From Psychrobacter glacincola (GTDB lineage Bacteria; Pseudomonadota; Gammaproteobacteria; Pseudomonadales; Moraxellaceae), in NCBI RefSeq assembly GCF_904846215.1, contig NZ_CAJGZK010000005.1, positions 62,001-126,000 on the forward strand: DNA of 64,000 nt. Direction: 5' to 3'. Both the position numbers and the translations under genes were made by a program. The notes below the pieces were generated by a model that saw only the letters and a list, made by a program, of their open reading frames with translations, searched no databases and was not told the origin of the DNA. Positions 1 to 64,000 of the stretch are shown piece by piece. The stretch's first letter is position 1, and every line of letters starts with the position of its first letter.

Positions 1-726
1 ATTATGGAACATATCGTACCGGCGTTATTACGTTGGGCAGATGACGCAAGAGAGCCTGATATTCAGCAGCGTCGGTGTCAGCGTATTGGTTTATGTTGGG
101 GCGTCAGTGAGACGGTTCTAAATAAATCCTCTCAAAATAAAAGCGTATTTTCAAATAAAGAGATAAACAATAAACCAATAAATAACCAAGAATACGAGAA
201 TAGGGAATACGAGAACAGAGAATGGGTTGCAGAACATGTCCTTCTGCGCTATGAGATGCTCTATGAAGCAGGTCTTATTGCAGAAGCACCGACTTATCCG
301 CCAAGCTATTTGTCAAATTCTCAATCTGGTAATGCTCAATCTGTCAATTCTCAATCTAACAAGGCGTTTAAATTGTCTGATAACTGGTCACAGTTTATAG
401 GGTCGCCGATGTACTATGACCATCGCCGAGTGATTGCGACGGCCATCTCAAGGCTACGTGCAAAAATTGAATATCGTCCGCTCATTTTCGGCTTAATGCC
501 AGATGTATTTACCTTGTCGCAGTTGCAGCAAAGCGTCGAAGCTTTATCTGGTGTGCCACTACATAAGCAAAACTTCCGTCGGCTACTCGAGTCGCAAAAT
601 CTTGTACTAGAAACAGGGCAGAGTAGCAGCGCTCAGCGTGGTCGCCCTGCCAAGCTTTATCGTTTTCGCCATGATATTGAGCTGCAAAGTTTACTGATGG
701 ATAGCAAATTGCCCAAGCGTAAATAG
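1..726 (+). CDS. NrtR-like NAD-metabolism regulator, C-terminal part (5' end outside window)
   Basis: The frame is open to the left edge, so the in-window ATG at position 4 is probably internal and an N-terminal NUDIX-like domain is missing. The last ~100 residues look like the winged-helix DNA-binding half of NrtR-type regulators: an Arg-rich helix (HRRVIATAISRLRAKIEY, about residues 140-157), then GLMPDVFTLSQLQ, and a basic RGRPAKLYRF segment near residue 215. Two low-complexity Asn/Gln/Ser inserts (EYENREYENRE and a SNSQSGNAQSVNSQS stretch) interrupt the middle. NrtR proteins are NUDIX-derived repressors of NAD biosynthesis and salvage genes, and nadC follows on the same strand, which supports the call. 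The NUDIX half is not visible, so another NUDIX-fused regulator is possible. Confidence 0.6.
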   Translation: MMEHIVPALLRWADDAREPDIQQRRCQRIGLCWGVSETVLNKSSQNKSVFSNKEINNKPINNQEYENREYENREWVAEHVLLRYEMLYEAGLIAEAPTYPPSYLSNSQSGNAQSVNSQSNKAFKLSDNWSQFIGSPMYYDHRRVIATAISRLRAKIEYRPLIFGLMPDVFTLSQLQQSVEALSGVPLHKQNFRRLLESQNLVLETGQSSSAQRGRPAKLYRFRHDIELQSLLMDSKLPKRK

Positions 727-748
727 CCGCCCAATCTCTATCAGGCTC

Positions 749-894
749 TATAGTCAGCTCAAAATAAAAGCGATACGATTGTAATAACGTGCTATTGGCT
801 ATAATTTTTCTTGCTTGCTGTTCGCAGGCGTGACAGAGGCTGCAAAAAATTTGTAGCCAATAGCACTGATCGTTTTTAAAATGAATCGACTCTA
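749..894 (-). repeat. MITE-like palindromic repeat, copy 1
   Basis: This begins TATAGTCAG. It carries the family core in reverse orientation (TTCTTGCTTGCTG, then ACAGAGGCTGC), flanked by inner arms (TATTGGCTA / TAGCCAATA). It lies between the regulator and nadC and could influence nadC transcription. Confidence 0.8.
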
Positions 895-1058
895 TCATCA
901 TTAAATCTTATAAATTTATTGAAAATTTTAATTTATGATATTTTCTTGCGAGACAATAAACTTTACGTTATATTTATGCTCATTTTGAGTTTAAATAAAG
1001 AAGATTTATCATAATAGACGTATATATCAGTTAAAGACACGCAAAATAAGGACCAAAA

Positions 1059-1919
1059 ATGACAATGAAACAAGAGCCAGCATTGGCTGAAGTATTGCTT
1101 AAACCTTTGGTTGAGTTGGCATTAACAGAAGACTTAGGCAGGCGCGGTGATGTCACCTCCCAAGCGACTATTCCAGCAGACATGCAAGCGCAATTACAGA
1201 TTAAAGCGCGCCAAGCAGGCGTGATATGTGGTATGGATTTAGCGCGCTTATCTTTTGCCTTGATTGATGCAGAGATCGAGTTTATTGCGCACGTCCATGA
1301 TGGTGAGACGGTCGAAGCAGGCACAGTGTTAGCGATTGTACGCGGCAATGCGCGTAATCTGCTGACTGCAGAGCGTACAGCGCTCAACTTTATGACGCAT
1401 CTCAGTGGTATTGCGACCGATACCAAAAAGATTGTCGATAGCGTGGCAGAATATCCCGCGCAAATTACTTGTACCCGTAAAACCATTCCAGGCTTACGTA
1501 TCGTCCAAAAATACGCGGTACGCTGTGGCGGCGGACGCAATCATCGCTTAGGGTTAGATGATGCGATTTTAATTAAAGACAACCATATTGCCATTGCAGG
1601 CGATATCAAAACAGCCATTAAGCAAGCGCAAGACTTTGCTGGGCATTTGATTCCAATCGAAGTGGAAGTCGATACATTAGCGCAGTTAGAGCAAGCGCTT
1701 GATGCTGGCGTGAGTTTGGTACTTTTGGACAATATGGCGCCTGAGATATTGTTGCAAGCCGTCGCTATGTGTCAAGGTCGAGCTAAAACCGAAGCATCAG
1801 GTGGTATCACCCCTGAAACCGTGCAAGCCGTCGCAAAAACAGGCGTAGATTTTATCGCGATGGGTTATTTGACGCATAGCACGACTGCACTCGATATCGG
1901 TCTTGATTTTAGCGCATAA
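1059..1919 (+). CDS. nadC: Nicotinate-nucleotide pyrophosphorylase (quinolinate phosphoribosyltransferase)
   Basis: NadC converts quinolinate and PRPP to nicotinate mononucleotide, CO2 and PPi in de novo NAD synthesis (cytosolic). The 286 residues match the usual family length. Visible motifs are TRKTIPGLR at 139-147, CGGGRNHRLGLDD at 156-168, KDNH at 173-176, EVEVD near 200, LLDNM near 224, EASGGI near 247 and the phosphate-binding GVDFIAMG near 262. The start at 1059 follows AATAAGGACC as ribosome-binding site; an ATG two codons later is an alternative. Lying behind an NrtR-like gene, it may be under NAD-responsive control, but no operator could be assigned in the AT-rich 900-1058 stretch. 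Confidence 0.97.
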   Translation: MTMKQEPALAEVLLKPLVELALTEDLGRRGDVTSQATIPADMQAQLQIKARQAGVICGMDLARLSFALIDAEIEFIAHVHDGETVEAGTVLAIVRGNARNLLTAERTALNFMTHLSGIATDTKKIVDSVAEYPAQITCTRKTIPGLRIVQKYAVRCGGGRNHRLGLDDAILIKDNHIAIAGDIKTAIKQAQDFAGHLIPIEVEVDTLAQLEQALDAGVSLVLLDNMAPEILLQAVAMCQGRAKTEASGGITPETVQAVAKTGVDFIAMGYLTHSTTALDIGLDFSA

Positions 1920-2095
1920 AACAACCATCCAATTTTATGGGTTAAATCGTTGATGATTTAAAATACCAGTCATTAACCTGTTAAAATAGCAGCTGGCTAT
2001 TGAGTCTATACTGATTTAGTGCTAGCAGAGAACTCAAGCAAAGTAATGATTCGTTTGGGTTATCTGCCTATGATACAATGCCGCTGCTACCGACT

Positions 2096-2137
2096 ATAAG
2101 GTCATCGCTACAACCGTAGGGTGACCTTATCTTTTTG
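2096..2137 (+). terminator. Hairpin plus T-run between nadC and the marC-family gene
   Basis: ATAAGGTCA pairs with TGACCTTAT, with an inner CTAC/GTAG pairing, and is followed by CTTTTTG. It could be the nadC terminator. It lies 177 bp beyond the nadC stop and only ~33 bp before the next start, so a leader attenuator is also possible. Confidence 0.5.
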
Positions 2138-2169
2138 CCCAGTTTGACCAATAGACAAGCGAGCGCTCA

Positions 2170-2811
2170 GTGAATACTGAAATTATTAAGATAATCTTAG
2201 CCTTTATGGTGTTGATTAACCCCTTTAGCGCATTGACATTGTTCTTGGATTCGACACGCGGTTATTCGATGAATAATCGACGAAAAGTGGCACGCGTTGC
2301 TTGTCTAACGATTTTTATTACCATCAGTTTCTTTACCTTAGCAGGCGAAACGCTCCTCAAAGTCTTGGGTATTTCGATCGGCTCCTTTCAATTGGCAGGC
2401 GGTATATTGGTATTTTTAATCGCTTTAAATATGATGAATGGCGATGGTAATCCAGTCAAGCCCGATCAAGAAAACTTCGATGTCGATCATCTACAAGGTG
2501 CGCCGCCAACGATGGCAGCCGCAGTTGTACCCATTGCTATTCCGATGATGATTGGACCGGGTGGTATTTCAACCGTGATCATTTACTCATCACAAGTTTC
2601 AGGTATCCTGCAAGTATCTGCTATTTTGATTGCGGGTTTGTTTATCAGTCTATTTTGTTATTTGGCATTGATGGCAGCCGGTCGTATCAGTCGCTTATTA
2701 GGTGATACAGGACTCAATATTATGAGTCGAATTATGGGTATGTTACTGGCTGCCGTTGCTATGGAAATTATCGTCAATGGTCTACGCACGCTATTTCCCA
2801 ATTTATTGTAG
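2170..2811 (+). CDS. MarC family (UPF0056) integral membrane protein
   Basis: A 213-residue protein with about six hydrophobic segments. It carries the MarC-family features LINPFSALTLFL near residue 16 and PIAIPMMIGPGGIST near 123, and ends in IVNGLRTLF as these proteins commonly do. The start codon is GTG at 2170 and no strong Shine-Dalgarno is visible. The family sits in the inner membrane. The old link of MarC to multiple antibiotic resistance was not upheld, so transport function is unproven. It is transcribed alone, after a hairpin and before a strong terminator-like inverted repeat. Confidence 0.9.
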   Translation: MNTEIIKIILAFMVLINPFSALTLFLDSTRGYSMNNRRKVARVACLTIFITISFFTLAGETLLKVLGISIGSFQLAGGILVFLIALNMMNGDGNPVKPDQENFDVDHLQGAPPTMAAAVVPIAIPMMIGPGGISTVIIYSSQVSGILQVSAILIAGLFISLFCYLALMAAGRISRLLGDTGLNIMSRIMGMLLAAVAMEIIVNGLRTLFPNLL

Positions 2812-2850
2812 TTTTTTATACTGTACAACCTAGGTAATCAGTCAAATAGA

Positions 2851-2888
2851 AAACCAAACATTTTAAAAAGTGTTTGGTTTTCTGTTCT
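2851..2888. terminator. Bidirectional terminator between marC-family gene and argO
   Basis: AAAACCAAACA pairs with TGTTTGGTTTT around a short AT loop, followed by TCTGTTCTT. It lies between convergent genes and could stop both transcripts. Confidence 0.75.
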
Positions 2889-2940
2889 TAAGCGCTGTGT
2901 TTATTTCTAGCTAAATATGATTGAGCTGAAAATGTCTGTT

Positions 2941-3543
2941 TTAACTTTGGTATAAATGCCAAGCCAAATAAAGCATCAGTATGCCTATCAAGGCATCGAG
3001 GATATTCCAGGCTTTTGGTTTGGCAAATAAAGGTTTGAGTAACTTTGCGCCATAGCCGAGTGCAAAAAAGAAACAGAATGAAGCGCTGACCGCACCTACT
3101 GCAAAGGCAAGCTTACTACTGGCACCCGTCGAAACCATTCCAACCAGTACTAAGGTATCCAAATACACGTGTGGATTTAACCACGTAAAACCAAAGCATA
3201 GTAACAGCGCTTTTTTTAAACTGATGACGACTTGTCCATCGACGATGAGTGCGTGTGATAAGCGCATACTGGCATATAAGCTTTGCAATCCGTAACCTAA
3301 CAAAAATAGGACGCCCGCGACCTTTGCAATATTGACCACTTGCGGGTAGCGCGCTGTTACCGCGCCAAATCCGCCAACGCCAGCTGAAATCAACAACGCA
3401 TCACTGACTGCGCAGAACAGACAGACAAAAAATATGTGCTCGCGTTTCAGCCCTTGTTTGAGGACAAAGGCATTTTGTGAACCAATAGCGATAATCAGCG
3501 ATAAGCCAAGCAAAAAACCAGAACTATAATCGGTGATATTCAT
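2941..3543 (-). CDS. argO: LysE/ArgO family amino-acid exporter
   Basis: From the ATG at 3543 the protein has 200 residues, the usual LysE/ArgO length. The frame stays open to 3636, but the extra 31 residues are hydrophilic and unlike the family, while AAAGGAT upstream of 3543 can serve as ribosome-binding site. Family marks are GSQNAFVLKQGLKR near residue 21 and TWLNPHVYLDTLVLVG near 118, within five to six membrane helices. The family exports basic amino acids such as arginine or lysine across the inner membrane; the substrate here is inferred from the similarity only. It is divergent from the hypothetical gene at 3667. Confidence 0.85.
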   Translation of the reverse strand: MNITDYSSGFLLGLSLIIAIGSQNAFVLKQGLKREHIFFVCLFCAVSDALLISAGVGGFGAVTARYPQVVNIAKVAGVLFLLGYGLQSLYASMRLSHALIVDGQVVISLKKALLLCFGFTWLNPHVYLDTLVLVGMVSTGASSKLAFAVGAVSASFCFFFALGYGAKLLKPLFAKPKAWNILDALIGILMLYLAWHLYQS

Positions 3544-3666
3544 GATGGCTGTCTTATCCTTTAAAAACGCTGACGTTTGCTTACTGGCAGCACGGCAAAA
3601 AGCTGTTAAGATAAGGGATTGAATGGTCGAATGCAATCAGTAAATGGGTGAGGAGCAGGGTAAGTC

Positions 3667-4428
3667 ATGGTCATAAGTTTGACAAGAATGCTACAGTCGT
3701 TTGGGCAAGCAAACGATGACCTACCAACTATCGCTGCCAAAAATGCTCAGCAAGCAGCCGCTAATAACGTTGCGACTAATGAAAATAAACCTAGTAAAAA
3801 TGACGATAACAGTACGTCTAAAAATGCTATTTCAGTGCTTAGCGAACCACAGCGTACCGAACGTATTTGTGATGCTTTAGCGCAAGTGTCTGATATTCGC
3901 ACGCCAACGCCGTTGACCGATCGTTATTTGTCCAACCGTGCTCAAATGCGACCGAGCAATAGACCACCTTTTGACCCAGATACCTTATGGTTTCTTAAAC
4001 ATGGACGTTGTCCAATTATGACTGAGCTTGTAGACGTAGTCGATGAAGCCGCCCTAAATGCGATGCCGATTGAGGCGGTTGCTATATTAGACAGAATTAA
4101 TGGCAAATTAAAACGTTATCGCGAATGGAGTAGCGAGCTTAATGATGAGCAACAGCAGCAACATAATGAGCGCCAATTTGTCATTGATAAGCTGATATCA
4201 GAAAGTATTCCAGAAGCCTTGCATCATTACGAGCAGCTACAGCGATTTAGCCCGCATCGTACTAAGAATAATGTGGGTCAAGGTAAAATGACTGCAGGCG
4301 ATATGTTGACAGATTTGTTTTTAGAGATTGATTATGAGCTTGATGAGTTGTTAGAGGAGCTGCATCAAACGGTGATGAATCGTCTGGCTTCAACACATCG
4401 TTATGTGAAAAGCCGTACGCAGAATTAG
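3667..4428 (+). CDS. Hypothetical protein, paralogue 1 of a three-gene cluster
   Basis: I do not recognise this 253-residue protein. There is no signal peptide or membrane helix. Residues ~20-60 are low-complexity (Asn, Ala, Lys, Ser), followed by a segment with FDPDTLWFLKHGRCP near 101. The C-terminal ~110 residues appear helical and share a pattern with the next two genes: an LDRINGKLKRY helix, E-x-FV-x3-L-x4-IPEAL-x2-Y-x-QL, T-x-GD-x-L-x-DLF-x2-I-x3-LDELLEEL, and a final LASTHRYVKSR. The shared layout suggests ancient duplication. AGGAG lies about 13 bases upstream of the ATG. It is divergent from argO and probably cytoplasmic. Confidence 0.75.
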   Translation: MVISLTRMLQSFGQANDDLPTIAAKNAQQAAANNVATNENKPSKNDDNSTSKNAISVLSEPQRTERICDALAQVSDIRTPTPLTDRYLSNRAQMRPSNRPPFDPDTLWFLKHGRCPIMTELVDVVDEAALNAMPIEAVAILDRINGKLKRYREWSSELNDEQQQQHNERQFVIDKLISESIPEALHHYEQLQRFSPHRTKNNVGQGKMTAGDMLTDLFLEIDYELDELLEELHQTVMNRLASTHRYVKSRTQN

Positions 4429-4545
4429 TCGCCAGTTTTTGTCCTGTTAAAAAAGTTAGCATCAGTAAACACAAACAACTCAATGCATAACAATATAGGG
4501 CTTTTATAAAGCCTTATTTTTTTGTTTAATAAAATCATCGAATAC

Positions 4546-4690
4546 TATAGTTGATCCATTTTTAAAAGAGTACAGCACTGCTGGGGTTAATTATTCGTAG
4601 CCTCTGTCTGCGCAGGCACAGCAAGCAAGAAAAATTAATCCCAGCAGTGATTTATAACATTTGTACTTCTTTTATTTGGGACTCACTATA
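4546..4690 (+). repeat. MITE-like palindromic repeat, copy 2
   Basis: It runs from TATAGTTGATCC to GACTCACTATA. The core GCAAGCAAGAAAAATTA and the inner arms CTGCTGGGGTTAATT / AATTAATCCCAGCAG are intact. It fills most of the 317-bp gap between the first two paralogues, and the rest of that gap is plain AT-rich sequence. Confidence 0.88.
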
Positions 4691-4745
4691 TCAAAAATAA
4701 TAATAAATTTGCCAATTAATACTATTAAATAATAAGGATACTCTT

Positions 4746-5396
4746 ATGACCCAAATCACTGCCATGCTTGTCATGTTTGTTTTATATGGAGTGCTACCCG
4801 CAGCAGGTCTGTATTTAGGCTATCGTGGCATCAAAAAAGTGACTGCGCCCAAGATGCTAGCATACAAAGCGATGCCGCAATTGGGTTATATTCCCGAAAA
4901 AAGCTTACCGCTTGACGTCAAAACTGCACTGACCCAAATTAATGAGAAAGGTGAAAAGCTGCGCCTTATTTATGGTGATAGCAATAATGATGGCAAGATA
5001 GATGATAAAGATACGGTTGACGAAACTTATATCATGATTCAAAACTTAATGGATAAGCATATTCCGCAAGCGATAGCGGATTATCGTCGCTTACATGACT
5101 TAGATGTCGGGGAGGGCGCACTGGCTGACAGCACTAAAATTAAACACTCTGATGTCACTGGTAAAGAGGCATTACTAGATATACTCATGACGATTAATAC
5201 CCAGTTTGATGATCTGCTTAACGCATCCTATCATCAAGATGGGCAAAAGCTGCTAGCGACCAATCGGTATTTACAACAGCGTTTTGACAATCCCACAGTG
5301 AGTGCAGATACGCAGTTCCTTAACAATACTACTAAAATAGAGACCATTGAAAAGCTATCGGACGATACCATTAAAAGTACAGATATTAGACTATGA
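4746..5396 (+). CDS. Hypothetical membrane-anchored protein with EF-hand-like loop, paralogue 2
   Basis: A 216-residue protein of unknown function. Residues ~5-30 form one hydrophobic segment (likely an uncleaved anchor), followed by GYRGIKK. Near residue 79 is DSNNDGKIDDKD, which fits the calcium-binding EF-hand loop pattern D-x-N-x-D-G-x-I-x-x-x-D. The C-terminal half shares the paralogue pattern: LMDKHIPQAIADYRRL, GKEALLDILMTINTQFDDLL, then LLATNRYLQQRF. The start at 4746 follows AATAAGGATACTCTT. The next paralogue begins 62 bp downstream, so the two could be co-transcribed. Confidence 0.75.
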   Translation: MTQITAMLVMFVLYGVLPAAGLYLGYRGIKKVTAPKMLAYKAMPQLGYIPEKSLPLDVKTALTQINEKGEKLRLIYGDSNNDGKIDDKDTVDETYIMIQNLMDKHIPQAIADYRRLHDLDVGEGALADSTKIKHSDVTGKEALLDILMTINTQFDDLLNASYHQDGQKLLATNRYLQQRFDNPTVSADTQFLNNTTKIETIEKLSDDTIKSTDIRL

Positions 5397-5457
5397 ACGA
5401 TGGATTATAAATGGTCAGCTAGTAATTATGTGCTTAAATGATTAAAAGTGAGTTACG

Positions 5458-6009
5458 ATGAGTATATTGATAGGCGTTGGTGTCATAACGACAGTAAGCG
5501 TCTTTTATTTGGGCAGAAAAGGCTGGTATGCTTTCCATAAAGCGGTTGGTATCACACCTGGCGTACTCATTTATCACGATAAAAATGCACCATTAGCGTT
5601 AGCTAATATTAATTGGCAACAGCTAAATCTTAACAAAAGGTATCTTAAATCTTTAACAGATAGTCAGCTACGCCAGCTGCATCGTATCGATGAGAAAGTA
5701 GCCAGCTATCATGCTTATCAGGCTGAACTTAAATTAAACGAGAAAACACCTGCAATCACCGAGCAGCAGTTTGTATTGCATAAAATGCTGCATACACGGT
5801 TGCCCGAAATGCTTAGTAATTATTATCAACTGATGACTATGCATTTAGTGGCTAAAAATTCTAATACTAAAGCTGAAGCTGGCAAGTTGTTGCAAGACGT
5901 ATTAGATAATATAGAACAGCGTTTAGATAGCTTGTTAGAACAAATGCAGAAACAGCAACTGCAGGATTTGAGAGCTATGAAAAACTATATCGACAGTCAT
6001 CATAAATAG
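5458..6009 (+). CDS. Hypothetical membrane-anchored protein, paralogue 3
   Basis: A 183-residue unknown protein. Residues 1-20 form a hydrophobic anchor (SILIGVGVITTVSVFYLG), followed by RKGWYAFHKAVG, which resembles the GYRGIKKV that follows the anchor of the preceding gene. The shared C-terminal pattern is LHRIDEKVASY, EQQFVLHKMLHTRLPEMLSNYYQL, GKLLQDVLDNIEQRLDSLLEQ, and LRAMKNYIDSH. GTGAGTTACG precedes the ATG. It ends just before a MITE-like copy, so the three-gene cluster has repeats inside it and after it. Confidence 0.75.
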   Translation: MSILIGVGVITTVSVFYLGRKGWYAFHKAVGITPGVLIYHDKNAPLALANINWQQLNLNKRYLKSLTDSQLRQLHRIDEKVASYHAYQAELKLNEKTPAITEQQFVLHKMLHTRLPEMLSNYYQLMTMHLVAKNSNTKAEAGKLLQDVLDNIEQRLDSLLEQMQKQQLQDLRAMKNYIDSHHK

Positions 6010-6011
6010 AG

Positions 6012-6156
6012 TATGAGTCAGTCCTAAATAAAAGAAATACAAATGTTATAAAGCACTACTGGGGTTCATTTTTCTTGCTTGCTGTAGCTAGCAGACAGGG
6101 GCTGCGAACAATTAACCCCAGTAGCTCTGTACTCTTTTAAAAGTGGATCAACTATA
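6012..6156 (-). repeat. MITE-like palindromic repeat, copy 3
   Basis: Reverse orientation. The left end is degenerate (TATGAGTCAGTCC) and the right end is AAAAGTGGATCAACTATA. The core TTCTTGCTTGCTG is present, with the centre variant GTAGCTAGCAGAC that copy 6 also shows. Confidence 0.85.
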
Positions 6157-6190
6157 TGAGTCAATAGAGAGTATTTGCTGAAACCACATA

Positions 6191-6236
6191 CAAAAAAGCT
6201 GCTAATGATTATGTATCATTGGCAGCTTTTTATTAG
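6191..6236. terminator. Terminator for rluB, possibly bidirectional
   Basis: AAAAAGCTGC(T)AATGAT pairs with ATCATTGGCAGCTTTTT around TATGT. It has an A-run on one side and a T-run on the other, and lies 22 bp past the rluB stop. Confidence 0.8.
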
Positions 6237-6257
6237 CTACGTTAAATCTAAAACAGA

Positions 6258-7193
6258 TTAGCGTTTATCATTGCGGTCACGAGTATTACGGGTGCCGCGG
6301 CTGGCAGGACTGCCACTGGTTTTTGGTTTGGCGCTACTACCAGTGCTATTACGATTATCGCTACGAGTGTCAGTACGACGTGCTTTAAGCGGTTTATTTT
6401 TGATACGCTCTTGCTTTTCTTTAGCTGCGCCATGCAGACCAGTACCATAACGTGGGCGTAAGCTCACTAGGTCTGTCAAAGTATTAATATCTTTTCTATC
6501 CAGCTCTAAGAAGCGACCTGTACGCAGCTCTTTTGGTAACGCAATATTACCGTAGCTCGTACGTAGTAGACGGCTGACTTTAAGACCTTGTGACTCAAAT
6601 AAACGGCGAACTTCACGGTTACGACCTTCTTTAAGCTGCACATGATGCCACTTGTTGACGCCTTCACCACCGCCTTCTTTAATATCTTCGAACTTAGCCA
6701 TGCCATCTTCTAACATGACACCTGTTGTCATCGCTCGTGCCATATCTGGGGTAACATCGCCCAGCACACGTACGGCGTATTCACGGGTCACTTCACTAGA
6801 CGGATGCATCAAGCGATGCGCCATCTCGCCATCGTTAGTAAATAATAAGAGACCTGTCGAGTTAATATCCAAACGCCCTACCATCACCCAGCGGTCATGA
6901 GTCAGCTTTGGCAGGCGCTCAAATACGGTAGGACGACCTTCTGGATCATTGGCTGAGCACACTTCACCTTCAGGCTTATAGTAAGCCAAAACGCGGCGAC
7001 GTTTCTCATTCTCGGCGGTGTATTTAATCTGACGACCATCAACGCGGATCTCATCACCTTGCTCAACGCGGTCACCGATGGTAGCTGGACCATTATTGAC
7101 GGTTACACGGCCTGCTTTAATGACTTCTTCCATCTGACGACGTGAACCAAGTCCCATACGGGCAAGTGCTTTTTGCAGTTTTTCATCTTTCAT
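6258..7193 (-). CDS. rluB: 23S rRNA pseudouridine(2605) synthase RluB
   Basis: A cytosolic RNA-modifying enzyme of 311 residues. An N-terminal S4 RNA-binding domain (LQKALARMGLGSRRQMEEVI, residues ~6-60) precedes the RsuA/RluB catalytic domain. GRLDINSTGL lies at 106-115 with catalytic Asp109, followed by LLLFTNDG and, later, the EGRNREVRRLFE helix. The last ~55 residues are a disordered basic tail rich in Arg, Lys, Ser and Thr. The tail and sequence favour RluB over RsuA, RluE or RluF. The start follows CAAGGAAATCGTT. Confidence 0.93.
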   Translation of the reverse strand: MKDEKLQKALARMGLGSRRQMEEVIKAGRVTVNNGPATIGDRVEQGDEIRVDGRQIKYTAENEKRRRVLAYYKPEGEVCSANDPEGRPTVFERLPKLTHDRWVMVGRLDINSTGLLLFTNDGEMAHRLMHPSSEVTREYAVRVLGDVTPDMARAMTTGVMLEDGMAKFEDIKEGGGEGVNKWHHVQLKEGRNREVRRLFESQGLKVSRLLRTSYGNIALPKELRTGRFLELDRKDINTLTDLVSLRPRYGTGLHGAAKEKQERIKNKPLKARRTDTRSDNRNSTGSSAKPKTSGSPASRGTRNTRDRNDKR

Positions 7194-7374
7194 AACGATT
7201 TCCTTGAATCGGTGGGTTTACATTTCTCAATGTAGGTATGTTTAGTGCATAAATATGCAGAGGCATATTCTACGCTATTTAAGCTGTTTATGCAGCCCTT
7301 TTGGATCTGTAACTACATAAAATCGTTGCCAAATTTTGATTGCAGGAAGTCTAAAAAATTATAGTCGGCAATAC

Positions 7375-8198
7375 CATAGTCACTGTACTACAAAAGAGTT
7401 ATGCTTTGGATGAATATCATAAAACAATTTAGATAAATCATTTTCCATCTAATCTTGGCGTTGAAACTTCACTTGAGATCATTTCTTCTCGATGGGATTT
7501 AGATCAGGGCTGTAGGGTGGTAGCCATAAAATACGATGGCCATGTCTAGTCAGTAGTTTTTGAATACGCCTATTTTTATGAAAAGCTTGTCACTCGATCA
7601 CAGCTCTCGTCTTGCGCTCGGGCAAAGCAGTGCTTTGCTTTATCTTCGCTCATATCCATCACAATCACACATTTTTTTAAGCTTTGGTATCAGTATGAAC
7701 TTGCACCAACTATAGAAAACCGCATTATTGATGTTTGTTTTTAAGCAATGGAGTGCAAAAAGCGTTTTGCCATAGAGCACATTAATGACATTGGTTCGAT
7801 CTTTAGCTTGCCAATTATAACTGTCAATACAGGGGCTACCAATGGGGGGGATAACCATAACGGCGTATCGTCTCACTAATAAAGCCACTCTCATCCATGT
7901 ATACAATAGCAAAGCCATGAGTAATGTATTCGTTAAGTTTGCTTAGATACTTAGCTCTTTTTACTGGGCCAGCTTTTAGATGCTACAAGTTGTTTTTTTG
8001 ACTGATACCAATACGCTCTTTCCACTTCTGAATAGTTGTGGACCGATGTCATAGAAAGTAGCAGCTTCAGTAAAGGTCATATCCTCATTTAAGCTTTTAA
8101 GAGCTTGTTTGCGATAGTCTAGGGAATAAGTCATCGTTATTTATAGTAATAATTGGTTAGTTGATTTATCTCATAACATTGAAGTCAGGTGACTACAT
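7375..8198 (-). mobile_element. Degenerate IS630-family insertion sequence
   Basis: A dead element of ~820 bp, shorter than the usual ~1.1 kb. The terminal repeats are imperfect: the left end reads ATAGTCACTGTACTAC and the complement of the right end reads GTAGTCACCTGACTTC; both then share GTTATG. The element carries a broken transposase on the minus strand. No clean TA duplication is visible, consistent with age. Confidence 0.75.
7380..8134 (-). pseudogene. IS630-family transposase, frameshifted and internally deleted
   Basis: The reading starts at 8134 with MTYSLDYRKQALKSLNED and a helix-turn-helix-like MTFTEAATFYDIG. It degenerates near 7980, where the rest of the N-terminal domain is missing. 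It resumes with YMDESGFISETIRRYGY, shifts frame at a C7 tract near 7846, and continues as IGSPCIDSYNWQAKDRTNV and on to FYSWCKFILIPKL. After further shifts the conserved LPPYSPDLNPIEKK end with the DDE glutamate is readable, then MENDLSKLFYDI, stopping inside the left terminal repeat. These landmarks are typical of IS630 DDE transposases. It cannot make a functional protein. Confidence 0.85.
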
Positions 8199-8426
8199 AT
8201 TAAATACAGCACTTGAAAAATAGAATATAAAAAACTTCTAAAATTTATGGTGCGAATCAATAACTTTGATTAAAAATGAACTGTAGTCCTTTAATCCGCA
8301 ATCAATTATGGTACTATGGCTTTATTTTATATAATCAATAGAATATTACCTAAAGTATAGCTAGCAACCTTCTTTAATATGAGCTACTGTCATTTACTAT
8401 ACTATGGTTTATAAGGGTCTATCATA

Positions 8427-9186
8427 ATGCGTCAACCGTCTAAGCTAGTAGGTGCAACAAGCTTAATACTCATTAGTTTGCTATCCGGCTGTGCAACTAC
8501 TACTATAAACTCTGGTCTTCAAGCTGGCGAGTTGCCCAATGCAGGTAGTTTTACTGCTGAAAATGGTCTCCAATTCAATGTTCAACCATTGAGCTTGGCC
8601 ACATTGCCTCCTAAGAACTTAGTTCGATCTAACAGTGATTTGTCTCGCAGTGACCTGTCTCGTTTAATAAGAGCTTCCAACCCAATAGATTATCGCATCG
8701 CTAAAGGCGATATTCTAAGCATTATTTTGGTTGGTTACCCTGACATGTCAGCTGCTGGTGCTAGCGGTTATCCTGTTGATCAACAGGGCTTTGTGCAGTA
8801 TCCATTGATAGGGCGTATTAAAGCTAGCGGTGTAAGCGTGCCGCAGTTTACTGCAAACTTACGTGCACAGCTGCAACGGTATCTCAAATACTCAGATCCA
8901 CAAGTAAAAGTTGTTGACTATCGTGGCAACAAATTCTTTATTGATGGTGAGGTCAGCAAATCTGGTGAATTTGCTATAACAGATGCACCTGTTTCTCTAT
9001 ATACTGCGATTTCTATGGCAGGCGGCGCAACAGCTACAGGCGATTCAAATAATATCATATTGAATAGGAACGGTACGACTTATAACGTAGGGCTTCAGTC
9101 ATTACGCGAGATGAACTCATCCGCCAATAAAATATATCTTCAGGATGGCGACTCAATTCATGTCAATAGCCAAGACATCAATAAAG
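8427..9186 (+). pseudogene. wza: Polysaccharide export outer-membrane lipoprotein (Wza type), 3' end lost to IS1
   Basis: The intact part has a lipoprotein signal with lipobox LLSGC (Cys22). Next comes a polysaccharide-export domain (YRIAKGDILSIILVGYPD near 91, then PVDQQGFVQYPLIGRIKASG) and a soluble-ligand-binding-like domain (FFIDGEVSKSGEFAITD near 171). Wza forms the outer-membrane channel for capsular or exopolysaccharide. Homologues run about 360-380 residues; here sequence stops near residue 253 and the frame reads ~15 codons into the insertion sequence to a stop at 9233. The 3' end and the expected wzb/wzc partners do not reappear beyond the element, so this is probably the stump of a lost capsule locus. 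Confidence 0.85.
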
Positions 9187-9950
9187 GGTGGTGTTCTAAA
9201 AAGTATGCTGGCATTAGACATAGCCATAATTGACGTAAAAGAATACCATATCAAACACTTTGAAGTGATTATCGAGCTTCTTAGAGAAACAACAGGTTTT
9301 TCTAACCGCCCGACGCAATCGGTGTCTAAGGCGGCAATTATTACCTTCTATGCCTACCGTATGCTGCTTACCAATTTGTTTGTGATCACCTTTAAAGGCC
9401 GTTATAAAGCTGTCCCAGTTGTCCATGCTAATAGAGTCATAACTGACTTTAAGCTGCTTAAGACGGGCTCTTAACTTCTTAGCCGTTTTTAAGTCACGCC
9501 TGCCCCAGACATAAGCGACAATCTCATTGGTAGCACGGTCATAAGCATAGATGAGCCAGACTTTACGTTTCTTGCGATACACGTAAGTCCAAAACTCATC
9601 AACCTCTAAACGTTCATAGTAGCTCTTTTTAGGCGCAATCTTATACACGGATGAGCCTATGGTGCTCAATACTTTACCAATACTGATAGACATGACAACA
9701 GCAATGTCTCTGATGCCACAACCTCTAACCGTCATCAGCCGTATCTTATCTTCTATTCTAGAGTGACAGCCTTGGTAGGTTAAGGCATGGTCACCTATGA
9801 ATTGACGTTTGCAGTCCTTACATTGGTAGTTCTGCTTACCATAGCTTTTTATGCCGTTTTTCTTTAAACTGGAACTGTGACAGTCGGGGCAACTGATATC
9901 TATTTGTGTCTTCATAACCTCAAATATATCATCTTGCTTTGGCTGTCACC
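9187..9950 (-). mobile_element. IS1-family insertion sequence with intact single-frame transposase
   Basis: The element spans 764 bp, close to canonical IS1 size, with both ends starting GGTG and only weakly matching terminal repeats. No 8-9 bp target duplication is visible: the left flank is ATCAATAAAG and the right flank is CTCCTTTAT. That absence suggests a deletion or recombination adjacent to the element. Confidence 0.8.
9214..9915 (-). CDS. IS1-family transposase (single ORF)
   Basis: 233 residues in one continuous frame, unlike classical IS1 where InsA and InsB are joined by frameshifting. The N-terminus has a zinc-finger-like pattern (Cys9, Cys12, Cys33, Cys36) followed by a helix-turn-helix region (GCGIRDIAVVMSISIGKV). 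The catalytic domain shows EVDEFWTYV (Asp107), SISMDNWDSF (Asp166) and TVGIEGNN (Glu191), consistent with a DDE active site. No stop or frameshift is seen, so it may still be active. Confidence 0.93.
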   Translation of the reverse strand: MKTQIDISCPDCHSSSLKKNGIKSYGKQNYQCKDCKRQFIGDHALTYQGCHSRIEDKIRLMTVRGCGIRDIAVVMSISIGKVLSTIGSSVYKIAPKKSYYERLEVDEFWTYVYRKKRKVWLIYAYDRATNEIVAYVWGRRDLKTAKKLRARLKQLKVSYDSISMDNWDSFITAFKGDHKQIGKQHTVGIEGNNCRLRHRLRRAVRKTCCFSKKLDNHFKVFDMVFFYVNYGYV

Positions 9951-9995
9951 CTCCTTTATTTCCTCAGCATACTTTCTGATACACCACCAAAAATT

Positions 9996-10925
9996 TTAAC
10001 GAGCATCTCTTTTCGCAAAAATATTGGCAACCAATGCACCACTAAAGTTATGCCATACACTAAAGATCGCACTAGGCAAGGCAGCGACAGGATTAAAATA
10101 AGTCGCGGCAAGGGCAGCACCAAGACCAGAGTTTTGCATACCCACTTCGATCATAATGGCACGGCGTTGTTTCTCAGAGAAGCCGGACAAGCGAGCGATT
10201 AAATATCCAAAGGTATAACCCAGCATATTGTGTAAAGCCACGACGATAAATACGATAGCACCACTTTCTAAAATAGTGGCTTTAGAAACCGCAACGACGG
10301 CAGCTATGATGATTGAAATGCCCAATACCGAAATCATCGGCAATATCTCGACAGCAAATTCTATTTTCTTACCCAAAAATTTGTGGAAAATAACCCCTAA
10401 TAATATCGGTAAAATGACGATTTTAGTGATGGTCAGCATCATACTGGCTAAATCAATATCAATCAGTTGACCGGCAAACATATTTAATAGAATAGGGGTC
10501 AAAAAAGGCGCAAGTAGCGTAGATATAGAAGTAATGGCGACACTTAGCGCCACGTCGCCTTTGGCTAAGAATGTAATCACATTACTAGACGTGCCACCGG
10601 GACAACAGCCAACCAAGATAACGCCAACAGCAATTAGAGGATCAAGGTTAAAGATGACGGTTAGCAAGTAAGCAATCAAAGGCATCAGAGTAAATTGCGC
10701 CAGCAATCCTATCAATACAGGCTTTGGTCGCTTAATGATTTCTACGAAATCTTCCGTCTTCAAAGTCATGCCCATGCCAAACATGATGATACCCAATATA
10801 GGCACAATCAAAAACGCCAACGAGGAAAAGAATGCAGGAAAAATAAATCCTAAGACGGCACTGACCAATGCCCAAATTGCAAACGTTTTGCCAATCCAAC
10901 TGGACAGTAGAGCAATTTGTTTCAT
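9996..10925 (-). CDS. Bile acid:sodium symporter (BASS) family transporter
   Basis: From the ATG at 10925 (MKQIALLSSWIG) the protein has ~309 residues and 9-10 predicted membrane helices. The frame extends four codons further to a TTG, but GAGAAAGATT directly before the ATG favours 10925. BASS marks are GCCPGGTSSNVITFLAKGD and EVGMQNSGLGAALA. The family imports organic anions such as bile acids, pyruvate or pantoate/ketopantoate with sodium; which one applies here is not visible. The stop lies 46 bp from the IS1 end, so this gene may mark the far side of a deletion. Confidence 0.9.
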   Translation of the reverse strand: MKQIALLSSWIGKTFAIWALVSAVLGFIFPAFFSSLAFLIVPILGIIMFGMGMTLKTEDFVEIIKRPKPVLIGLLAQFTLMPLIAYLLTVIFNLDPLIAVGVILVGCCPGGTSSNVITFLAKGDVALSVAITSISTLLAPFLTPILLNMFAGQLIDIDLASMMLTITKIVILPILLGVIFHKFLGKKIEFAVEILPMISVLGISIIIAAVVAVSKATILESGAIVFIVVALHNMLGYTFGYLIARLSGFSEKQRRAIMIEVGMQNSGLGAALAATYFNPVAALPSAIFSVWHNFSGALVANIFAKRDAR

Positions 10926-10947
10926 AATCTTTCTCAAAATAGTGAAC

Positions 10948-11085
10948 TATAGTTAAAATATCTCAAAAACGCTACAGTGCTGCTGATATAAATTTTTTGC
11001 AGCCTCTGTCTGCGTAGGCACAGCAAGCAAGAAAAATTAATATCAGCAGTACTTGATGTATCGATATTACTTTTCCCTGACTATA
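10948..11085 (+). repeat. MITE-like palindromic repeat, copy 4
   Basis: A very clean copy running from TATAGTTAAAATATC to CCCTGACTATA. The inner arms are GCTGCTGATAT(A)AATTTTT and AAAAATTAATATCAGCAG. It differs from copy 11 at only about four positions. It occupies the region just upstream of the BASS gene and so may carry or disrupt its promoter. Confidence 0.9.
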
Positions 11086-11183
11086 GATAATAATCTAGCA
11101 TGGTTACAGTCAGGAAATGATAAAAGTATTTTGTTATCAAGGTAGCGATAAGTTTGCAGACGTGAAGCAGGCTATTACTCTAT

Positions 11184-11218
11184 AAAAAATGGCTTACTTA
11201 TATTAAATAAGTAAGCCC
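11184..11218 (-). terminator. metH terminator
   Basis: GGCTTACTTAT pairs with ATAAGTAAGCC around a short AT loop. Read on the minus strand it is followed by a run of T. It lies ~45 bp beyond the metH stop. Confidence 0.8.
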
Positions 11219-11260
11219 AACATAATTATCAGATGTCTATGAGTTAACTCAACTTTATTC

Positions 11261-14200
11261 CTACAAATTCGGATTCAACCACTTCTCAGCAGTCTTCATA
11301 TCCCAGCCTTTACGCTCAGCATAACTCTCTAACTGATCGCTGCTGATTTTACCGACGTTAAAGTACTCACTATCAGGATGTGAGTAGTAAAATCCGCTTA
11401 CCGATGATGCAGGCCACATCGCATAGCTTTCAGTCAATGTCGTACCGATAGCCTCAACCGTACCAAGCCAGTCAAACAGTTTGCCTTTTTCGGTATGTTC
11501 AGGGCAGGCAGGATAGCCAGGTGCAGGGCGGATACCGACGTATTTTTCTTTAATCATCTCATCATTGGTTAAGCTCTCATCAGCCTGATAGCCCCAATAA
11601 TCCTTACGAATCAGCTCATGCAAATGCTCAGCAAACGCTTCGGCTAGGCGATCAGATAATGCTTGTACCATGATGGCATTATAGTCGTCACCAGCCGCTT
11701 TATACTTCTCAGCAAGCGCCTCTGTTCCAACTATCGATACAGTAAAGCCGCCCAGATAATCCGTATGCGTATCCGATGGTGCGATAAAATCTGCCAAGCT
11801 AAAGTTTGGCTTACCGCTGGCTTTGTCGCTTTGTTGGCGCAAATGCTCAAATTGATATGTTGCTATGCCGCCCTCAATCGGCGCTTTGTCATAGACAGTG
11901 ACGGTATCCGCGCCCGTACGACGTGCTGGCATGAGTTTAAAGACGCCTTTAGCGACGATTAATTTCTCATCAATCATCTTTTGCATCAAGTCATTAGCAT
12001 TATCGAACAAATCACGCGCCGCTTCGCCAACCACATCATCTTGCAAGATTTTTGGATATTTACCCGCCAGTCCCCAAGAGATAAAGAATGGCGTCCAGTC
12101 GATATAAGGCAGCAGGTTAGTGATGGGATAATCGTCAAATATCACTTGTCCTAATTTGTTAGGCGTCGGTGGCACATAGTTTTCCCAATCATACTGGAAG
12201 CCAATCTCGATTGATTCCACATAAGATATTTTGGCAGCTTTCGGTTGACGCTTGGCCAGACGTTCCCGCACCTTGATATACTCTTCGCGCGTCTCTTCGA
12301 TTAATTGCGTACGGTTCTCTTTAGAGAGCAGCTTGGTCACCACGCCGACAGAGCGTGAGGCATCCGCCACATAGATGACGCCATTGTTTTGGTATTGTGG
12401 TTCGACTTTGACAGCCGTATGCGCTTTCGACGTTGTTGCACCGCCGATCATTAAGGGCAGCGTCATGCCGCGTTCTTGCATTTGCTTGGCGACATAGACC
12501 ATCTCATCAAGGCTTGGCGTAATCAGACCTGATAGCCCGATGATATCGACTTCTTCAGCAATGGCGGTATCAAGGATTTTTTCACAAGGTACCATCACGC
12601 CCAAATCGACGATGTCATAGCCATTACAGCCGAGTACGACGCCGACGATATTTTTACCGATATCATGGACGTCACCTTTGACCGTTGCCATGAGGATTTT
12701 ACCTTTCTTTTCACCCTCGACTTTTTCTGCTTCGATATACGGGTTCAGCCAAGCGACCGATTGTTTCATGACGCGCGCTGATTTGACTACTTGCGGTAAG
12801 AACATTTTACCAGCACCAAACAAGTCGCCAACGATATTCATACCGTCCATGAGCGGTCCTTCGATGACCTCAAGCGGGCGCGGATATTTCTCCCACGCTT
12901 CTTTGGTATCTGCTTCGATAAAGGTGGTGATACCTTTAACGAGTGCATGGGCAATCCGTTCTTCAACCGTGCCTTCACGCCAGCTCATATCGACGGTGCT
13001 GTCTTTTTTCTTACCGCCGTCTTGATAGTTTTCAGCGATGGTCATGAGCCGTTCGGTGGCATCTTGACCGGTCTCGCCTTGATTGCGGTTGAGCATCACA
13101 TCTTCGATGGCCTCGCGTGCTTCCTTTGGAATATCATCATATAGCTCAAGCATAGCTGGGTTGACGATACCCATCGTTAAGCCGTTTTGAATCGCATGAT
13201 AAAGGAATACAGAGTTGATGGCTTCACGAATTGGGTTGCCACGGAAACTAAACGACACGTTAGAAACACCGCCCGATACCATAGCATTTGGCAGGTTTTC
13301 CGTAATCCATTTGGTGGCGTTAATAAAGTCCGCACCGTAGTTATTGTGTTCGGTAATACCAGTGGCGACTGCAAAAATGTTCGGGTCAAAGATAATATCT
13401 TCAGAGGGGAAGCCTACTTCATCGACCAAGACGTCATAGCTGCGTTTACAGATTTGAGTCTTACGCTCAAAGGTATCCGCCTGTCCATCTTCATCGAATG
13501 CCATAACAATAATGGCAGCACCGTAGCGCATACATAACTTGGCACGCTCAACGAACTCAGCGTGGCCTTCTTTTAATGAGATAGAGTTAACGACACATTT
13601 ACCTTGAGTGCGCTTCAAACCTTCTTCGATAATGTCCCATTTTGATGAATCTAGCATTAGCGGCACACGGCTGATATCAGGCTCGCCAGACACGAGGTTA
13701 ACGAAGTGAATCATCGCCTGTTTGGAGTCAAGCATCCCTTCGTCCATGTTGATGTCGACGATTTGCGCGCCGCCTTCAACTTGGTCACGGGCGACATCAA
13801 GCGCCTCAAGATAGGCTTCAGTTTTGATTAGGCGTAAGAATTTTTTTGAACCGGTAACGTTGGTGCGCTCACCGACGTTGACGAATAGACTGTCTTTATT
13901 GATGGTAAATGGTTCAAGACCAGATAAGCGGCAGGCAGGTGGAATTTCAGGAATGACACGCGGTGGGTACTTTGCCACCATATTAGCGATTTGACGAATA
14001 TGCTCAGGTGTGGTACCACAACAGCCGCCGACGATGTTTAGAATGCCTGCTTTGGCAAATCCTTCTAACAGTGCTGTGGTTTCCTCAGCCGTTTCATCGT
14101 ATTCCCCAAATTCATTGGGTAGACCAGCGTTTGGATGCGCTGATACATAAGTATTAGATATGTTTGAAAGCGTTTGAATATGCGGGCGTAGCGCATCAGC

Positions 14201-15094
14201 ACCGAGCGCACAGTTAAAGCCAACGGATAGTGGTTTGGCATGGCGAATCGAGTTATAAAACGCTTCCGCCGTTTGACCCGATAATGTCCGACCTGACGCA
14301 TCGGTAATCGTCCCTGAAATCATAATTGGCAATTCAAATCCGATATCATCAAAGACGCCAGTGACGGCAAAAATTGCCGCCTTAGCATTGAGCGTATCAA
14401 AAATAGTCTCAATCAAAATGATATCAACGCCGCCTTCCATTAATGCTAACGTCGCCTCGCGATAGTTCAGCACCAATTCATCAAAGGTAATATTACGAAA
14501 GGCGGGGTCATTAACGTCAGGCGATAGCGAGCAAGTACGCGATGTCGGACCAATGACGCCAGCGACAAAGCGTGGTTTTGCTGGATTTTTTGCCGTGTAT
14601 TCGTCAGCAGCTTCGCGGGCAATCTTAGCAGCCGTTTTATTCAGCTCAGGCACCAGATACTGCATATCATAGTCTGCCATCGACAGCCGCGTACCATTAA
14701 AGCTATTGGTCTCGATAATATCAGCGCCGGATTCCAAATGCGCCAAATGAATCTCTTTAATCATATTCGGCTGCGTGAGAACCAACAAATCATTATTGCC
14801 ACGCACATCTTGCTTGATATCAGCAAAGCGTTCACCACGATAGTCCGCTTCCTCTAACTTATAATTCTGAATATGCGTGCCCATCGCACCATCGAGCATC
14901 AAAATCCGTACTGCCATTTGCTCCGTGATACGTGCACGTGCGGTTAGCTGCTGATCCTTATAAGGAAACACAGCAGGCGGCGTCAGTATAAAGTCATTAG
15001 GATTGGCATTTGGATTGCTGGTGTCAGTTAGATTGCTGGTGTCAGTTAGATTGGTTGAAGAGGTATCAGTTTGAGAACGGGCTGTTGGGGTCAT
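11261..15094 (-). CDS. metH: Cobalamin-dependent methionine synthase MetH
   Basis: A 1277-residue cytosolic enzyme that methylates homocysteine from 5-methyltetrahydrofolate via methylcobalamin. All four modules are present. The homocysteine domain has zinc ligands in GFNCALG (Cys295) and GGCCGT (Cys358, Cys359). The folate domain starts near [16 protein letters not shown] (~405). The cobalamin domain has DVHDIGKN at 808-815 with axial His810. The C-terminal AdoMet-reactivation domain contains [12 protein letters not shown] (~1190). The N-terminus has ~45 extra polar residues with a tandem NLTDTS repeat encoded by a duplicated 18-bp unit; the ATG at 15094 could be replaced by a later start. 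No cobalamin riboswitch was recognised upstream. Confidence 0.97.
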
Positions 15095-15647
15095 AGGAGC
15101 GCTGCTTATAGAGTCAATGTTATAAAAAAGAAGAGGAAAAAGTCGTTATAATTTTTAATAGAGAAGACGTCAAAACCATCAATACCAGTAAAAAATAGTA
15201 AATAAATACAGATGATTTTAGCAGAAAATATATTGCCAATGTCAGGTTATCAAAGTCTATTGCATAAAGCGTGTAGGCACAAATGAATATCATTTAACTT
15301 TAGGGTTGCAGAAAGCTTTACTTATGATTATAAACGTAAAAGTATCGCTTTATAATGCAAATACAGATTACATGCACACCACAAAAAGTAGCGTAAATAG
15401 ACGTTTACAGATATTAACTATATGTTAATTTAATTTCAGAAGGATTGATGTTTCATAAGCGGTGCTTATTAGTAAGGGTTGATGGTCTTATTTGCAGTTT
15501 TCCCTATAAGGTATTTTTATGGGTAAATATGCACCATCAAATCAGTAATTAGTACGTTAAGCATTGCTACTAAGGAAAGACAATCTCATCTGTCAGACCG
15601 TATAAAAACCAACAGAATATAGATATTTACTCATTAAGGACAATGTT
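15095..15647. other. Intergenic region, divergent metH / fasciclin gene
   Basis: 553 bp of AT-rich DNA holding the start regions of both divergent genes. I see no repeat copy, RNA gene, riboswitch or convincing coding frame. The only local structure is a weak GTAAA...TTTAC inverted repeat near 15390-15408. Confidence 0.6.
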
Positions 15648-16202
15648 ATGAAAATCATCAAAATCGCCGCTATCGGTACGTTAGCTGTTTCAATGGCAGG
15701 TTTAAGTGCTTGTAATAATATAATGCCAGCCAAAAGCGCTCCTATGAAAGCGCCCATGCATAGCCAATCAATGGCAAAAATGAATGTGGTACAAATTGCC
15801 CAAAGCAATCCTGATTTCTCTGTACTCGTAGAAGCTGTCGTCGCCGCTGATTTGGCGGGTGCGCTCTCTAATCCTAATGCCAACTATACGATTCTTGCGC
15901 CAACCAATGCAGCATTCATGCAAGCGTTACAAGAAAATAACATGACCAAAGCGCAGCTTTTTGCCAATAAGCCACTATTGACCAAAATCTTAAGCTATCA
16001 CGTGATTAATGCCGCAGCACCTATATATGCCAAGGATGTCAGACCAGGTAATGTGACCATGTTAAGCACAGACACGCTTATGGTGACAGCCCAAGGTAAA
16101 TTGATGGATGAAAGTGGACGTACAGCAAATCTCTTAAAAACCGATATTACTGCCAGTAATGGCGTGATACATGTGATTGATAGAGTTCTGATGCCTAGAT
16201 AA
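15648..16202 (+). CDS. Fasciclin-domain lipoprotein 1
   Basis: 184 residues. The signal peptide ends at lipobox LSAC (Cys22), followed by a Met/Pro/Ala linker. One fasciclin (FAS1) domain runs from ~45: IAQSNPDFSVLVEAV, YTILAPTNAAFM near 81, LLTKILSYHVI near 108, and the closing ASNGVIHVIDRVLMP. FAS1 domains mediate adhesion or surface association; the protein should be membrane-anchored on the periplasmic side or outer membrane. The ATG follows TTAAGGACAATGTT. It is a tandem paralogue of the gene at 16527, with a decayed third copy between them. Confidence 0.9.
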   Translation: MKIIKIAAIGTLAVSMAGLSACNNIMPAKSAPMKAPMHSQSMAKMNVVQIAQSNPDFSVLVEAVVAADLAGALSNPNANYTILAPTNAAFMQALQENNMTKAQLFANKPLLTKILSYHVINAAAPIYAKDVRPGNVTMLSTDTLMVTAQGKLMDESGRTANLLKTDITASNGVIHVIDRVLMPR

Positions 16203-16251
16203 TTTATGGTAAGGTTTTATAAACTAGCCATTATATGAGTATGAGGTCAAT

Positions 16252-16282
16252 CGTTAAGAGCTGCTCTAAGCAGCTCTTAAAC
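16252..16282 (+). terminator. Hairpin after fasciclin gene 1 (no T-run)
   Basis: TTAAGAGCTGC pairs perfectly with GCAGCTCTTAA around a 5-nt loop, 50 bp past the stop. The following bases are not T-rich, so termination efficiency is uncertain. Confidence 0.45.
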
Positions 16283-16313
16283 GCGTTATAGAGTTAGATA
16301 ACGAAACGCCTGT

Positions 16314-16350
16314 GTTATATACGTGATTGATACAGTGCCACTACCTAAGA
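16314..16350 (+). pseudogene. 3' stub of a third fasciclin-domain gene
   Basis: This reads VIYVIDTVPLPK followed by frame decay. It closely mirrors the last residues of both neighbours (GVIHVIDRVLMP and GVVHVIDTVLMP). No upstream coding remains, so this is likely the tail of a deleted tandem copy. Confidence 0.65.
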
Positions 16351-16526
16351 ATATATCAATTAAAAATCAATCAGTTAATATGGTAGATGATTTCAGATAA
16401 CGTCCCTTTTAAAAGTATCATATATTCTAAGAGCATATATTCTAAGCAGTATTGTGCATTTTAAAAAAACTGTTTATCCATAAATTATTACTTATCCAAT
16501 AGTTATTCATATCAAAGGAATGTCTT

Positions 16527-17126
16527 ATGTTAAAAAAGAATTTACTATCTATCGCCGTTGTGGCGGCAGCACTGTCATTAGCAGCTTGTAACGATAAAGA
16601 AGCGGTTACCGAGCCAGTTGAGCCAGAAGCAACCACTGACGTGGTCGTTGAGCCAGAAGTCGCAGCTGAACCAATGGTCGAAGCGGAAGTTGCCCCTGAA
16701 GCAGCGACACAAAGTATTGCTGAAATGGCTGCTGCAAACCCAGATTTATCAATACTAACTGCTGCATTAAAAGCTGCTGGTCTTGACGGTATGATGATGG
16801 ACGCAGGTACATATACTGTATTTGCTCCGACTGATGCCGCATTTGCTGATGTATTGACTAAATTGGACGTTACTAAAGAAGAGCTATTGGCTAATACCGA
16901 TTTGCTAAAAAGCGTACTCCCGTACCATGTTGTTCCTATGGTCGTAAACGCCGCTGATATTCCTTATGACACTGCTATCGAAACGGTCAATGGTCAAACC
17001 ATTATGATCGGTTCTGATAACGTTATTACTGATGCAAGCGGCAATAAAGCCACCATTACTGCAACAGATATGATGGCAACTAATGGTGTGGTTCATGTGA
17101 TTGATACGGTTTTAATGCCTAAATAA
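16527..17126 (+). CDS. Fasciclin-domain lipoprotein 2
   Basis: 199 residues. The lipoprotein signal has lipobox SLAAC (Cys21), followed by an acidic Glu/Val/Pro/Ala linker to ~60 that may span the periplasm or cell wall. A FAS1 domain follows: MAAANPDLSILTAALKAAG, YTVFAPTDAAFADVL near 94, LLKSVLPYHVVP near 128, and TNGVVHVIDTVLMPK at the end. The ATG follows AAAGGAATGTCTT. It is similar to the preceding lipoprotein but its linker is longer and more acidic. A surface adhesion or envelope role is the family expectation only. Confidence 0.92.
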   Translation: MLKKNLLSIAVVAAALSLAACNDKEAVTEPVEPEATTDVVVEPEVAAEPMVEAEVAPEAATQSIAEMAAANPDLSILTAALKAAGLDGMMMDAGTYTVFAPTDAAFADVLTKLDVTKEELLANTDLLKSVLPYHVVPMVVNAADIPYDTAIETVNGQTIMIGSDNVITDASGNKATITATDMMATNGVVHVIDTVLMPK

Positions 17127-17185
17127 GTTTTGATTAGTAGACTGATTAGGTTTTTATTGTAAAAAGTAGATGATATAAAAATATC

Positions 17186-17216
17186 TAAAGCCCAGCCATC
17201 GAGCTGGGCTTTTTGC
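17186..17216 (+). terminator. Terminator of fasciclin gene 2
   Basis: AAAGCCCAGC pairs with GCTGGGCTTT around CATCGA and runs into TTTTTG. This is a classic intrinsic terminator, 60 bp past the stop. Confidence 0.9.
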
Positions 17217-17286
17217 TGCCTATTAATGGCTAATAAGATGTTGTAGTGGTTGAACTTTAAAAAGAATCCAGCGTTGCTCGGATAGA

Positions 17287-17424
17287 TATAGTCAATGAAA
17301 AGTAATATCGACACATTAGTTACTGCTGGTATCAATTTTTCCTGCTTGCTTTGCCCATGCAGACAGAAGCTGCAAAAAATTTTTACCCGCAGTACCGTAG
17401 CGTTTTTAGGGTATTTTGACTATA
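17287..17424 (-). repeat. MITE-like palindromic repeat, copy 5
   Basis: It starts TATAGTCAATGAAAAG and ends TTGACTATA. The reverse core has drifted (TTCCTGCTTGCTTTGCCC, then ACAGAAGCTGC). The inner arms TACTGCTGGTATCAATTTT and AAAATTTTTACCCGCAGTA still pair partly. Confidence 0.85.
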
Positions 17425-17468
17425 GCACGTCTCGCTTATTTGTTAGAAAACAGGCAAGGGCGCACACA

Positions 17469-17505
17469 CAAGAAAGCCCAAGACAATGGTCTCGGGCTTT
17501 CTTTA
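17469..17505 (-). terminator. Terminator of the AGCS symporter gene
   Basis: AAGAAAGCCCAAGAC pairs with GTCTCGGGCTTTCTT with one wobble. It lies 35 bp beyond the symporter stop on the minus strand and is symmetric enough to act in both directions. Confidence 0.75.
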
Positions 17506-17539
17506 ATAATTAGCTAGTAGGCAAGTACTTTAAAGAGGA

Positions 17540-19090
17540 TTAGCGATGTTCTTTATTTAAAGGATTTTGTGCTGCCATTCTTTGTTGCTCTTTTAAATGA
17601 CGCTCTTCCCAATAAGGTGCGTTTTTGATACCGAATTTTGCAGGATCAAATGTATAGCGCGTTACACCAGCTTTACGCTGCGCTTCATAGTCTCTAAGCA
17701 TGGTAAGCGTCGGACGTGCCACAAAGAAGATAACAAGAATACCAACAATATTGAGCCAAGCCATAAGACCAACACCAATATCACCAATTGCCCAGATATA
17801 ACCTGCTGAGTTTAGAGCACCATAGGCAACCATTACCATGATTAAGATTTTAACTAAGAACAAACCTGTCTTATTTGCACCGCGCCCGATAAAGCGAGTC
17901 AAGTAAGCAACGTTCACTTCAGCGATGTAGTAGTAAGCCAAGATAGTGGTAAAGGCAAAGAAAAATACAGCGATTGCAATAAAGACATTACCAAAAGTAC
18001 CGTATACTGATTCCATTGCCATTTGCGTAAAGGCAGGCGAATTGATTTCAGTAGTAGCAGCTACATTTTGAAGAATGAACTGACCCTCTGGTAAAGTACC
18101 CTGAACATTGTACATACCAGTAGATAAAATCATAAATGCAGTAGCAGAACAAACCAGTAGTGTATCAACATATACTGAGAATGCTTGTACTAAACCTTGC
18201 TGTGATGGATGCTCAACTTCAGCAGCAGCAGCAGCGTGAGGACCTGTACCTTGTCCAGCTTCGTTAGAGTAAATACCACGTTTGACACCCCAACCGATCG
18301 CCGCGCCAAAACCAGCTTGCGCCGTAAAGGCATCACTAATGATCAAACCAAATACATCTGGAATCAAACTGAAGTTGCTGAACATGATAATTAAAGCTAA
18401 GAGAATATAACCGATTGCCATAAACGGTACAGCATATTCGGTAAAGGTTGCAATGCGTTTAATACCACCGAAGATGATGATACCTAAAATCACTAAAATG
18501 ATAGCGAGACCGACCAGACGCATAGAGCCGACTTCTAATCCTGCAACGTTCATGGTAGTCCCTTCACCCATAAGTTGCGTGAAAGCACTGAGAACGCCAT
18601 TTGCCTGTACACCTGGTAAGAACATACCACAAGCTAAGATAGAAGCGATTGCGAAGAGGATACCGTACCATTTTTGACCAAGCGCCCGCTCAAAGTAATA
18701 AGCAGGGCCACCGCGATATTCGCCAGTGATGACGTCTCTTTCTTTATAAATCTGTGCCAGTGTCGATTCAACATAAGCAGTAGAAGCTCCTAGGAAAGCA
18801 ACTACCCACATCCAAAATACAGCACCAGGGCCACCGAAACCGATAGCCGCAGCTACCCCAGCGATGTTACCCATACCCACACGCCCAGCTAAGGCTACTG
18901 CCAGTGCTTGGAATGAAGAAATACCATCTGCACTGGATTTACCAGTGAATAGCAATTTGATCATTTCACCGAATAAACGTACTTGTACAAAGCGCGTCAT
19001 GATGGAATAAAATAGACCTGCACCCAAGCATAAGTAAATTAATGCGGGGCTCCAAATAATTCCGTTTACTAAATTGACTAAATCTTCCAT
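17540..19090 (-). CDS. Alanine/glycine:cation symporter (AGCS) family protein
   Basis: 516 residues with 10-11 membrane helices. AGCS marks are GRVGMGNIAGVAAAIGFGGPGAVFWMW near residue 70, ITGEYRGGPAYYFERALG near 121, and GWGVKRGIYSNEAGQGTGPHAAAAAEVEHP near 267, which holds the substrate and ion site of the family. The C-terminal tail is charged and cytoplasmic. Members import alanine or glycine with Na+ or H+. The start follows GAAGGAATAGATAT. It is monocistronic, and the >1 kb upstream gap is empty of recognisable genes. No glycine-riboswitch core was seen upstream. Confidence 0.93.
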   Translation of the reverse strand: MEDLVNLVNGIIWSPALIYLCLGAGLFYSIMTRFVQVRLFGEMIKLLFTGKSSADGISSFQALAVALAGRVGMGNIAGVAAAIGFGGPGAVFWMWVVAFLGASTAYVESTLAQIYKERDVITGEYRGGPAYYFERALGQKWYGILFAIASILACGMFLPGVQANGVLSAFTQLMGEGTTMNVAGLEVGSMRLVGLAIILVILGIIIFGGIKRIATFTEYAVPFMAIGYILLALIIMFSNFSLIPDVFGLIISDAFTAQAGFGAAIGWGVKRGIYSNEAGQGTGPHAAAAAEVEHPSQQGLVQAFSVYVDTLLVCSATAFMILSTGMYNVQGTLPEGQFILQNVAATTEINSPAFTQMAMESVYGTFGNVFIAIAVFFFAFTTILAYYYIAEVNVAYLTRFIGRGANKTGLFLVKILIMVMVAYGALNSAGYIWAIGDIGVGLMAWLNIVGILVIFFVARPTLTMLRDYEAQRKAGVTRYTFDPAKFGIKNAPYWEERHLKEQQRMAAQNPLNKEHR

Positions 19091-19966
19091 ATATCTATTC
19101 CTTCAACTGTCTCAAAATGACCATATATGAGGATGCATAGAGTGAGTTAACGGTTTAATATCCTTATCAAAGCCAACCACTCATATTATTTGCATTCACT
19201 TAATTCTATCTATTAAGTCTCATACGCGCTTAGCCACCAAGAATGGACTGTAGTTGTCTGTATTTACCCACTTGGCTTATTATCAAAGTTTGGCGGTATA
19301 TTCTCATCTCTTGATATCGCTTATTTAATAAGTATCAATCGATTGACGATGATTGCCATCCTTTACTGTCTCTTTATTTTGTTAATCTGTCATCCTGACG
19401 TAAACATAAAAGCTGCTATAAATAGACCAGTGGATAAAACAGGGGGTTATAATTTTCAATACCCATCGTCACGACGAGATTCGATTTACTATGAGCGGTA
19501 TCGACTGAGTACAATTGCGTAATAGAATTATAAAGCGATGATTTATCTGTCTATTTGTCCTTTTAAAGGATAAATAAGCGAATCGCTAGTACTATGAAGA
19601 AAATAAGTCCACTACCAAATGTATGCAAACCGTACAGCTACGTAACTGCAATTTGCCATATTTTTTACCCAATTACTAGAAATTTCTTCTTAGTGGCCTC
19701 TGTATATATGTTACCGCAGGCTTTATTAGGACATAAAATACCGTAGAATGAGGCATAAGGTCGATTTATCTTAGATTGGATGGTTTTTTAATGATTTATA
19801 ATAAGTTAGGTTATATAGATACATATTCAAAACAGAGCGAGAGCTTATGCTACAAGTCGTTGCTTGCGGTTGTGTTTTGGTAACGATGAATTGTAAAAAA
19901 AGCGTTATAGCGCCATTATTAGCACAACACATTGCAGCCTACAAAATATCAGTTTATATATAGTCA
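19091..19966. other. Long non-coding gap upstream of the symporter gene
   Basis: AT-rich DNA without a convincing gene on either strand. One structured inverted repeat lies at about 19534-19586: outer AGCGAT/ATCGCT and inner ATTTGTCCTT/AAAGGATAAAT arms. The remainder shows no family I recognise. It may contain promoters for the symporter (minus strand). Confidence 0.5.
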
Positions 19967-20110
19967 TATAGTTGATTCACTTTTAAAAGAGTACAGCATA
20001 ACTTGAGTTAATTATTCGCAGCCTCTGTCGGCTAGCTACAGCAAGCAAGAAAAATTAACCTCAGTAGTGATTGATAATATTTGTATTTCTTTTATTTAGG
20101 ACTGGCTATA
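19967..20110 (+). repeat. MITE-like palindromic repeat, copy 6
   Basis: It runs from TATAGTTGATTC to GGACTGGCTATA, with the core GCAGCCTCTGTCGGCTAGC then ACAGCAAGCAAG. It belongs to the same subgroup as copies 2 and 3. It lies ~95 bp before lemA. Confidence 0.88.
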
Positions 20111-20203
20111 GTATTGAAAGCAGTATCAAAAAAAGCGGTCAAAAATCATTTTAAAACCTTGTTATCAGTTGTTTGATATTTATCATTATTAGGAGCATCC
20201 ACA

Positions 20204-20836
20204 ATGACGCGTCAATCTATTATAAAACCCATTTTGCTATCCGCTGTACTAGCCACGTCTACTGTCGGCTTGACAGGTTGTGGTTATAATAATCTTCAGG
20301 CTCAAGATGAGCAAGTGACGGCTTCGTGGTCAGAAGTGGTCAACCAATACCAACGTCGCTCGGATTTGGTGCCAAACTTGGTAAAAGTGGTACAGCAATA
20401 TGCCAAGCAAGAGCAAGAAGTCTTTACACAAGTGGCTGAAGCACGTTCACGCGCTGGCGGTATCACCGTAACGCCAGAAGTGCTCAATGATCCTGAAGCG
20501 ATGGAGCGTTATGCTGCGGCGCAAGAACAGATGACGGGCGCACTATCACGCTTGATGGCAGTGTCTGAGCGTTATCCTGAATTAAAGTCGGATGCACTGT
20601 TCCAAGATTTGCAGGCGCAATTAGAAGGCACTGAAAACCGTATCGCAGTCGCTCGTAACCGCTATATCCAAGAAGTACAGGGCTACAATACGACCGTACG
20701 TCAATTTCCAACCAATATTACGGCCAAAGTATTTGGCATGAGTGCTAAGCCAAACTTTAGCGTCGCTAATGAAAAAGAGATTTCTACCGCACCAAGCGTA
20801 GATTTTGACAATGGCGGGTCAAAGGCGGCTCAATAG
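20204..20836 (+). CDS. lemA: LemA family lipoprotein
   Basis: 210 residues. The signal peptide ends at lipobox LTGC (Cys26), then GYNNLQAQDEQVTASWSEVVNQYQRRSDLVPNLV, the hallmark LemA entry segment. A helical body continues through AEARSRAG, YPELKSDALFQDLQAQLEGTENRIAVARNRY and the YNTTVRQFPTNITAKVFG motif. The product should be an envelope-anchored helical-bundle lipoprotein of unknown molecular role. It is followed 58 bp later by a TPM-domain gene, the usual LemA partner, so an operon with 20895 and 22146 is likely. The ATG follows TTAGGAGCATCC. Confidence 0.95.
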   Translation: MTRQSIIKPILLSAVLATSTVGLTGCGYNNLQAQDEQVTASWSEVVNQYQRRSDLVPNLVKVVQQYAKQEQEVFTQVAEARSRAGGITVTPEVLNDPEAMERYAAAQEQMTGALSRLMAVSERYPELKSDALFQDLQAQLEGTENRIAVARNRYIQEVQGYNTTVRQFPTNITAKVFGMSAKPNFSVANEKEISTAPSVDFDNGGSKAAQ

Positions 20837-20894
20837 CAGCAAATCAATCACCTATTAATTTAGTAAAGATCTGACTTGAGGTGGTATACAGTTA

Positions 20895-22040
20895 ATGACT
20901 CATTTAAAAACACCCCTAGCAGCGTTGTTATTCGCCCTCACTATTGGTAGCGCGCCTACGTTGCATGCAGCGCCCAATGACAGTACGCCCGCTTCAGATA
21001 GCATCACACAAAATCGCAGTGTAGAAGACTTAGTGGCTATTGCAAAAGCCGCTGAATCTAATGAAGCTATTAATGATGCTGTCTTAGGCAATGACGCGAT
21101 TAACGAAACCATACTCGGTAATGACGCCATCAATCCTAGTGCGTCCAATAACGAGGGCGTGGCAGAGGCAAATGCGACCAAACGTCCCCCTGTGAAATCA
21201 ACCGCTGACAGTGTCGATGCGGACAAACTGATTTTAAACAATCCCGTCATCGACCAAGCCAATATTTTAAATCCACAAGAGAAGCAGCGCTTAGAAGCAC
21301 AGCTACGTACTATCTACCAGCAAGGGTTGGCGCAAGCCGCAGTGGTGATTGTGCCGACTACCAATGGTATGCCTATCTTTGATTATGCCTTACAAGTTGC
21401 TGAAAAGTGGCAGCTGGGCACTAAAGATATCGATGATGGCTTGCTCATGGTGGTTGCTGTTAATGACCGTGATATGTATATTTTGACGGGTTATGGACTC
21501 GAAGGTGTACTACCAGATGCAGCAGTCAATCGTATCATTCGAGAGGATATCACCCCTTTATTTAAGCAAAATAATTATGGCGCTGGGATATTGGCAGGTG
21601 TAACGGCATTACAAAGCCGTTTATCTGCTGATCCTGAAGTATTGGCTCGTGCCGATGCACAGGCAGCTGAACGTACTGCCCAACAAGGCTCAGATGAGCT
21701 ACCATCCCCTATTTTTCTATTCATCATAGCGATGATATTTGGCAGTTTTATTACTCGCATTTTTGGTCGCGTATTTGGTTCTGTGCTGACGGCTGGTGGT
21801 TTTGTTGCAGGCTCACTCGCATTGGGCGGTGGTCTATTTATGACCATTATTATGGCGATATTTTTGTGGCTATTCTTGATTTCACGCGGCGGCGGTGGTA
21901 GAGGCGGTAGAGGCGGCGGTATGATATTCCTGCCGGGTATGGGCGGCGGTGGCGGCTTCGGCGGTGGTGGTTTTGGTGGCGGCGGTTTCGGCGGCGGCGG
22001 TGGTGGTTTTGGTGGTGGCGGCGCTGGCGGTTCTTGGTAA
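20895..22040 (+). CDS. TPM-domain membrane protein (YgcG-like) with Gly-rich tail
   Basis: 381 residues. A cleavable signal peptide (to ~26, ALHAAP-like) is followed by a low-complexity stretch with repeated GNDAIN units (~60-85). A TPM domain spans ~115-245: VIDQANILNPQEKQRLEAQL, VVIVPTTNG, WQLGTKDIDDGLLMVVAVNDRDMYILTGYGLEGVLPDA. One or two membrane helices follow (~275-330), then a tail of nearly pure GGGGFGGGGFG repeats ending GGSW. TPM proteins occur with LemA and have been reported to have phosphatase-type activity in some members; the function here is unknown. The gene is the middle of a lemA-TPM-TPM cluster. Its GGC-rich 3' end is strikingly GC-rich for the region. Confidence 0.92.
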   Translation: MTHLKTPLAALLFALTIGSAPTLHAAPNDSTPASDSITQNRSVEDLVAIAKAAESNEAINDAVLGNDAINETILGNDAINPSASNNEGVAEANATKRPPVKSTADSVDADKLILNNPVIDQANILNPQEKQRLEAQLRTIYQQGLAQAAVVIVPTTNGMPIFDYALQVAEKWQLGTKDIDDGLLMVVAVNDRDMYILTGYGLEGVLPDAAVNRIIREDITPLFKQNNYGAGILAGVTALQSRLSADPEVLARADAQAAERTAQQGSDELPSPIFLFIIAMIFGSFITRIFGRVFGSVLTAGGFVAGSLALGGGLFMTIIMAIFLWLFLISRGGGGRGGRGGGMIFLPGMGGGGGFGGGGFGGGGFGGGGGGFGGGGAGGSW

Positions 22041-22145
22041 GCACTGGGTAAGTACTGACCAATTGTTTTTCAGCTACTTAATAGCTGCCTAGTGAAAAAA
22101 ACACTAAATGACCATTAGTAATGACGTACTTGAGGAAATAGTATC

Positions 22146-22670
22146 ATGGCAGAAAATAACGCTTCAGAGTCCAGTTTTGCCCGCTGGTGGCGCCAAGTCT
22201 TATTTGTTCCAGTCTTGCATAGTAAGTGGTTGACGCCCGCGGCAAAAGCTCGATTGACAGAGCAGGTGACGCTTGCTGAGCAAGGTCACCGCGGCGAGGT
22301 GTTTTTAATCGTAGAAAATCACTTGCCTATTCAAGAGGCTTATCATAGCGATTGCCGTGACCGTGCAATTAATTTATTCAGTGAGTATCGAGTATGGGAC
22401 ACTGAAGAGAATACTGGTGTGCTGATATATGTCAATGTTTGCGAGCACAAGCTTGAGATCGTCGCTGATCGAGGTATCAGTGCCCATGTTAGCCCAACGG
22501 TTTGGCGAGCGATGTGTGACAAGGCGGTAGTCGGCATTGCCAATAAAAAGACAGAAGAAAGCTTAACTGAATTACTAGATGAGGTCGGTCAAGTATTGCG
22601 CCAATATTATCATCTGGAGCAAAACCCATCAGGCAACGAGCTGTCTGATACAGTGGTTTTTCTAAAATAA
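22146..22670 (+). CDS. Second TPM-domain protein
   Basis: 174 residues with no signal peptide. It begins with a polar/Trp segment (ARWWRQVLFVPVLHSKWL) and then a TPM domain: LTPAAKARLTEQVTLAEQGHRGEVFLIVENHLP, YRVWDTEENTGVLIYVNVCEHKLEIVADRGISAHV. It corresponds to the shorter TPM partner commonly found with LemA plus a YgcG-like protein. The first gene's membrane helix and Gly tail are absent, so it may work on the cytoplasmic side. The ATG follows GAGGAAATAGTATC. It lies 105 bp after the preceding gene and is likely part of the same transcript. Confidence 0.88.
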   Translation: MAENNASESSFARWWRQVLFVPVLHSKWLTPAAKARLTEQVTLAEQGHRGEVFLIVENHLPIQEAYHSDCRDRAINLFSEYRVWDTEENTGVLIYVNVCEHKLEIVADRGISAHVSPTVWRAMCDKAVVGIANKKTEESLTELLDEVGQVLRQYYHLEQNPSGNELSDTVVFLK

Positions 22671-22768
22671 ACCCTGACGATAATCAATATCAACGATTAA
22701 ACTAAGTACTTAAATCCATACTTAGTAGATAACCGATATACAACGCACAACGCCAATACTGGAATATT

Positions 22769-23767
22769 ATGATTGATCTAATAAAAAGACTGCCAAAAGC
22801 AGAACTGCATTTGCATATTGAAGGCTCGCTCGAGCCTGAGCTTATGTTTAGATTGGCAAAAAAGAACCAGATAGAGATTCCTTATAAAGACATAGAGGAT
22901 GTGCGTAATGCTTATAATTTTACCAATCTGCAGACGTTTTTAGATATCTATTATGCCGGTGCGGATGTCTTGATTACGCAGGATGATTTTTATGATTTGA
23001 CGTGGGAGTATATTCTCAAATGTGTTGAGGATAATGTCATTCATACAGAGATATTTTTTGATCCGCAAACGCATACAGCAAGAGGCGTGGCGTTTGAAAC
23101 AGTCATAACAGGTATCAAGCGAGCACTGGCTGATGCCAAAGCGCAATATGGTATTACCTCTTGTATTATCATGTGCTTTTTGCGGCATTTATCACAAGAG
23201 GAAGCGTTTGAAACCTTAGAACAAGCATTACCATTTAAAGACGACATTATCGGTGTGGGTTTGGATTCTTCGGAATTGGGCAACCCGCCATCAAAGTTCA
23301 AAGATGTCTTCAAAAAGGCAAAAGAAGAAGGCTTTAAGTTGGTAGCCCATGCAGGCGAAGAAGCAGATTTCTCTTATATTTATGAAGCGTTAGATTTATT
23401 GGATATCAGTAGAATTGACCACGGCGTGCAATCGATAAAAAGTGACGAGCTGATGCAGCGTCTAAAAGATGAACAGATGCCGCTCACTGTTTGCCCAAAT
23501 TCTAATATCGAGTTAAGAGTATTCGACAATTATAAAGCGCACAATATCAAAGAGCTGCTAGATTATGGTCTAAATATCACGATCAACTCAGATGATCCTG
23601 CTTACTTTAAAGGCTATATCAACCAAAACTTTATAAATATCAGCGAAAACTTACCGCTCACAGAAGACGATATCATCACCTTGGTAAAAAACTCTTTTAG
23701 ATCGTCATTTATCAGTGATGAGCTAAAGCAACAGTATTTAGACAGAGTCGACCAAGCGGTAGGCTGA
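22769..23767 (+). CDS. Adenine deaminase (adenosine deaminase superfamily)
   Basis: 332 residues of the amidohydrolase fold. Metal ligands HLH at 14-16 with the EGS that follows, HAGEE near residue 194, HGVQS near 216 and the NSDDPA motif near 272 are all present. The segment GVGLDSSELGNPPSKF is typical of bacterial and fungal adenine deaminases rather than adenosine deaminases, so hydrolysis of adenine to hypoxanthine in purine salvage is the better guess. The ATG follows GGAATATT. It is convergent with the sirtuin gene 27 bp downstream. Confidence 0.92.
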   Translation: MIDLIKRLPKAELHLHIEGSLEPELMFRLAKKNQIEIPYKDIEDVRNAYNFTNLQTFLDIYYAGADVLITQDDFYDLTWEYILKCVEDNVIHTEIFFDPQTHTARGVAFETVITGIKRALADAKAQYGITSCIIMCFLRHLSQEEAFETLEQALPFKDDIIGVGLDSSELGNPPSKFKDVFKKAKEEGFKLVAHAGEEADFSYIYEALDLLDISRIDHGVQSIKSDELMQRLKDEQMPLTVCPNSNIELRVFDNYKAHNIKELLDYGLNITINSDDPAYFKGYINQNFINISENLPLTEDDIITLVKNSFRSSFISDELKQQYLDRVDQAVG

Positions 23768-23794
23768 TGGTTTGCCTATTATAGTACGTCCATT

Positions 23795-24595
23795 TTATAG
23801 TACGCCCATTCTTTTGACCAACTCTGGCAGGATGACACCCGCTTTTGCTGCTAGAGTAATATTGACTAGCGTATTTGGCGTTGGATAGGGATTTATCTCT
23901 ATAATTTTGGCACCGTTATGTTTTGCCAATTGCGCCAGTCCGGCAGCAGGATAGACTAGGCTGGAAGTTCCGATACTGATAAACACGTCACAATCAGCCG
24001 CTGCCTCTTCGGCTGTCTGCCATGACTGCACCGGTAACGACTCTCCAAACCACACGATATCTGGTCTGATATAACCATCACAATGCTGACAAATAATCAG
24101 GGCTTCATCAAAATTGATGCTATCTTCGCTGTCATAACTTCCATTTGATTGGCTTTGATAAGGTGTGTCACATCGGCTACATTTATTACGCCACAGGTTG
24201 CCATGTAAGTGGGTAACAACGCTGCCTGCTTGCTCGTGCAAATCATCGACGTTTTGAGTAATGAGGGTCAATTGATGATGGGTCGATCGACTGTGGTACT
24301 GCCACTGTGCTAATGCTATATGTGCAGGGTTTGGTTTTTTGCTTGCAACCTGTTGTCTGCGCCATTGATACCACGACCAAACCAGCTTTGGGTCGCGAGC
24401 AAAGGCATCTGGTGTCGCTAAGTCTTCAGCGCTATAATTCTCCCACAAGCCAGTTTGCTTATCGCGAAAAGTTGGTATGCCACTTTCTGCTGAAATCCCT
24501 GCACCCGTTAAAATACAAATACGCTGTTTTGTTGCCAGTAGTTTGGCAGCACGCTCTACTTCTGCTATTAACCCTGATGGTAATTCTGCTAACAT
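23795..24595 (-). CDS. cobB: Sir2-family NAD-dependent protein deacylase
   Basis: 266 residues. Rossmann-fold NAD motif GAGISAESGIPTFRD lies at 31-45, TQNVDDLHEQAG near 114, and catalytic HGN with His132. A zinc-binding pair follows (Cys140, Cys143), with the second pair in IICQHCDG. The YQWR sequence at 76-79 supplies the Tyr-x-x-Arg pattern that lets class III (SIRT5-like) sirtuins accept succinyl or malonyl lysines, so it is likely a desuccinylase as well as a deacetylase. It is cytosolic. It stands alone on the minus strand, convergent with adenine deaminase. Confidence 0.92.
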   Translation of the reverse strand: MLAELPSGLIAEVERAAKLLATKQRICILTGAGISAESGIPTFRDKQTGLWENYSAEDLATPDAFARDPKLVWSWYQWRRQQVASKKPNPAHIALAQWQYHSRSTHHQLTLITQNVDDLHEQAGSVVTHLHGNLWRNKCSRCDTPYQSQSNGSYDSEDSINFDEALIICQHCDGYIRPDIVWFGESLPVQSWQTAEEAAADCDVFISIGTSSLVYPAAGLAQLAKHNGAKIIEINPYPTPNTLVNITLAAKAGVILPELVKRMGVL

Positions 24596-24630
24596 AAGCT
24601 AACCCTTGCTAATAATGGATATCCCTTCTT

Positions 24631-24990
24631 ATGATAGACGGAATTTGGTGGCTTGTCATATTGATAGCATTTATCATTGGATTATGGTTGTTTGCAAAAA
24701 CACGTGCGCCAAAACCGACTGCTCTGCATGACACAAAGCACAAAAGCAAACCAATGAATGATGCGCTGCAAAAAACAGCAAAGATGATTAAGCGATATTT
24801 TCCTGATTATGGCGTTACACGAAAGGGCAATCATCTGCTTGTCAGTCGACAAAATATTAAAGTCGCTATGATTACGATTGACCCCAAGCTTGCTGCCAGT
24901 CAACGCCGTTTAGGGGATATACCAGTGATTAATTATCACCGCGTGCCTAGTCGTGCGCAATTGGATGCCAATTTACAAGAAGCAGAATAA
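24631..24990 (+). CDS. Small hypothetical membrane-anchored protein
   Basis: 119 residues of no family I recognise. Residues 4-22 are a Trp/Ile/Leu-rich helix (IWWLVILIAFIIGLWLFA), followed by a Lys/Pro linker and a compact C-terminal part with AKMIKRYFPDYGVTRKGNHLLVSRQNIKVAMITID near 50-88. The protein is likely tethered to the inner membrane with a cytoplasmic basic domain. It is divergent from the sirtuin gene (35 bp apart), with CCCTTCTT before the ATG and no strong ribosome-binding site. Codon use resembles its neighbours, so it is probably real. Confidence 0.7.
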   Translation: MIDGIWWLVILIAFIIGLWLFAKTRAPKPTALHDTKHKSKPMNDALQKTAKMIKRYFPDYGVTRKGNHLLVSRQNIKVAMITIDPKLAASQRRLGDIPVINYHRVPSRAQLDANLQEAE

Positions 24991-25086
24991 ACGCTGACTA
25001 TATAGGATTGAGTAACAGCAGAAGCCATTTATTGATATTGATAACACAGAGAGTGTAAGGAAGAAGGGGTGGGATAATACGATGAT

Positions 25087-25163
25087 TGGTGCGCTCGGCG
25101 GGAATCGAACCCACGACCCTCGGCTTCGGAGACCGATACTCTATCCAACTGAGCTACGAGCGC
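25087..25163 (-). tRNA. tRNA-Arg(CCG)
   Basis: The complement folds as a complete cloverleaf. Acceptor GCGCTCG pairs with CGAGCGC. The D-arm is GCTC...GAG, the anticodon stem TCGGT/GCCGA carries the loop CTCCGAA (anticodon CCG, Arg CGG codon), and the T-arm contains GGTTCGATTCC. Discriminator A and CCA are encoded. Total length is 77 nt. Confidence 0.95.
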
Positions 25164-25376
25164 AAAAGTGTCTAAAAATAAAGACCGCTTAGTCTAACAA
25201 ATAAAAGTCATAAAGCCAATGAATGAAGCCAGCTATTGAAGTTTTTTAAGAAAAAACAGCATAGTCCGCAAACAGGCATGGCAATCTACCCGTCTTTTCC
25301 CTTATAATGTCAGGGAGAATCCCTATTTATAATCACCGATTACAAGTGCGCTCGCATGCGGGATGGCTGTTTGCTA

Positions 25377-25397
25377 TTGACAATGGTTCGTTGTCAA
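25377..25397. other. Small inverted repeat upstream of the cytochrome c gene
   Basis: TTGACAA pairs with TTGTCAA around a 7-nt loop. It lies ~65 bp before the start, downstream of a TATAAT at 25303-25308, so it would fall in the mRNA leader. Its role is unknown. The rest of the 24991-25461 gap holds only the tRNA. Confidence 0.35.
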
Positions 25398-25461
25398 AGA
25401 AGGACAGACAGAATGTCTAAGTCGTGCTGACCCTTGTATACGTAATAAGAGAACGTGACGA

Positions 25462-26139
25462 ATGAGAAAAGTAGTTATGTTATCGGCAGCTGCCATTCTA
25501 GGAATCGCTAGTATCGCTGTGAGCCAAGCTGAAAGCGCTGTAGATACGCCTGTCACTATATCTGCTGTTGCAGAAGGCAAAGACGTTGTCGAAAATGCCC
25601 CTCAAAAGCTGGGTGATGAGCCTCAAGCGGCTGCAGATACCACCGATGGCGCTGCTTCTGCTGATGCAACTGCGGGAGCAGACGTGGTAGCAACAGATGC
25701 ACCAGCCGAGGCAACTGCGGCAGCCGCACCAGCTGCTGTCGAAGAGCCAGTGCCAAAAGATACACCGCAAGTACAGAAACTGATTGCGTTATATCCGAAT
25801 CTAATTGCTCGTATTCAGCCAGTTGGTCAAGTGTGTTTTGAAGAAGGTGAGATTTGTGATGTGACCGCCCGATCGTCTGGCCCGTCAGCCGGTGATGGCC
25901 CTCGTGATGGTAAAGCGGTTTATAGCGCAGTATGTCAAACTTGTCATGCAACAGGCTTGCTAGGCTCACCTAAGTTGGGTGATGCGGGTGCTTGGGGACC
26001 TCGTATAGCAAAAGGTAAAGATACCTTGTACACCCATGCTATTAATGGTTTCAATGCTATGCCTGCCAAAGGTGGCGCTGATATCCCTGATGAAGAAGTG
26101 CAAAATGCGGTTGATTATATGGTTGGTGAAGCCAGTTAA
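25462..26139 (+). CDS. Class I c-type cytochrome (cytochrome c5 family)
   Basis: 225 residues. The signal peptide ends around SQAES (~24). A long Ala/Asp/Glu/Thr-rich, probably disordered linker runs to ~98, followed by the heme domain. There, CQTCH near residue 157 binds heme covalently and NAMPAKGG near 195 supplies the axial methionine. The KAVYSAVCQTCHATGLLGSPKLGD context is typical of cytochrome c5-like proteins, which carry electrons in the periplasm to terminal oxidases or other acceptors. The linker may let the heme domain reach partners from the membrane if the signal is uncleaved. The ATG follows AAGAGAACGTGACG. Confidence 0.92.
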   Translation: MRKVVMLSAAAILGIASIAVSQAESAVDTPVTISAVAEGKDVVENAPQKLGDEPQAAADTTDGAASADATAGADVVATDAPAEATAAAAPAAVEEPVPKDTPQVQKLIALYPNLIARIQPVGQVCFEEGEICDVTARSSGPSAGDGPRDGKAVYSAVCQTCHATGLLGSPKLGDAGAWGPRIAKGKDTLYTHAINGFNAMPAKGGADIPDEEVQNAVDYMVGEAS

Positions 26140-26210
26140 TGTAAGTGGTCGCCTTAAGTAGCAACGTTTAGTTTAGAATTTTATATCGTGGTTTTAAACA
26201 TAATTCTATG

Positions 26211-26244
26211 ACTAAGAGCTTATAACTAAGAGCTTATAACTAAG
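26211..26244. repeat. 14-bp tandem repeat (2.4 copies)
   Basis: The unit ACTAAGAGCTTATA is repeated exactly twice and followed by ACTAAG. It lies in the gap after the cytochrome gene, just before its terminator. Confidence 0.85.
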
Positions 26245-26255
26245 TCAGGGCTAGC

Positions 26256-26296
26256 AAAACGCCTATTCCATTGAATGGAGTAGGTGTTTTTTTGCG
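26256..26296 (+). terminator. Terminator of the cytochrome c gene
   Basis: AACGCCTATTCCATT pairs with AATGGAGTAGGTGTT with a few mismatches and is followed by a T-run of seven. Confidence 0.85.
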
Positions 26297-26445
26297 TTTG
26301 ATGATTCATGGTCAATGATGAGTCGTACTCATATCATGCTTATTATACGTCGCAGTTGAAATCTATCATAGGTAGCCTCACATTAAGGGTTACATAATTT
26401 ATTATAGTATTTATTCCATAAAACCAAATCTACAAAGAGGTATTC

Positions 26446-27408
26446 ATGTCTGAAGTACCAGCACTTTCGATCAAGAATTTATCCAAAACCTATGGCAACG
26501 GGTTTTCGGCGTTAAAAGACGTCAGTCTTACGGTTCCGCAAGGGGGGTTTTTTGCGTTACTGGGACCAAATGGTGCCGGTAAGTCAACGATGATTGGTAT
26601 TATCAGCTCGTTGTTTCAACCGACCAATGGTAGTGTGCATATTTTTGGTGTTGATCTATTGGCCAATCCTTCGGTGGCCAAACAGTACTTAGGTGTGGTG
26701 CCGCAAGAGTTTAACTTCAACATGTTTGAAAAAGTAGAAGATATTCTGATAACCCAAGCAGGTTATTTTGGTATTTCTGCCAAAGAGGCTAAGCCACGTG
26801 CCGAGCGTTTACTCAAAGCATTAGGTCTATGGGATAAACGAGACAGCAAATCGCGAGAGCTATCTGGCGGTATGAAACGCCGCCTGATGATTGCTCGCGC
26901 GTTGATCCACAAGCCCAAGCTGCTAATCCTTGATGAGCCCACGGCTGGGGTTGATATTGAGCTGCGCCGTTCGATGTGGGAGTTTATGCAGCAAATTAAT
27001 ATCGAAGAAAATACCACTATTATTCTTACTACTCATTATCTAGAAGAAGCTGAGCAGCTATGTAAGCGCATTGCTATTTTGGATCATGGTGAAATTCGTA
27101 TTAATACTGAAATGAAAGACTTGCTGGCGCAGTTGTCCGTTGAGACCTTTGTGTTAGATTTGACCCAGCCGCTTACCCAGCCTTTGGTCATTGATAAGGT
27201 AACAGAGATTGTCCAGCCTGATCAGCTGACCGTGGAAGTGACTTTGAGTGAAGGTGAGACTCTCAACTGTGTCTTTGAGCAGCTCACCAAGCTTGATATC
27301 GAGGTGTCCAGCATGCGTAATAAGTCTAACCGCTTAGAGGAGCTGTTTATGCGGCTAGTAGACAAAAACATTCAGAATGAAGACAGTATGAAGGAGGCAG
27401 GGTTATGA
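26446..27408 (+). CDS. yadG: ABC-2 type exporter ATP-binding protein (YadG)
   Basis: 320 residues. Walker A GPNGAGKST lies near residue 39, the Q-loop in VVPQEFNFNMFE near 85, signature LSGGMKRRLMIARAL near 138, Walker B KLLILDEPTAGVDIELRR near 157, and the switch His in TTHYLEEAEQL near 190. A ~100-residue C-terminal extension follows. The run from PQEFNFN to GVDIELRRSMW is strongly YadG-like. The substrate of YadGH is not established. It overlaps the permease by four bases (ATGA), so the two are translationally coupled. The ATG follows AAAGAGG. Confidence 0.95.
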   Translation: MSEVPALSIKNLSKTYGNGFSALKDVSLTVPQGGFFALLGPNGAGKSTMIGIISSLFQPTNGSVHIFGVDLLANPSVAKQYLGVVPQEFNFNMFEKVEDILITQAGYFGISAKEAKPRAERLLKALGLWDKRDSKSRELSGGMKRRLMIARALIHKPKLLILDEPTAGVDIELRRSMWEFMQQINIEENTTIILTTHYLEEAEQLCKRIAILDHGEIRINTEMKDLLAQLSVETFVLDLTQPLTQPLVIDKVTEIVQPDQLTVEVTLSEGETLNCVFEQLTKLDIEVSSMRNKSNRLEELFMRLVDKNIQNEDSMKEAGL

Positions 27409-28214
27409 AACAGCCAATAACGATAGACCCTAATGAGACTATGTCTTGGGCCAAAATGTGGATTGCTTTTCAGACGATTTTAGTCAAAGAGATTCGTCGA
27501 ATTCTTCGTATTTGGCCACAAACCCTGTTGCCACCGGTCATTACCATGGCTTTATACTTTGTCATCTTTGGTAAGATGATTGGCTCACGGGTGGGGGAGA
27601 TGGGCGGCGTACCGTACATGCAGTTTATCGTCCCTGGACTCATCATGATGGCAGTGATTACCAATAGTTATTCTAACGTGGTATCGAGCTTTTTTAGTGC
27701 CAAATTTACCGCCAGCATTGAAGAGCTGTTAGTATCTCCAGTCTCTAAGCACGCCATCTTAATGGGTTACATCGGCGGCGGTATTTTTCGCGGTCTGATT
27801 ATTGCTCTTATTGTCTCTATTGTGGCGCTATTCTTTACGCATCTGGGCATTGAGCATCTATTTGTCACTGTATTTACGGTACTTGGAACGTCTATTCTGT
27901 TCTCGCTTGGCGGCTTTATCAATGCAGCTTATGCCCGCTCATTCGATGACATTACTATCATTCCAAGCTTCGTACTAACACCGTTGACCTTTCTTGGCGG
28001 GGTGTTTTATTCGATGGAGAACTTATCTACATTTTGGTACAACGTCTCACTACTGAATCCTATCGTCTATATGGTCAATGCCTTCCGTTACGGTATTCTT
28101 GGTTATTCTGATGTCAACGTTTGGTATTCGATGGCGGCTATTTTTGTATTTTGTGTGGTGTTCTATGTTATCTCTTATCGTTTATTGAGCGATGGTTCGC
28201 GTATTCGGTTGTAG
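27405..28214 (+). CDS. yadH: ABC-2 type exporter permease (YadH)
   Basis: 269 residues with six membrane helices typical of ABC-2 permeases. An amphipathic N-terminal segment (ILVKEIRRILRIWPQTLLPPVITMALYFVIFGKMIG) precedes YMQFIVPGLIMMAVI. SSFFSAKFTASIEELLVSPVS near 100 is the conserved coupling loop, and LTPLTFLGGVFYSMENL near 200 is typical of the YadH/NodJ-like group. It pairs with the overlapping ATPase gene to form an inner-membrane exporter of unknown substrate. Confidence 0.95.
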   Translation: MKQPITIDPNETMSWAKMWIAFQTILVKEIRRILRIWPQTLLPPVITMALYFVIFGKMIGSRVGEMGGVPYMQFIVPGLIMMAVITNSYSNVVSSFFSAKFTASIEELLVSPVSKHAILMGYIGGGIFRGLIIALIVSIVALFFTHLGIEHLFVTVFTVLGTSILFSLGGFINAAYARSFDDITIIPSFVLTPLTFLGGVFYSMENLSTFWYNVSLLNPIVYMVNAFRYGILGYSDVNVWYSMAAIFVFCVVFYVISYRLLSDGSRIRL

Positions 28215-28267
28215 TTAACTATTAACCTTAATGAAAAACTAGCATCATTAACGTTGATAATAAATCC

Positions 28268-28293
28268 CCACTGACGATCACCACTGACGATCA
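28268..28293. repeat. 13-bp direct tandem repeat upstream of queF
   Basis: CCACTGACGATCA occurs twice in immediate succession, ~45 bp before the queF start. It may be a replication-slippage duplication in the promoter or leader. The 7-deazaguanine (preQ1) aptamer was not recognised here. Confidence 0.85.
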
Positions 28294-28336
28294 ATAGTGA
28301 TTAATAATAAAAATTAGGTATTATTAGGAAGTATGA

Positions 28337-29221
28337 ATGAGTATTCACGGTATCTTGGGTGAGCAAACCACCGATTATCCAACTGAGTATAGTCCAGAGA
28401 CGTTATATCCTATCGCTCGTAGTATAGGGCGTGATGCTATAGGCTGGCAAGCCGCTAAATTAACGGTTGGCGTCGATTGGTGGCAGGCATTCGAGATGTC
28501 TTGGCTTAACCAGCAAGGTATCTCGCAAGTCGCCATCGCGCGCTTTGGTATTCCTGCCGCCTCACCATTTATCGTTGAGTCAAAATCGCTCAAGTTGTAT
28601 TTAAACAGTATCAACTTTACAGAGTTTGGCAGTTGGGCAGAAGTGCAAATACTGATTGCCAAAGATTTATCTAAATGCGTACAGTCAGAAGTACAAGTTG
28701 AATTGTTTGGCTTAGATGACGACTTGCATGATGAGATATCAGGGTTGTTGATTGCTCAACCTGAGGGTATCTGTATTGATGATGCGCTAGCAGGTAGCAC
28801 GGATAAAGTTGGGCTGACTATGCATCCTGAGGCGTCGCTGCTAAGTAGTAATGACGCAGAATCCAGCGCTGTTAAAGCAAACGATAGCGACAGTCGGTCA
28901 TATAACTTTTATTCTAACTTGCTGCGTAGTAATTGTCCGGTCACCAATCAGCCAGATTGGGGGACATTGGCAGTTTCGATAACCAGTAATAAGCCAGTTA
29001 ATAACGCAAATATGCTGCGTTATATCTTAAGCTTTCGTCAGCATAATGGCTTTCATGAGCAATGTGTGGAGCAAATATTTGCTGATTTAAGTCAATATTA
29101 TCAGCCAAGTACGCTCATAGTACGTGCTTGGTATACACGCCGCGGCGGTATTGATATCAATCCTTGCCGCGTGAGTGATATGAGCTTGTTGCCTAAGCCA
29201 AGTCGTTTGATTCGTCAGTAA
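28337..29221 (+). CDS. queF: NADPH-dependent 7-cyano-7-deazaguanine reductase (long form QueF)
   Basis: 294 residues of the two-domain (type II) QueF. QueF reduces preQ0 to preQ1 for queuosine in tRNA. Visible motifs are ESKSLKLYLNSINFTEFGSW (substrate-binding Glu and QueF signature, ~86-105), catalytic Cys in NLLRSNCPVTNQPDWG near 200, LSFRQHNGFHEQCVEQIF near 235 and YTRRGGIDINPCR near 270. A Ser/Asp-rich insert near 170-190 separates the two halves. The ATG follows AGGAAGTATGA. Confidence 0.95.
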   Translation: MSIHGILGEQTTDYPTEYSPETLYPIARSIGRDAIGWQAAKLTVGVDWWQAFEMSWLNQQGISQVAIARFGIPAASPFIVESKSLKLYLNSINFTEFGSWAEVQILIAKDLSKCVQSEVQVELFGLDDDLHDEISGLLIAQPEGICIDDALAGSTDKVGLTMHPEASLLSSNDAESSAVKANDSDSRSYNFYSNLLRSNCPVTNQPDWGTLAVSITSNKPVNNANMLRYILSFRQHNGFHEQCVEQIFADLSQYYQPSTLIVRAWYTRRGGIDINPCRVSDMSLLPKPSRLIRQ

Positions 29222-29305
29222 ATTAATGTTGGTTATTAGCTATCATAAATTGCCATTAGCTCATATACTTAGCAAACATTATTTTGCTTACATTAGGGTG
29301 TAACT

Positions 29306-29695
29306 ATGAAGGTAGTAACTGGTTTTTTTACTGTGATAAGTATAGCAGCATTGTCAATGACGGCAGCACAAGCTGCTTTTGTGGAAAATAAATATAACTG
29401 TGAAATGTCAATGGAAGAAGCTGTTGACTGTGGTGAAAGTGCGGTTAAAGTAGAGAAAAAGCGCCTTAACAAAATATATATGAGCGCACATCGTACGCTA
29501 TCTGCTAAGCAAAAATCACAGTTAGATAAAGAGCAAGCCGCATGGTTAAAAAATCGCAATAAACAGTGCGAGTTTAAGCAAGAAGGATCAATGAATAACA
29601 TGGCAGTATGGGGTATGATTAGTGCTGATGTTTGCACCGCTACTGAGAATCAAAAGCGTAGTAAAGTACTTGCTAAAAAGTATCATATTAAATAG
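29306..29695 (+). CDS. Lysozyme inhibitor LprI-like secreted protein (DUF1311)
   Basis: 129 residues. The signal peptide ends at AQA (~23). The mature domain has Cys32, Cys43, Cys89 and Cys111 for two likely disulfides and the DUF1311 pattern L-x4-LSAKQKSQLDKEQAAWLKNRNKQCEF (~66-92). LprI-type proteins are periplasmic or secreted and some inhibit lysozyme; activity here is inferred from the family. It starts after TTAGGGTGTAACT and ends before a strong bidirectional terminator. Confidence 0.88.
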   Translation: MKVVTGFFTVISIAALSMTAAQAAFVENKYNCEMSMEEAVDCGESAVKVEKKRLNKIYMSAHRTLSAKQKSQLDKEQAAWLKNRNKQCEFKQEGSMNNMAVWGMISADVCTATENQKRSKVLAKKYHIK

Positions 29696-29710
29696 TTTAT
29701 TTTAGCTAAT

Positions 29711-29754
29711 AAAAAAGGCGCCTATCTCACTCGATGAGATAGGCGCCTTTTATG
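29711..29754. terminator. Bidirectional terminator between lprI-like gene and proS
   Basis: AAAAAAGGCGCCTATCTCA pairs with TGAGATAGGCGCCTTTT around CTCGA. This is a long near-perfect stem with an A-run on one side and a T-run on the other, and it serves both convergent genes. Confidence 0.93.
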
Positions 29755-29774
29755 GTTCAGATTTTATCTTTGGA

Positions 29775-31493
29775 CTATTTGCCGCTTATTTTAGCCAATA
29801 CGTCATCATGGCTAAGCAATTGCTTTTCGCTATCACGGCGATTGACGTACTCGTACTTATCTTCTGCCAAGTTGCGATCAGAGACCACGATACGATGCGG
29901 AATACCAATCAGCTCAAGGTCAGCGAACTTCACGCCTGGGCGCTCATTACGGTCATCAAGCAATACATTGATACCAAGGGCTTTTAGCTCATCATACAAT
30001 GCGATAGCAGTTTGCATGACCGTATCTTCTTTTGATTTCATTGGCACGATAGCGACTTCAAACGGGGCAAGAGAATCGCTAACATTTGGCGTTTTTGGCC
30101 ACATGATGCCATTGTCATCGTTGTTCTGCTCAATAGCAGCAGCAATGATACGGCTGACGCCAATACCATAGCAACCCATCATGAGGGTGACCGGTTTGCC
30201 ATCTTCACCTGAAACGGTGCAATTCATCGCTTGTGAGTACTTATCACCCAACTGGAAGATATGACCGACTTCGATACCACGTTTGATTTGTAGCGTACCT
30301 TTACCATCAGGAGAAGGATCGCCTTCATGGACATTACGAATATCGACAATCTGAGTGATGTGCGCGTCGCGCTCCCAATTCATACCAGTCGTGTGTTTGC
30401 TAGTTTCATTGGCACCAGAGACAAAGTCTGACAGCGCTGCTGCGGCACGATCGACAAAGATAGGCATATCAAGCTCAACGCCGATATAGCCTTTATGCAG
30501 ACCAGCCGCTTTTAATTCTTCTTCAGTTGCCATCGTCAAAGGGACATTGGCGGCATCAATTTTTTCAGCTTTAATAGTATTTAAGGTATGGTCGCCGCGT
30601 AATACCACAGCGATAAGCTGCGGTTCACCTTCAGCAGTATGACCTTGTACAATCAAGGTTTTAACAGTGGTCGCAAGTTCAATGTTTAAGTGCTCAGCAA
30701 CGGCTTCACAGGTTGGCATATTGACGGTATCGACATTCTCGCGCGGCATCGTCGCAGGCTGGCGTTCTGTAGTACTCACAGACTCGGCAAGCTCGACATT
30801 GGCGGCATATTCAGACGAATCAGAAAAAGCAATATCATCTTCGCCGCTGTCTGCTAGGACATGAAACTCGTGCGAGGCAAAACCACCGATTGAGCCGGTG
30901 TCGGCTTGTACGGCACGGAAATCAAGACCCAAACGAGTAAAGATGCGTGTATAAGCGTCAAACATCTCGTCGTAGGTTTTAGCCAATGACGCTTGGTCAA
31001 CATGGAACGAATACGCATCTTTCATCGTAAATTCGCGCGCGCGCATCACCCCAAAGCGTGGACGAATCTCATCACGGAACTTATTTTGAATTTGAAAGAA
31101 CGTAATCGGTAGTTGTTTATAACTGCGCAGCTCGCCTTGGGCAAGATTGGTGATCACCTCTTCGTGCGTCGGTCCTAATACAAAATCGCGGTCATGACGA
31201 TCTTTAAAACGTAACAGCTCAGGACCATAGTCGTTAAAACGTCCGGTCAGCTGCCAAAGCTCAGCAGGCTGGGTCATCGGCATAAGCACTTCTTGAGCGC
31301 CGATATTTTGCATCTCTTCGCGAACGATACGCTCGACTTTTTGCAACACGCGCAAACCCATTGGCAACCAGATGTATAGTCCAGAAGCAATTTTGCGAAT
31401 CAGACCGGCTCTAACCATTAATTGGCTCGAGGCTATATCCGCATCATTAGGCGTTTCTTTTAGCGTGGCAAATAAAAATTGACTGGCTTTCAT
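29775..31493 (-). CDS. proS: Prolyl-tRNA synthetase (bacterial type with editing domain)
   Basis: 572 residues, the full length for the bacterial ProS form. It charges tRNA-Pro in the cytosol. The class II motifs are visible: motif 2 in [26 protein letters not shown] near 140, and motif 3 in [17 protein letters not shown] near 445. The insertion of ~180 residues between them ([19 protein letters not shown] onward) is the YbaK-like domain that clears mischarged Ala-tRNA. The anticodon-binding domain follows [11 protein letters not shown] near 473. The sequence starts [15 protein letters not shown] as in typical bacterial enzymes. Confidence 0.97.
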
Positions 31494-32006
31494 AAATAAA
31501 GCGGAACCTTATCAACGATAAAATAAATAAGAAATAGTAGGATGTTGAGCGTGTGGTTTGATGGCCGACGCAAGATGACCTTTTATTACTTGGTAATAGT
31601 GTAGGATATGCTCTAGCTAGAAAGTACTGCAACAGACAGTAAGCAGTGCGTTCGTAAACAGCATCTTAAAAAGGATATAACATATTATTTTGTATAAAAA
31701 TACCAATCTTTACCAAGCAGTTTTTCAAGCATAAAGCCCAAATAACGCCTGTATACCGATATTTTAAGTATACAACCTGACTATGTTAGGTAAAGTTTGC
31801 CTAAGACGCAATGAATTTTTGTTTTTTCAGAGCGAAGGTTACTTAAAGGGTTAAATTAGACAGCTATAACTCGATTATTTATCATTTTTGAGTGTTATTT
31901 ATGGCAAATAAAAAGGTGTTTTTTGAAGATGCCATCATGAGTGATTATGTAGAGTATTGGTAGTCATTACTTGAAGTTACTGCTTAAAAATAGCATTTAG
32001 CATTTG
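31494..32006. other. Intergenic region upstream of proS
   Basis: About 500 bp of AT-rich DNA with the proS promoter region at its left end. I see no RNA gene or credible coding frame. A 20-codon frame (MANKKVFFEDAIMSD...) near 31901 has no good ribosome-binding site and was not called. Confidence 0.5.
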
Positions 32007-32145
32007 TATAGTGAGTTTACTACAAAAGTGTTATAGCGCTATTGGTATGAATTTTACGCAGCCTCTGGGAACGCAGCACGCCAGTAAAATTTATACCAAT
32101 AGCGCGTCTAAATTTTCATAACATTTTTATTTTCATCTGACTATA
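32007..32145 (+). repeat. MITE-like palindromic repeat, copy 7 (most divergent)
   Basis: It runs from TATAGTGAGTTTACTAC to TCATCTGACTATA with long perfect inner arms: GCGCTATTGGTAT / ATACCAATAGCGC. The central core has lost the usual AAGCAAG block. Its left end is the one most like the IS630 remnant at 7375. Confidence 0.85.
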
Positions 32146-32218
32146 GTACGTGGTTTTTTGTGCAGTTCTAATAACATGTCATTATAAAAATAATCGATAA
32201 AACTTTAAAGGTGTTTAT

Positions 32219-32986
32219 ATGAACAATCCTGATAATCGATCTCCTATTGATAATAATACGAACAACTCAAAAGCGAAAAAATCCATCGCTATGATGTCGT
32301 GGATCGTATTGCTTGCCGGTCTCGCAGCCATCGTTTTTGCTATCTATACTGTACAAAATATAACCAAAGAAGAGCCCATACAAACCATCACTCGTGAAGG
32401 TGTAGTAACGCAAATTCAGAAACTAAATCGATTGGAGACGGTGGCATTCAGTGTTGATACGGTCATCACCAGTCAGCGCTCAGGGAGTTGGATGAAGCTG
32501 TGGCAAGATGAGCAAAAGGCGCTGTTTATCGCTCGTGGTCGCGTAGAGGCGGGCATTGATTTGAGCGCATTGACACCTGAAATGGTACAAGTGATACAGC
32601 CTACCGAGTCGGAAGTAAATGATGCTGAAAAAGCTGATGTTAATGCCCCCATTTCTATCATGCCAAAAATTAATATTACGCTGCCACCATCAGAGATATT
32701 TTCAGTATACCTAGATGATATCGAGATATATGATTGGCAAACCGGCGCTTTTGGGTTGATGAAAGTCGATCCAAAAATCTTGCAACAAGCACAAAGTATG
32801 GCCAAAGAAGAAGTGCTTGAACGCGCGTGCCGCGGTGATGTCATGACTATGGCGTTAGAGAATGCACAAGCGCAGTTGCAACAGCTGTTTGCGTTAACTG
32901 GTGCAGTAGTGACGGTCACGACGCAAGGTGCTGGCTCGTGTCAGATGCCGTCAGTCGCTTCAGCGTCAGCTACTGTTAACAAATAA
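32219..32986 (+). CDS. DUF4230-family membrane-anchored protein
   Basis: 255 residues. A polar N-terminal stretch (Asn/Asp/Ser) precedes one membrane helix (MMSWIVLLAGLAAIVFAIYTVQ, ~25-46). The external domain reads VVTQIQKLNRLETVAFSVDTVITSQ, FIARGRVEAGIDLSALTPEMVQV and INITLPPSEIFSVYLDDIEIYDWQTGAFGL, the pattern of DUF4230 proteins (LETV...GIDLS...LP...). The function of the family is unknown; topology suggests a periplasmic domain on an inner-membrane anchor. It starts after AAAGGTGTTTAT. It is flanked by two repeat copies (7 and 8). Confidence 0.82.
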   Translation: MNNPDNRSPIDNNTNNSKAKKSIAMMSWIVLLAGLAAIVFAIYTVQNITKEEPIQTITREGVVTQIQKLNRLETVAFSVDTVITSQRSGSWMKLWQDEQKALFIARGRVEAGIDLSALTPEMVQVIQPTESEVNDAEKADVNAPISIMPKINITLPPSEIFSVYLDDIEIYDWQTGAFGLMKVDPKILQQAQSMAKEEVLERACRGDVMTMALENAQAQLQQLFALTGAVVTVTTQGAGSCQMPSVASASATVNK

Positions 32987-33015
32987 TAAAACCAATTTTC
33001 AGTAGATAATGGTTT

Positions 33016-33166
33016 TATAGTCAGGGAAAAGTAAGATCGATACATAAAGTACTGCCGATATTAATTTTTCTTGCTTGCTGTGCCTACTTGCTGTGTCTAC
33101 GCAGACAGAGGCTGCAAAAAATTTATACCAGCAGCCCTGTAGCGTTTTTGAGATATGTTAACTGTA
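33016..33166 (-). repeat. MITE-like palindromic repeat, copy 8
   Basis: It starts TATAGTCAGGGAAAAG and ends GTTAACTGTA. The centre contains a partial duplication of the core (TTGCTGTGCCTAC then TTGCTGTGTCTAC), making it slightly longer than its relatives. It lies 5 bp from the photolyase stop and may serve as its 3' boundary. Confidence 0.88.
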
Positions 33167-33170
33167 GATA

Positions 33171-34805
33171 CTACTCTTTTTTAAATTCAGCAATTGCCAA
33201 TTGGCGTGCCAGTTTATGCTCAACGATTGGTACAGGATAATCAATGTTGGCAAAGGTATCATTCTTATTCAGTGCTTTGCGCATTTTATCCTCGCTGTGC
33301 AAGATACTGGAAGGGATTGGCTTTAATTCAGGTAGCCAAGTCTTAATAAATATCCCATCAAAATCATGGGTTTTGGCTTGGCTAAAGGGATTCATAATAC
33401 GAAAATAGGGCGCAGAATCTGTACCTGTTGATGCGCTCCACTGCCAGCCGCCATTATTAGATGCAAAGTCACCATCTATCAGCTGCTGCATAAAGTAGCG
33501 CTCGCCTAAGCGCCAATCAATCAATAAGTCTTTGGTCAAAAACATCGCCGTCACCATGCGCAAGCGATTGTGCATAAAGCCTGTGGTATTTAAGCAACGC
33601 ATCGCTGCATCGACTAATGGCACTCCTGTTTTGCCCTCACACCATGCTGCAAAAGCATCTTCATCATACGACCAGTTGATTTTCTTATCAGTCTCATGTT
33701 TATAAGCCTGATGGCGAATAAGCTCAGGCTTATAGTCTAAAACATGGCGATAAAAATCTCGCCAAGCCAGCTCGCTTATCCAGCGGTTGATGTCGTTGTT
33801 GTCACTGCTGTCACTGCTGTCAAAGTTGTCGCCGTCATTTCTATGTAATTCCCCTAGCGCCTTAGTAGCTTGTAAGTAGCAAAGTCTGGGACTGATTGCG
33901 CCAATAGTAAGATAGGCTGATAACTGACTGGTCGCGTGTAAGCTTGGCACATCGCGGCTCACATCATAGTTATTGATATCATCCGCGATAAAGTGCTCTA
34001 ATCGATGACAGGCTTCCGCTTCTCCAGCAGGATAGGCAGTACGAGCTTGGCTAATTTGCTTATCTGTATCTATATGTTGATAGGATTTATGAGTTTGGAG
34101 ATATTGTTGATAGTCGTGGACAGTTTTGTTGCACAATGCCTCTATATCTTGAGTAGTATTTGCACTGATTTCTGATGATGTTAAATGAACTTTTTCATTA
34201 TTCGTGATGCCAGGTGCTGTATGGATTTGTATGTCACTCACCTCCAAGGTATGCCGCCATTTTTTATAAAATGGGGTAAACACTTGATACATGCTGTCAT
34301 CATTGGTAGTGATACTTTGCGGTGGTAAGATACATTGATCATGCCAGCGGATAAACTCAATATCAGTCTCGAGGAGCTGTTTGGTTAATTGCTCATCACG
34401 TGCAATCTCATTGCCCTCGTACTCATGATTTGCCATCACGCAGCTGATATTATTTTCCTCACATAATGCGCTCAACGTAGCTATACAATCAGTAAAACTA
34501 GGGCAGATTTGCACGGTTAAAATGATGTTCAAGCGGTTCAGTTTTTCTGCGAGGATAGGGAGTGTTCGCGCAATATGATCAAGCTGTGTAAGCGACATAT
34601 CATGTGTCTGCCACTGCTCAGGGGTGAGAAAAAACACTGCGCTGAGCTGAGCATTGTCTTCGTTTGCACGCTCACAAATGGCAGCCAAAGCAGTATTGTC
34701 ATGAACGCGTAGATCAAGGCGAAACCACATGAGATAATGCAGCTGATGATTATCCTCAACATTGCTGTTGGCATCACTTTCTATTGCTCCCGCGGTTTTA
34801 GACAT
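33171..34805 (-). CDS. phrB: Deoxyribodipyrimidine photolyase (CPD photolyase, cryptochrome family)
   Basis: 544 residues. It repairs UV-induced cyclobutane pyrimidine dimers using blue light, FAD and an antenna chromophore. The N-terminal alpha/beta domain begins YLMWFRLDLRVHDNTAL near 24. The FAD-binding C-terminal domain shows TSQLSAYLTIGAISPR near 290, ELAWRDFYRHVLD near 342, TGVPLVDAAMRCLNTTGFMHNRLRMVTAMFLTKDL near 393 and GDFASNNGGWQWSASTGTDSAPYFRIMNPFSQ near 447, all standard for class I enzymes. It is divergent from trpF. The first ~20 residues are variable, and a later Met is possible as start. Confidence 0.95.
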   Translation of the reverse strand: MSKTAGAIESDANSNVEDNHQLHYLMWFRLDLRVHDNTALAAICERANEDNAQLSAVFFLTPEQWQTHDMSLTQLDHIARTLPILAEKLNRLNIILTVQICPSFTDCIATLSALCEENNISCVMANHEYEGNEIARDEQLTKQLLETDIEFIRWHDQCILPPQSITTNDDSMYQVFTPFYKKWRHTLEVSDIQIHTAPGITNNEKVHLTSSEISANTTQDIEALCNKTVHDYQQYLQTHKSYQHIDTDKQISQARTAYPAGEAEACHRLEHFIADDINNYDVSRDVPSLHATSQLSAYLTIGAISPRLCYLQATKALGELHRNDGDNFDSSDSSDNNDINRWISELAWRDFYRHVLDYKPELIRHQAYKHETDKKINWSYDEDAFAAWCEGKTGVPLVDAAMRCLNTTGFMHNRLRMVTAMFLTKDLLIDWRLGERYFMQQLIDGDFASNNGGWQWSASTGTDSAPYFRIMNPFSQAKTHDFDGIFIKTWLPELKPIPSSILHSEDKMRKALNKNDTFANIDYPVPIVEHKLARQLAIAEFKKE

Positions 34806-34942
34806 TCATCTATCCTTATATTAATCAATCGCAATCATAAACAAAACTATGAATAAAAGTATGCTAGGATAAGTTTTTGGATGCAATTGATTTGCTCCTT
34901 TATTAACAAATCATCATATTCAGTCTCTCGCAAGGTCATCTC

Positions 34943-35626
34943 ATGCACGTTAAGTTTTGTGGATTTACTCAACTTGATGATATTAAAGCTGCTGTTAAGC
35001 TCAATGCGGACGCTATCGGTTTGGTGTTTTATCCGCCAAGTCCTCGTGCGGTTACAATCGAGCAGGGGCAGATATTAAGTGCGGCGGTACCGGCTTTTAT
35101 TAGCGTGGTGGCTTTGGTCGTCAATATGCCTGAAGATGAGCTTATTGAACTGGCGGACAATATCCCTTTTGATATCATCCAATTTCACGGCGATGAAACG
35201 CCCGAGCAGTGCCGTCAGCTAGCAAGCAGCGTCAATAAACGCTGGATTAAAGCGTTGCGTGTCAATGCTGAGCAAGATACGCTCGATAGTGTGAAGATGC
35301 AAATTGACAATTTTGCCACAGCAGGGGCGAGCAGCATCTTACTAGATGCCTACCATCAGCATAAGTATGGCGGCACGGGCGCACGCTTTGACTGGAGTTT
35401 GATACCGAGTGACAGCTCACTACCGATTATCTTAGCGGGTGGGCTTGATGCTGACAATGTCGCTGCCACAATAGAGCTGCCTATTTACGCAGTCGATGTC
35501 AGCGGCGGTATTGAGATTGATAAAGGCAAAAAAGACCCCGCCAAAATGCGCGCCTTTATGAAAGCGGTAAAACGCGATCGATGGCAAAACGAGACGCTTA
35601 GCGAACCTTCGAATATAAATAGCTAG
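34943..35626 (+). CDS. trpF: Phosphoribosylanthranilate isomerase
   Basis: 227 residues, a TIM-barrel enzyme that isomerises phosphoribosylanthranilate to CdRP in tryptophan synthesis. Motifs: VKFCGFTQLDDIKAAV at 2-17 (catalytic Cys in KFCG), ADAIGLVFYPPSPRAV near 22, IQFHGDETPEQC near 74, LLDAYHQHKYGGTGARFDW near 131 and the phosphate-binding AGGLDADNV and VDVSGGIEIDKGKKD near the end. The C-terminus carries ~15 extra residues. It starts after CGCAAGGTCATCTC and leads a run of trpF, trpB and trpA with gaps of more than 100 bp rather than a tight operon. Confidence 0.96.
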   Translation: MHVKFCGFTQLDDIKAAVKLNADAIGLVFYPPSPRAVTIEQGQILSAAVPAFISVVALVVNMPEDELIELADNIPFDIIQFHGDETPEQCRQLASSVNKRWIKALRVNAEQDTLDSVKMQIDNFATAGASSILLDAYHQHKYGGTGARFDWSLIPSDSSLPIILAGGLDADNVAATIELPIYAVDVSGGIEIDKGKKDPAKMRAFMKAVKRDRWQNETLSEPSNINS

Positions 35627-35691
35627 CTTTAAAGTTGCAAATTTTATAGCTGCAAACTCTCAAAGCTAACTATGTAAATTGTTTTCCCTAT

Positions 35692-35741
35692 TAGTTATTC
35701 CAAAAAATAGTTATTCCAAAAAATAGTTATCCCAAAAATAC
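35692..35741. repeat. 16-bp tandem repeat between trpF and trpB
   Basis: TAGTTATTCCAAAAAA occurs twice, followed by a third near copy TAGTTATCCCAAAAAT. It ends ~24 bp before the trpB start. Confidence 0.85.
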
Positions 35742-35764
35742 CACTTATTATAGTAGGAATTATC

Positions 35765-37039
35765 ATGAGTCATGTCACTAACAAAGATTTATCTACCGCA
35801 GCACAATCTGTGAATACTTTTACCAATCCAACTGATGTGCAAGACTTCAACCAGTATCCAGATGCGCGTGGACATTTTGGTGTCCACGGCGGACGCTTTG
35901 TCTCTGAAACCTTGATGGCAGCGTTAGAAGAGCTAGAAACGTTATATAACACAGTCAAAAAAGATCCTGCATTTTGGGAAGAATATCACAATGACTTGGT
36001 CAATTATGTCGGTCGTCCAACACCGCTCTATCATGCCAAGCGTCTGAGTGATGAGATTGGCGGTGCGCAAATTTACTTTAAGCGTGAAGACTTAAACCAT
36101 ACTGGCGCTCATAAGGTTAATAACACTATTGGTCAAGCACTTCTTGCCAAAATGAGTGGCAAAAAACGTATCATTGCAGAGACTGGAGCAGGGCAACATG
36201 GCGTTGCGACGGCGACGATTGCCGCGCGTTTAGGGCTAGAATGTATCGTCTATATGGGCGCTGATGATGTTGAGCGCCAAAAAATGAACGTCTACCGTAT
36301 GCGCTTATTGGGCGCGACGGTGGTGCCGGTGACCTCTGGCTCACGTACCCTTAAAGACGCGATGAATGAAGCCATGCGCGATTGGGTCACCAATGTCGAT
36401 AGCACCTATTATATTATCGGTACGGTTGCAGGTCCACATCCTTATCCGCTACTGGTGCGTGATTTCCAAGCGATTATTGGTAAAGAAGCGCGTATTCAGC
36501 ATTTGCAAATGACGGGTAAATTACCAGATGCGCTAGTCGCTTGTGTTGGCGGCGGCTCAAATGCCATAGGACTATTCTTTGATTTCCTAAACGATACCGA
36601 CGTTAAAATGTATGGCGTGGAAGCAACAGGCGATGGTATTGAAACCGGTCGTCATTCAGCACCACTCGCAGCAGGTCGTATCGGTGTCTTGCATGGCAAC
36701 CGTACTTACCTAATGGCAGATGATGAAGGTCAAATTCAAGAAACTCATTCTATCTCGGCGGGACTTGATTATCCTGGTGTTGGTCCTGAGCATAGCTTCT
36801 TAAAAGACATGAAGCGTGTTGAATACGTTGGTTGTACCGATAAAGAGTCGTTAGAAGGTTTCCATGAAGTCACGCGTAAAGAAGGCATCATCCCTGCGCT
36901 TGAGTCTGCTCATGCCGTCGCTTATGCATTGAAGCTGGCTAAAACGATGACGCCTGACCAAACCATTATCGTCAATATGTCAGGTCGCGGTGATAAAGAT
37001 TTGCATTCAGTGATGAAAGCAGAAGGGATTGAGTTGTAA
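35765..37039 (+). CDS. trpB: Tryptophan synthase beta subunit
   Basis: 424 residues; standard enterobacterial TrpB is ~397, and the excess is a variable N-terminal stretch before [20 protein letters not shown] (~32-51). TrpB condenses indole with L-serine using [21 protein letters not shown] places the PLP-binding lysine at 117, preceded by His116. [14 protein letters not shown] follows, then GGGSNAIG for phosphate binding and SGRGDKDLH at the end. It works as alpha2beta2 with TrpA, encoded 137 bp downstream after a large hairpin. Confidence 0.97.
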
Positions 37040-37101
37040 TCACAACTATCTTTATCAGTGATTGAATTATCCTTTATAAGTATAAGAGACATTGCTTAAC
37101 G

Positions 37102-37140
37102 CCCTTTATTATCAAATAAATTTTATTTAATAATAAAGGG
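37102..37140. other. Strong AT-rich hairpin between trpB and trpA
   Basis: CCCTTTATTAT pairs perfectly with ATAATAAAGGG and the inner AAATAA/TTATTT extends the stem with one mismatch. It lacks a following T-run, so it is more likely an mRNA processing or stability element, or a duplication scar, than a terminator. Confidence 0.7.
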
Positions 37141-37176
37141 TCAAGTAAGCCAGTTTATAATAATTAAGAGACCACT

Positions 37177-38013
37177 ATGACCCGAATTGAAAGCACTTTT
37201 GAAACCTTAAAAGCACAAAATAAAAAAGCACTTATCCCTTATGTCATGGCCGGTGATCCCAATCCAAGCAACTTTGTTGGTTTGCTACATGATTTAGTGA
37301 AGCACGGCGCAGATATGATTGAAGTGGGTTTGCCATTTTCTGACCCAATGGCAGATGGTCCAACGATTGCGCTGGCAGGCGAGCGTGCGCTAGCAGCGGG
37401 CACCAGTACTCGTGACGCGCTAAAGATGGTCGCAGAGTTTCGTCAGCAAGACACGCAGACGCCAATTATCCTCATGGGCTACCTCAATCCAGTGGAGATT
37501 ATCGGTTATGATAACTTCGTTGCGTTATGCGAGCAGTCAGGCGTTGATGGAATTTTGATGGTTGATTTGCCACCAAGCGAGGCGGGTAGCTTTACTCAGC
37601 ATTTGACTGACAACTCGATGAATGAGATTTTCTTACTGTCTCCAACCACTTTGCCTGAGCGCCGTGAGCAAGTATTGACCCATTGCGGTGGATATATCTA
37701 CTACGTGTCTTTAAAAGGTGTGACCGGCTCAGCAACGCTAGATACTGACGATGTGGCGACTCAAGTGCAAGCGATTAAAGCAGAGACAGATTTGCCAGTA
37801 TGTGTGGGCTTTGGTATTCGTGATGCAACTTCTGCCAAAGCGATTGGTGCTCATGCGGATGGTATTATCGTTGGTAGTGAATTGGTGCAGAACTTTGCTG
37901 ATATCGATAGTAATGATGCGACTGCTGTTGCTGCCGCTCAGCAAAAAATCATGGCAAAAATGACTGAGCTGCGCGAGGCATTGGACAGTTTAAGCGGCTA
38001 TTCAAATGGCTAA
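37177..38013 (+). CDS. trpA: Tryptophan synthase alpha subunit
   Basis: 278 residues of TIM-barrel type that cleave indole-3-glycerol phosphate to indole and glyceraldehyde 3-phosphate. MIEVGLPFSDPMADGPTI near 48-65 contains the catalytic Glu and Asp. GVDGILMVDLPPSEA near 122, YYVSLKGVTG near 178 and VCVGFGIRDATSA near 211 are also visible, with GADGIIVGSELV-type phosphate binding near 225. The last ~8 codons (SGYSNG) overlap the first unit of a tandem repeat array that continues downstream, so the original 3' end may have been altered by duplication. Confidence 0.97.
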   Translation: MTRIESTFETLKAQNKKALIPYVMAGDPNPSNFVGLLHDLVKHGADMIEVGLPFSDPMADGPTIALAGERALAAGTSTRDALKMVAEFRQQDTQTPIILMGYLNPVEIIGYDNFVALCEQSGVDGILMVDLPPSEAGSFTQHLTDNSMNEIFLLSPTTLPERREQVLTHCGGYIYYVSLKGVTGSATLDTDDVATQVQAIKAETDLPVCVGFGIRDATSAKAIGAHADGIIVGSELVQNFADIDSNDATAVAAAQQKIMAKMTELREALDSLSGYSNG

Positions 38014-38106
38014 ATGCACCCATGGTAATACTGTTCAAATGGCTAAATGCAACTGTGGCGATAAATACTGTTTAAATGGCTAAATGCAAACGTGGCGATA
38101 CTATTT
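38001..38106. repeat. Three imperfect tandem repeats starting inside trpA
   Basis: Units begin TTCAAATGGCTAAATGCA (38001 and 38034) and TTTAAATGGCTAAATGCA (38071), each followed by a variant of CTGTGGCGATACTG. The unit size is ~33-37 bp. The first unit covers the trpA stop codon, so the 3' end of trpA was duplicated in place. Confidence 0.9.
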
Positions 38107-38150
38107 AAGTAAAATATGATTGTCACGCTATTTATAAAGGCGTCACATTC

Positions 38151-38192
38151 TTTATAAAAACACTGTCAACGTTTATAAAAACACCGTCAAAT
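38151..38192. repeat. Direct repeat pair upstream of accD
   Basis: TTTATAAAAACACTGTCAA is repeated ~20 bp later as TTTATAAAAACACCGTCAA. It is part of a 357-bp gap dominated by short duplications. Confidence 0.75.
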
Positions 38193-38204
38193 GACTTTGC
38201 TAAA

Positions 38205-38228
38205 GTTAGTTTACGTGTGTAAACTAAC
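38205..38228. promoter_or_regulatory. Perfect palindrome upstream of accD (candidate operator)
   Basis: GTTAGTTTAC and GTAAACTAAC are exact inverted repeats around GTGT. There is no T-run behind it. It lies ~140-165 bp before accD and could be a dimeric repressor site controlling accD or a hairpin ending the trp transcript. No known operator was matched. Confidence 0.45.
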
Positions 38229-38370
38229 ATCATCTATAAATGGTCACAGTGACGCATTAGCGTGCCTTATAATGGCTAATGTTGTGAGGGTATGTGACGA
38301 TTAAACTGATTCTTATAAATGGACTTTTACGGACAAGTGCACAAGTGAGCTTGCCAATAAGCCTTAGATA

Positions 38371-39321
38371 ATGGCGAATAATATGACTGATACAATAACA
38401 AAACCCGATACCAATAACGATAGTACTAGCCCGCAGCAGAATGGCAATACAGCCGGGCAATCATGGTTTGAGCGCCCGATTCCAGGTATCAAACAGCAAC
38501 TAACGGCGCAATTGACCGCTGTAGAGACAGAGCCTTCTACAAAATGCAGCAGCTGCCATTCGATCATTACCAATACAGCGCTGATTTTTAACTGTTACGT
38601 GTGCCCGCATTGTGACCATCATCTGCCAATGAGTGCTCGTGAGCGCTTGAACTGGCTGCTTGATCAAGTAGAAGGCGAGCTTGGGCAAGAGTTTACTGCC
38701 AAAGATCCGCTAAAGTTTGTAGACAGTAAGCCGTATCCAAATCGTATGGCAGAAGCACAAACCAAAACGGGCGAGAGTGAAGCGCTGATTGTGCTATATG
38801 GCAAATTGCGCAATCTTGATGTGGTTACTTGTGCGTTTGACTTTCGTTTCATGGGTGGTTCAATGGGCTCGGTAGTTGGCGACCGTTTTGTCCAAGCTGC
38901 CGAAAAAGCCCTCGCAGATAGAGTACCTTTGGTTTGCTTTGCTGCCTCTGGCGGTGCGCGTATGCAAGAGGGTTTGCTGTCACTCATGCAAATGGCACGA
39001 ACTGCTGCTGCGATTGAACGCTTAAGAATTGCTGGCGTGCCTTATATTGTGATATTGACCAATCCCGTTTATGGCGGTGTGACGGCATCACTTGCGATGC
39101 TTGGTGATATTCATCTGGCAGAACCAAAAGCAATGATTGGCTTTGCTGGTAAGCGTGTGATTGAGCAGACGGTACGTGAGACACTAGAAGAGCCGTTCCA
39201 GCGTGCAGAGTTCTTGCTAGAGCACGGTGTGGTTGATGAAGTCGTGCATCGTCATCAGATGATTGATACTATTTATCGTCTGCTGGCAAAACTGTGCAGC
39301 GTACCCAATGTTGATGTTTAG
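38371..39321 (+). CDS. accD: Acetyl-CoA carboxylase carboxyltransferase subunit beta
   Basis: 316 residues. AccD with AccA transfers the carboxyl group from carboxybiotin to acetyl-CoA, the first step of fatty-acid synthesis. A zinc finger is formed by Cys59, Cys62, Cys78 and Cys81 (C-x2-C-x15-C-x2-C). The carboxyltransferase core shows DFRFMGGSMGSVVGDRF, CFAASGGARMQEGLLSLMQMA, NPVYGGVTASLAMLGD and GFAGKRVIEQT. The first ~28 residues are a polar, variable tail; an ATG at residue 5 is an alternative start. The order accD-folC-SPOR protein matches the accD-folC-dedD arrangement in gammaproteobacteria. Confidence 0.97.
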   Translation: MANNMTDTITKPDTNNDSTSPQQNGNTAGQSWFERPIPGIKQQLTAQLTAVETEPSTKCSSCHSIITNTALIFNCYVCPHCDHHLPMSARERLNWLLDQVEGELGQEFTAKDPLKFVDSKPYPNRMAEAQTKTGESEALIVLYGKLRNLDVVTCAFDFRFMGGSMGSVVGDRFVQAAEKALADRVPLVCFAASGGARMQEGLLSLMQMARTAAAIERLRIAGVPYIVILTNPVYGGVTASLAMLGDIHLAEPKAMIGFAGKRVIEQTVRETLEEPFQRAEFLLEHGVVDEVVHRHQMIDTIYRLLAKLCSVPNVDV

Positions 39322-39403
39322 CAGCAAATAGACAGCTGATGAGGTTTATCCCTTTTATAACTGTATAGCAGCGTGCTAATAGCTGTCAAATATGTAAAAC
39401 TAA

Positions 39404-39444
39404 CAAATAGCATTTATCGTGGATAACGGTAAATGCTATTTTTG
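39404..39444 (+). terminator. Terminator of accD
   Basis: AAATAGCATTTA pairs with TAAATGCTATTT around a TCG...CGG loop and runs into TTTGC. It lies ~85 bp past accD. Confidence 0.8.
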
Positions 39445-39542
39445 CTTTGTAGCAAGCCCGTTATACTGTCTCTATTCATATGAGTTTCATTCTTCATTTT
39501 ACGCGTTATCTTTTATTTCAAACTTTGATATAGGTTTTGTCC

Positions 39543-40919
39543 ATGTCTGATTCTTTAGTGTCTCATAGCCTTAGCAGCCGTAGTCCTGATAACCAAGCCA
39601 CCTTGACCGAATGGCTGAATTATATGCAGCAGATTCATGTCTCGGCGATAGACATGGGGCTGTCACGTGTATTGCCAGTCGCTGAGGCATTGGGAGTGGT
39701 ACAATCAGCCAAAGATGACGCCTATGTATTTACGGTTGCAGGTACCAATGGTAAAGGCTCAGCGACTGCAGTCATCGCGCAGATGTGTCAAGCCGCAGGG
39801 TATAAAACCGCCTTATATCAATCGCCACACCTGAGTGTCTTTAACGAGCGCGTGCGCGTCAATGGCGAGATGGTCAGCGATGAGATATTGATTGCAGCCT
39901 TTAGAAAAGTAGAGCAAGCCCGCTTGCAGTGTGATTTAACCTTGTCGTTTTTTGAGATGACAACACTGGCAGCTTTATTGATATTTGCGGAAGCAGATTG
40001 TGATGTTTGGGTGCTAGAAGTCGGACTGGGTGGTCGCCTTGATGTGGTCAATATCATTGATCCTGATATGGCAGTGATCACCAATATCGCCATCGATCAT
40101 GTCGACTGGTTGGGTGATAATGTTGAAGCCATTGGTGCGGAAAAAGCAGGTATTTTACGTGATGGTATTAGTGTTATTTGCGGTGCGGCAGAGATGCCAA
40201 ATAGTGTACAGCAAGCAATAGATAAGCATCAGGCGACTTGTTATCAAATCGGCAAAGACTTCAGCTATGACGAAAATGATTCGAGCACTTGGCAATATAG
40301 TAATGCCGCTTTGACGTTGCAGTTGCCAAGACCCGCACTGTCATTGACCAATACGGTCAATGCTCTGTCAGCAGTGCTTGCAAGCCCCTTGAACGTTGGT
40401 AAAAATGCCATCGAGCAAGCGCTACAAACGGTCAAACTTGCCGGTCGCTTTGACTATCGTGAGGTACATGAGCGTCATTGGTTGTTTGATGTTGCCCATA
40501 ATGAGCAAGGCGTTGAGTTTTTATTGGCACAATTATTACCACTTTGGCAGCAGCATTTGGCACAGCAACATACAGCTGATCAAGATAACCAAGCTACAGA
40601 TAAACCTGCCACCATTAAAATGCTGTTTTCTATGCTAGGCGATAAAGACATTAATAAAGTCGTGCAGCGTTTGACGACAGCAGGCTTGCCAATCAGTGAT
40701 TGGTTTATCGCTGAAATTGATTATCCACGCGCTGCCACTACGGAGCATTTGCAAGGTATCTTAGCGAGCTATGTCGATGATGCTCAGATACATGAGTTTG
40801 CGCGTTTGCAAGAAGCCACTTATGCGGTTATAAATGCCAGTCAGCCACAAGATTTAATCGTGGTCTGTGGCTCTTTCCATACGATTGGAGAGGCATTGTC
40901 TGCACTTGAAACACGATAA
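39543..40919 (+). CDS. folC: Bifunctional dihydrofolate synthase / folylpolyglutamate synthase
   Basis: 458 residues from the ATG at 39543; the frame is open two codons upstream to a TTG, but the ATG is a better start. FolC adds glutamate to dihydropteroate and extends folate polyglutamates in the cytosol. Motifs: P-loop VAGTNGKGSATAVI near 66, SPHLSVFNERVRVNG near 93, FEMTTLAALLIFAE near 137, VLEVGLGGRLDVVNII near 155, NIAIDHVDWLG near 178 and HNEQGVEFLLAQL near 315. A Gln/His-rich insert (QQHLAQQHTADQDNQ) sits near 334. Confidence 0.96.
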   Translation: MSDSLVSHSLSSRSPDNQATLTEWLNYMQQIHVSAIDMGLSRVLPVAEALGVVQSAKDDAYVFTVAGTNGKGSATAVIAQMCQAAGYKTALYQSPHLSVFNERVRVNGEMVSDEILIAAFRKVEQARLQCDLTLSFFEMTTLAALLIFAEADCDVWVLEVGLGGRLDVVNIIDPDMAVITNIAIDHVDWLGDNVEAIGAEKAGILRDGISVICGAAEMPNSVQQAIDKHQATCYQIGKDFSYDENDSSTWQYSNAALTLQLPRPALSLTNTVNALSAVLASPLNVGKNAIEQALQTVKLAGRFDYREVHERHWLFDVAHNEQGVEFLLAQLLPLWQQHLAQQHTADQDNQATDKPATIKMLFSMLGDKDINKVVQRLTTAGLPISDWFIAEIDYPRAATTEHLQGILASYVDDAQIHEFARLQEATYAVINASQPQDLIVVCGSFHTIGEALSALETR

Positions 40920-40926
40920 TTTAAGG

Positions 40927-41077
40927 TATCGTTAATCTACTTTTGAAAAGATACAGAACTAACGGGGTTAATGATTTGCAGCCTCTGTCTGCGTAGGCAC
41001 AGACACAGCAAGCAAGGAAAATTAATCCCATTAGTGCTTTATAACATTTGTACTTCTTTTATTTAGGATCGACTATA
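40927..41077 (+). repeat. MITE-like palindromic repeat, copy 9
   Basis: The left end is degenerate (TATCGTTAATC) and the right end GGATCGACTATA. The core has a small internal duplication (GGCACAGACACAGCAAGC). It starts 7 bp after the folC stop. Confidence 0.85.
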
Positions 41078-41299
41078 AAACAGTGACCTTTTAATGTTAG
41101 TCTTAGTCATATCGTGGTGGCAGACAGCATAAAAAATATGCTTTATACTCAAAGTGATTTAAACCTAGCACATCAGTGTTGAACCGAATGGGCGCAACTG
41201 GCGCTAATGGCTTGCTGATTTAAGCTATCTATAATATAGTCTTAAGAGGACAGCTGCGCCGCCCAATCAACCTTATTACCAACTAAGAGACGTAAACGG

Positions 41300-42445
41300 A
41301 TGAATTTTTCGAGACAAGCCTTATTGGGCATTGGGATGATTATCGGTGGTAGCGTGATGCTATATGCCATGGTGCAACAAATTGGTGATACCAATAACTC
41401 ACAGCCAGCGTCGGCCATGATCGATCAACCAAGTGCTGAGCCTACGTCTGTGCAGCCACTGACGACAGATATCGAAACAGAAAAACGTATTTTGGCACAA
41501 AAACAAAAAGAGCGAGCCGCTCGCGTGGCAGAACAAGAAAAGCGTGCTCAGCAGTTCTTAACTGAACAAGAAGCGGCAGAGGCACAAGCCTTGGCAAAAG
41601 CACGGGCTGAAAGTCAGCAATATCTGGCGAGTACCATGCCTAGTGTTGAAGACAACGTTAAAGACAGTACTAAAGACGATACTACTGACAATACAAATAA
41701 AGACGCGACAAAAAACACACTTGCGACAGCAACGTCGCCTGCTAATGACGCATCTACTACCAATGCAAGTGCTAGTGATAAGCAAAAGGTTGAGCAAGCA
41801 GCCAAGAGACAAGCCGACGCTAAAAAGCAGGTTGCAGCGCAAGTAGCTGCGGAAAAAAAGCGCGAGGCGGATGAAGCCGTAAAAAAAACCGAACCTAAAT
41901 CGCCCTCTGACTATCAAGTCAAAAGAGGAGATGGGCTGATTAAACTGGCACGTCAGTACGATATGCCGGTAGAAGTCTTGGCTCAAGCAAATAATATCTC
42001 ACCATCGACCTCGCTACAGCTTGGTCAAAACATCACCATACCATCACGTAATCAAGTACAGCGCTTAGAGCGTGAAGCGGCTAATGCCGAGCAAGCGCGT
42101 GAAGCAAGTCGCCAAAAAGAAGAGGCGTTGGCTAAAAAGTCAACGGATGCTAAGCGAGAAGCTCAGCAAAAACTCAGTGAAGCCCGTAAAGAAGTCAAAG
42201 AGACCGATGCTAAAGGGAGCTTTGGGGTACAAGTAGCGCTAGCAAACGACCAATCCAAAGCGGATGAGATGGCAAAAAAATTCCAATCTGCAGGTTATCA
42301 AGTTAAGACCAGCCCGACGAGTCGCGGTGTACGGGTTATTGTCGGTCCTGAGCGCGGCAAAGTCGCAGCCTTAGCCTTAAAGGATAAGATTAATAGTGAC
42401 CCTAAAGTGAATACTACCAGTGCTTGGGTATTATACTGGCGCTAG
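41300..42445 (+). CDS. LysM and SPOR domain cell-envelope protein (DedD-position)
   Basis: 381 residues. One N-terminal membrane helix (ALLGIGMIIGGSVMLYAMVQ, ~7-27) is followed by a long charged, Gln/Glu/Ala/Lys coiled-coil-like region and a Thr/Asp/Asn-rich linker. A LysM domain (DYQVKRGDGLIKLARQYDMPVEVLAQANNIS, ~207-240), a second Glu/Ala/Lys helix, and a C-terminal SPOR domain (FGVQVALANDQSKADEMAKKF onward, ~315-381) complete it. Both domains bind peptidoglycan; SPOR domains target denuded septal glycan. Its place behind accD-folC equals that of dedD, so a cell-division role is likely, though the LysM domain is not part of classical DedD. Confidence 0.88.
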   Translation: MNFSRQALLGIGMIIGGSVMLYAMVQQIGDTNNSQPASAMIDQPSAEPTSVQPLTTDIETEKRILAQKQKERAARVAEQEKRAQQFLTEQEAAEAQALAKARAESQQYLASTMPSVEDNVKDSTKDDTTDNTNKDATKNTLATATSPANDASTTNASASDKQKVEQAAKRQADAKKQVAAQVAAEKKREADEAVKKTEPKSPSDYQVKRGDGLIKLARQYDMPVEVLAQANNISPSTSLQLGQNITIPSRNQVQRLEREAANAEQAREASRQKEEALAKKSTDAKREAQQKLSEARKEVKETDAKGSFGVQVALANDQSKADEMAKKFQSAGYQVKTSPTSRGVRVIVGPERGKVAALALKDKINSDPKVNTTSAWVLYWR

Positions 42446-42539
42446 ATTTTGTTAAACTGCTAAACGCATGATAATGAAATAGCAGCTAAAATCTTAATGA
42501 GAGTGCTTTCATTTATTATCATTTGATGCCTCTATGATT

Positions 42540-42570
42540 AAAACACGACATATATTGTCGTGTTTTTCGT
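42540..42570 (+). terminator. Terminator of the LysM/SPOR gene
   Basis: AAACACGACA pairs with TGTCGTGTTT around TATAT and runs into TTCG. It lies ~95 bp past the stop. The rest of the 303-bp gap to the next gene shows only a short GCTAGCCTAGC-type palindrome near 42690. Confidence 0.85.
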
Positions 42571-42748
42571 TTTAGTGTTTGTCCATTTGCTCATACTTAG
42601 TTACCATGAGCACCATTTTTGTTTCTCTCTGTATAACCTGTTAGCCCATAAGGGTTGACCTGCTGCAGTTAAAGGTAGTTTGTTATGTTAGCTAGGCTAG
42701 CATATAGGCAAGCTATCTAACTGCTTAGATATTGTATAAGGTAAAACC

Positions 42749-43279
42749 ATGTCATTTGGCGCTATATTTTTAATATTGGCAGTTGGCTTTTTGGGGCTGA
42801 TTACTTTACCAAAACTGTTTTCCAATAAACAAGTTGCTGAGCCTGAACCGCCATCTGTACGCGGTGACGAGTTGGATATTTGGCCATTTGCGCCGATGCC
42901 TATCATGACCGCGACCGAAGTGATATTTTTTAATAAGTTAAAAAATGCGCTGCCGGAATATCATATCTTTGTGCAAGTTCAGCTGTCACGGATTATCGAA
43001 GCGAACAGTGATGAGACGTCTGAGCGCAGCTTTTGGTTCAATCGCATTTGTCGCCAAAGCGTTGACTATGTCATCGTTGATATCGATGCGCAGACTACCT
43101 TGGTTGCTATCGAGCTTGACGATTGGACGCATAGCAGTAAGGCACGGCAAAAAGCTGATGATAAAAAAGACAAGGCGCTTGCCAGTGCAGGCATTGCTAT
43201 CGTGCGTTTTCATGCAGCGCGCATGCCGAGTGCAGATATGCTGAGATATGAGTTGATGCAGGTGATTGAGAGCTATTGA
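42749..43279 (+). CDS. DUF2726 protein with N-terminal membrane anchor
   Basis: 176 residues. Residues 3-22 form a hydrophobic helix (FGAIFLILAVGFLGLITL). The C-terminal domain reads PIMTATEVIFFNKLKNALPEYHIFVQVQLSRII, RSFWFNRICRQSVDYVIVDIDAQTTLVAIELDDWTHSS and then KDKALASAGIAIVRFHAARMP. This is the DUF2726 pattern (nuclease-like fold with D...E...K-type positions: VDYVIVD, VAIELDD, DDKKDKAL). The activity is unknown. The anchor would place the domain in the cytoplasm or periplasm. Its own start follows GTATAAGGTAAAACC. Confidence 0.85.
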   Translation: MSFGAIFLILAVGFLGLITLPKLFSNKQVAEPEPPSVRGDELDIWPFAPMPIMTATEVIFFNKLKNALPEYHIFVQVQLSRIIEANSDETSERSFWFNRICRQSVDYVIVDIDAQTTLVAIELDDWTHSSKARQKADDKKDKALASAGIAIVRFHAARMPSADMLRYELMQVIESY

Positions 43280-43282
43280 TAA

Positions 43283-43433
43283 GGTGAGTCAATGTGATTT
43301 ACTTTAAAACCGATACAGTGCTGCTGGAATATATTTTGCGCAGCCTCTGTCAGCGTAGACACAGTAAGCAAGTAAAATTTATACCAGTAGCACGGCAATA
43401 TTGAGGTATCGATTTTATTTTGAACTGACTATA
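43283..43433 (+). repeat. MITE-like palindromic repeat, copy 10
   Basis: The left end is degenerate (TGAGTCAATGTG) and the right end TGAACTGACTATA. The core is CAGCCTCTGTCAGCG then ACACAGTAAGCAAG. It lies between the convergent DUF2726 and DUF1853 genes. Confidence 0.85.
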
Positions 43434-43438
43434 AAAGC

Positions 43439-44413
43439 TTAAGGTTGATCTGCTGCTAAGTCATGAAGCTTAGGATAAATGACAATTGGTCTATCGCCTG
43501 CAAAGTATAAACCTGTTTTTAATATACCATTTTCAGACTTCATCAGCGGCGACTGACCGCCATCATAAAAGTCGCGTTTGCTAAACCATTCGATGTAATG
43601 AGCCGAGCGCAAAGCGGTTATGTCGATTGTCTCAAGGTTTGTGCTATCAGTCTCATCGCACCATTCATGTATCGGGAAGGTTTGGGATAGCCAAGTCGGG
43701 TAATCAAAGCCTTTGGTATTTATCGGCAAAAAGAAACGTCCTTTTATCACCCCAAAACGCTTCTCAATCTTAACTTGTCCATGCTTTTCAGTACTGACCC
43801 AAATGCTACCAAACTGCTTGGTTTGCATGTGGGTCATTTTACGCTGTAGATTGTCATTAGAATTGATACCAACCCAGTTTATCGGCTCAAACGGCGCTGA
43901 CCCCATAAAAAATTTAATCGCAAGTTCCCAATGTTCAGTGAGTTTGTCTTTATGATTATATAAAATTAAATCAAGCTCGCCCGTCGTCTGTTTGCCGTTA
44001 AATAGTTGCACATTATTAGCCAGTGTTTCGTACGGATGTAGCTTGCGTGCAAAACCATCTTCTAACCAAAAGGATAGTAATCCTTCAAAGTGAAAACCCA
44101 AACGATTGGGACTTGGGCGCTTTAGTAAATAGCGCGTTAGCTCTTGATAAGCATTGGTGCTATCAAGCTCATTCAAACGTTCGCGATAGGCTTCAAACTG
44201 CATTTGCCAAAAGCTTGTGCTATGAACCGCAATCGTTGGGTTATTTTGATGCGGCGCAAAATCTATCCACTCAGTTAAGACATTGGGGCAGGCCAGCACA
44301 TATGCCAAGTCACGAACATAAGGGCGCTTGTAAGCTTCCCAAGGCGCGTTATCGCTAATGGCGGAACGACTAGGAGAGAAGTGAGCAGTTGGCTCGAGCA
44401 TAAGTTGAACCAT
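43439..44413 (-). CDS. DUF1853 family protein
   Basis: 324 residues, no signal peptide, probably cytosolic. DUF1853-type features are [14 protein letters not shown] near 33, [18 protein letters not shown] near 103, [29 protein letters not shown] near 138 and [16 protein letters not shown] near 198. GELDLIL...HWELAIKF resembles the D...E-x-K arrangement of PD-(D/E)XK nuclease folds, which is an inference. The function is unknown. It runs toward the repeat copy 10, which abuts its stop. Confidence 0.85.
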
Positions 44414-44551
44414 TATAACGGTAAAGCATTTACCTTAACGGCTCGCTCTATAAAAGTCTATAGTTTGTCATCGCTCATTTCTGATAATAACTGGTACAAA
44501 AAAAACCAACCATTGAAAACAATGATTGGCTTTTTCGTATTGCTATATCTT

Positions 44552-44628
44552 TGGTCGGAACGGCAGGATTTGAACCTGCGACCCCTACACCCCCAGTGTA
44601 GTGCGCTACCAGACTGCGCTACGCCCCG
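44552..44628 (-). tRNA. tRNA-Pro(GGG)
   Basis: The complement folds as a cloverleaf. Acceptor CGGGGCG pairs with CGTTCCG (two G-U pairs). The anticodon stem CTACA/TGTAG carries the loop CTGGGGG (anticodon GGG), and the T-arm contains GGTTCAAATCC. Discriminator A and CCA are encoded. Total length is 77 nt. Confidence 0.95.
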
Positions 44629-44736
44629 AATGACTGACTATTTTACGCAAAATTAGGTATATTGCAAGAGCTATTTATTTTAGCCAAAATCTACAATCAT
44701 ATTTTACCTATAACAGTCAGCTGAATTCACCAGCCA

Positions 44737-46266
44737 TTAACCTAGCAGCTCTTTTAGGATTTCATTTACTTGCTGCGGGTTGGCACTACCGCGACTGGCT
44801 TTCATCACTTGCCCGACCAGACCGTTAAAGGCTTTTTCTTTACCGCCGCGATACTCTTCAACCATTGCTGCATTCTTAGCAATGACCTCTTCAACGATAG
44901 CTTTGATAGCGCCGGTATCCGTCTCTTGCTTCAGCCCTTTTTCTTCGATGATTTTATCAGCTGCATCATCGGCATCGCCGCCTTCGCGTTCATATAAGGC
45001 ACTAAAGACTTTCTTCGCTAATTTGCCAGATAGGGTGTCATCTTTAATACGTGCTAGCATACCAGCCAATTGCTTGGCGCTGATAGGGGAGTCGATGATG
45101 TCTGTATCATCTTTATTCAGCGCGCCAAGTAAATCGCCCATCACCCAGTTAGCCGCCATTTTGGCGTCTTGCTCACCAATCTCAGCAACGACATCTTCGA
45201 AATAATCGGCAATTTGACGGCTACCGGTTAAGATACGAGCGTCATATTCTGATAGACCAAGTGCCTGTTCAAAACGTGCGCGACGGGCAACCGGTAGCTC
45301 AGGCATAGCCGCACGAATGCTATCAACTGTATGCTGCTCAATACGCACAGGTAGCAAGTCAGGATCAGGGAAATAGCGATAGTCATTGGCGTCTTCTTTG
45401 GTACGCATAACACGAGTTTCGTCGCGCTCTGGATCATAAAGCATCGTCGCTTGCACAACTTTACCGCCATCCTCTAAAATATCGATTTGACGCTCGATTT
45501 CACGATTAATGGCGCGCTCGATAAAGCGGAACGAGTTTAAGTTTTTTAGCTCAGTACGGGTACCAAGCTCGCTTCCAGGTTTACGGATAGAGACGTTACA
45601 ATCACAGCGGAACGAGCCTTCTGCCATGATAGCATCTGAGATACCCAGCCACGTCACTAGCTGGTGAATGGCTTTGATATAGGCTAGCGCTTCAAACGCT
45701 GAACGCATATCAGGCTCAGAGACGATTTCGATTAATGGCGTACCAGCACGGTTTAGATCGACACCCGTCATGCCATCGACGGCATCATGTACTGACTTGC
45801 CAGCATCTTCTTCTAAATGGGCGCGGGTGATGCCGATACGCTTAGGATATTCGTTCTTTTCACCTTCATTAACGACGACGTCAATATAGCCTTCGCCAAC
45901 GATAGGATTGGCCATTTGGGTGATTTGATAGCCCTTAGGCAAATCAGGGTAAAAGTAGTTTTTGCGGTCAAAGGTATTAAATAATCCAAGCTCTGCGTTG
46001 ACGCCGATACCGAATTTTAGCGCACGATCGACCACGCCAGCATTTAACACTGGCAAGACACCAGGCAGACCTAAATCTACAATGCTGGCTTGGGTGTTTG
46101 GCTCGTGACCAAAGTCAGTCGGTGCGCTGGAGAATATCTTACTTTCTGTGTTCAGCTGGCAGTGAATCTCGATACCGATGACCACTTCATAACCATCAAC
46201 GAACAGCTCTTTACGCACATCGTGTTTGCGGACAGCATTATTATCAATAGTAGTTGCTGTGTTCAT
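44737..46266 (-). CDS. gatB: Asp-tRNA(Asn)/Glu-tRNA(Gln) amidotransferase subunit B
   Basis: 509 residues. GatB recognises misacylated tRNA and activates it for amidation. Motifs: [21 protein letters not shown] near 26, [12 protein letters not shown] near 66, [19 protein letters not shown] near 104, [27 protein letters not shown] near 222 and [12 protein letters not shown] near 290. The YqeY-type tail domain ends with [25 protein letters not shown]. The start overlaps the gatA stop by one base (TAATG), and the order gatC-gatA-gatB supports a single transcript. Presence of GatCAB means Asn- and/or Gln-tRNA is formed by the indirect route. Confidence 0.97.
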
Positions 46267-47762
46267 TATACCGTCTCCTTGGCGATGGCAGAGTGTTGCA
46301 GATGATGATCTGTATGCTGCTGGAATAAATGAGCAGTACAGAGCAGTTGGCTCTCACACCAATATTTTCCAATCAATTGCAAACCAATAGGCAAGCCTGC
46401 TGAGGTTAAACCAACAGGCTGACTAAGCGCAGGTAGACCCGCTAAATTGACACCAATGGTATAAACATCACCCAAATACATCGTTGCAGGGTCGAGGTCT
46501 TCACCAAGTTTATAAGCCGCTGTTGGTGCCGTTGGACTGGCAATCACATCACAGTTGGCAAAGGCATTTTCGAAGTCTTTAATGATGATACGGCGCACTT
46601 TTTGTGCTTTGGTGTAATAAGCGTCAAAGTAACCAGCAGATAGGGCATAAGTACCTGACAAAATACGGCGCTGTACTTCAGGACCAAAGCCTTCAGAACG
46701 TGAGCGCGTGTATAAGTCAATCAAGTCTTTTGGGTTTTCACAGCGATAGCCAAAGCGTACGCCATCGAAGCGTGATAGGTTCGATGAGGCTTCAGCTGGT
46801 GCCAGCATATAGTAAGTTGCTAGGGTAATCTCAGGGTCAGTGATAGTCACCTCTACAATGGTTGCGCCAAGCTCTTCGTATTTCTTTAATGCTGCACGAG
46901 CCGCTTGTTCGACTTCAGTATCAAGTCCTTTACTGAAGTATTCTTTAGCAACGCCAATACGTAAACCGGCAAACGGCTTATCACCAGCGCTGGCTGCTGC
47001 ATCATTTAAGTCTTGTGCATAATCTGGCATGTCGTATTTGATAGAAGTCGCATCGCGTGGGTCATGCCCAGTCATTGGCTGTAATAGGAAGGCACAGTCC
47101 ATGGCACTGCGACCCATACTACCGGCTTGATCAAGGCTTGAGGCATAAGCAATCATACCGAAGCGAGAGACGCGACCATAAGTCGGTTTGATGCCCGTTA
47201 AGCCGCAGAATGAGGCTGGCTGACGAATAGAGCCACCAGTATCACTACCCGTCGCGACTGGTACAAATCCCGCCGCAACTGCTGCTGCACTACCGCCCGA
47301 TGAGCCACCAGGAACGTGGTCTAGATTCCAAGGATTGTGTACTGCACCATAATACGAGCTTTCGTTGTCCGAGCCCATCGCAAACTCATCCATATTGAGC
47401 TTACCAAGGCTGATCATGCCCGCTTTATCAATATTGGTGACGATGGTCGCATCATAAGGAGAGATAAAGTTGTGTAGCATCTTAGAGCCACAGGTGGTCA
47501 ATACGCCTTGGGTACAAAAAATATCTTTGTGCGCCATCGGTACGCCGAGCAGTGGACGCTTATCACCTTGCAGACGCATCTCGTCTGCCGCTTTTGCTTG
47601 TGTGCGCGCGGTCTCAGAGGTATGAGTGATAAAACTGTTGATCTTGCCATCTAACGCATTGATACGTTTGATATAGTGGTCAGTTAATTCCGCGCTGCTA
47701 AATTGTTTGTCTTGCAGACCAGTAATAAGCTGCTGGGTACTTAATAGATGAAGTTCAGACAT
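46266..47762 (-). CDS. gatA: Asp-tRNA(Asn)/Glu-tRNA(Gln) amidotransferase subunit A
   Basis: 498 residues. GatA is the glutaminase that generates ammonia for amidation of Glu-tRNA(Gln) or Asp-tRNA(Asn). The amidase signature is complete: catalytic Lys in [10 protein letters not shown] near 79, [32 protein letters not shown] near 152-183 with the cis-Ser and nucleophilic Ser, and [25 protein letters not shown] next. It forms a complex with GatB and GatC, whose genes flank it. Confidence 0.97.
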
Positions 47763-47827
47763 AAGGTGTCGTCCGTCAAAATGTTAATAGCATAAAATAA
47801 GATAAGAATTCAGAGAGCGACAGTCGC

Positions 47828-48142
47828 CTACTCAATCACTTGCGGTACCAAATATAAGCCATCTTCCACGGCAGGGGCGACCGACTGATTGCGTTCGCGG
47901 TTGATATCATGTTTGGCGATATCAGCACGCAGGTCTTGGCAGGCTTCATGAATATTTGATAAAGGTTTGATATCGGTGGTATCGACATTGCCAAGCGTAT
48001 TCATCAGCTTGAGTATTTTAGAGATATCAGCAGCGTAGCTAGCGGCCGTATTTTTATCGACACCTAAACGGGCAAGGTTGGCAACTTCTAGGATTTCTTC
48101 ACGGCTGACAGTGTTGTCAGACGTTAATGATTGCTGTGACAT
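47828..48142 (-). CDS. gatC: Asp-tRNA(Asn)/Glu-tRNA(Gln) amidotransferase subunit C
   Basis: 104 residues. GatC is a small belt that wraps GatA and stabilises the complex. Features: VSREEILEVANLARLGVD near 12-29, ISKILKLMNTLGNVDTTDIKPLSNI near 46-70, LRADIAKHDINRERN and the closing GLYLVPQVIE, all typical of the family. It is the first gene of gatCAB; GTCACTGGAGACACT precedes the ATG. Confidence 0.95.
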   Translation of the reverse strand: MSQQSLTSDNTVSREEILEVANLARLGVDKNTAASYAADISKILKLMNTLGNVDTTDIKPLSNIHEACQDLRADIAKHDINRERNQSVAPAVEDGLYLVPQVIE

Positions 48143-49832
<1,690 letters not shown>

Positions 49833-49840
49833 ATCATTGT

Positions 49841-49875
49841 TTATCAAGCATTGCCATATTATCAATGCTTGATAA
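49841..49875. other. Perfect 13-bp inverted repeat after mreB
   Basis: TTATCAAGCATTG pairs exactly with CAATGCTTGATAA around a 9-nt loop, 8 bp past the mreB stop. There is no T-run behind it, so it may act as an mRNA 3'-stabilising hairpin or partial terminator. Confidence 0.7.
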
Positions 49876-49908
49876 GGCTGAAGTTAACGATAAATAGGTA
49901 TGAGAAAG

Positions 49909-49967
49909 GGTAGATAAATAACAGTAAAGGTAGCCACTAAGGTTACCTTTACTGTTATTTATCTACC
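49909..49967. other. Perfect 24-bp inverted repeat between mreB and mreC
   Basis: The left arm starts GGTAGATAAATAAC and its exact complement closes at GTTATTTATCTACC, with an 11-nt loop. There is no T-run behind it. With the preceding hairpin and the following MITE copy it splits the mre genes. Confidence 0.8.
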
Positions 49968-50011
49968 GTTGACAGTTACTGAGCATTTTTTAATACCAAC
50001 TCCCTCTTATA

Positions 50012-50149
50012 TATAGTTAAAATATCTCAAAAACGCTACAGTGCTGCTGGTATAAATTTTTTGCAGCCTCTGTCTGCATAGGCACAGCAAGCAAGAAAAA
50101 TTAATATCAGCAGTACTTGATGTATCGACATTACTTTTCTCTGACTATA
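50012..50149 (+). repeat. MITE-like palindromic repeat, copy 11
   Basis: It is almost identical to copy 4 (about four differences in 138 bp), running from TATAGTTAAAATATC to CTCTGACTATA. It sits 55 bp upstream of mreC. Confidence 0.9.
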
Positions 50150-50203
50150 GTGCTATTCAGTGCTGGCTACTGCTCACATTAAAACTTCTACATTAGACGA
50201 ACT

Positions 50204-51064
50204 ATGACTCCAAGTATTTTTGCTCGCCAGCCACTCGCACTTCGTATGACTGCTGTTTTATTGATAGTGGCATTGATACTGATGTGGTTCGATAGCAAAA
50301 ATCCAGAATGGTTCAAGCCTATACGCTCAACCAGCCACGCCGCGATGCAGCCTATTTATGAGCTGTCATTATTACCCAGTTATGCAAAACACTGGTCAAG
50401 CGGTAGTCTGCAATCAAAAGAAGCGCTGCGCCGCGAAAATATGCAGCTTAAGTCCCAGCTCATTCACGCCCAAGCCAAATTGCAGCAGCAAGATTATATA
50501 TTGGCGCAAAACGCCCGCTTGCAAGGTATTCTATCGACCACGCGTCCAGAGCAGTTTGATTTAAACTTGGCACAAGTGATTGGTACCGACACCAATTTAC
50601 TGCGTCAAATTGTGGTTTTGAATAAGGGTGCTCAAGATGGCGTGCAAGTTGGACAAACGGTCATCGATGAAGCCGGCATATTAGGGCAGATTATCAATGT
50701 CTATCCTAATACCAGCCGTTTATTGCTGATTACTGATGAGCAGCAGTCCGTCGCCGTTACTGTCAAACGTACTGGTCAGCGCGCGATTGTGACCGGTCAA
50801 GGGATACCCACTTCATTAAGTCTCAATTATGTCTTTAAAACCTCAGATGTGCGCGTTGGTGATGAGCTGGTATCGTCCGGATTAGGTGGGCGTATCCCTG
50901 CAGGCTATCGCGTTGGTCGTATCGCACATATTGAAGACACGCAAGCGGATAATTTTAGAAGCATCAAAGTCACACCCGCGGCAAACTTTGTCGATAATGC
51001 TTATGTATTGATACTGCAAGATAAGCTGGCTAATGAAAACAATATTGGCATCACTGAGCCTTAA
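50204..51064 (+). CDS. mreC: Cell shape-determining protein MreC
   Basis: 286 residues. One membrane helix (LRMTAVLLIVALILMWF, ~13-29) precedes a periplasmic coiled coil (SKEALRRENMQLKSQLIHAQAKLQQQ, ~70-98). Two beta domains follow with QVIGTDTNLLRQIVVLNKGAQDGVQVGQTVID and LGQIINVYPNTSRLLLITD. MreC links cytoplasmic MreB to PBP2 and RodA in the elongasome. The ATG follows AGACGAACT. Its own promoter may be needed because of the hairpins and repeat upstream. Confidence 0.95.
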   Translation: MTPSIFARQPLALRMTAVLLIVALILMWFDSKNPEWFKPIRSTSHAAMQPIYELSLLPSYAKHWSSGSLQSKEALRRENMQLKSQLIHAQAKLQQQDYILAQNARLQGILSTTRPEQFDLNLAQVIGTDTNLLRQIVVLNKGAQDGVQVGQTVIDEAGILGQIINVYPNTSRLLLITDEQQSVAVTVKRTGQRAIVTGQGIPTSLSLNYVFKTSDVRVGDELVSSGLGGRIPAGYRVGRIAHIEDTQADNFRSIKVTPAANFVDNAYVLILQDKLANENNIGITEP

Positions 51065-51205
51065 GAGTGACTTTCGAAATAATAATTGTCCGATATTTAG
51101 TCGCTATTCTATCTAAGCGCGCTGTTTGACACCTCGTTTTTTATTCCCTGCAATGCTGAATTCATCATTAAGTAGCTGCTAAACATCCGCTAAAGGTAAG
51201 TATTC

Positions 51206-51691
51206 ATGGCATATCCTGATTCTGATCATGCAAATGGGCTGCTGCATGCCATGATTGTACTGAGTTTTATTATTGCCTCGTCGCTCATTGTTTACCCATT
51301 AAGTCCTAGTATGGCCACACTGCGTCCTATGGTCATGATCATGGTATTGATTTTTTGGTTATTGTTCCAACCGCGTTATGTGGGTATTTTTAGCGCCTTT
51401 ACCATTGGCCTTATTGCTGATTTGCTGATGGATACTCATTTAGGACAACAAGCTTTTTCTGCTGTCATAGTGGCGCTTGTGATAAAGGTCACCAGTATCT
51501 ATATCAGACAGCTAAACACGGGTAGTGCATGGATCGTAGCAAGTTTGGGCTTGTTTGTGTTTCAAGCGAGCTTATGGATGCTACAGATTTTTGTACAAAA
51601 TGTCTTTGTTGCCCAATCTGTTTATTCTTTATTGATGAGCATCATCAGCTGGCCGTTGGTGCTTTTAACGTTACGAAAATTCGTACGCTAA
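51206..51691 (+). CDS. mreD: Rod shape-determining protein MreD
   Basis: 161 residues with about five membrane helices. The family pattern is RPMVMIMVLIFWLLFQPRYVGIFSAFTIGLIADLLMDTHLGQQAFS, where GLIADLLMDTHLGQ is characteristic. It is an inner-membrane partner of MreC. The gene lies 141 bp after mreC and before maf, the usual gammaproteobacterial order. The ATG follows AAAGGTAAGTATTC. Confidence 0.94.
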   Translation: MAYPDSDHANGLLHAMIVLSFIIASSLIVYPLSPSMATLRPMVMIMVLIFWLLFQPRYVGIFSAFTIGLIADLLMDTHLGQQAFSAVIVALVIKVTSIYIRQLNTGSAWIVASLGLFVFQASLWMLQIFVQNVFVAQSVYSLLMSIISWPLVLLTLRKFVR

Positions 51692-51836
51692 TCAGGTCGT
51701 TTACTGTAGCGATTGTCAGTATAAGTATTTTCATCACAAATAATTTTCATAAGCACCTACTATAAACGCCGCTCATTTATTTTAGGCTAAGCCTAAGCCT
51801 ATTAATACCGAGTTTTTTCATCAGAAGAGAGTAGCG

Positions 51837-52517
51837 ATGGATATCATCTTAGCATCTGGTTCGCCGCGTCGTCGCGAGTTACTAAGTAGAGCGCAACTGG
51901 AATTTACTGTCATCAGCGTTGATATCGATGAAACACCCTATCAGCATGAATCGCCCAAAGACTATATTCTTCGTATGGTCGCCGCCAAAGCAGAGGCAGC
52001 GACTGTAGAGCTAAATAGACAACTAAAAAATAATGACGCTCAATCAAACAAATCAATCATATCTCAGCCTATTATTTTACTGACCTCTGACACCATCGGT
52101 GTATTACCAGATGGCAAAACAGTGTTGGTCAAACCAAATAATCGTGAAGATGCTTATCATATGTGGCAGCAAATGTCGGATAGCACTCATGAAGTATGGA
52201 CGGCGGTACAAGCGACGCAACTCTCATTACCGTCTAAGCACCTTGATAAATTCGATACTGAGCAAGTATGGAAAACCATCAATCAGCAACAAATCATTGA
52301 ACGCACAGAAGTCACCTTTGTCGCGCTTACTAAAGAGATGATGAGTGAATATTGGGACAGTGGCGAGCCTGCTGATAAAGCAGGTGGCTATGGCATTCAA
52401 GGACTGGGCGCGGCGTGGGTTAACCGTATTAACGGTAGCTATACCAATGTAGTGGGTTTACCGCTTGCGCAAACGCTGGCATTGATTAAAGAGATGACCA
52501 ACACTGCTACGCTTTAA
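51837..52517 (+). CDS. maf: Maf/YhdE-family nucleoside triphosphate pyrophosphatase
   Basis: 226 residues. Maf proteins hydrolyse dTTP/UTP or modified nucleotides to monophosphate and PPi. The N-terminal ILASGSPRRRELLSRA at 3-19, VDIDETP, then LLTSDTIGVLPDG near 80 with the conserved Asp, DAYHMWQQMSDSTHEVWTAVQA and GEPADKAGGYGIQGLGAAWVNRINGSYTNVVGLPL are visible. A polar insert (LNRQLKNNDAQSNKS) near 60-75 makes it longer than the usual ~195 residues. It lies upstream of rng, as in E. coli. Confidence 0.94.
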   Translation: MDIILASGSPRRRELLSRAQLEFTVISVDIDETPYQHESPKDYILRMVAAKAEAATVELNRQLKNNDAQSNKSIISQPIILLTSDTIGVLPDGKTVLVKPNNREDAYHMWQQMSDSTHEVWTAVQATQLSLPSKHLDKFDTEQVWKTINQQQIIERTEVTFVALTKEMMSEYWDSGEPADKAGGYGIQGLGAAWVNRINGSYTNVVGLPLAQTLALIKEMTNTATL

Positions 52518-52741
52518 ACTTCTGATGCTTAAATAGCTAAAACTTAATAAAGTTTAAATGTTGAAAAAGGTGAGAGTAAGGGTATTGATTCAGCAGTGCT
52601 TGAAGTTAAAACTTAATATCAAATCATCTGCACATAATGACACGGTTGTGTCATGGGCAAAAGCAAGTTGCATTTGTTACACTGTCAGGCTACCAAACTA
52701 TGAATGCTTCACCAGAAAGCTAAGTGATAAGAGAAAACACT

Positions 52742-54328
52742 ATGTCCGAAGAGCTGCTGATTAATATTAGCCCCATGGAGTCCCGTGTCGCCGTATTAGA
52801 TAACGGTATCTTGGGCGAGATTTATATTGAGCGTCATCATAAACTGGGTTTGGTTGGTAATATCTACTTAGGTACAGTGGTACGTGTTCTGCCGGGTATG
52901 CAAGCAGCCTTTGTCGATATTGGTCAATCACGTACCGCATTCTTACATGTTAATGATATGCAGCGCGAACCACGTCCAGCTGCTAAAAGCAGTAAAGTCG
53001 AAAAGGCTGACGATGAGCTCACCATTATAGAGGCGGCGGCTGATGATCTAGCGGTCACGCCGCCCGTAGTCAGTACGCAGAACACAGAAGTCATGCCAGT
53101 TTCGAAAACCCTTATTCAACATCGTCTGCATGAAAGTCAGCGCATTTTGGTACAAGTTACCAAAGATCAGTTAGGTAGTAAAGGCGCGCGCTTAACGACA
53201 AACATATCGCTGCCATCTCGCTATTTGGTCTATTTACCATCGAGTGAGCATATTGGTATCTCGCAACGTATTGATGGCGAAGAGGAGCGCAGTCGCCTAA
53301 AGACCGAGCTTACTAGCCTAATGCAAACCGTCAATCTTAAAGGCGGATTGATTGCACGTACGGCAGCTGAGCGTGTGCCCGTTGACAAACTTGAAGAAGA
53401 CATTTACTACTTATTGCAGCTGTGGCGGACGATATGCGCCCGTCGCCAAGAAACGAAGCCCAATCAAAGCTCCGAGCTTATTTATCAAGAATTATCGCTA
53501 CCATTGCGCTCTATCCGTGATTTGGTACACGCTGGTACCGAAAAAGTCATTATTGATAATGTGCAGATTTATGAGCAAGTCCGATATTTTGCCAAAGAAT
53601 TTGTGCCTTTTGTCTATGATCGCATCGTACATTATACCGCTGAGCAGTCGCTGTTTGATGTTCACCGTGTCGAAGATGATTTACGGGATGCGCTCAAACG
53701 GCGTGTGGATTTAAAGTCTGGTGGCTATCTAATTATTGACCAAACCGAAGCCATGACTACCATTGATGTCAATACGGGCTCATTCGTTGGTGGACGATCA
53801 TTAGAAGATACGGTTTACAAGACCAACTTAGAAGCCACCCATGCCATTGCTAGGCAACTGCGTTTGCGCAATCTTGGCGGTATTATTATCTTAGATTTTA
53901 TTGATATGCTTGAGCAGCAGCATAAAGATGATATCTTAGAGAGCTTGCAGTCGCAGCTGGTACAAGATTATGCCAAGACCAAAATTACCCAAGTCAGTGA
54001 GCTTGGTTTGGTTGAGATGACTCGTAAGCGTACCCGTGAGTCGCTTGGACAGCAATTGTGTGAGCCGTGCTCGACCTGTCAAGGTCGTGGCTTTGTCAAA
54101 ACAGCCGAAACGGTCTGCTTTGAGATATTCCGTGAAATCATGCGCTGCGCTCGTACTTATAATTCACCCAAAAAGTTTACGGTCGTCGCTCATGCGGCAG
54201 TCATTGATTTATTGCTGACGTCAGAATCTGACACCGTGGCAGATTTAGAGTATTTACTCGGCCGAGTGATTACCTTTGATGTTGAAAATTTATATACCCA
54301 AGAGCAATATGACATTGTGTTGGACTGA
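52742..54328 (+). CDS. rng: Ribonuclease G
   Basis: 528 residues from the ATG at 52742 (MSEELLINISPMESRVAV). The frame extends six codons to a GTG, but AAGAGAAAACACT before the ATG is the better context. RNase G matures the 5' end of 16S rRNA and degrades mRNAs. The S1 domain (GNIYLGTVVRVLPGMQAAFVDIG, ~36-60) is split by a ~50-residue acidic/Pro insert before HRLHESQRILVQVTKD. The catalytic segment GGYLIIDQTEAMTTIDVNTGSFVG and LGGIIILDFIDM supply the metal-binding Asp residues. The Zn-link is CEPCSTCQGRG near 438. Confidence 0.96.
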   Translation: MSEELLINISPMESRVAVLDNGILGEIYIERHHKLGLVGNIYLGTVVRVLPGMQAAFVDIGQSRTAFLHVNDMQREPRPAAKSSKVEKADDELTIIEAAADDLAVTPPVVSTQNTEVMPVSKTLIQHRLHESQRILVQVTKDQLGSKGARLTTNISLPSRYLVYLPSSEHIGISQRIDGEEERSRLKTELTSLMQTVNLKGGLIARTAAERVPVDKLEEDIYYLLQLWRTICARRQETKPNQSSELIYQELSLPLRSIRDLVHAGTEKVIIDNVQIYEQVRYFAKEFVPFVYDRIVHYTAEQSLFDVHRVEDDLRDALKRRVDLKSGGYLIIDQTEAMTTIDVNTGSFVGGRSLEDTVYKTNLEATHAIARQLRLRNLGGIIILDFIDMLEQQHKDDILESLQSQLVQDYAKTKITQVSELGLVEMTRKRTRESLGQQLCEPCSTCQGRGFVKTAETVCFEIFREIMRCARTYNSPKKFTVVAHAAVIDLLLTSESDTVADLEYLLGRVITFDVENLYTQEQYDIVLD

Positions 54329-54424
54329 TAATTTGAATGTTATTGAGAGGTTTTATACAAATTATTTTCTAGAAATAGAGTTGCCTATAAAGTGTGATAT
54401 CTTGAAATGGTATGGATATTGCCC

Positions 54425-54452
54425 TTGCAATGAACAAAATACTATGTATAAT
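54425..54452 (+). promoter_or_regulatory. Candidate S10-operon promoter
   Basis: TTGCAA and TATAAT are separated by 16 bp, ~285 bp before rpsJ. A second TATAAT at 54556-54561 lacks a clear -35. The remaining leader to 54736 contains small hairpins (CTTTTG...CAAAAG near 54678-54715) that could be a ribosomal-protein binding leader. Confidence 0.55.
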
Positions 54453-54736
54453 ATACACCACTGAATTATATACGCGCAGCCCATAAAAAAAGCTGGCGCT
54501 ATGACAGCTAGAGCATCGTTTCTAGCACTATTTCATTATGCCTTTGCTGACATCCTATAATGGAAGGGTCGGCGGGGCTTTAAACTATTTTGCTTTTGGC
54601 ACGCTATAAGTTCCGTTAAAGAACTCATTCTGGTTAAGAACAGAAGGCCGCTTTAAGTGAATATTTAACCAAACGGCTTTTGCTCATATCCTTGCAAAGC
54701 AAGAATGACAAAAGCCCATATTAGGAGCTTGCTGGC

Positions 54737-55048
54737 ATGGCTAACCAGAGAATCCGTATCCGTCTTAAGTCTTTTGATCATCGTCTGATTGATCAATCTG
54801 CACAAGAGATCGTTGATACTGCAAAGCGCACCGGTGCGCAAGTTTGTGGTCCTGTACCGTTGCCGACTCGTATTGAGCGCTTCAACGTTCTAACTTCACC
54901 ACATGTAAATAAAGACGCTCGTGATCAGTATGAAATCCGTACTCATAAGCGTATGGTTGACATCGTTCAACCTACCGACAAAACTGTGGATGCGCTAATG
55001 AAGCTTGACTTGGCGGCGGGTGTTGACGTTCAAATTGCTTTGGGTTAA
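54737..55048 (+). CDS. rpsJ: 30S ribosomal protein S10
   Basis: 103 residues, standard length. It starts [20 protein letters not shown] and contains [36 protein letters not shown], the diagnostic S10 segment. S10 binds 16S rRNA in the 30S head and also serves as NusE in antitermination. It is the first gene of the S10 cluster; TTAGGAGCTTGCTGGC precedes the ATG. Confidence 0.98.
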
Positions 55049-55095
55049 TGAACATCACACCCAACCCATTAATATAAGATATAAAGAGGTCTAAA

Positions 55096-55734
55096 ATGGC
55101 GATCGGTTTAGTCGGTAAAAAATGCGGCATGACCCGTATCTTCACTGAAGCAGGCGCATCTATCCCTGTAACAGTGGTTGAGATCAGTGCGAACCGTATT
55201 ACTCAAGTAAAAAATACTGATGTAGATGGCTATCAAGCCATTCAAGTTACCACAGGTACCCGTCGTGACAGCCGCGTAACAGCCGCACAAAAAGGTCACT
55301 TCGCTAAAGCTGGCGTTGCCGCTGGTCGTGGTGTTTGGGAATTTCGTGCCAATGACAGCGATCTTGAAGGTCGTGAAATTGGTGGTGAGATTCTAGCTGA
55401 CTTGTTTGAACAAGGTCAGATGGTTGATGTCACAGGAAACAGTAAAGGTAAAGGTTTTCAGGGTCCTGTAAAACGTCATAACTTTAGCATGCAAGATGCT
55501 ACTCATGGTAACTCAGTATCTCATCGTGCACATGGTTCAACTGGTCAAAACCAGTCACCAGGTAAAGTATTCAAAGGCAAAAAGATGGCGGGTCAGATGG
55601 GTAACAAGCGTGTTACTGTTCAAGGCCTAGAAGTGATTTCGGTTGATGCCGAAAAAGGGTTACTTGTCATCAAGGGTGCTATCCCAGGTGCCACCGGTGG
55701 CGATGTCATCGTACGTCCGTCAGTCAAAGCCTAA
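55096..55734 (+). CDS. rplC: 50S ribosomal protein L3
   Basis: 212 residues. [24 protein letters not shown] opens the protein, and [53 protein letters not shown] is the classic L3 loop, including the Gln of the GNSxSHRxxGSxGQ context that PrmB methylates. An early assembly protein near the peptidyl transferase centre. It lies 47 bp after rpsJ. Confidence 0.98.
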
Positions 55735-55748
55735 GCAAGGGGATTAAC

Positions 55749-56351
55749 GTGGATTTAAAAACAGTTACAGGGGCGGCAGTTGAGCTTTCTGATACGGCTT
55801 TCGGTCGTGAATTCAACGAAGCACTAGTGCATCAAGTCGTCACCGCATATCTTGCTGGTGCTCGCCAAGGTACACGCGCTCAAAAAACCCGTGCCGAAGT
55901 TTCTGGCGGTGGCATTAAGCCATGGCGCCAAAAAGGTACCGGTCGCGCTCGTGCAGGTTCTATTCGTAGCCCAATCTGGCGTGGGGGCGGTCGTGCATTC
56001 GCGGCTAAGCCACAAGATTGGTCACAAAAAGTTAACCGTAAGATGTATCGCGGTGCGATGCAGTGCATCCTAGCCGAATTGATTCGCCAAGAGCGTCTGA
56101 TTTTGGTTGAAGAGATAAGCGTTTCTGGTCCTAAGACCAAAGAGCTGATCGCAAAGTTAGGTGAGTTAAATGCATCACGTGCATTAATCGTCACCAAAGA
56201 AGTTGACGAAAACTTATACTTAGCTGCTCGCAATATCCCACATGTCAATGTACTTGATACAAGTGAAGTGGATCCAGTGAGCTTGATTGCTTTTGATAAA
56301 GTGATCATGACAGTCGAAGCTGCGAAACAATTTGAGGAAGCACTAGCATGA
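55749..56351 (+). CDS. rplD: 50S ribosomal protein L4
   Basis: 200 residues with a GTG start after AAGGGGATTAAC. Markers: [43 protein letters not shown] (exit-tunnel loop), [16 protein letters not shown], and [25 protein letters not shown]. In E. coli L4 represses its own operon via the S10 leader; whether this leader does so is unknown. It overlaps rplW by four bases. Confidence 0.97.
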
Positions 56352-56698
56352 ATAACGCAAGACTTTATCAGATCCTAAGAGGACCTGTATTCTCAGAGAA
56401 ATCTCAAATGCTTGGCGACTCACTTGGTGTGCAGGTATTTAAAATTGACTCTAAGGCTACTAAGCTTGAAGTTAAAAAAGCAGTTGAGATGATGTTTGAA
56501 GGTGTTGAAGTTTTAAAAGTAAACACTTTGAATGTTAAAGGTAAGACAAAGCGTTTTGGTAAAAGTATCGGCCGTCGTAACGACTATAAAAAAGCCTATG
56601 TTACCTTAAAAGCTGGTCAAGATGTACAAATGGCTGATGCTGGTGAAGAGGTCGCAAATACGACTGCTTCTACTAGTGAAACAGCGAATAACGAATAA
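56348..56698 (+). CDS. rplW: 50S ribosomal protein L23
   Basis: 116 residues. [57 protein letters not shown] and [17 protein letters not shown] are standard L23. It lies at the tunnel exit and contacts trigger factor. The C-terminus has ~16 extra acidic/Ser/Thr residues ([12 protein letters not shown]) beyond the usual ~100. Confidence 0.97.
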
Positions 56699-56709
56699 GG
56701 ATTACACTC

Positions 56710-57537
56710 ATGCCTATCGTAAGAGCAAAGCCAACATCACCAGGCCGTCGTTTTGTTGAAAAAGTAGTGCATCCACACCTTTATAAAGGTCGTCCGTTTG
56801 CAGCGCTTCTAGAATCAAAAAGCAAGACCGGTGGTCGTAACAATAATGGCCGTATCACTACTCGTCACATCGGCGGTGGTCATAAGCAACATTATCGTAT
56901 TATCGATTTTAAACGTACTAAAGACAATATCCCAGCTACAGTAGAGCGTATTGAATACGATCCTAACCGTACTGCGCATATTGCTTTACTTAAGTACGCT
57001 GATGGCGAACGTCGTTATATTATCGCCGCTAAAAAGCAAGCTGTTGGCGATACTGTGATGTCAGGTGAATTATCACCAATTCGTCCAGGCAACTGTTTAC
57101 CGCTAAAAAACATACCACTAGGTACTGTGATCCATAATATCGAACTTAAAATCGGTAAAGGCGCACAGATGGCTCGTGCTGCGGGTGCTAGCGTTCAGCT
57201 ACTAGGTCGTGACGGTATTTATGCCATTCTTCGTTTGCGTTCTGGTGAAACTCGCCGCGTACACGTAAATTGCCGTGCTGTTATCGGTGAAGTATCGAAC
57301 ACTGAAAACAACTTGAAATCACTTGGTAAAGCCGGTGCTTCACGTTGGAGAGGTATTCGTCCTTCTGTTCGTGGTGTCGCGATGAACCCGGTTGATCACC
57401 CACATGGTGGTGGTGAAGGTCGTAATAAAGGTCGCCATCCTACTAGCCCTTGGGGTCAGAAGTCTAAAGGACTTAAAACGCGTCACAATAAGCGTACTGA
57501 CAGTATGATCATCCGCCGCCGCGCCAAGAAGAAATAA
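56710..57537 (+). CDS. rplB: 50S ribosomal protein L2
   Basis: 275 residues. KSGGRNNxGRITxRHxGGGHKxxYR-type sequence opens the protein. It continues with [26 protein letters not shown] and the C-terminal [34 protein letters not shown], the L2 signature with the histidine near the peptidyl transferase centre. The spacing to rplW (11 bp) indicates co-transcription. Confidence 0.98.
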
Positions 57538-57549
57538 AGGAAGAATTTC

Positions 57550-57825
57550 ATGCCTCGTTCATTGAAAAAAGGTCCATTCATAGACGCGCATTTATTTGCT
57601 AAAGTTGAAACTGCATTAGAAACCAACTCACGCAAACCAATTAAAACTTGGTCGCGCCGCTCGATGATTCTGCCACAAATGGTTGGCCTAACTTTATCTG
57701 TTCACAATGGCCGTACTCATGTACCGGTTATCGTGAGTGAACAGATGGTTGGTCATAAACTAGGTGAATTTGCCCCGACTCGTACATATCGTGGTCACGG
57801 CATTGACAAGAAAGCTAAGAGATAA
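57550..57825 (+). CDS. rpsS: 30S ribosomal protein S19
   Basis: 91 residues, standard size. [72 protein letters not shown] are diagnostic. S19 sits in the 30S head with S13. The ATG follows AAGGAAGAATTTC. Confidence 0.98.
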
Positions 57826-57835
57826 GGTGCTTACC

Positions 57836-58165
57836 ATGGAAGTAACTGCAAAATTACGCGGTGCCGCCATATCGGCACAAAAAGTTAGACTCGTTGCTGA
57901 TGAAGTTCGTGGCAAATCTATTGAGCGTGCTTTGGATATCCTAACGTATAGCAATAAAAAAGGCGCGGTTTTTGTTAAGAAATGTCTTAACTCTGCCATC
58001 GCCAATGCTGAAAACAACAACGGTTTAGATATTGATACCCTTAAAGTATCAACCATCTACGTTGATGAAGGCATTACGCTAAAACGTATCCTACCACGTG
58101 CTAAAGGTCGTGCTGATCGTATCAGCAAGCGTACCTGTCACATCACTATAAAGGTAGGGGAATAA
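57836..58165 (+). CDS. rplV: 50S ribosomal protein L22
   Basis: 109 residues from the ATG at 57836 ([33 protein letters not shown]). The frame is open 24 codons upstream, but that part overlaps rpsS and is not L22-like; GATAAGGTGCTTACC supplies the ribosome-binding site. The conserved beta-hairpin that lines the tunnel ([25 protein letters not shown]) is present. Confidence 0.97.
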
Positions 58166-58168
58166 GTT

Positions 58169-58897
58169 ATGGGACAAAAAGTACATCCAATCGGAATTCG
58201 TCTTGGTGTTGTAAAAAAGCATAACGCAAACTGGTATGCTAGCCCTAAACAATACTCAGAATACCTAATTAACGACATTCAGGTTCGTGAATATCTGCGC
58301 AAGAAACTTGATAGTGCTATGATTAGCAAGATCATGATTGAGCGTCCTACCGGTGCTGCTAAGATTACCATCGCCACTGCGCGTCCTGGTATTGTTATCG
58401 GTAAGAAAGGCGAAGATATTGAAAGACTTCAAAAAGAATTGACCAAAATTATGGGCGTACCTGCTCAGGTCAATATTGAAGAAATCACCTCGCCTGATCT
58501 TGATGCTCATTTGGTAGCAGAAGGTATCGCAAGTCAGCTTGAGCGTCGTGTTATGTTCCGCCGTGCAATGAAGCGCGCCGTACAGAACAGCATGCGTTCT
58601 GGTGCTAAAGGTATTAAAGTTGAGCTGTCTGGCCGTCTTGGCGGTGCTGAGATTGCTCGTACTGAATGGTACCGTGAAGGTCGTGTGCCATTGCATACAT
58701 TGCGTGCCGATATTGACTATTCGTCAGTACGTGCGGAAACCACTTACGGCACCATCGGTGTAAAAGTTTGGATCTTCCGTGGCGAAATCCTTGACGGTAT
58801 GAACAGTGTTTATAACCCCGTTAAAGAAGAGCAGACTCGTGCGCCAAAACGCCGTGGTCGTGGAAACGGAAACCGTCGAAACACAGACAGAGGTTAA
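58169..58897 (+). CDS. rpsC: 30S ribosomal protein S3
   Basis: 242 residues. The protein opens [23 protein letters not shown]. The KH domain includes [17 protein letters not shown], then [40 protein letters not shown] and [12 protein letters not shown]. It ends in a basic tail ([19 protein letters not shown]). S3 contributes to mRNA entry and helicase activity. It lies 3 bp after rplV. Confidence 0.98.
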
Positions 58898-58900
58898 ACT

Positions 58901-59314
58901 ATGTTACAGCCAAAACGTACCAAGTTTCGTAAAATGCACAAAGGTCGTAACACAGGTCTTGCTCATCGTGGAAGCACCGTTGCATTCGGACAAATTGGTC
59001 TAAAATCTTTGACTCGCGGTCGTATGACTGCCCGTCAAATTGAAGCAGCACGTCGTACCATCACTCGTAAAATTAAGCGTGGCGGTAAGATTTGGATTCG
59101 CGTTTTCCCAGACAAACCAATTACTAATAAACCATTAGAAGTACGTATGGGTAAAGGTAAAGGTCCTGTAGAATATTGGGTATGCGAAATCAAACCTGGT
59201 AAAATACTATATGAACTTGAAGGGATCTCAGAAGAGCTTGCTCGCGAAGCGTTAACGCTTGCTGCAGCAAAACTGCCCTTTAAAACTACCATTGTTAAGC
59301 GGACGATAATGTAA
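58901..59314 (+). CDS. rplP: 50S ribosomal protein L16
   Basis: 137 residues. [92 protein letters not shown] is L16 throughout, including the loop with the arginine that is hydroxylated in E. coli. It contacts tRNA at the A site. The stop overlaps the rpmC start by one base. Confidence 0.98.
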
Positions 59315-59511
59315 TGAAGATCAGTGAATTACGTGATAAATCATTAGAAGAACTGACCCAGTTACTTGATGAAAAGCAACTTGATGCTTTCCGTATTCGT
59401 ATGGCTAAAGCAACTGGTCAGTTGGGGAATACCCATGAAGTACGTGTCAATCGTCGTGCGATTGCTCAGCTTCAGACTTTGATTAACGAGAAACAACGAG
59501 GCGACTCATGA
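59314..59511 (+). CDS. rpmC: 50S ribosomal protein L29
   Basis: 65 residues, two-helix protein at the tunnel exit: [60 protein letters not shown]. It overlaps rplP by one base and rpsQ by four, so translation is coupled. Confidence 0.97.
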
Positions 59512-59783
59512 GCGATAACAATCAAGCAACGACCAATGCTAGTGTTCTGACAGGACGAGTTGTCAGTGACAAGATGGACAAGTCCATCACGGTTTTGATT
59601 GAGCGTCTGGTTCGTCATCCTTTATATGGCAAGCAGCTTCGTCGTTCTACTAAGATCAAAGCACATGATGAGAATAATGTTTGCCAACAAGGCGACCTTG
59701 TCCGCATCAAAGAAACGCGTCCAATCTCAAAAACCAAGTCTTGGACTTTGGTTGATGTGGTTGAAAAAGTAGAAAAAATCTAA
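59508..59783 (+). CDS. rpsQ: 30S ribosomal protein S17
   Basis: 91 residues. [74 protein letters not shown] is S17 throughout; the first ~12 residues are a polar extension. It ends the S10-type gene block. A 181-bp gap follows before rplN, where the spc operon begins in E. coli. Confidence 0.98.
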
Positions 59784-59964
59784 GTAAATTGCATTAAAAG
59801 CCAGAAGCTGTTAAAATAGCTGCCTTTTTAAGGATACTGATTGCGCCGAGCGTATATCAATCACATTAAGAGTAGCAGCGGTTATTAATATTAAAATGCC
59901 GACTACTCATACTGTGCTAGCGGCAGCAACTGGTTTTTATTGCTCATACGTGTGGAGTAACGCT

Positions 59965-60333
59965 ATGATTCAGGTTGAATCTATGCTGGAAGTTGCAGAT
60001 AATAGCGGTGCAAGACGAGTTCAGTGCATTAAAGTACTGGGTGGCTCTCATCGTCGTTATGCATCAGTTGGCGACATTATTAAAGTAACGGTTAAAGAAG
60101 CCATTCCTCGCGGTCGTGTTAAAAAAGGCGACGTGATGAATGCGGTAGTTGTACGTACCAAAAAAGGCGTTCGTCGTCCTGATGGTTCGGTATTACGTTT
60201 TGACGACAATGCTGCGGTATTGTTGAACCAAAACAAAGCGCCGATTGCAACTCGTATTTTTGGACCGGTAACTCGTGAACTACGTGGTGATCAGTTTATG
60301 AAAATTGTATCACTAGCACCAGAAGTATTGTGA
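59965..60333 (+). CDS. rplN: 50S ribosomal protein L14
   Basis: 122 residues from the ATG at 59965 ([46 protein letters not shown]). The frame runs 23 codons further upstream, but that part is not conserved and GTGGAGTAACGCT directly before 59965 fits. KRGVVxR-type [45 protein letters not shown] is diagnostic. It probably has its own promoter in 59784-59964, as the first gene of the spc block. Confidence 0.98.
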
Positions 60334-60341
60334 GGTAATCC

Positions 60342-60659
60342 ATGTCAAAATTACGTAAAGGTGATACAGTTATCGTGATTGCTGGGAAAGACAAAGGCAA
60401 GCAAGGTACTGTACAAGCTGTAAAAAACGATCGTATCAAAGTTGAAGGCATTAACATTGTCACTAAACATCAGAAGCCAAATCAGGCAACTGGCGTTGAA
60501 GGCGGCATACTTAAGCAAGAAGCTTTTTTACATATTTCAAATGTCGCAATTTTAAATGCGCAAACCCAAAAAGCAGACCGTATTTCTTACCAGACTGGCG
60601 AAGACGGTGTTAAAAACCGTGTTTACCGCTCAAATGGTGAAGTTGTGGCGACTGCGTAA
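60342..60659 (+). CDS. rplX: 50S ribosomal protein L24
   Basis: 105 residues. LRKGDTVIVIAGKDKGKQGTVQAVKNDRIKVEGINIVTKHQKPNQ is the KOW-motif start; then GGILKQEAFLHISNVAILN. It is an assembly initiator near the tunnel exit. It lies 8 bp after rplN. Confidence 0.97.
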   Translation: MSKLRKGDTVIVIAGKDKGKQGTVQAVKNDRIKVEGINIVTKHQKPNQATGVEGGILKQEAFLHISNVAILNAQTQKADRISYQTGEDGVKNRVYRSNGEVVATA

Positions 60660-60680
60660 GACACTAAGGGTGTAATGGTA

Positions 60681-61217
60681 ATGGCAAGATTAAAAGCTTT
60701 ATATAACAATGAACTAAAGCAAAAGATCAAAGAAGAACTTGCTTTAGAAAACGTGATGCAAGTGCCTAAAATCACTAAAATCACTTTAAACATGGGTGTT
60801 GGCGGTGCGTCTCAAGATAAGAAATTGCTTGAAGGTGCTGTTGCTGATATGACGGCTATCGCTGGTCAAAAACCTGTAGTCACCAAAGCGCGTAAATCAA
60901 TCGCTGGCTTTAAGATTCGTGAAGAATGGCCAATCGGTTGTAAAGTAACGCTACGCGGTGAGCAAATGTACGAATTTTTAGATCGTCTTATTGCCGTTGC
61001 AATTCCTCGTGTTCGTGACTTTCGTGGTTTTTCAGCTAAAGCCTTTGATGGACGTGGTAACTATTCACTGGGTATCAAAGAGCAAATCGTATTCCCAGAA
61101 GTAGATTTTGACAAGATTGATCGTATCCGCGGTATGGATGTGACTATCACTACGTCAGCTACTACTGACGATGAAGGTCGTGCGCTGCTTAAAGCATTCG
61201 GCTTCCCATTTAAATAA
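60681..61217 (+). CDS. rplE: 50S ribosomal protein L5
   Basis: 178 residues from [20 protein letters not shown]. An ATG two codons earlier (60675) is an alternative, but the AAGGG at 60666 is better spaced for 60681. Diagnostic segments: [57 protein letters not shown] and [43 protein letters not shown]. It binds 5S rRNA and P-site tRNA. Confidence 0.97.
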
Positions 61218-61229
61218 GGTAAAGACGTT

Positions 61230-61535
61230 ATGGCAAAGAAGAGCATGATTAACCGCGAATTAAAGCGCGAAAAAATGGTTGCTAAGTACGCTGATAAGCG
61301 TATCAAGCTAAAAGAAACTATCAGTGATATGACTGCAAGTGACGAAACTCGTATGGAAGCGATGCTAGAGCTACAAGCTCTTCCACGTAACTCATCACCA
61401 GTACGTCTGCGCAATCGTTGTGCTATCACCGGTCGTCCTCACGGTTACTTCCGCAAGTTTGGCTTATCACGCAATATGCTGCGTGAGCGTGTCATGCAAG
61501 GCGATGTGCCTGGTGTTCGTAAAGCAAGCTGGTAA
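61230..61535 (+). CDS. rpsN: 30S ribosomal protein S14
   Basis: 101 residues, the longer zinc-free form: [30 protein letters not shown]... [54 protein letters not shown]. The cysteine ribbon of the short form is absent. It lies 12 bp after rplE. Confidence 0.98.
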
Positions 61536-61546
61536 GGGGTAACTAT

Positions 61547-61945
61547 ATGAGTATGCAAGATACTGTTGGGGATATGCTAACCCGTATTCGTAACGCACAA
61601 ATGGCTAACAAAGTATCGGTAGCAATGCCGAGCTCTAAGCTACGCAAATCAATCGCTGATTTGTTGGTTAATGAAGGTTACGTTGCTAGCGCTGTTGTTA
61701 CTGAAGAAAACAACAACAAAGCAACTTTGACCATCGTATTAAAATACTTCGAAGGCAAAGCTGTCATCGAAATGATTCAACGTTTTAGCCGTCCTGGTTT
61801 ACGCCAGCATCGCGGTAAAGATGCTATCCCTACTGTTAAGCAAGGTATGGGTGTTGCTATCGTATCAACCAGCCAAGGTATCATGAGTGATCGTGCTGCA
61901 CGTGCTGCTGGTATCGGTGGTGAAGTCGTCGCATTTGTAGCGTAA
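61547..61945 (+). CDS. rpsH: 30S ribosomal protein S8
   Basis: 132 residues. [40 protein letters not shown] opens as in E. coli, and [32 protein letters not shown] closes with the RNA-binding loop. AAGGGGT lies 7 bases before the ATG. S8 is the autogenous repressor of spc in E. coli by binding the rplE leader; a similar site was not verified here. It is followed by an unusual 174-bp gap. Confidence 0.98.
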
Positions 61946-62016
61946 GCTATACGACGATAAAGTCTATTTGACGCGGTTAGGCTTCTATCGATGTGGTAAT
62001 GAATAATTATTTAACA

Positions 62017-62047
62017 TTGACAAGTGTCTAACGTGGTCAACTATGCT
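62017..62047 (+). promoter_or_regulatory. Candidate internal promoter between rpsH and rplF
   Basis: A consensus TTGACA at 62017-62022 is followed by TATGCT at 62042-62047 (19-bp spacing). Transcription from it would begin within or just before the hairpin at 62048. Confidence 0.45.
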
Positions 62048-62080
62048 AAACTAACACGCTTTTTAGCCTGTTAGTTTTTT
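62048..62080 (+). terminator. Terminator-like hairpin inside the spc ribosomal cluster
   Basis: AAACTAACA pairs perfectly with TGTTAGTTT around 12 nt and continues into TTTTTT. It lies 102 bp after rpsH and 40 bp before rplF. Confidence 0.6.
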
Positions 62081-62119
62081 CGCTAATAAAAGCAAGTTAA
62101 TTTTCTAAGGAATATTCCT

Positions 62120-62653
62120 ATGTCTCGTGTGGCTAAAGCCCCAGTGACGCTGCCAAACGGCGTAAGCGTTACTTTGAACGATCGGCAGGTCGAAGTTAAA
62201 GGCAAGAACGGCAATATGTCTTTACGCCTGCATGAATTGGTCGAGCTGAAACAGGAAGATGATGCGATCATTTTCTCACCTACAGTCGATTCAAAAGAAG
62301 CCATGATGCATACTGGCACCATGCGCTCTTTACTAAACAACTTAGTAATAGGCGTTAACGAAGGCTTTGAAAAACGTCTTCAGTTGATTGGTGTTGGTTA
62401 TCGTGCACAAGCTACTGGTAATAAAGTAACGCTAAATGTTGGTTACTCACACCCAGTAGAATATACGTTACCTGAAGGTGTATCAGCTGAAACCCCAACG
62501 CAAACTGAAATCGTTTTAAAATCAAACGATAAGCAGCAGCTTGGTCAAGCAGCGGCTAATATCCGCAGTTTCCGCCCACCTGAGCCTTATAAAGGTAAAG
62601 GTATTCGTTATAGTGACGAGCATGTGATTCGCAAAGAAGCCAAGAAAAAATAA
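62120..62653 (+). CDS. rplF: 50S ribosomal protein L6
   Basis: 177 residues. [68 protein letters not shown] and the closing [26 protein letters not shown] are standard L6. It sits near the GTPase centre. The start follows TAAGGAATATTCCT. It heads the downstream part of the spc cluster after the hairpin. Confidence 0.98.
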
Positions 62654-62664
62654 GGTGAGTTGAA

Positions 62665-63015
62665 ATGTTTGATAAAAAAGCAGCTCGTCTACGTCGAGCT
62701 AAGAAAACCCGCGCGCATATCCGCTTTTTAGGCGTTCATCGTCTAACGGTTAATCGCACGCCAAGACACATCTATGCCCAGATTATCTCTCCGAACGGTG
62801 GTGAAGTGATTGCTCAGGCATCTACCTTAGACAGCAGCTTGCGTTCAGGCGCGACTGGTAACGCTGATGCAGCGACGTCTGTAGGCCAAATGATCGCAGA
62901 ACGCGCAAAAGCAGCTGGCATCACTAAAGTTGCATTTGACCGTAGTGGTTTTAAATATCATGGTCGAGTAAAAGCTTTAGCTGAAGCTGCTCGCGAAAAC
63001 GGATTGGAGTTTTAA
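62665..63015 (+). CDS. rplR: 50S ribosomal protein L18
   Basis: 116 residues. [51 protein letters not shown] and [44 protein letters not shown] are typical L18. It binds 5S rRNA with L5. It lies 11 bp after rplF. Confidence 0.98.
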
Positions 63016-63017
63016 TC

Positions 63018-63533
63018 ATGGCTAGAAATGATAAAAATGATAAAAATGAACAGACTGACGGTCTAGTAGAACGCTTAGTTACCGTTGATCGCGTTGCAAA
63101 AGTGGTTAAAGGTGGTCGTATTTTCTCCTTCACTGCGTTGACCGTAGTGGGTGATGGTAATGGTCGTGTTGGTTTTGGTCGTGGTAAAGCACGTGAAGTG
63201 CCAGCCGCTATTCAAAAAGCGCTAGAAGCTGCCAAACGTAATATGATTACTGTTGAGCTAAATGATGCAACTTTGTATCATCCGATCAAAGCACGTCATG
63301 GTGCTAGTAAAGTCTATATGCAACCTGCATCTGAAGGTACTGGCGTAATCGCTGGTGGCGCAATGCGTGCTGTATTAGAAGTTGCTGGTGTCAAAGATGT
63401 TTTGACTAAATGTTATGGTTCTACCAACACTGCTAACGTGGTTCGCGCTACGTTTAACGGTTTACGTGATATGTCAACTCCAGAAAAGATGGCAGCGAAA
63501 CGTGGTAAATCTGTAGACGAAATCTTGGGTTAA
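63018..63533 (+). CDS. rpsE: 30S ribosomal protein S5
   Basis: 171 residues. [63 protein letters not shown] is the S5 double-stranded-RNA-binding-like domain. [57 protein letters not shown] closes the protein. S5 affects decoding fidelity. It lies 2 bp after rplR. The N-terminal [10 protein letters not shown] stretch is a short repeat. Confidence 0.98.
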
Positions 63534-63553
63534 CTTAGACTAGGTGAGTTACG

Positions 63554-63733
63554 ATGAAAAAAATGAAAGTCACTCAATTCAAATCGGGTGCCCATCGCCT
63601 CAAGAGCCACAAAGCATGCTTGAAAGGATTGGGTTTACGCCGTATTAATCATTCTGTTGTAGTAGAAGATACACCTTCAACTCGTGGTATGGTCAATCGC
63701 GTTAACTACTTGGTAAAAGTGGAGGAAGCGTAA
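63554..63733 (+). CDS. rpmD: 50S ribosomal protein L30
   Basis: 59 residues, short but clear: [55 protein letters not shown]. The ATG at 63554 is in-frame with a second ATG three codons later, which could be the real start. GGTGAGTTACG precedes it. L30 lies between rpsE and rplO as expected, and its stop overlaps the rplO start (TAATG). Confidence 0.95.
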
Positions 63734-64000
63734 TGGGTCTTAGATTAAATGAATTATCACCAGGTGTTGGCGCAAAGAAAACTGCCCAACGTCGTGGTCG
63801 TGGTATCGGTTCAGGCCTTGGCAAAACCGGTGGTCGTGGTGTAAAAGGTCAGAAATCTCGTTCAGGTTCTAGCATTCGCTCAGGATTTGAAGGTGGTCAA
63901 ATGCCTTTATATCGCCGTCTACCAAAATTTGGTTTTACCAGTAAAATGGCTATGACGACTGCTGAAGTTCGTCTGTCTGAACTGAGCCAAATTGAAGGCG
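63733..64000 (+). CDS. rplO: 50S ribosomal protein L15 (3' end outside window)
   Basis: The first ~89 residues are present: [67 protein letters not shown], the Gly/Arg/Lys-rich N-terminus of L15. The ATG overlaps the rpmD stop by one base. L15 is a late-assembling 23S rRNA-binding protein. secY would normally follow beyond the window. Confidence 0.97.

Follow-up and report, generated by a model that had tools for sequence, protein, structure and literature searches.

Short repeats of Psychrobacter glacincola carry the ends of two IS630 types and are very probably moved by IS630 transposases

The window analysed here is a 64,000-nucleotide stretch of the Psychrobacter glacincola genome (NZ_CAJGZK010000005.1, positions 62,001 to 126,000). 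It holds 11 short repeats of four families (A to D) and a broken IS630 element. Family A copies lie at 4546-4690 (plus strand), 6012-6156 (minus), 19967-20110 (plus) and 40927-41077 (plus; left end TATCG), and family B copies at 10948-11085 (plus), 17287-17424 (minus), 33016-33166 (minus; short internal duplication) and 50012-50149 (plus). Family C is found at 749-894 (minus) and 43289-43433 (plus; degraded left end). Copy 7 (32007-32145, plus strand), which is 139 bp long and was delimited by alignments and empty-site comparison, belongs to MITE family D; it runs from TATAG to CTATA, and both ends are of the TGTTAT type. An Rfam search of the window at the gathering threshold returned two tRNAs only.

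The repeats are short, multi-copy and dispersed. Family consensuses are 138-148 bp long. Alignments of copies with at least 85% of the query length and lying wholly within their loci stop sharply at TATAG and CTATA, and flanking columns mostly show 30-60% agreement, as expected of unrelated flanks. TATAG and CTATA were present at both ends in 16/20 D copies, 40/45 B copies, 25/39 A copies and 4/8 C copies. MITE-D has 16 further copies in the same genome at 95-99% identity (one partial) and is a young family. For family B, 39 others showed 97-99% identity among 40 scored of 428 first-look candidates. Family A is older, with 85-95% identity among 40 scored of 414 candidates. All four families contain GCAGCCTCTG within a hairpin. 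Each consensus keeps 12/12 central stem pairs, and any two families differ at both bases of 3-6 pairs; the predicted folds have energies of -38 to -53 kcal/mol, calculated without a shuffled control. In 18 of 29 D-like loci of other genomes, the local alignment to the D of this genome does not begin before position 18, and identity beyond its start is 75-90%. The outer left end of D-like copies therefore differs while the core holds. MITE ends may evolve more quickly than cores, being replaced or adapting to another transposase.

The IS630 remnant (7375-8197, minus strand) is of the TGTTAT end type. Its nearest relative, L001, was found by plasmid search in Psychrobacter sp. KFRI-CH2-11 and is 81% identical over 755 aligned columns. 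The remnant transposase gene is on the minus strand and broken: its PF13358 (DDE_3) match (43.7 bits; C5:69452-69676) includes five TGA codons. The termini are CATAG and TGTAG, the left end reading CATAGT where relatives have TATAGT, and the right end is eroded, with 15/30 identity to the right end of copy 7. The end type was assigned from the remnant's own left end and from its relatives L001 and L179, its orfA being too short for placement in the orfA tree. The flanks of the remnant have diverged too far in relatives for an empty-site comparison. A hairpin repeat of a 62-66-bp kind (7591-7652, plus strand) is inserted in the remnant beside the codons of the second catalytic Asp (VIVMD).

An earlier note on this DNA had compared the left ends of the remnant and copy 7 by eye and put their agreement at about 23 of 30 positions. 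Alignment of 7376-7405 with 32008-32037 gave exactly 23/30, with 23 identical positions among the first 29. As background we used 1386 distinct 30-mers starting with TATAG, drawn from the window and the fetched loci after masking of IS630 elements and all four MITE families; the top background score against the remnant left end was 19. When the MITE end was shuffled with TATAGT fixed, 22/29 was reached once per 100000 shuffles, and the maximum was 23. The note held that the link would be chance if the match vanished with a consensus. The left consensus of 20 D copies scored 23 against the remnant. Consensus ends of families A, B and C scored 14-19 and the right end of D scored 19, so only the left end of family D matches closely. 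The AAAAG(A)GT box that had been pointed out in several copies is real in family A, as AAAAGAGT; however, the A ends fit other IS630 elements better than the remnant.

We compared the MITE ends with the ends of complete IS630 elements. A genome-collection scan, from which the best 80 of 332 relatives were kept, gave 79 IS630 loci, all titled Psychrobacter. TATAG was found at both ends in 65 of them and at one end at least in all 79. P. glacincola itself carries L094, L093, L095, L096 and the X-type elements L090 and L091. L094 (C2:60949-61868) is an intact IS630 element of the type that the earlier note had proposed to seek: both frames are open, and it is the only TGTTAT-ended element among the eight longest DDE_3 matches of the 117-contig assembly. 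Its domain matches are PF13358 (113.9 bits), PF01710, the IS630 helix-turn-helix domain (60 bits), and NF033545 (110.2 bits; cut-off 100). In the 12 Psychrobacter IS630 elements inspected, a run of 8-9 A precedes G at the overlap of orfA and orfB. The orfA part bears the DNA-binding domain and the orfB part is the catalytic domain.

The D consensus matched intact elements at 26/30 for the left end (best with L126) and 27/30 for the right end (best with L094 and L120). None of the 1386 background sites reached the scores of the left or right end of D or of the right ends of A and C; the background maximum over all IS630 ends was 25. Whole-element end scores for MITE-D were 38 for L116, 36-38 for L116, L128, L120 and others, 35 for L094, 34 for L001 and 13-17 for the X type, as against 20 at most for 400 random site pairs. 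MITE-B scored 22/30 at each end, a level matched by 7/1386 background sites and also the level of the left end of A; as a pair, the B ends beat 400/400 random pairs. For each of the four families, 0/400 random pairs reached the observed pair score. By these scores, the matches of both D ends and of the right ends of A and C are strong, and those of the left end of A and of the B ends are weak when taken singly.

The families differ in end type. Mean scores, grouped by clade, were higher with TGTTAT elements than with the rest for the left end of D (21.5 versus 18.6) and its right end (22.6 versus 19.0); for A and B the order was reversed. Family C is split, its left end being of the GATACA type and its right end closest to L094 (27). 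Counts per copy followed a string rule, which misplaces one L121 end: 15/20 D copies had TGTTAT at both ends, one was a tie and four were without clear ends, and the other type was present at both ends in 36/45 B copies and 21/39 A copies. The match of copy 7 had been extended to all the repeats. The extension is valid at the level of IS630 but not of end type, A and B fitting the other type and C being mixed.

The end types correspond to a division among the IS630 elements themselves. In a tree of element interiors (68 distinct IS630 sequences with two readable ends and the remnant; 60 alignment columns cut per end) rooted on L090 and L091, 32 TGTTAT-end elements and the remnant fell on one side and 34 others on the opposite side. 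L001 and L179 clustered with the remnant. The left end of L154, one of the 34, was misread; when L154 is omitted, the two sides have supports of 0.856 and 0.761. The same split, with supports of 0.907 and 0.767, came from the orfA part alone. With orfB alone the split was not clean, and end type changed three times on the tree; the orfB of L094 is 87% identical to that of L093, which has the other end type, versus 75% to that of L001. By the sequence trees, end type evidently travels with the DNA-binding orfA and less cleanly with the catalytic orfB, as it would if the ends are recognised by orfA.

Empty sites were read from other species. At the site of copy 7, the MITE was absent in 6/6 aligned relatives, five of which have TA at the junction next to a two-base gap. 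Five relatives lack the family A copy of 6012-6156 at their orthologous sites, and TA in register was seen in none of them (TT, CT, TT, CT and CA). In L063, one D copy lies within the TATA that ends a family A copy, and in L097 an X-type element adjoins a family C copy in like manner. Taken together, these sites make TA a likely target of the MITEs, although the family A site lacks it.

Because their ends match IS630 ends, the MITEs very likely borrow an IS630 enzyme to move. We consider it highly probable that all 11 repeats are non-autonomous MITEs of the IS630 type and that IS630 transposases move them in trans, serving them by end type. A transposase made elsewhere in the cell would bind the MITE ends of ~30 bp, recognising TATAGT...AAAAxTGTTAT in MITE-D and TATAGT...AAAAxxGATACA or GTACA in A and B, and would excise the MITE and insert it at TA, with duplication of the TA. 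MITE-D would be served by a TGTTAT-ended IS630 element, the type of the remnant, with L094 as the candidate in this genome. Families A and B would be served by GATACA-type elements; C has one end of each type. The DNA itself shows the end matches, the agreement of end type with orfA, the TATAG boundaries, the lack of MITEs at orthologous sites and the near-identity of D and B copies; we infer binding, movement in trans, TA duplication and the pairing of elements with families. The number of D-like copies was not tracked by an L094-like transposase in 60 genomes: matches at E<1e-80 were present in 13/21 genomes with at least 14 D-query matches versus 21/39 others. This co-occurrence is a weak test, because D counts are mostly lower bounds (at least 14) and both searches also catch other families and end types; it lends no support.

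From the match to the remnant, the earlier note had suggested a parent transposase of the IS630 type for the repeats. The tie to IS630 is borne out by the IS630-type TATAG ends and by the membership of copy 7's family in the remnant's IS630 type. To call the remnant the parent is an overstatement: it is defective and interrupted by a repeat, the match at its right end is gone, and the genome has an intact element of this type, L094, at another locus. The likely mover is a related element rather than the remnant itself. Its own lineage, the L001/L179 group, could have moved copy 7's family and since died out here. We regard this as unlikely, though it is the best of the alternatives: 23/30 positions agree at one end, including the uninterrupted TACTACAAAA block, the whole-element score of L001 is near that of L094, and L001 and L179 group with the remnant inside the TGTTAT side. 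However, L116, L128, L120 and others outscore L001, the top single-end matches are L126 and L094/L120, and the remnant has lost the match at its other end.

Retention of the repeats for the sake of their hairpin, with the IS630 ends as a relic of an old spread, is improbable. The conserved stem pairs, the two-sided changes between families and the predicted folds would suit such retention, but palindromes can also be preserved when one arm serves as template for the other. Moreover, the copies of D and of B have unrelated flanks and are 95-99% identical, an indication of recent movement. MITEs usually originate by internal deletion of a larger element, and the ends common to the MITEs and IS630 would be explained in this way. 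However, when the A, B, C and D cores were aligned to nine IS630 elements, the best local scores were 15, 12, 13 and 12, while shuffled cores reached 18, 14, 19 and 16 (medians 12, 11, 11 and 11). The cores resemble no IS630 interior tested, and derivation of the MITEs by internal deletion is a still poorer candidate. The cores, built as a hairpin around GCAGCCTCTG, appear not to derive from the IS elements tested. Chance likeness or convergence on AT-rich TATAG palindromes is hardly credible: TATAG sites are common, and the left end of A and both B ends stand at a level that background sites attain, but no background site equals the two D ends or the right ends of A and C, and no random pair equals any family.

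Movement of the Psychrobacter MITEs by IS630 transposases in trans would resemble what has been proposed for RUP of Streptococcus pneumoniae. RUP is present in ~110 copies, has ends like those of IS630-Spn1 of the same host and targets TA (PMC2229807, PMC3049150). The 2007 review describes repeat movement by transposases as then without experimental support (PMC2229807), and the 2011 study reports no clear sign of greater mobility in RUP than in other repeats (PMC3049150). Short length and ends like those of a host IS630 are common to RUP and our repeats, as is, probably, the TA target, a likeness that is one of description rather than sequence comparison. The Psychrobacter MITEs join this known RUP/IS630-Spn1 kind; unlike RUP, they comprise four families with related cores and ends of two IS630 types. 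The Correia or NEMIS repeats of Neisseria, ~107 and 155 bp long, are described in the 2007 review as having TA ends, terminal repeats and stem-loop transcripts (PMC2229807). By description, they share short size, TA ends and terminal repeats with the Psychrobacter MITEs. Their ends may also resemble the TATAG ends. For ISY100 (IS630/Tc1/mariner), the transposase alone is reported to suffice in vitro (PMC2170065). ISY100 has a helix-turn-helix and DDE transposase like that of Psychrobacter IS630; the A run before G at the orfA/orfB overlap sets the Psychrobacter elements inspected apart from the ISY100 group. No paper on Psychrobacter MITE or IS630 elements was found by title or abstract start in a literature set with few subscription journals. 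A genome with many near-identical MITEs, an apparently intact matching IS630 and IS630 elements of the rival type makes movement in trans directly testable. Whether end sequence decides the transposase used is open to test, and the tracking of end type by orfA rather than orfB gives a concrete prediction.

The hairpin repeat in the remnant was located in 47 copies at 42 loci. Of the 47 copies, 22 are in IS630 transposase genes, all on the strand opposite to the gene; 15 are in genes of the IS256 or IS3 type, and the last 10 are elsewhere. Because the query itself came from a transposase and the best-matching loci were taken first, the proportion within transposases is overestimated. The 22 IS630-borne copies occupy three spots in several IS630 lineages: seven are between DLNP and IE, at the catalytic Glu, nine directly after VIVMD and two just past MDNxxFH, and the remainder are three with the downstream half only, at the MD spot, and one shortened copy. 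Copies in IS3-type genes precede DNALAE or DNAPTE, and those in IS256-type genes are between SE and GA or at PRDRxGxFEP. These two types were assigned by Pfam (Transposase_mut, rve, HTH_21 and HTH_Tnp_1) for eight loci, by record annotation for L300, L301, L303 and L302 (DDE-type integrase) and by likeness to L305 for L023. We take the VIVMD Asp and the other motifs at the insertion spots to have catalytic roles. In three pairs compared by eye, ~4-7 bases were replaced at the insertion.

The hairpin repeat is possibly a site-preferring element that disarms transposases by swapping a few bases in codons that are conserved and for the most part catalytic, a reading we offer tentatively. Its main rival is gene conversion, spreading a few insertions among IS copies, together with survival only in dispensable genes. 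Titles and abstract starts in the same kind of literature set, with few subscription journals, gave no paper on repeats located in the catalytic motifs of transposases. In a tree built from a stretch of 250 bases and limited to carriers at the three full sites with at least 120 readable bases, 17 carriers were scattered among 12 repeat-free elements. Matches to the repeat were present in 89/100 genomes of the genus, and also in 30 plasmid records, of which 27 are from Moraxella.

Among the IS630 elements of the interior tree, end type (TGTTAT-type or other) changed once on the tree of orfA, the DNA-binding part, versus three times on that of orfB, the catalytic part. Because the two trees differ regarding end type, these elements are suggested to be mosaic. 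Where orfA and orfB overlap, all 12 elements inspected, including an apparently intact IS630 of the P. glacincola genome (L094), L090, L093 and L096, have 8-9 consecutive A and then a G; the run of the broken element in the window (7375-8197, minus strand) is 7 A. As a sequence feature, an A run followed by G at the overlap is compatible with programmed frameshifting.

The P. glacincola genome had several alike IS630 copies, ~890 bp each, of the X type (L090, L091, L092, L097 and L098); L090 and L091 served as outgroup in the tree. L092 is divided by other ORFs, presumably IS3-like, and L097 by a hairpin repeat; L098 lies at the start of its contig.

This 62-66-bp hairpin repeat was found at conserved codons of transposase genes, mostly of what we take to be catalytic motifs: in the broken element (window 7591-7652), L097 (1438-1503), a further fetched locus, L002 (1619-1684), and loci L300-L336. 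Three spots held all 22 located IS630-borne copies; 15 others lay in IS3- or IS256-type genes and 10 elsewhere, the share inside transposases being biased upward by the transposase-borne query and best-first retrieval. A few bases were replaced at the insertions.

Comparison of MITE and ORF coordinates placed a long-ORF end within ~30 bp of several MITE copies in the window (6012, 10948, 33016-33166, 40927 and 43289-43433). D-like MITEs of other genomes (L215-L217, L220, L222-L226 and others) had a core in common with the young MITE-D family of P. glacincola (copy in the window at 32007-32145) but differed at the outer left end; in 18 of 29 such loci, alignment to MITE-D began at position 18 or later.
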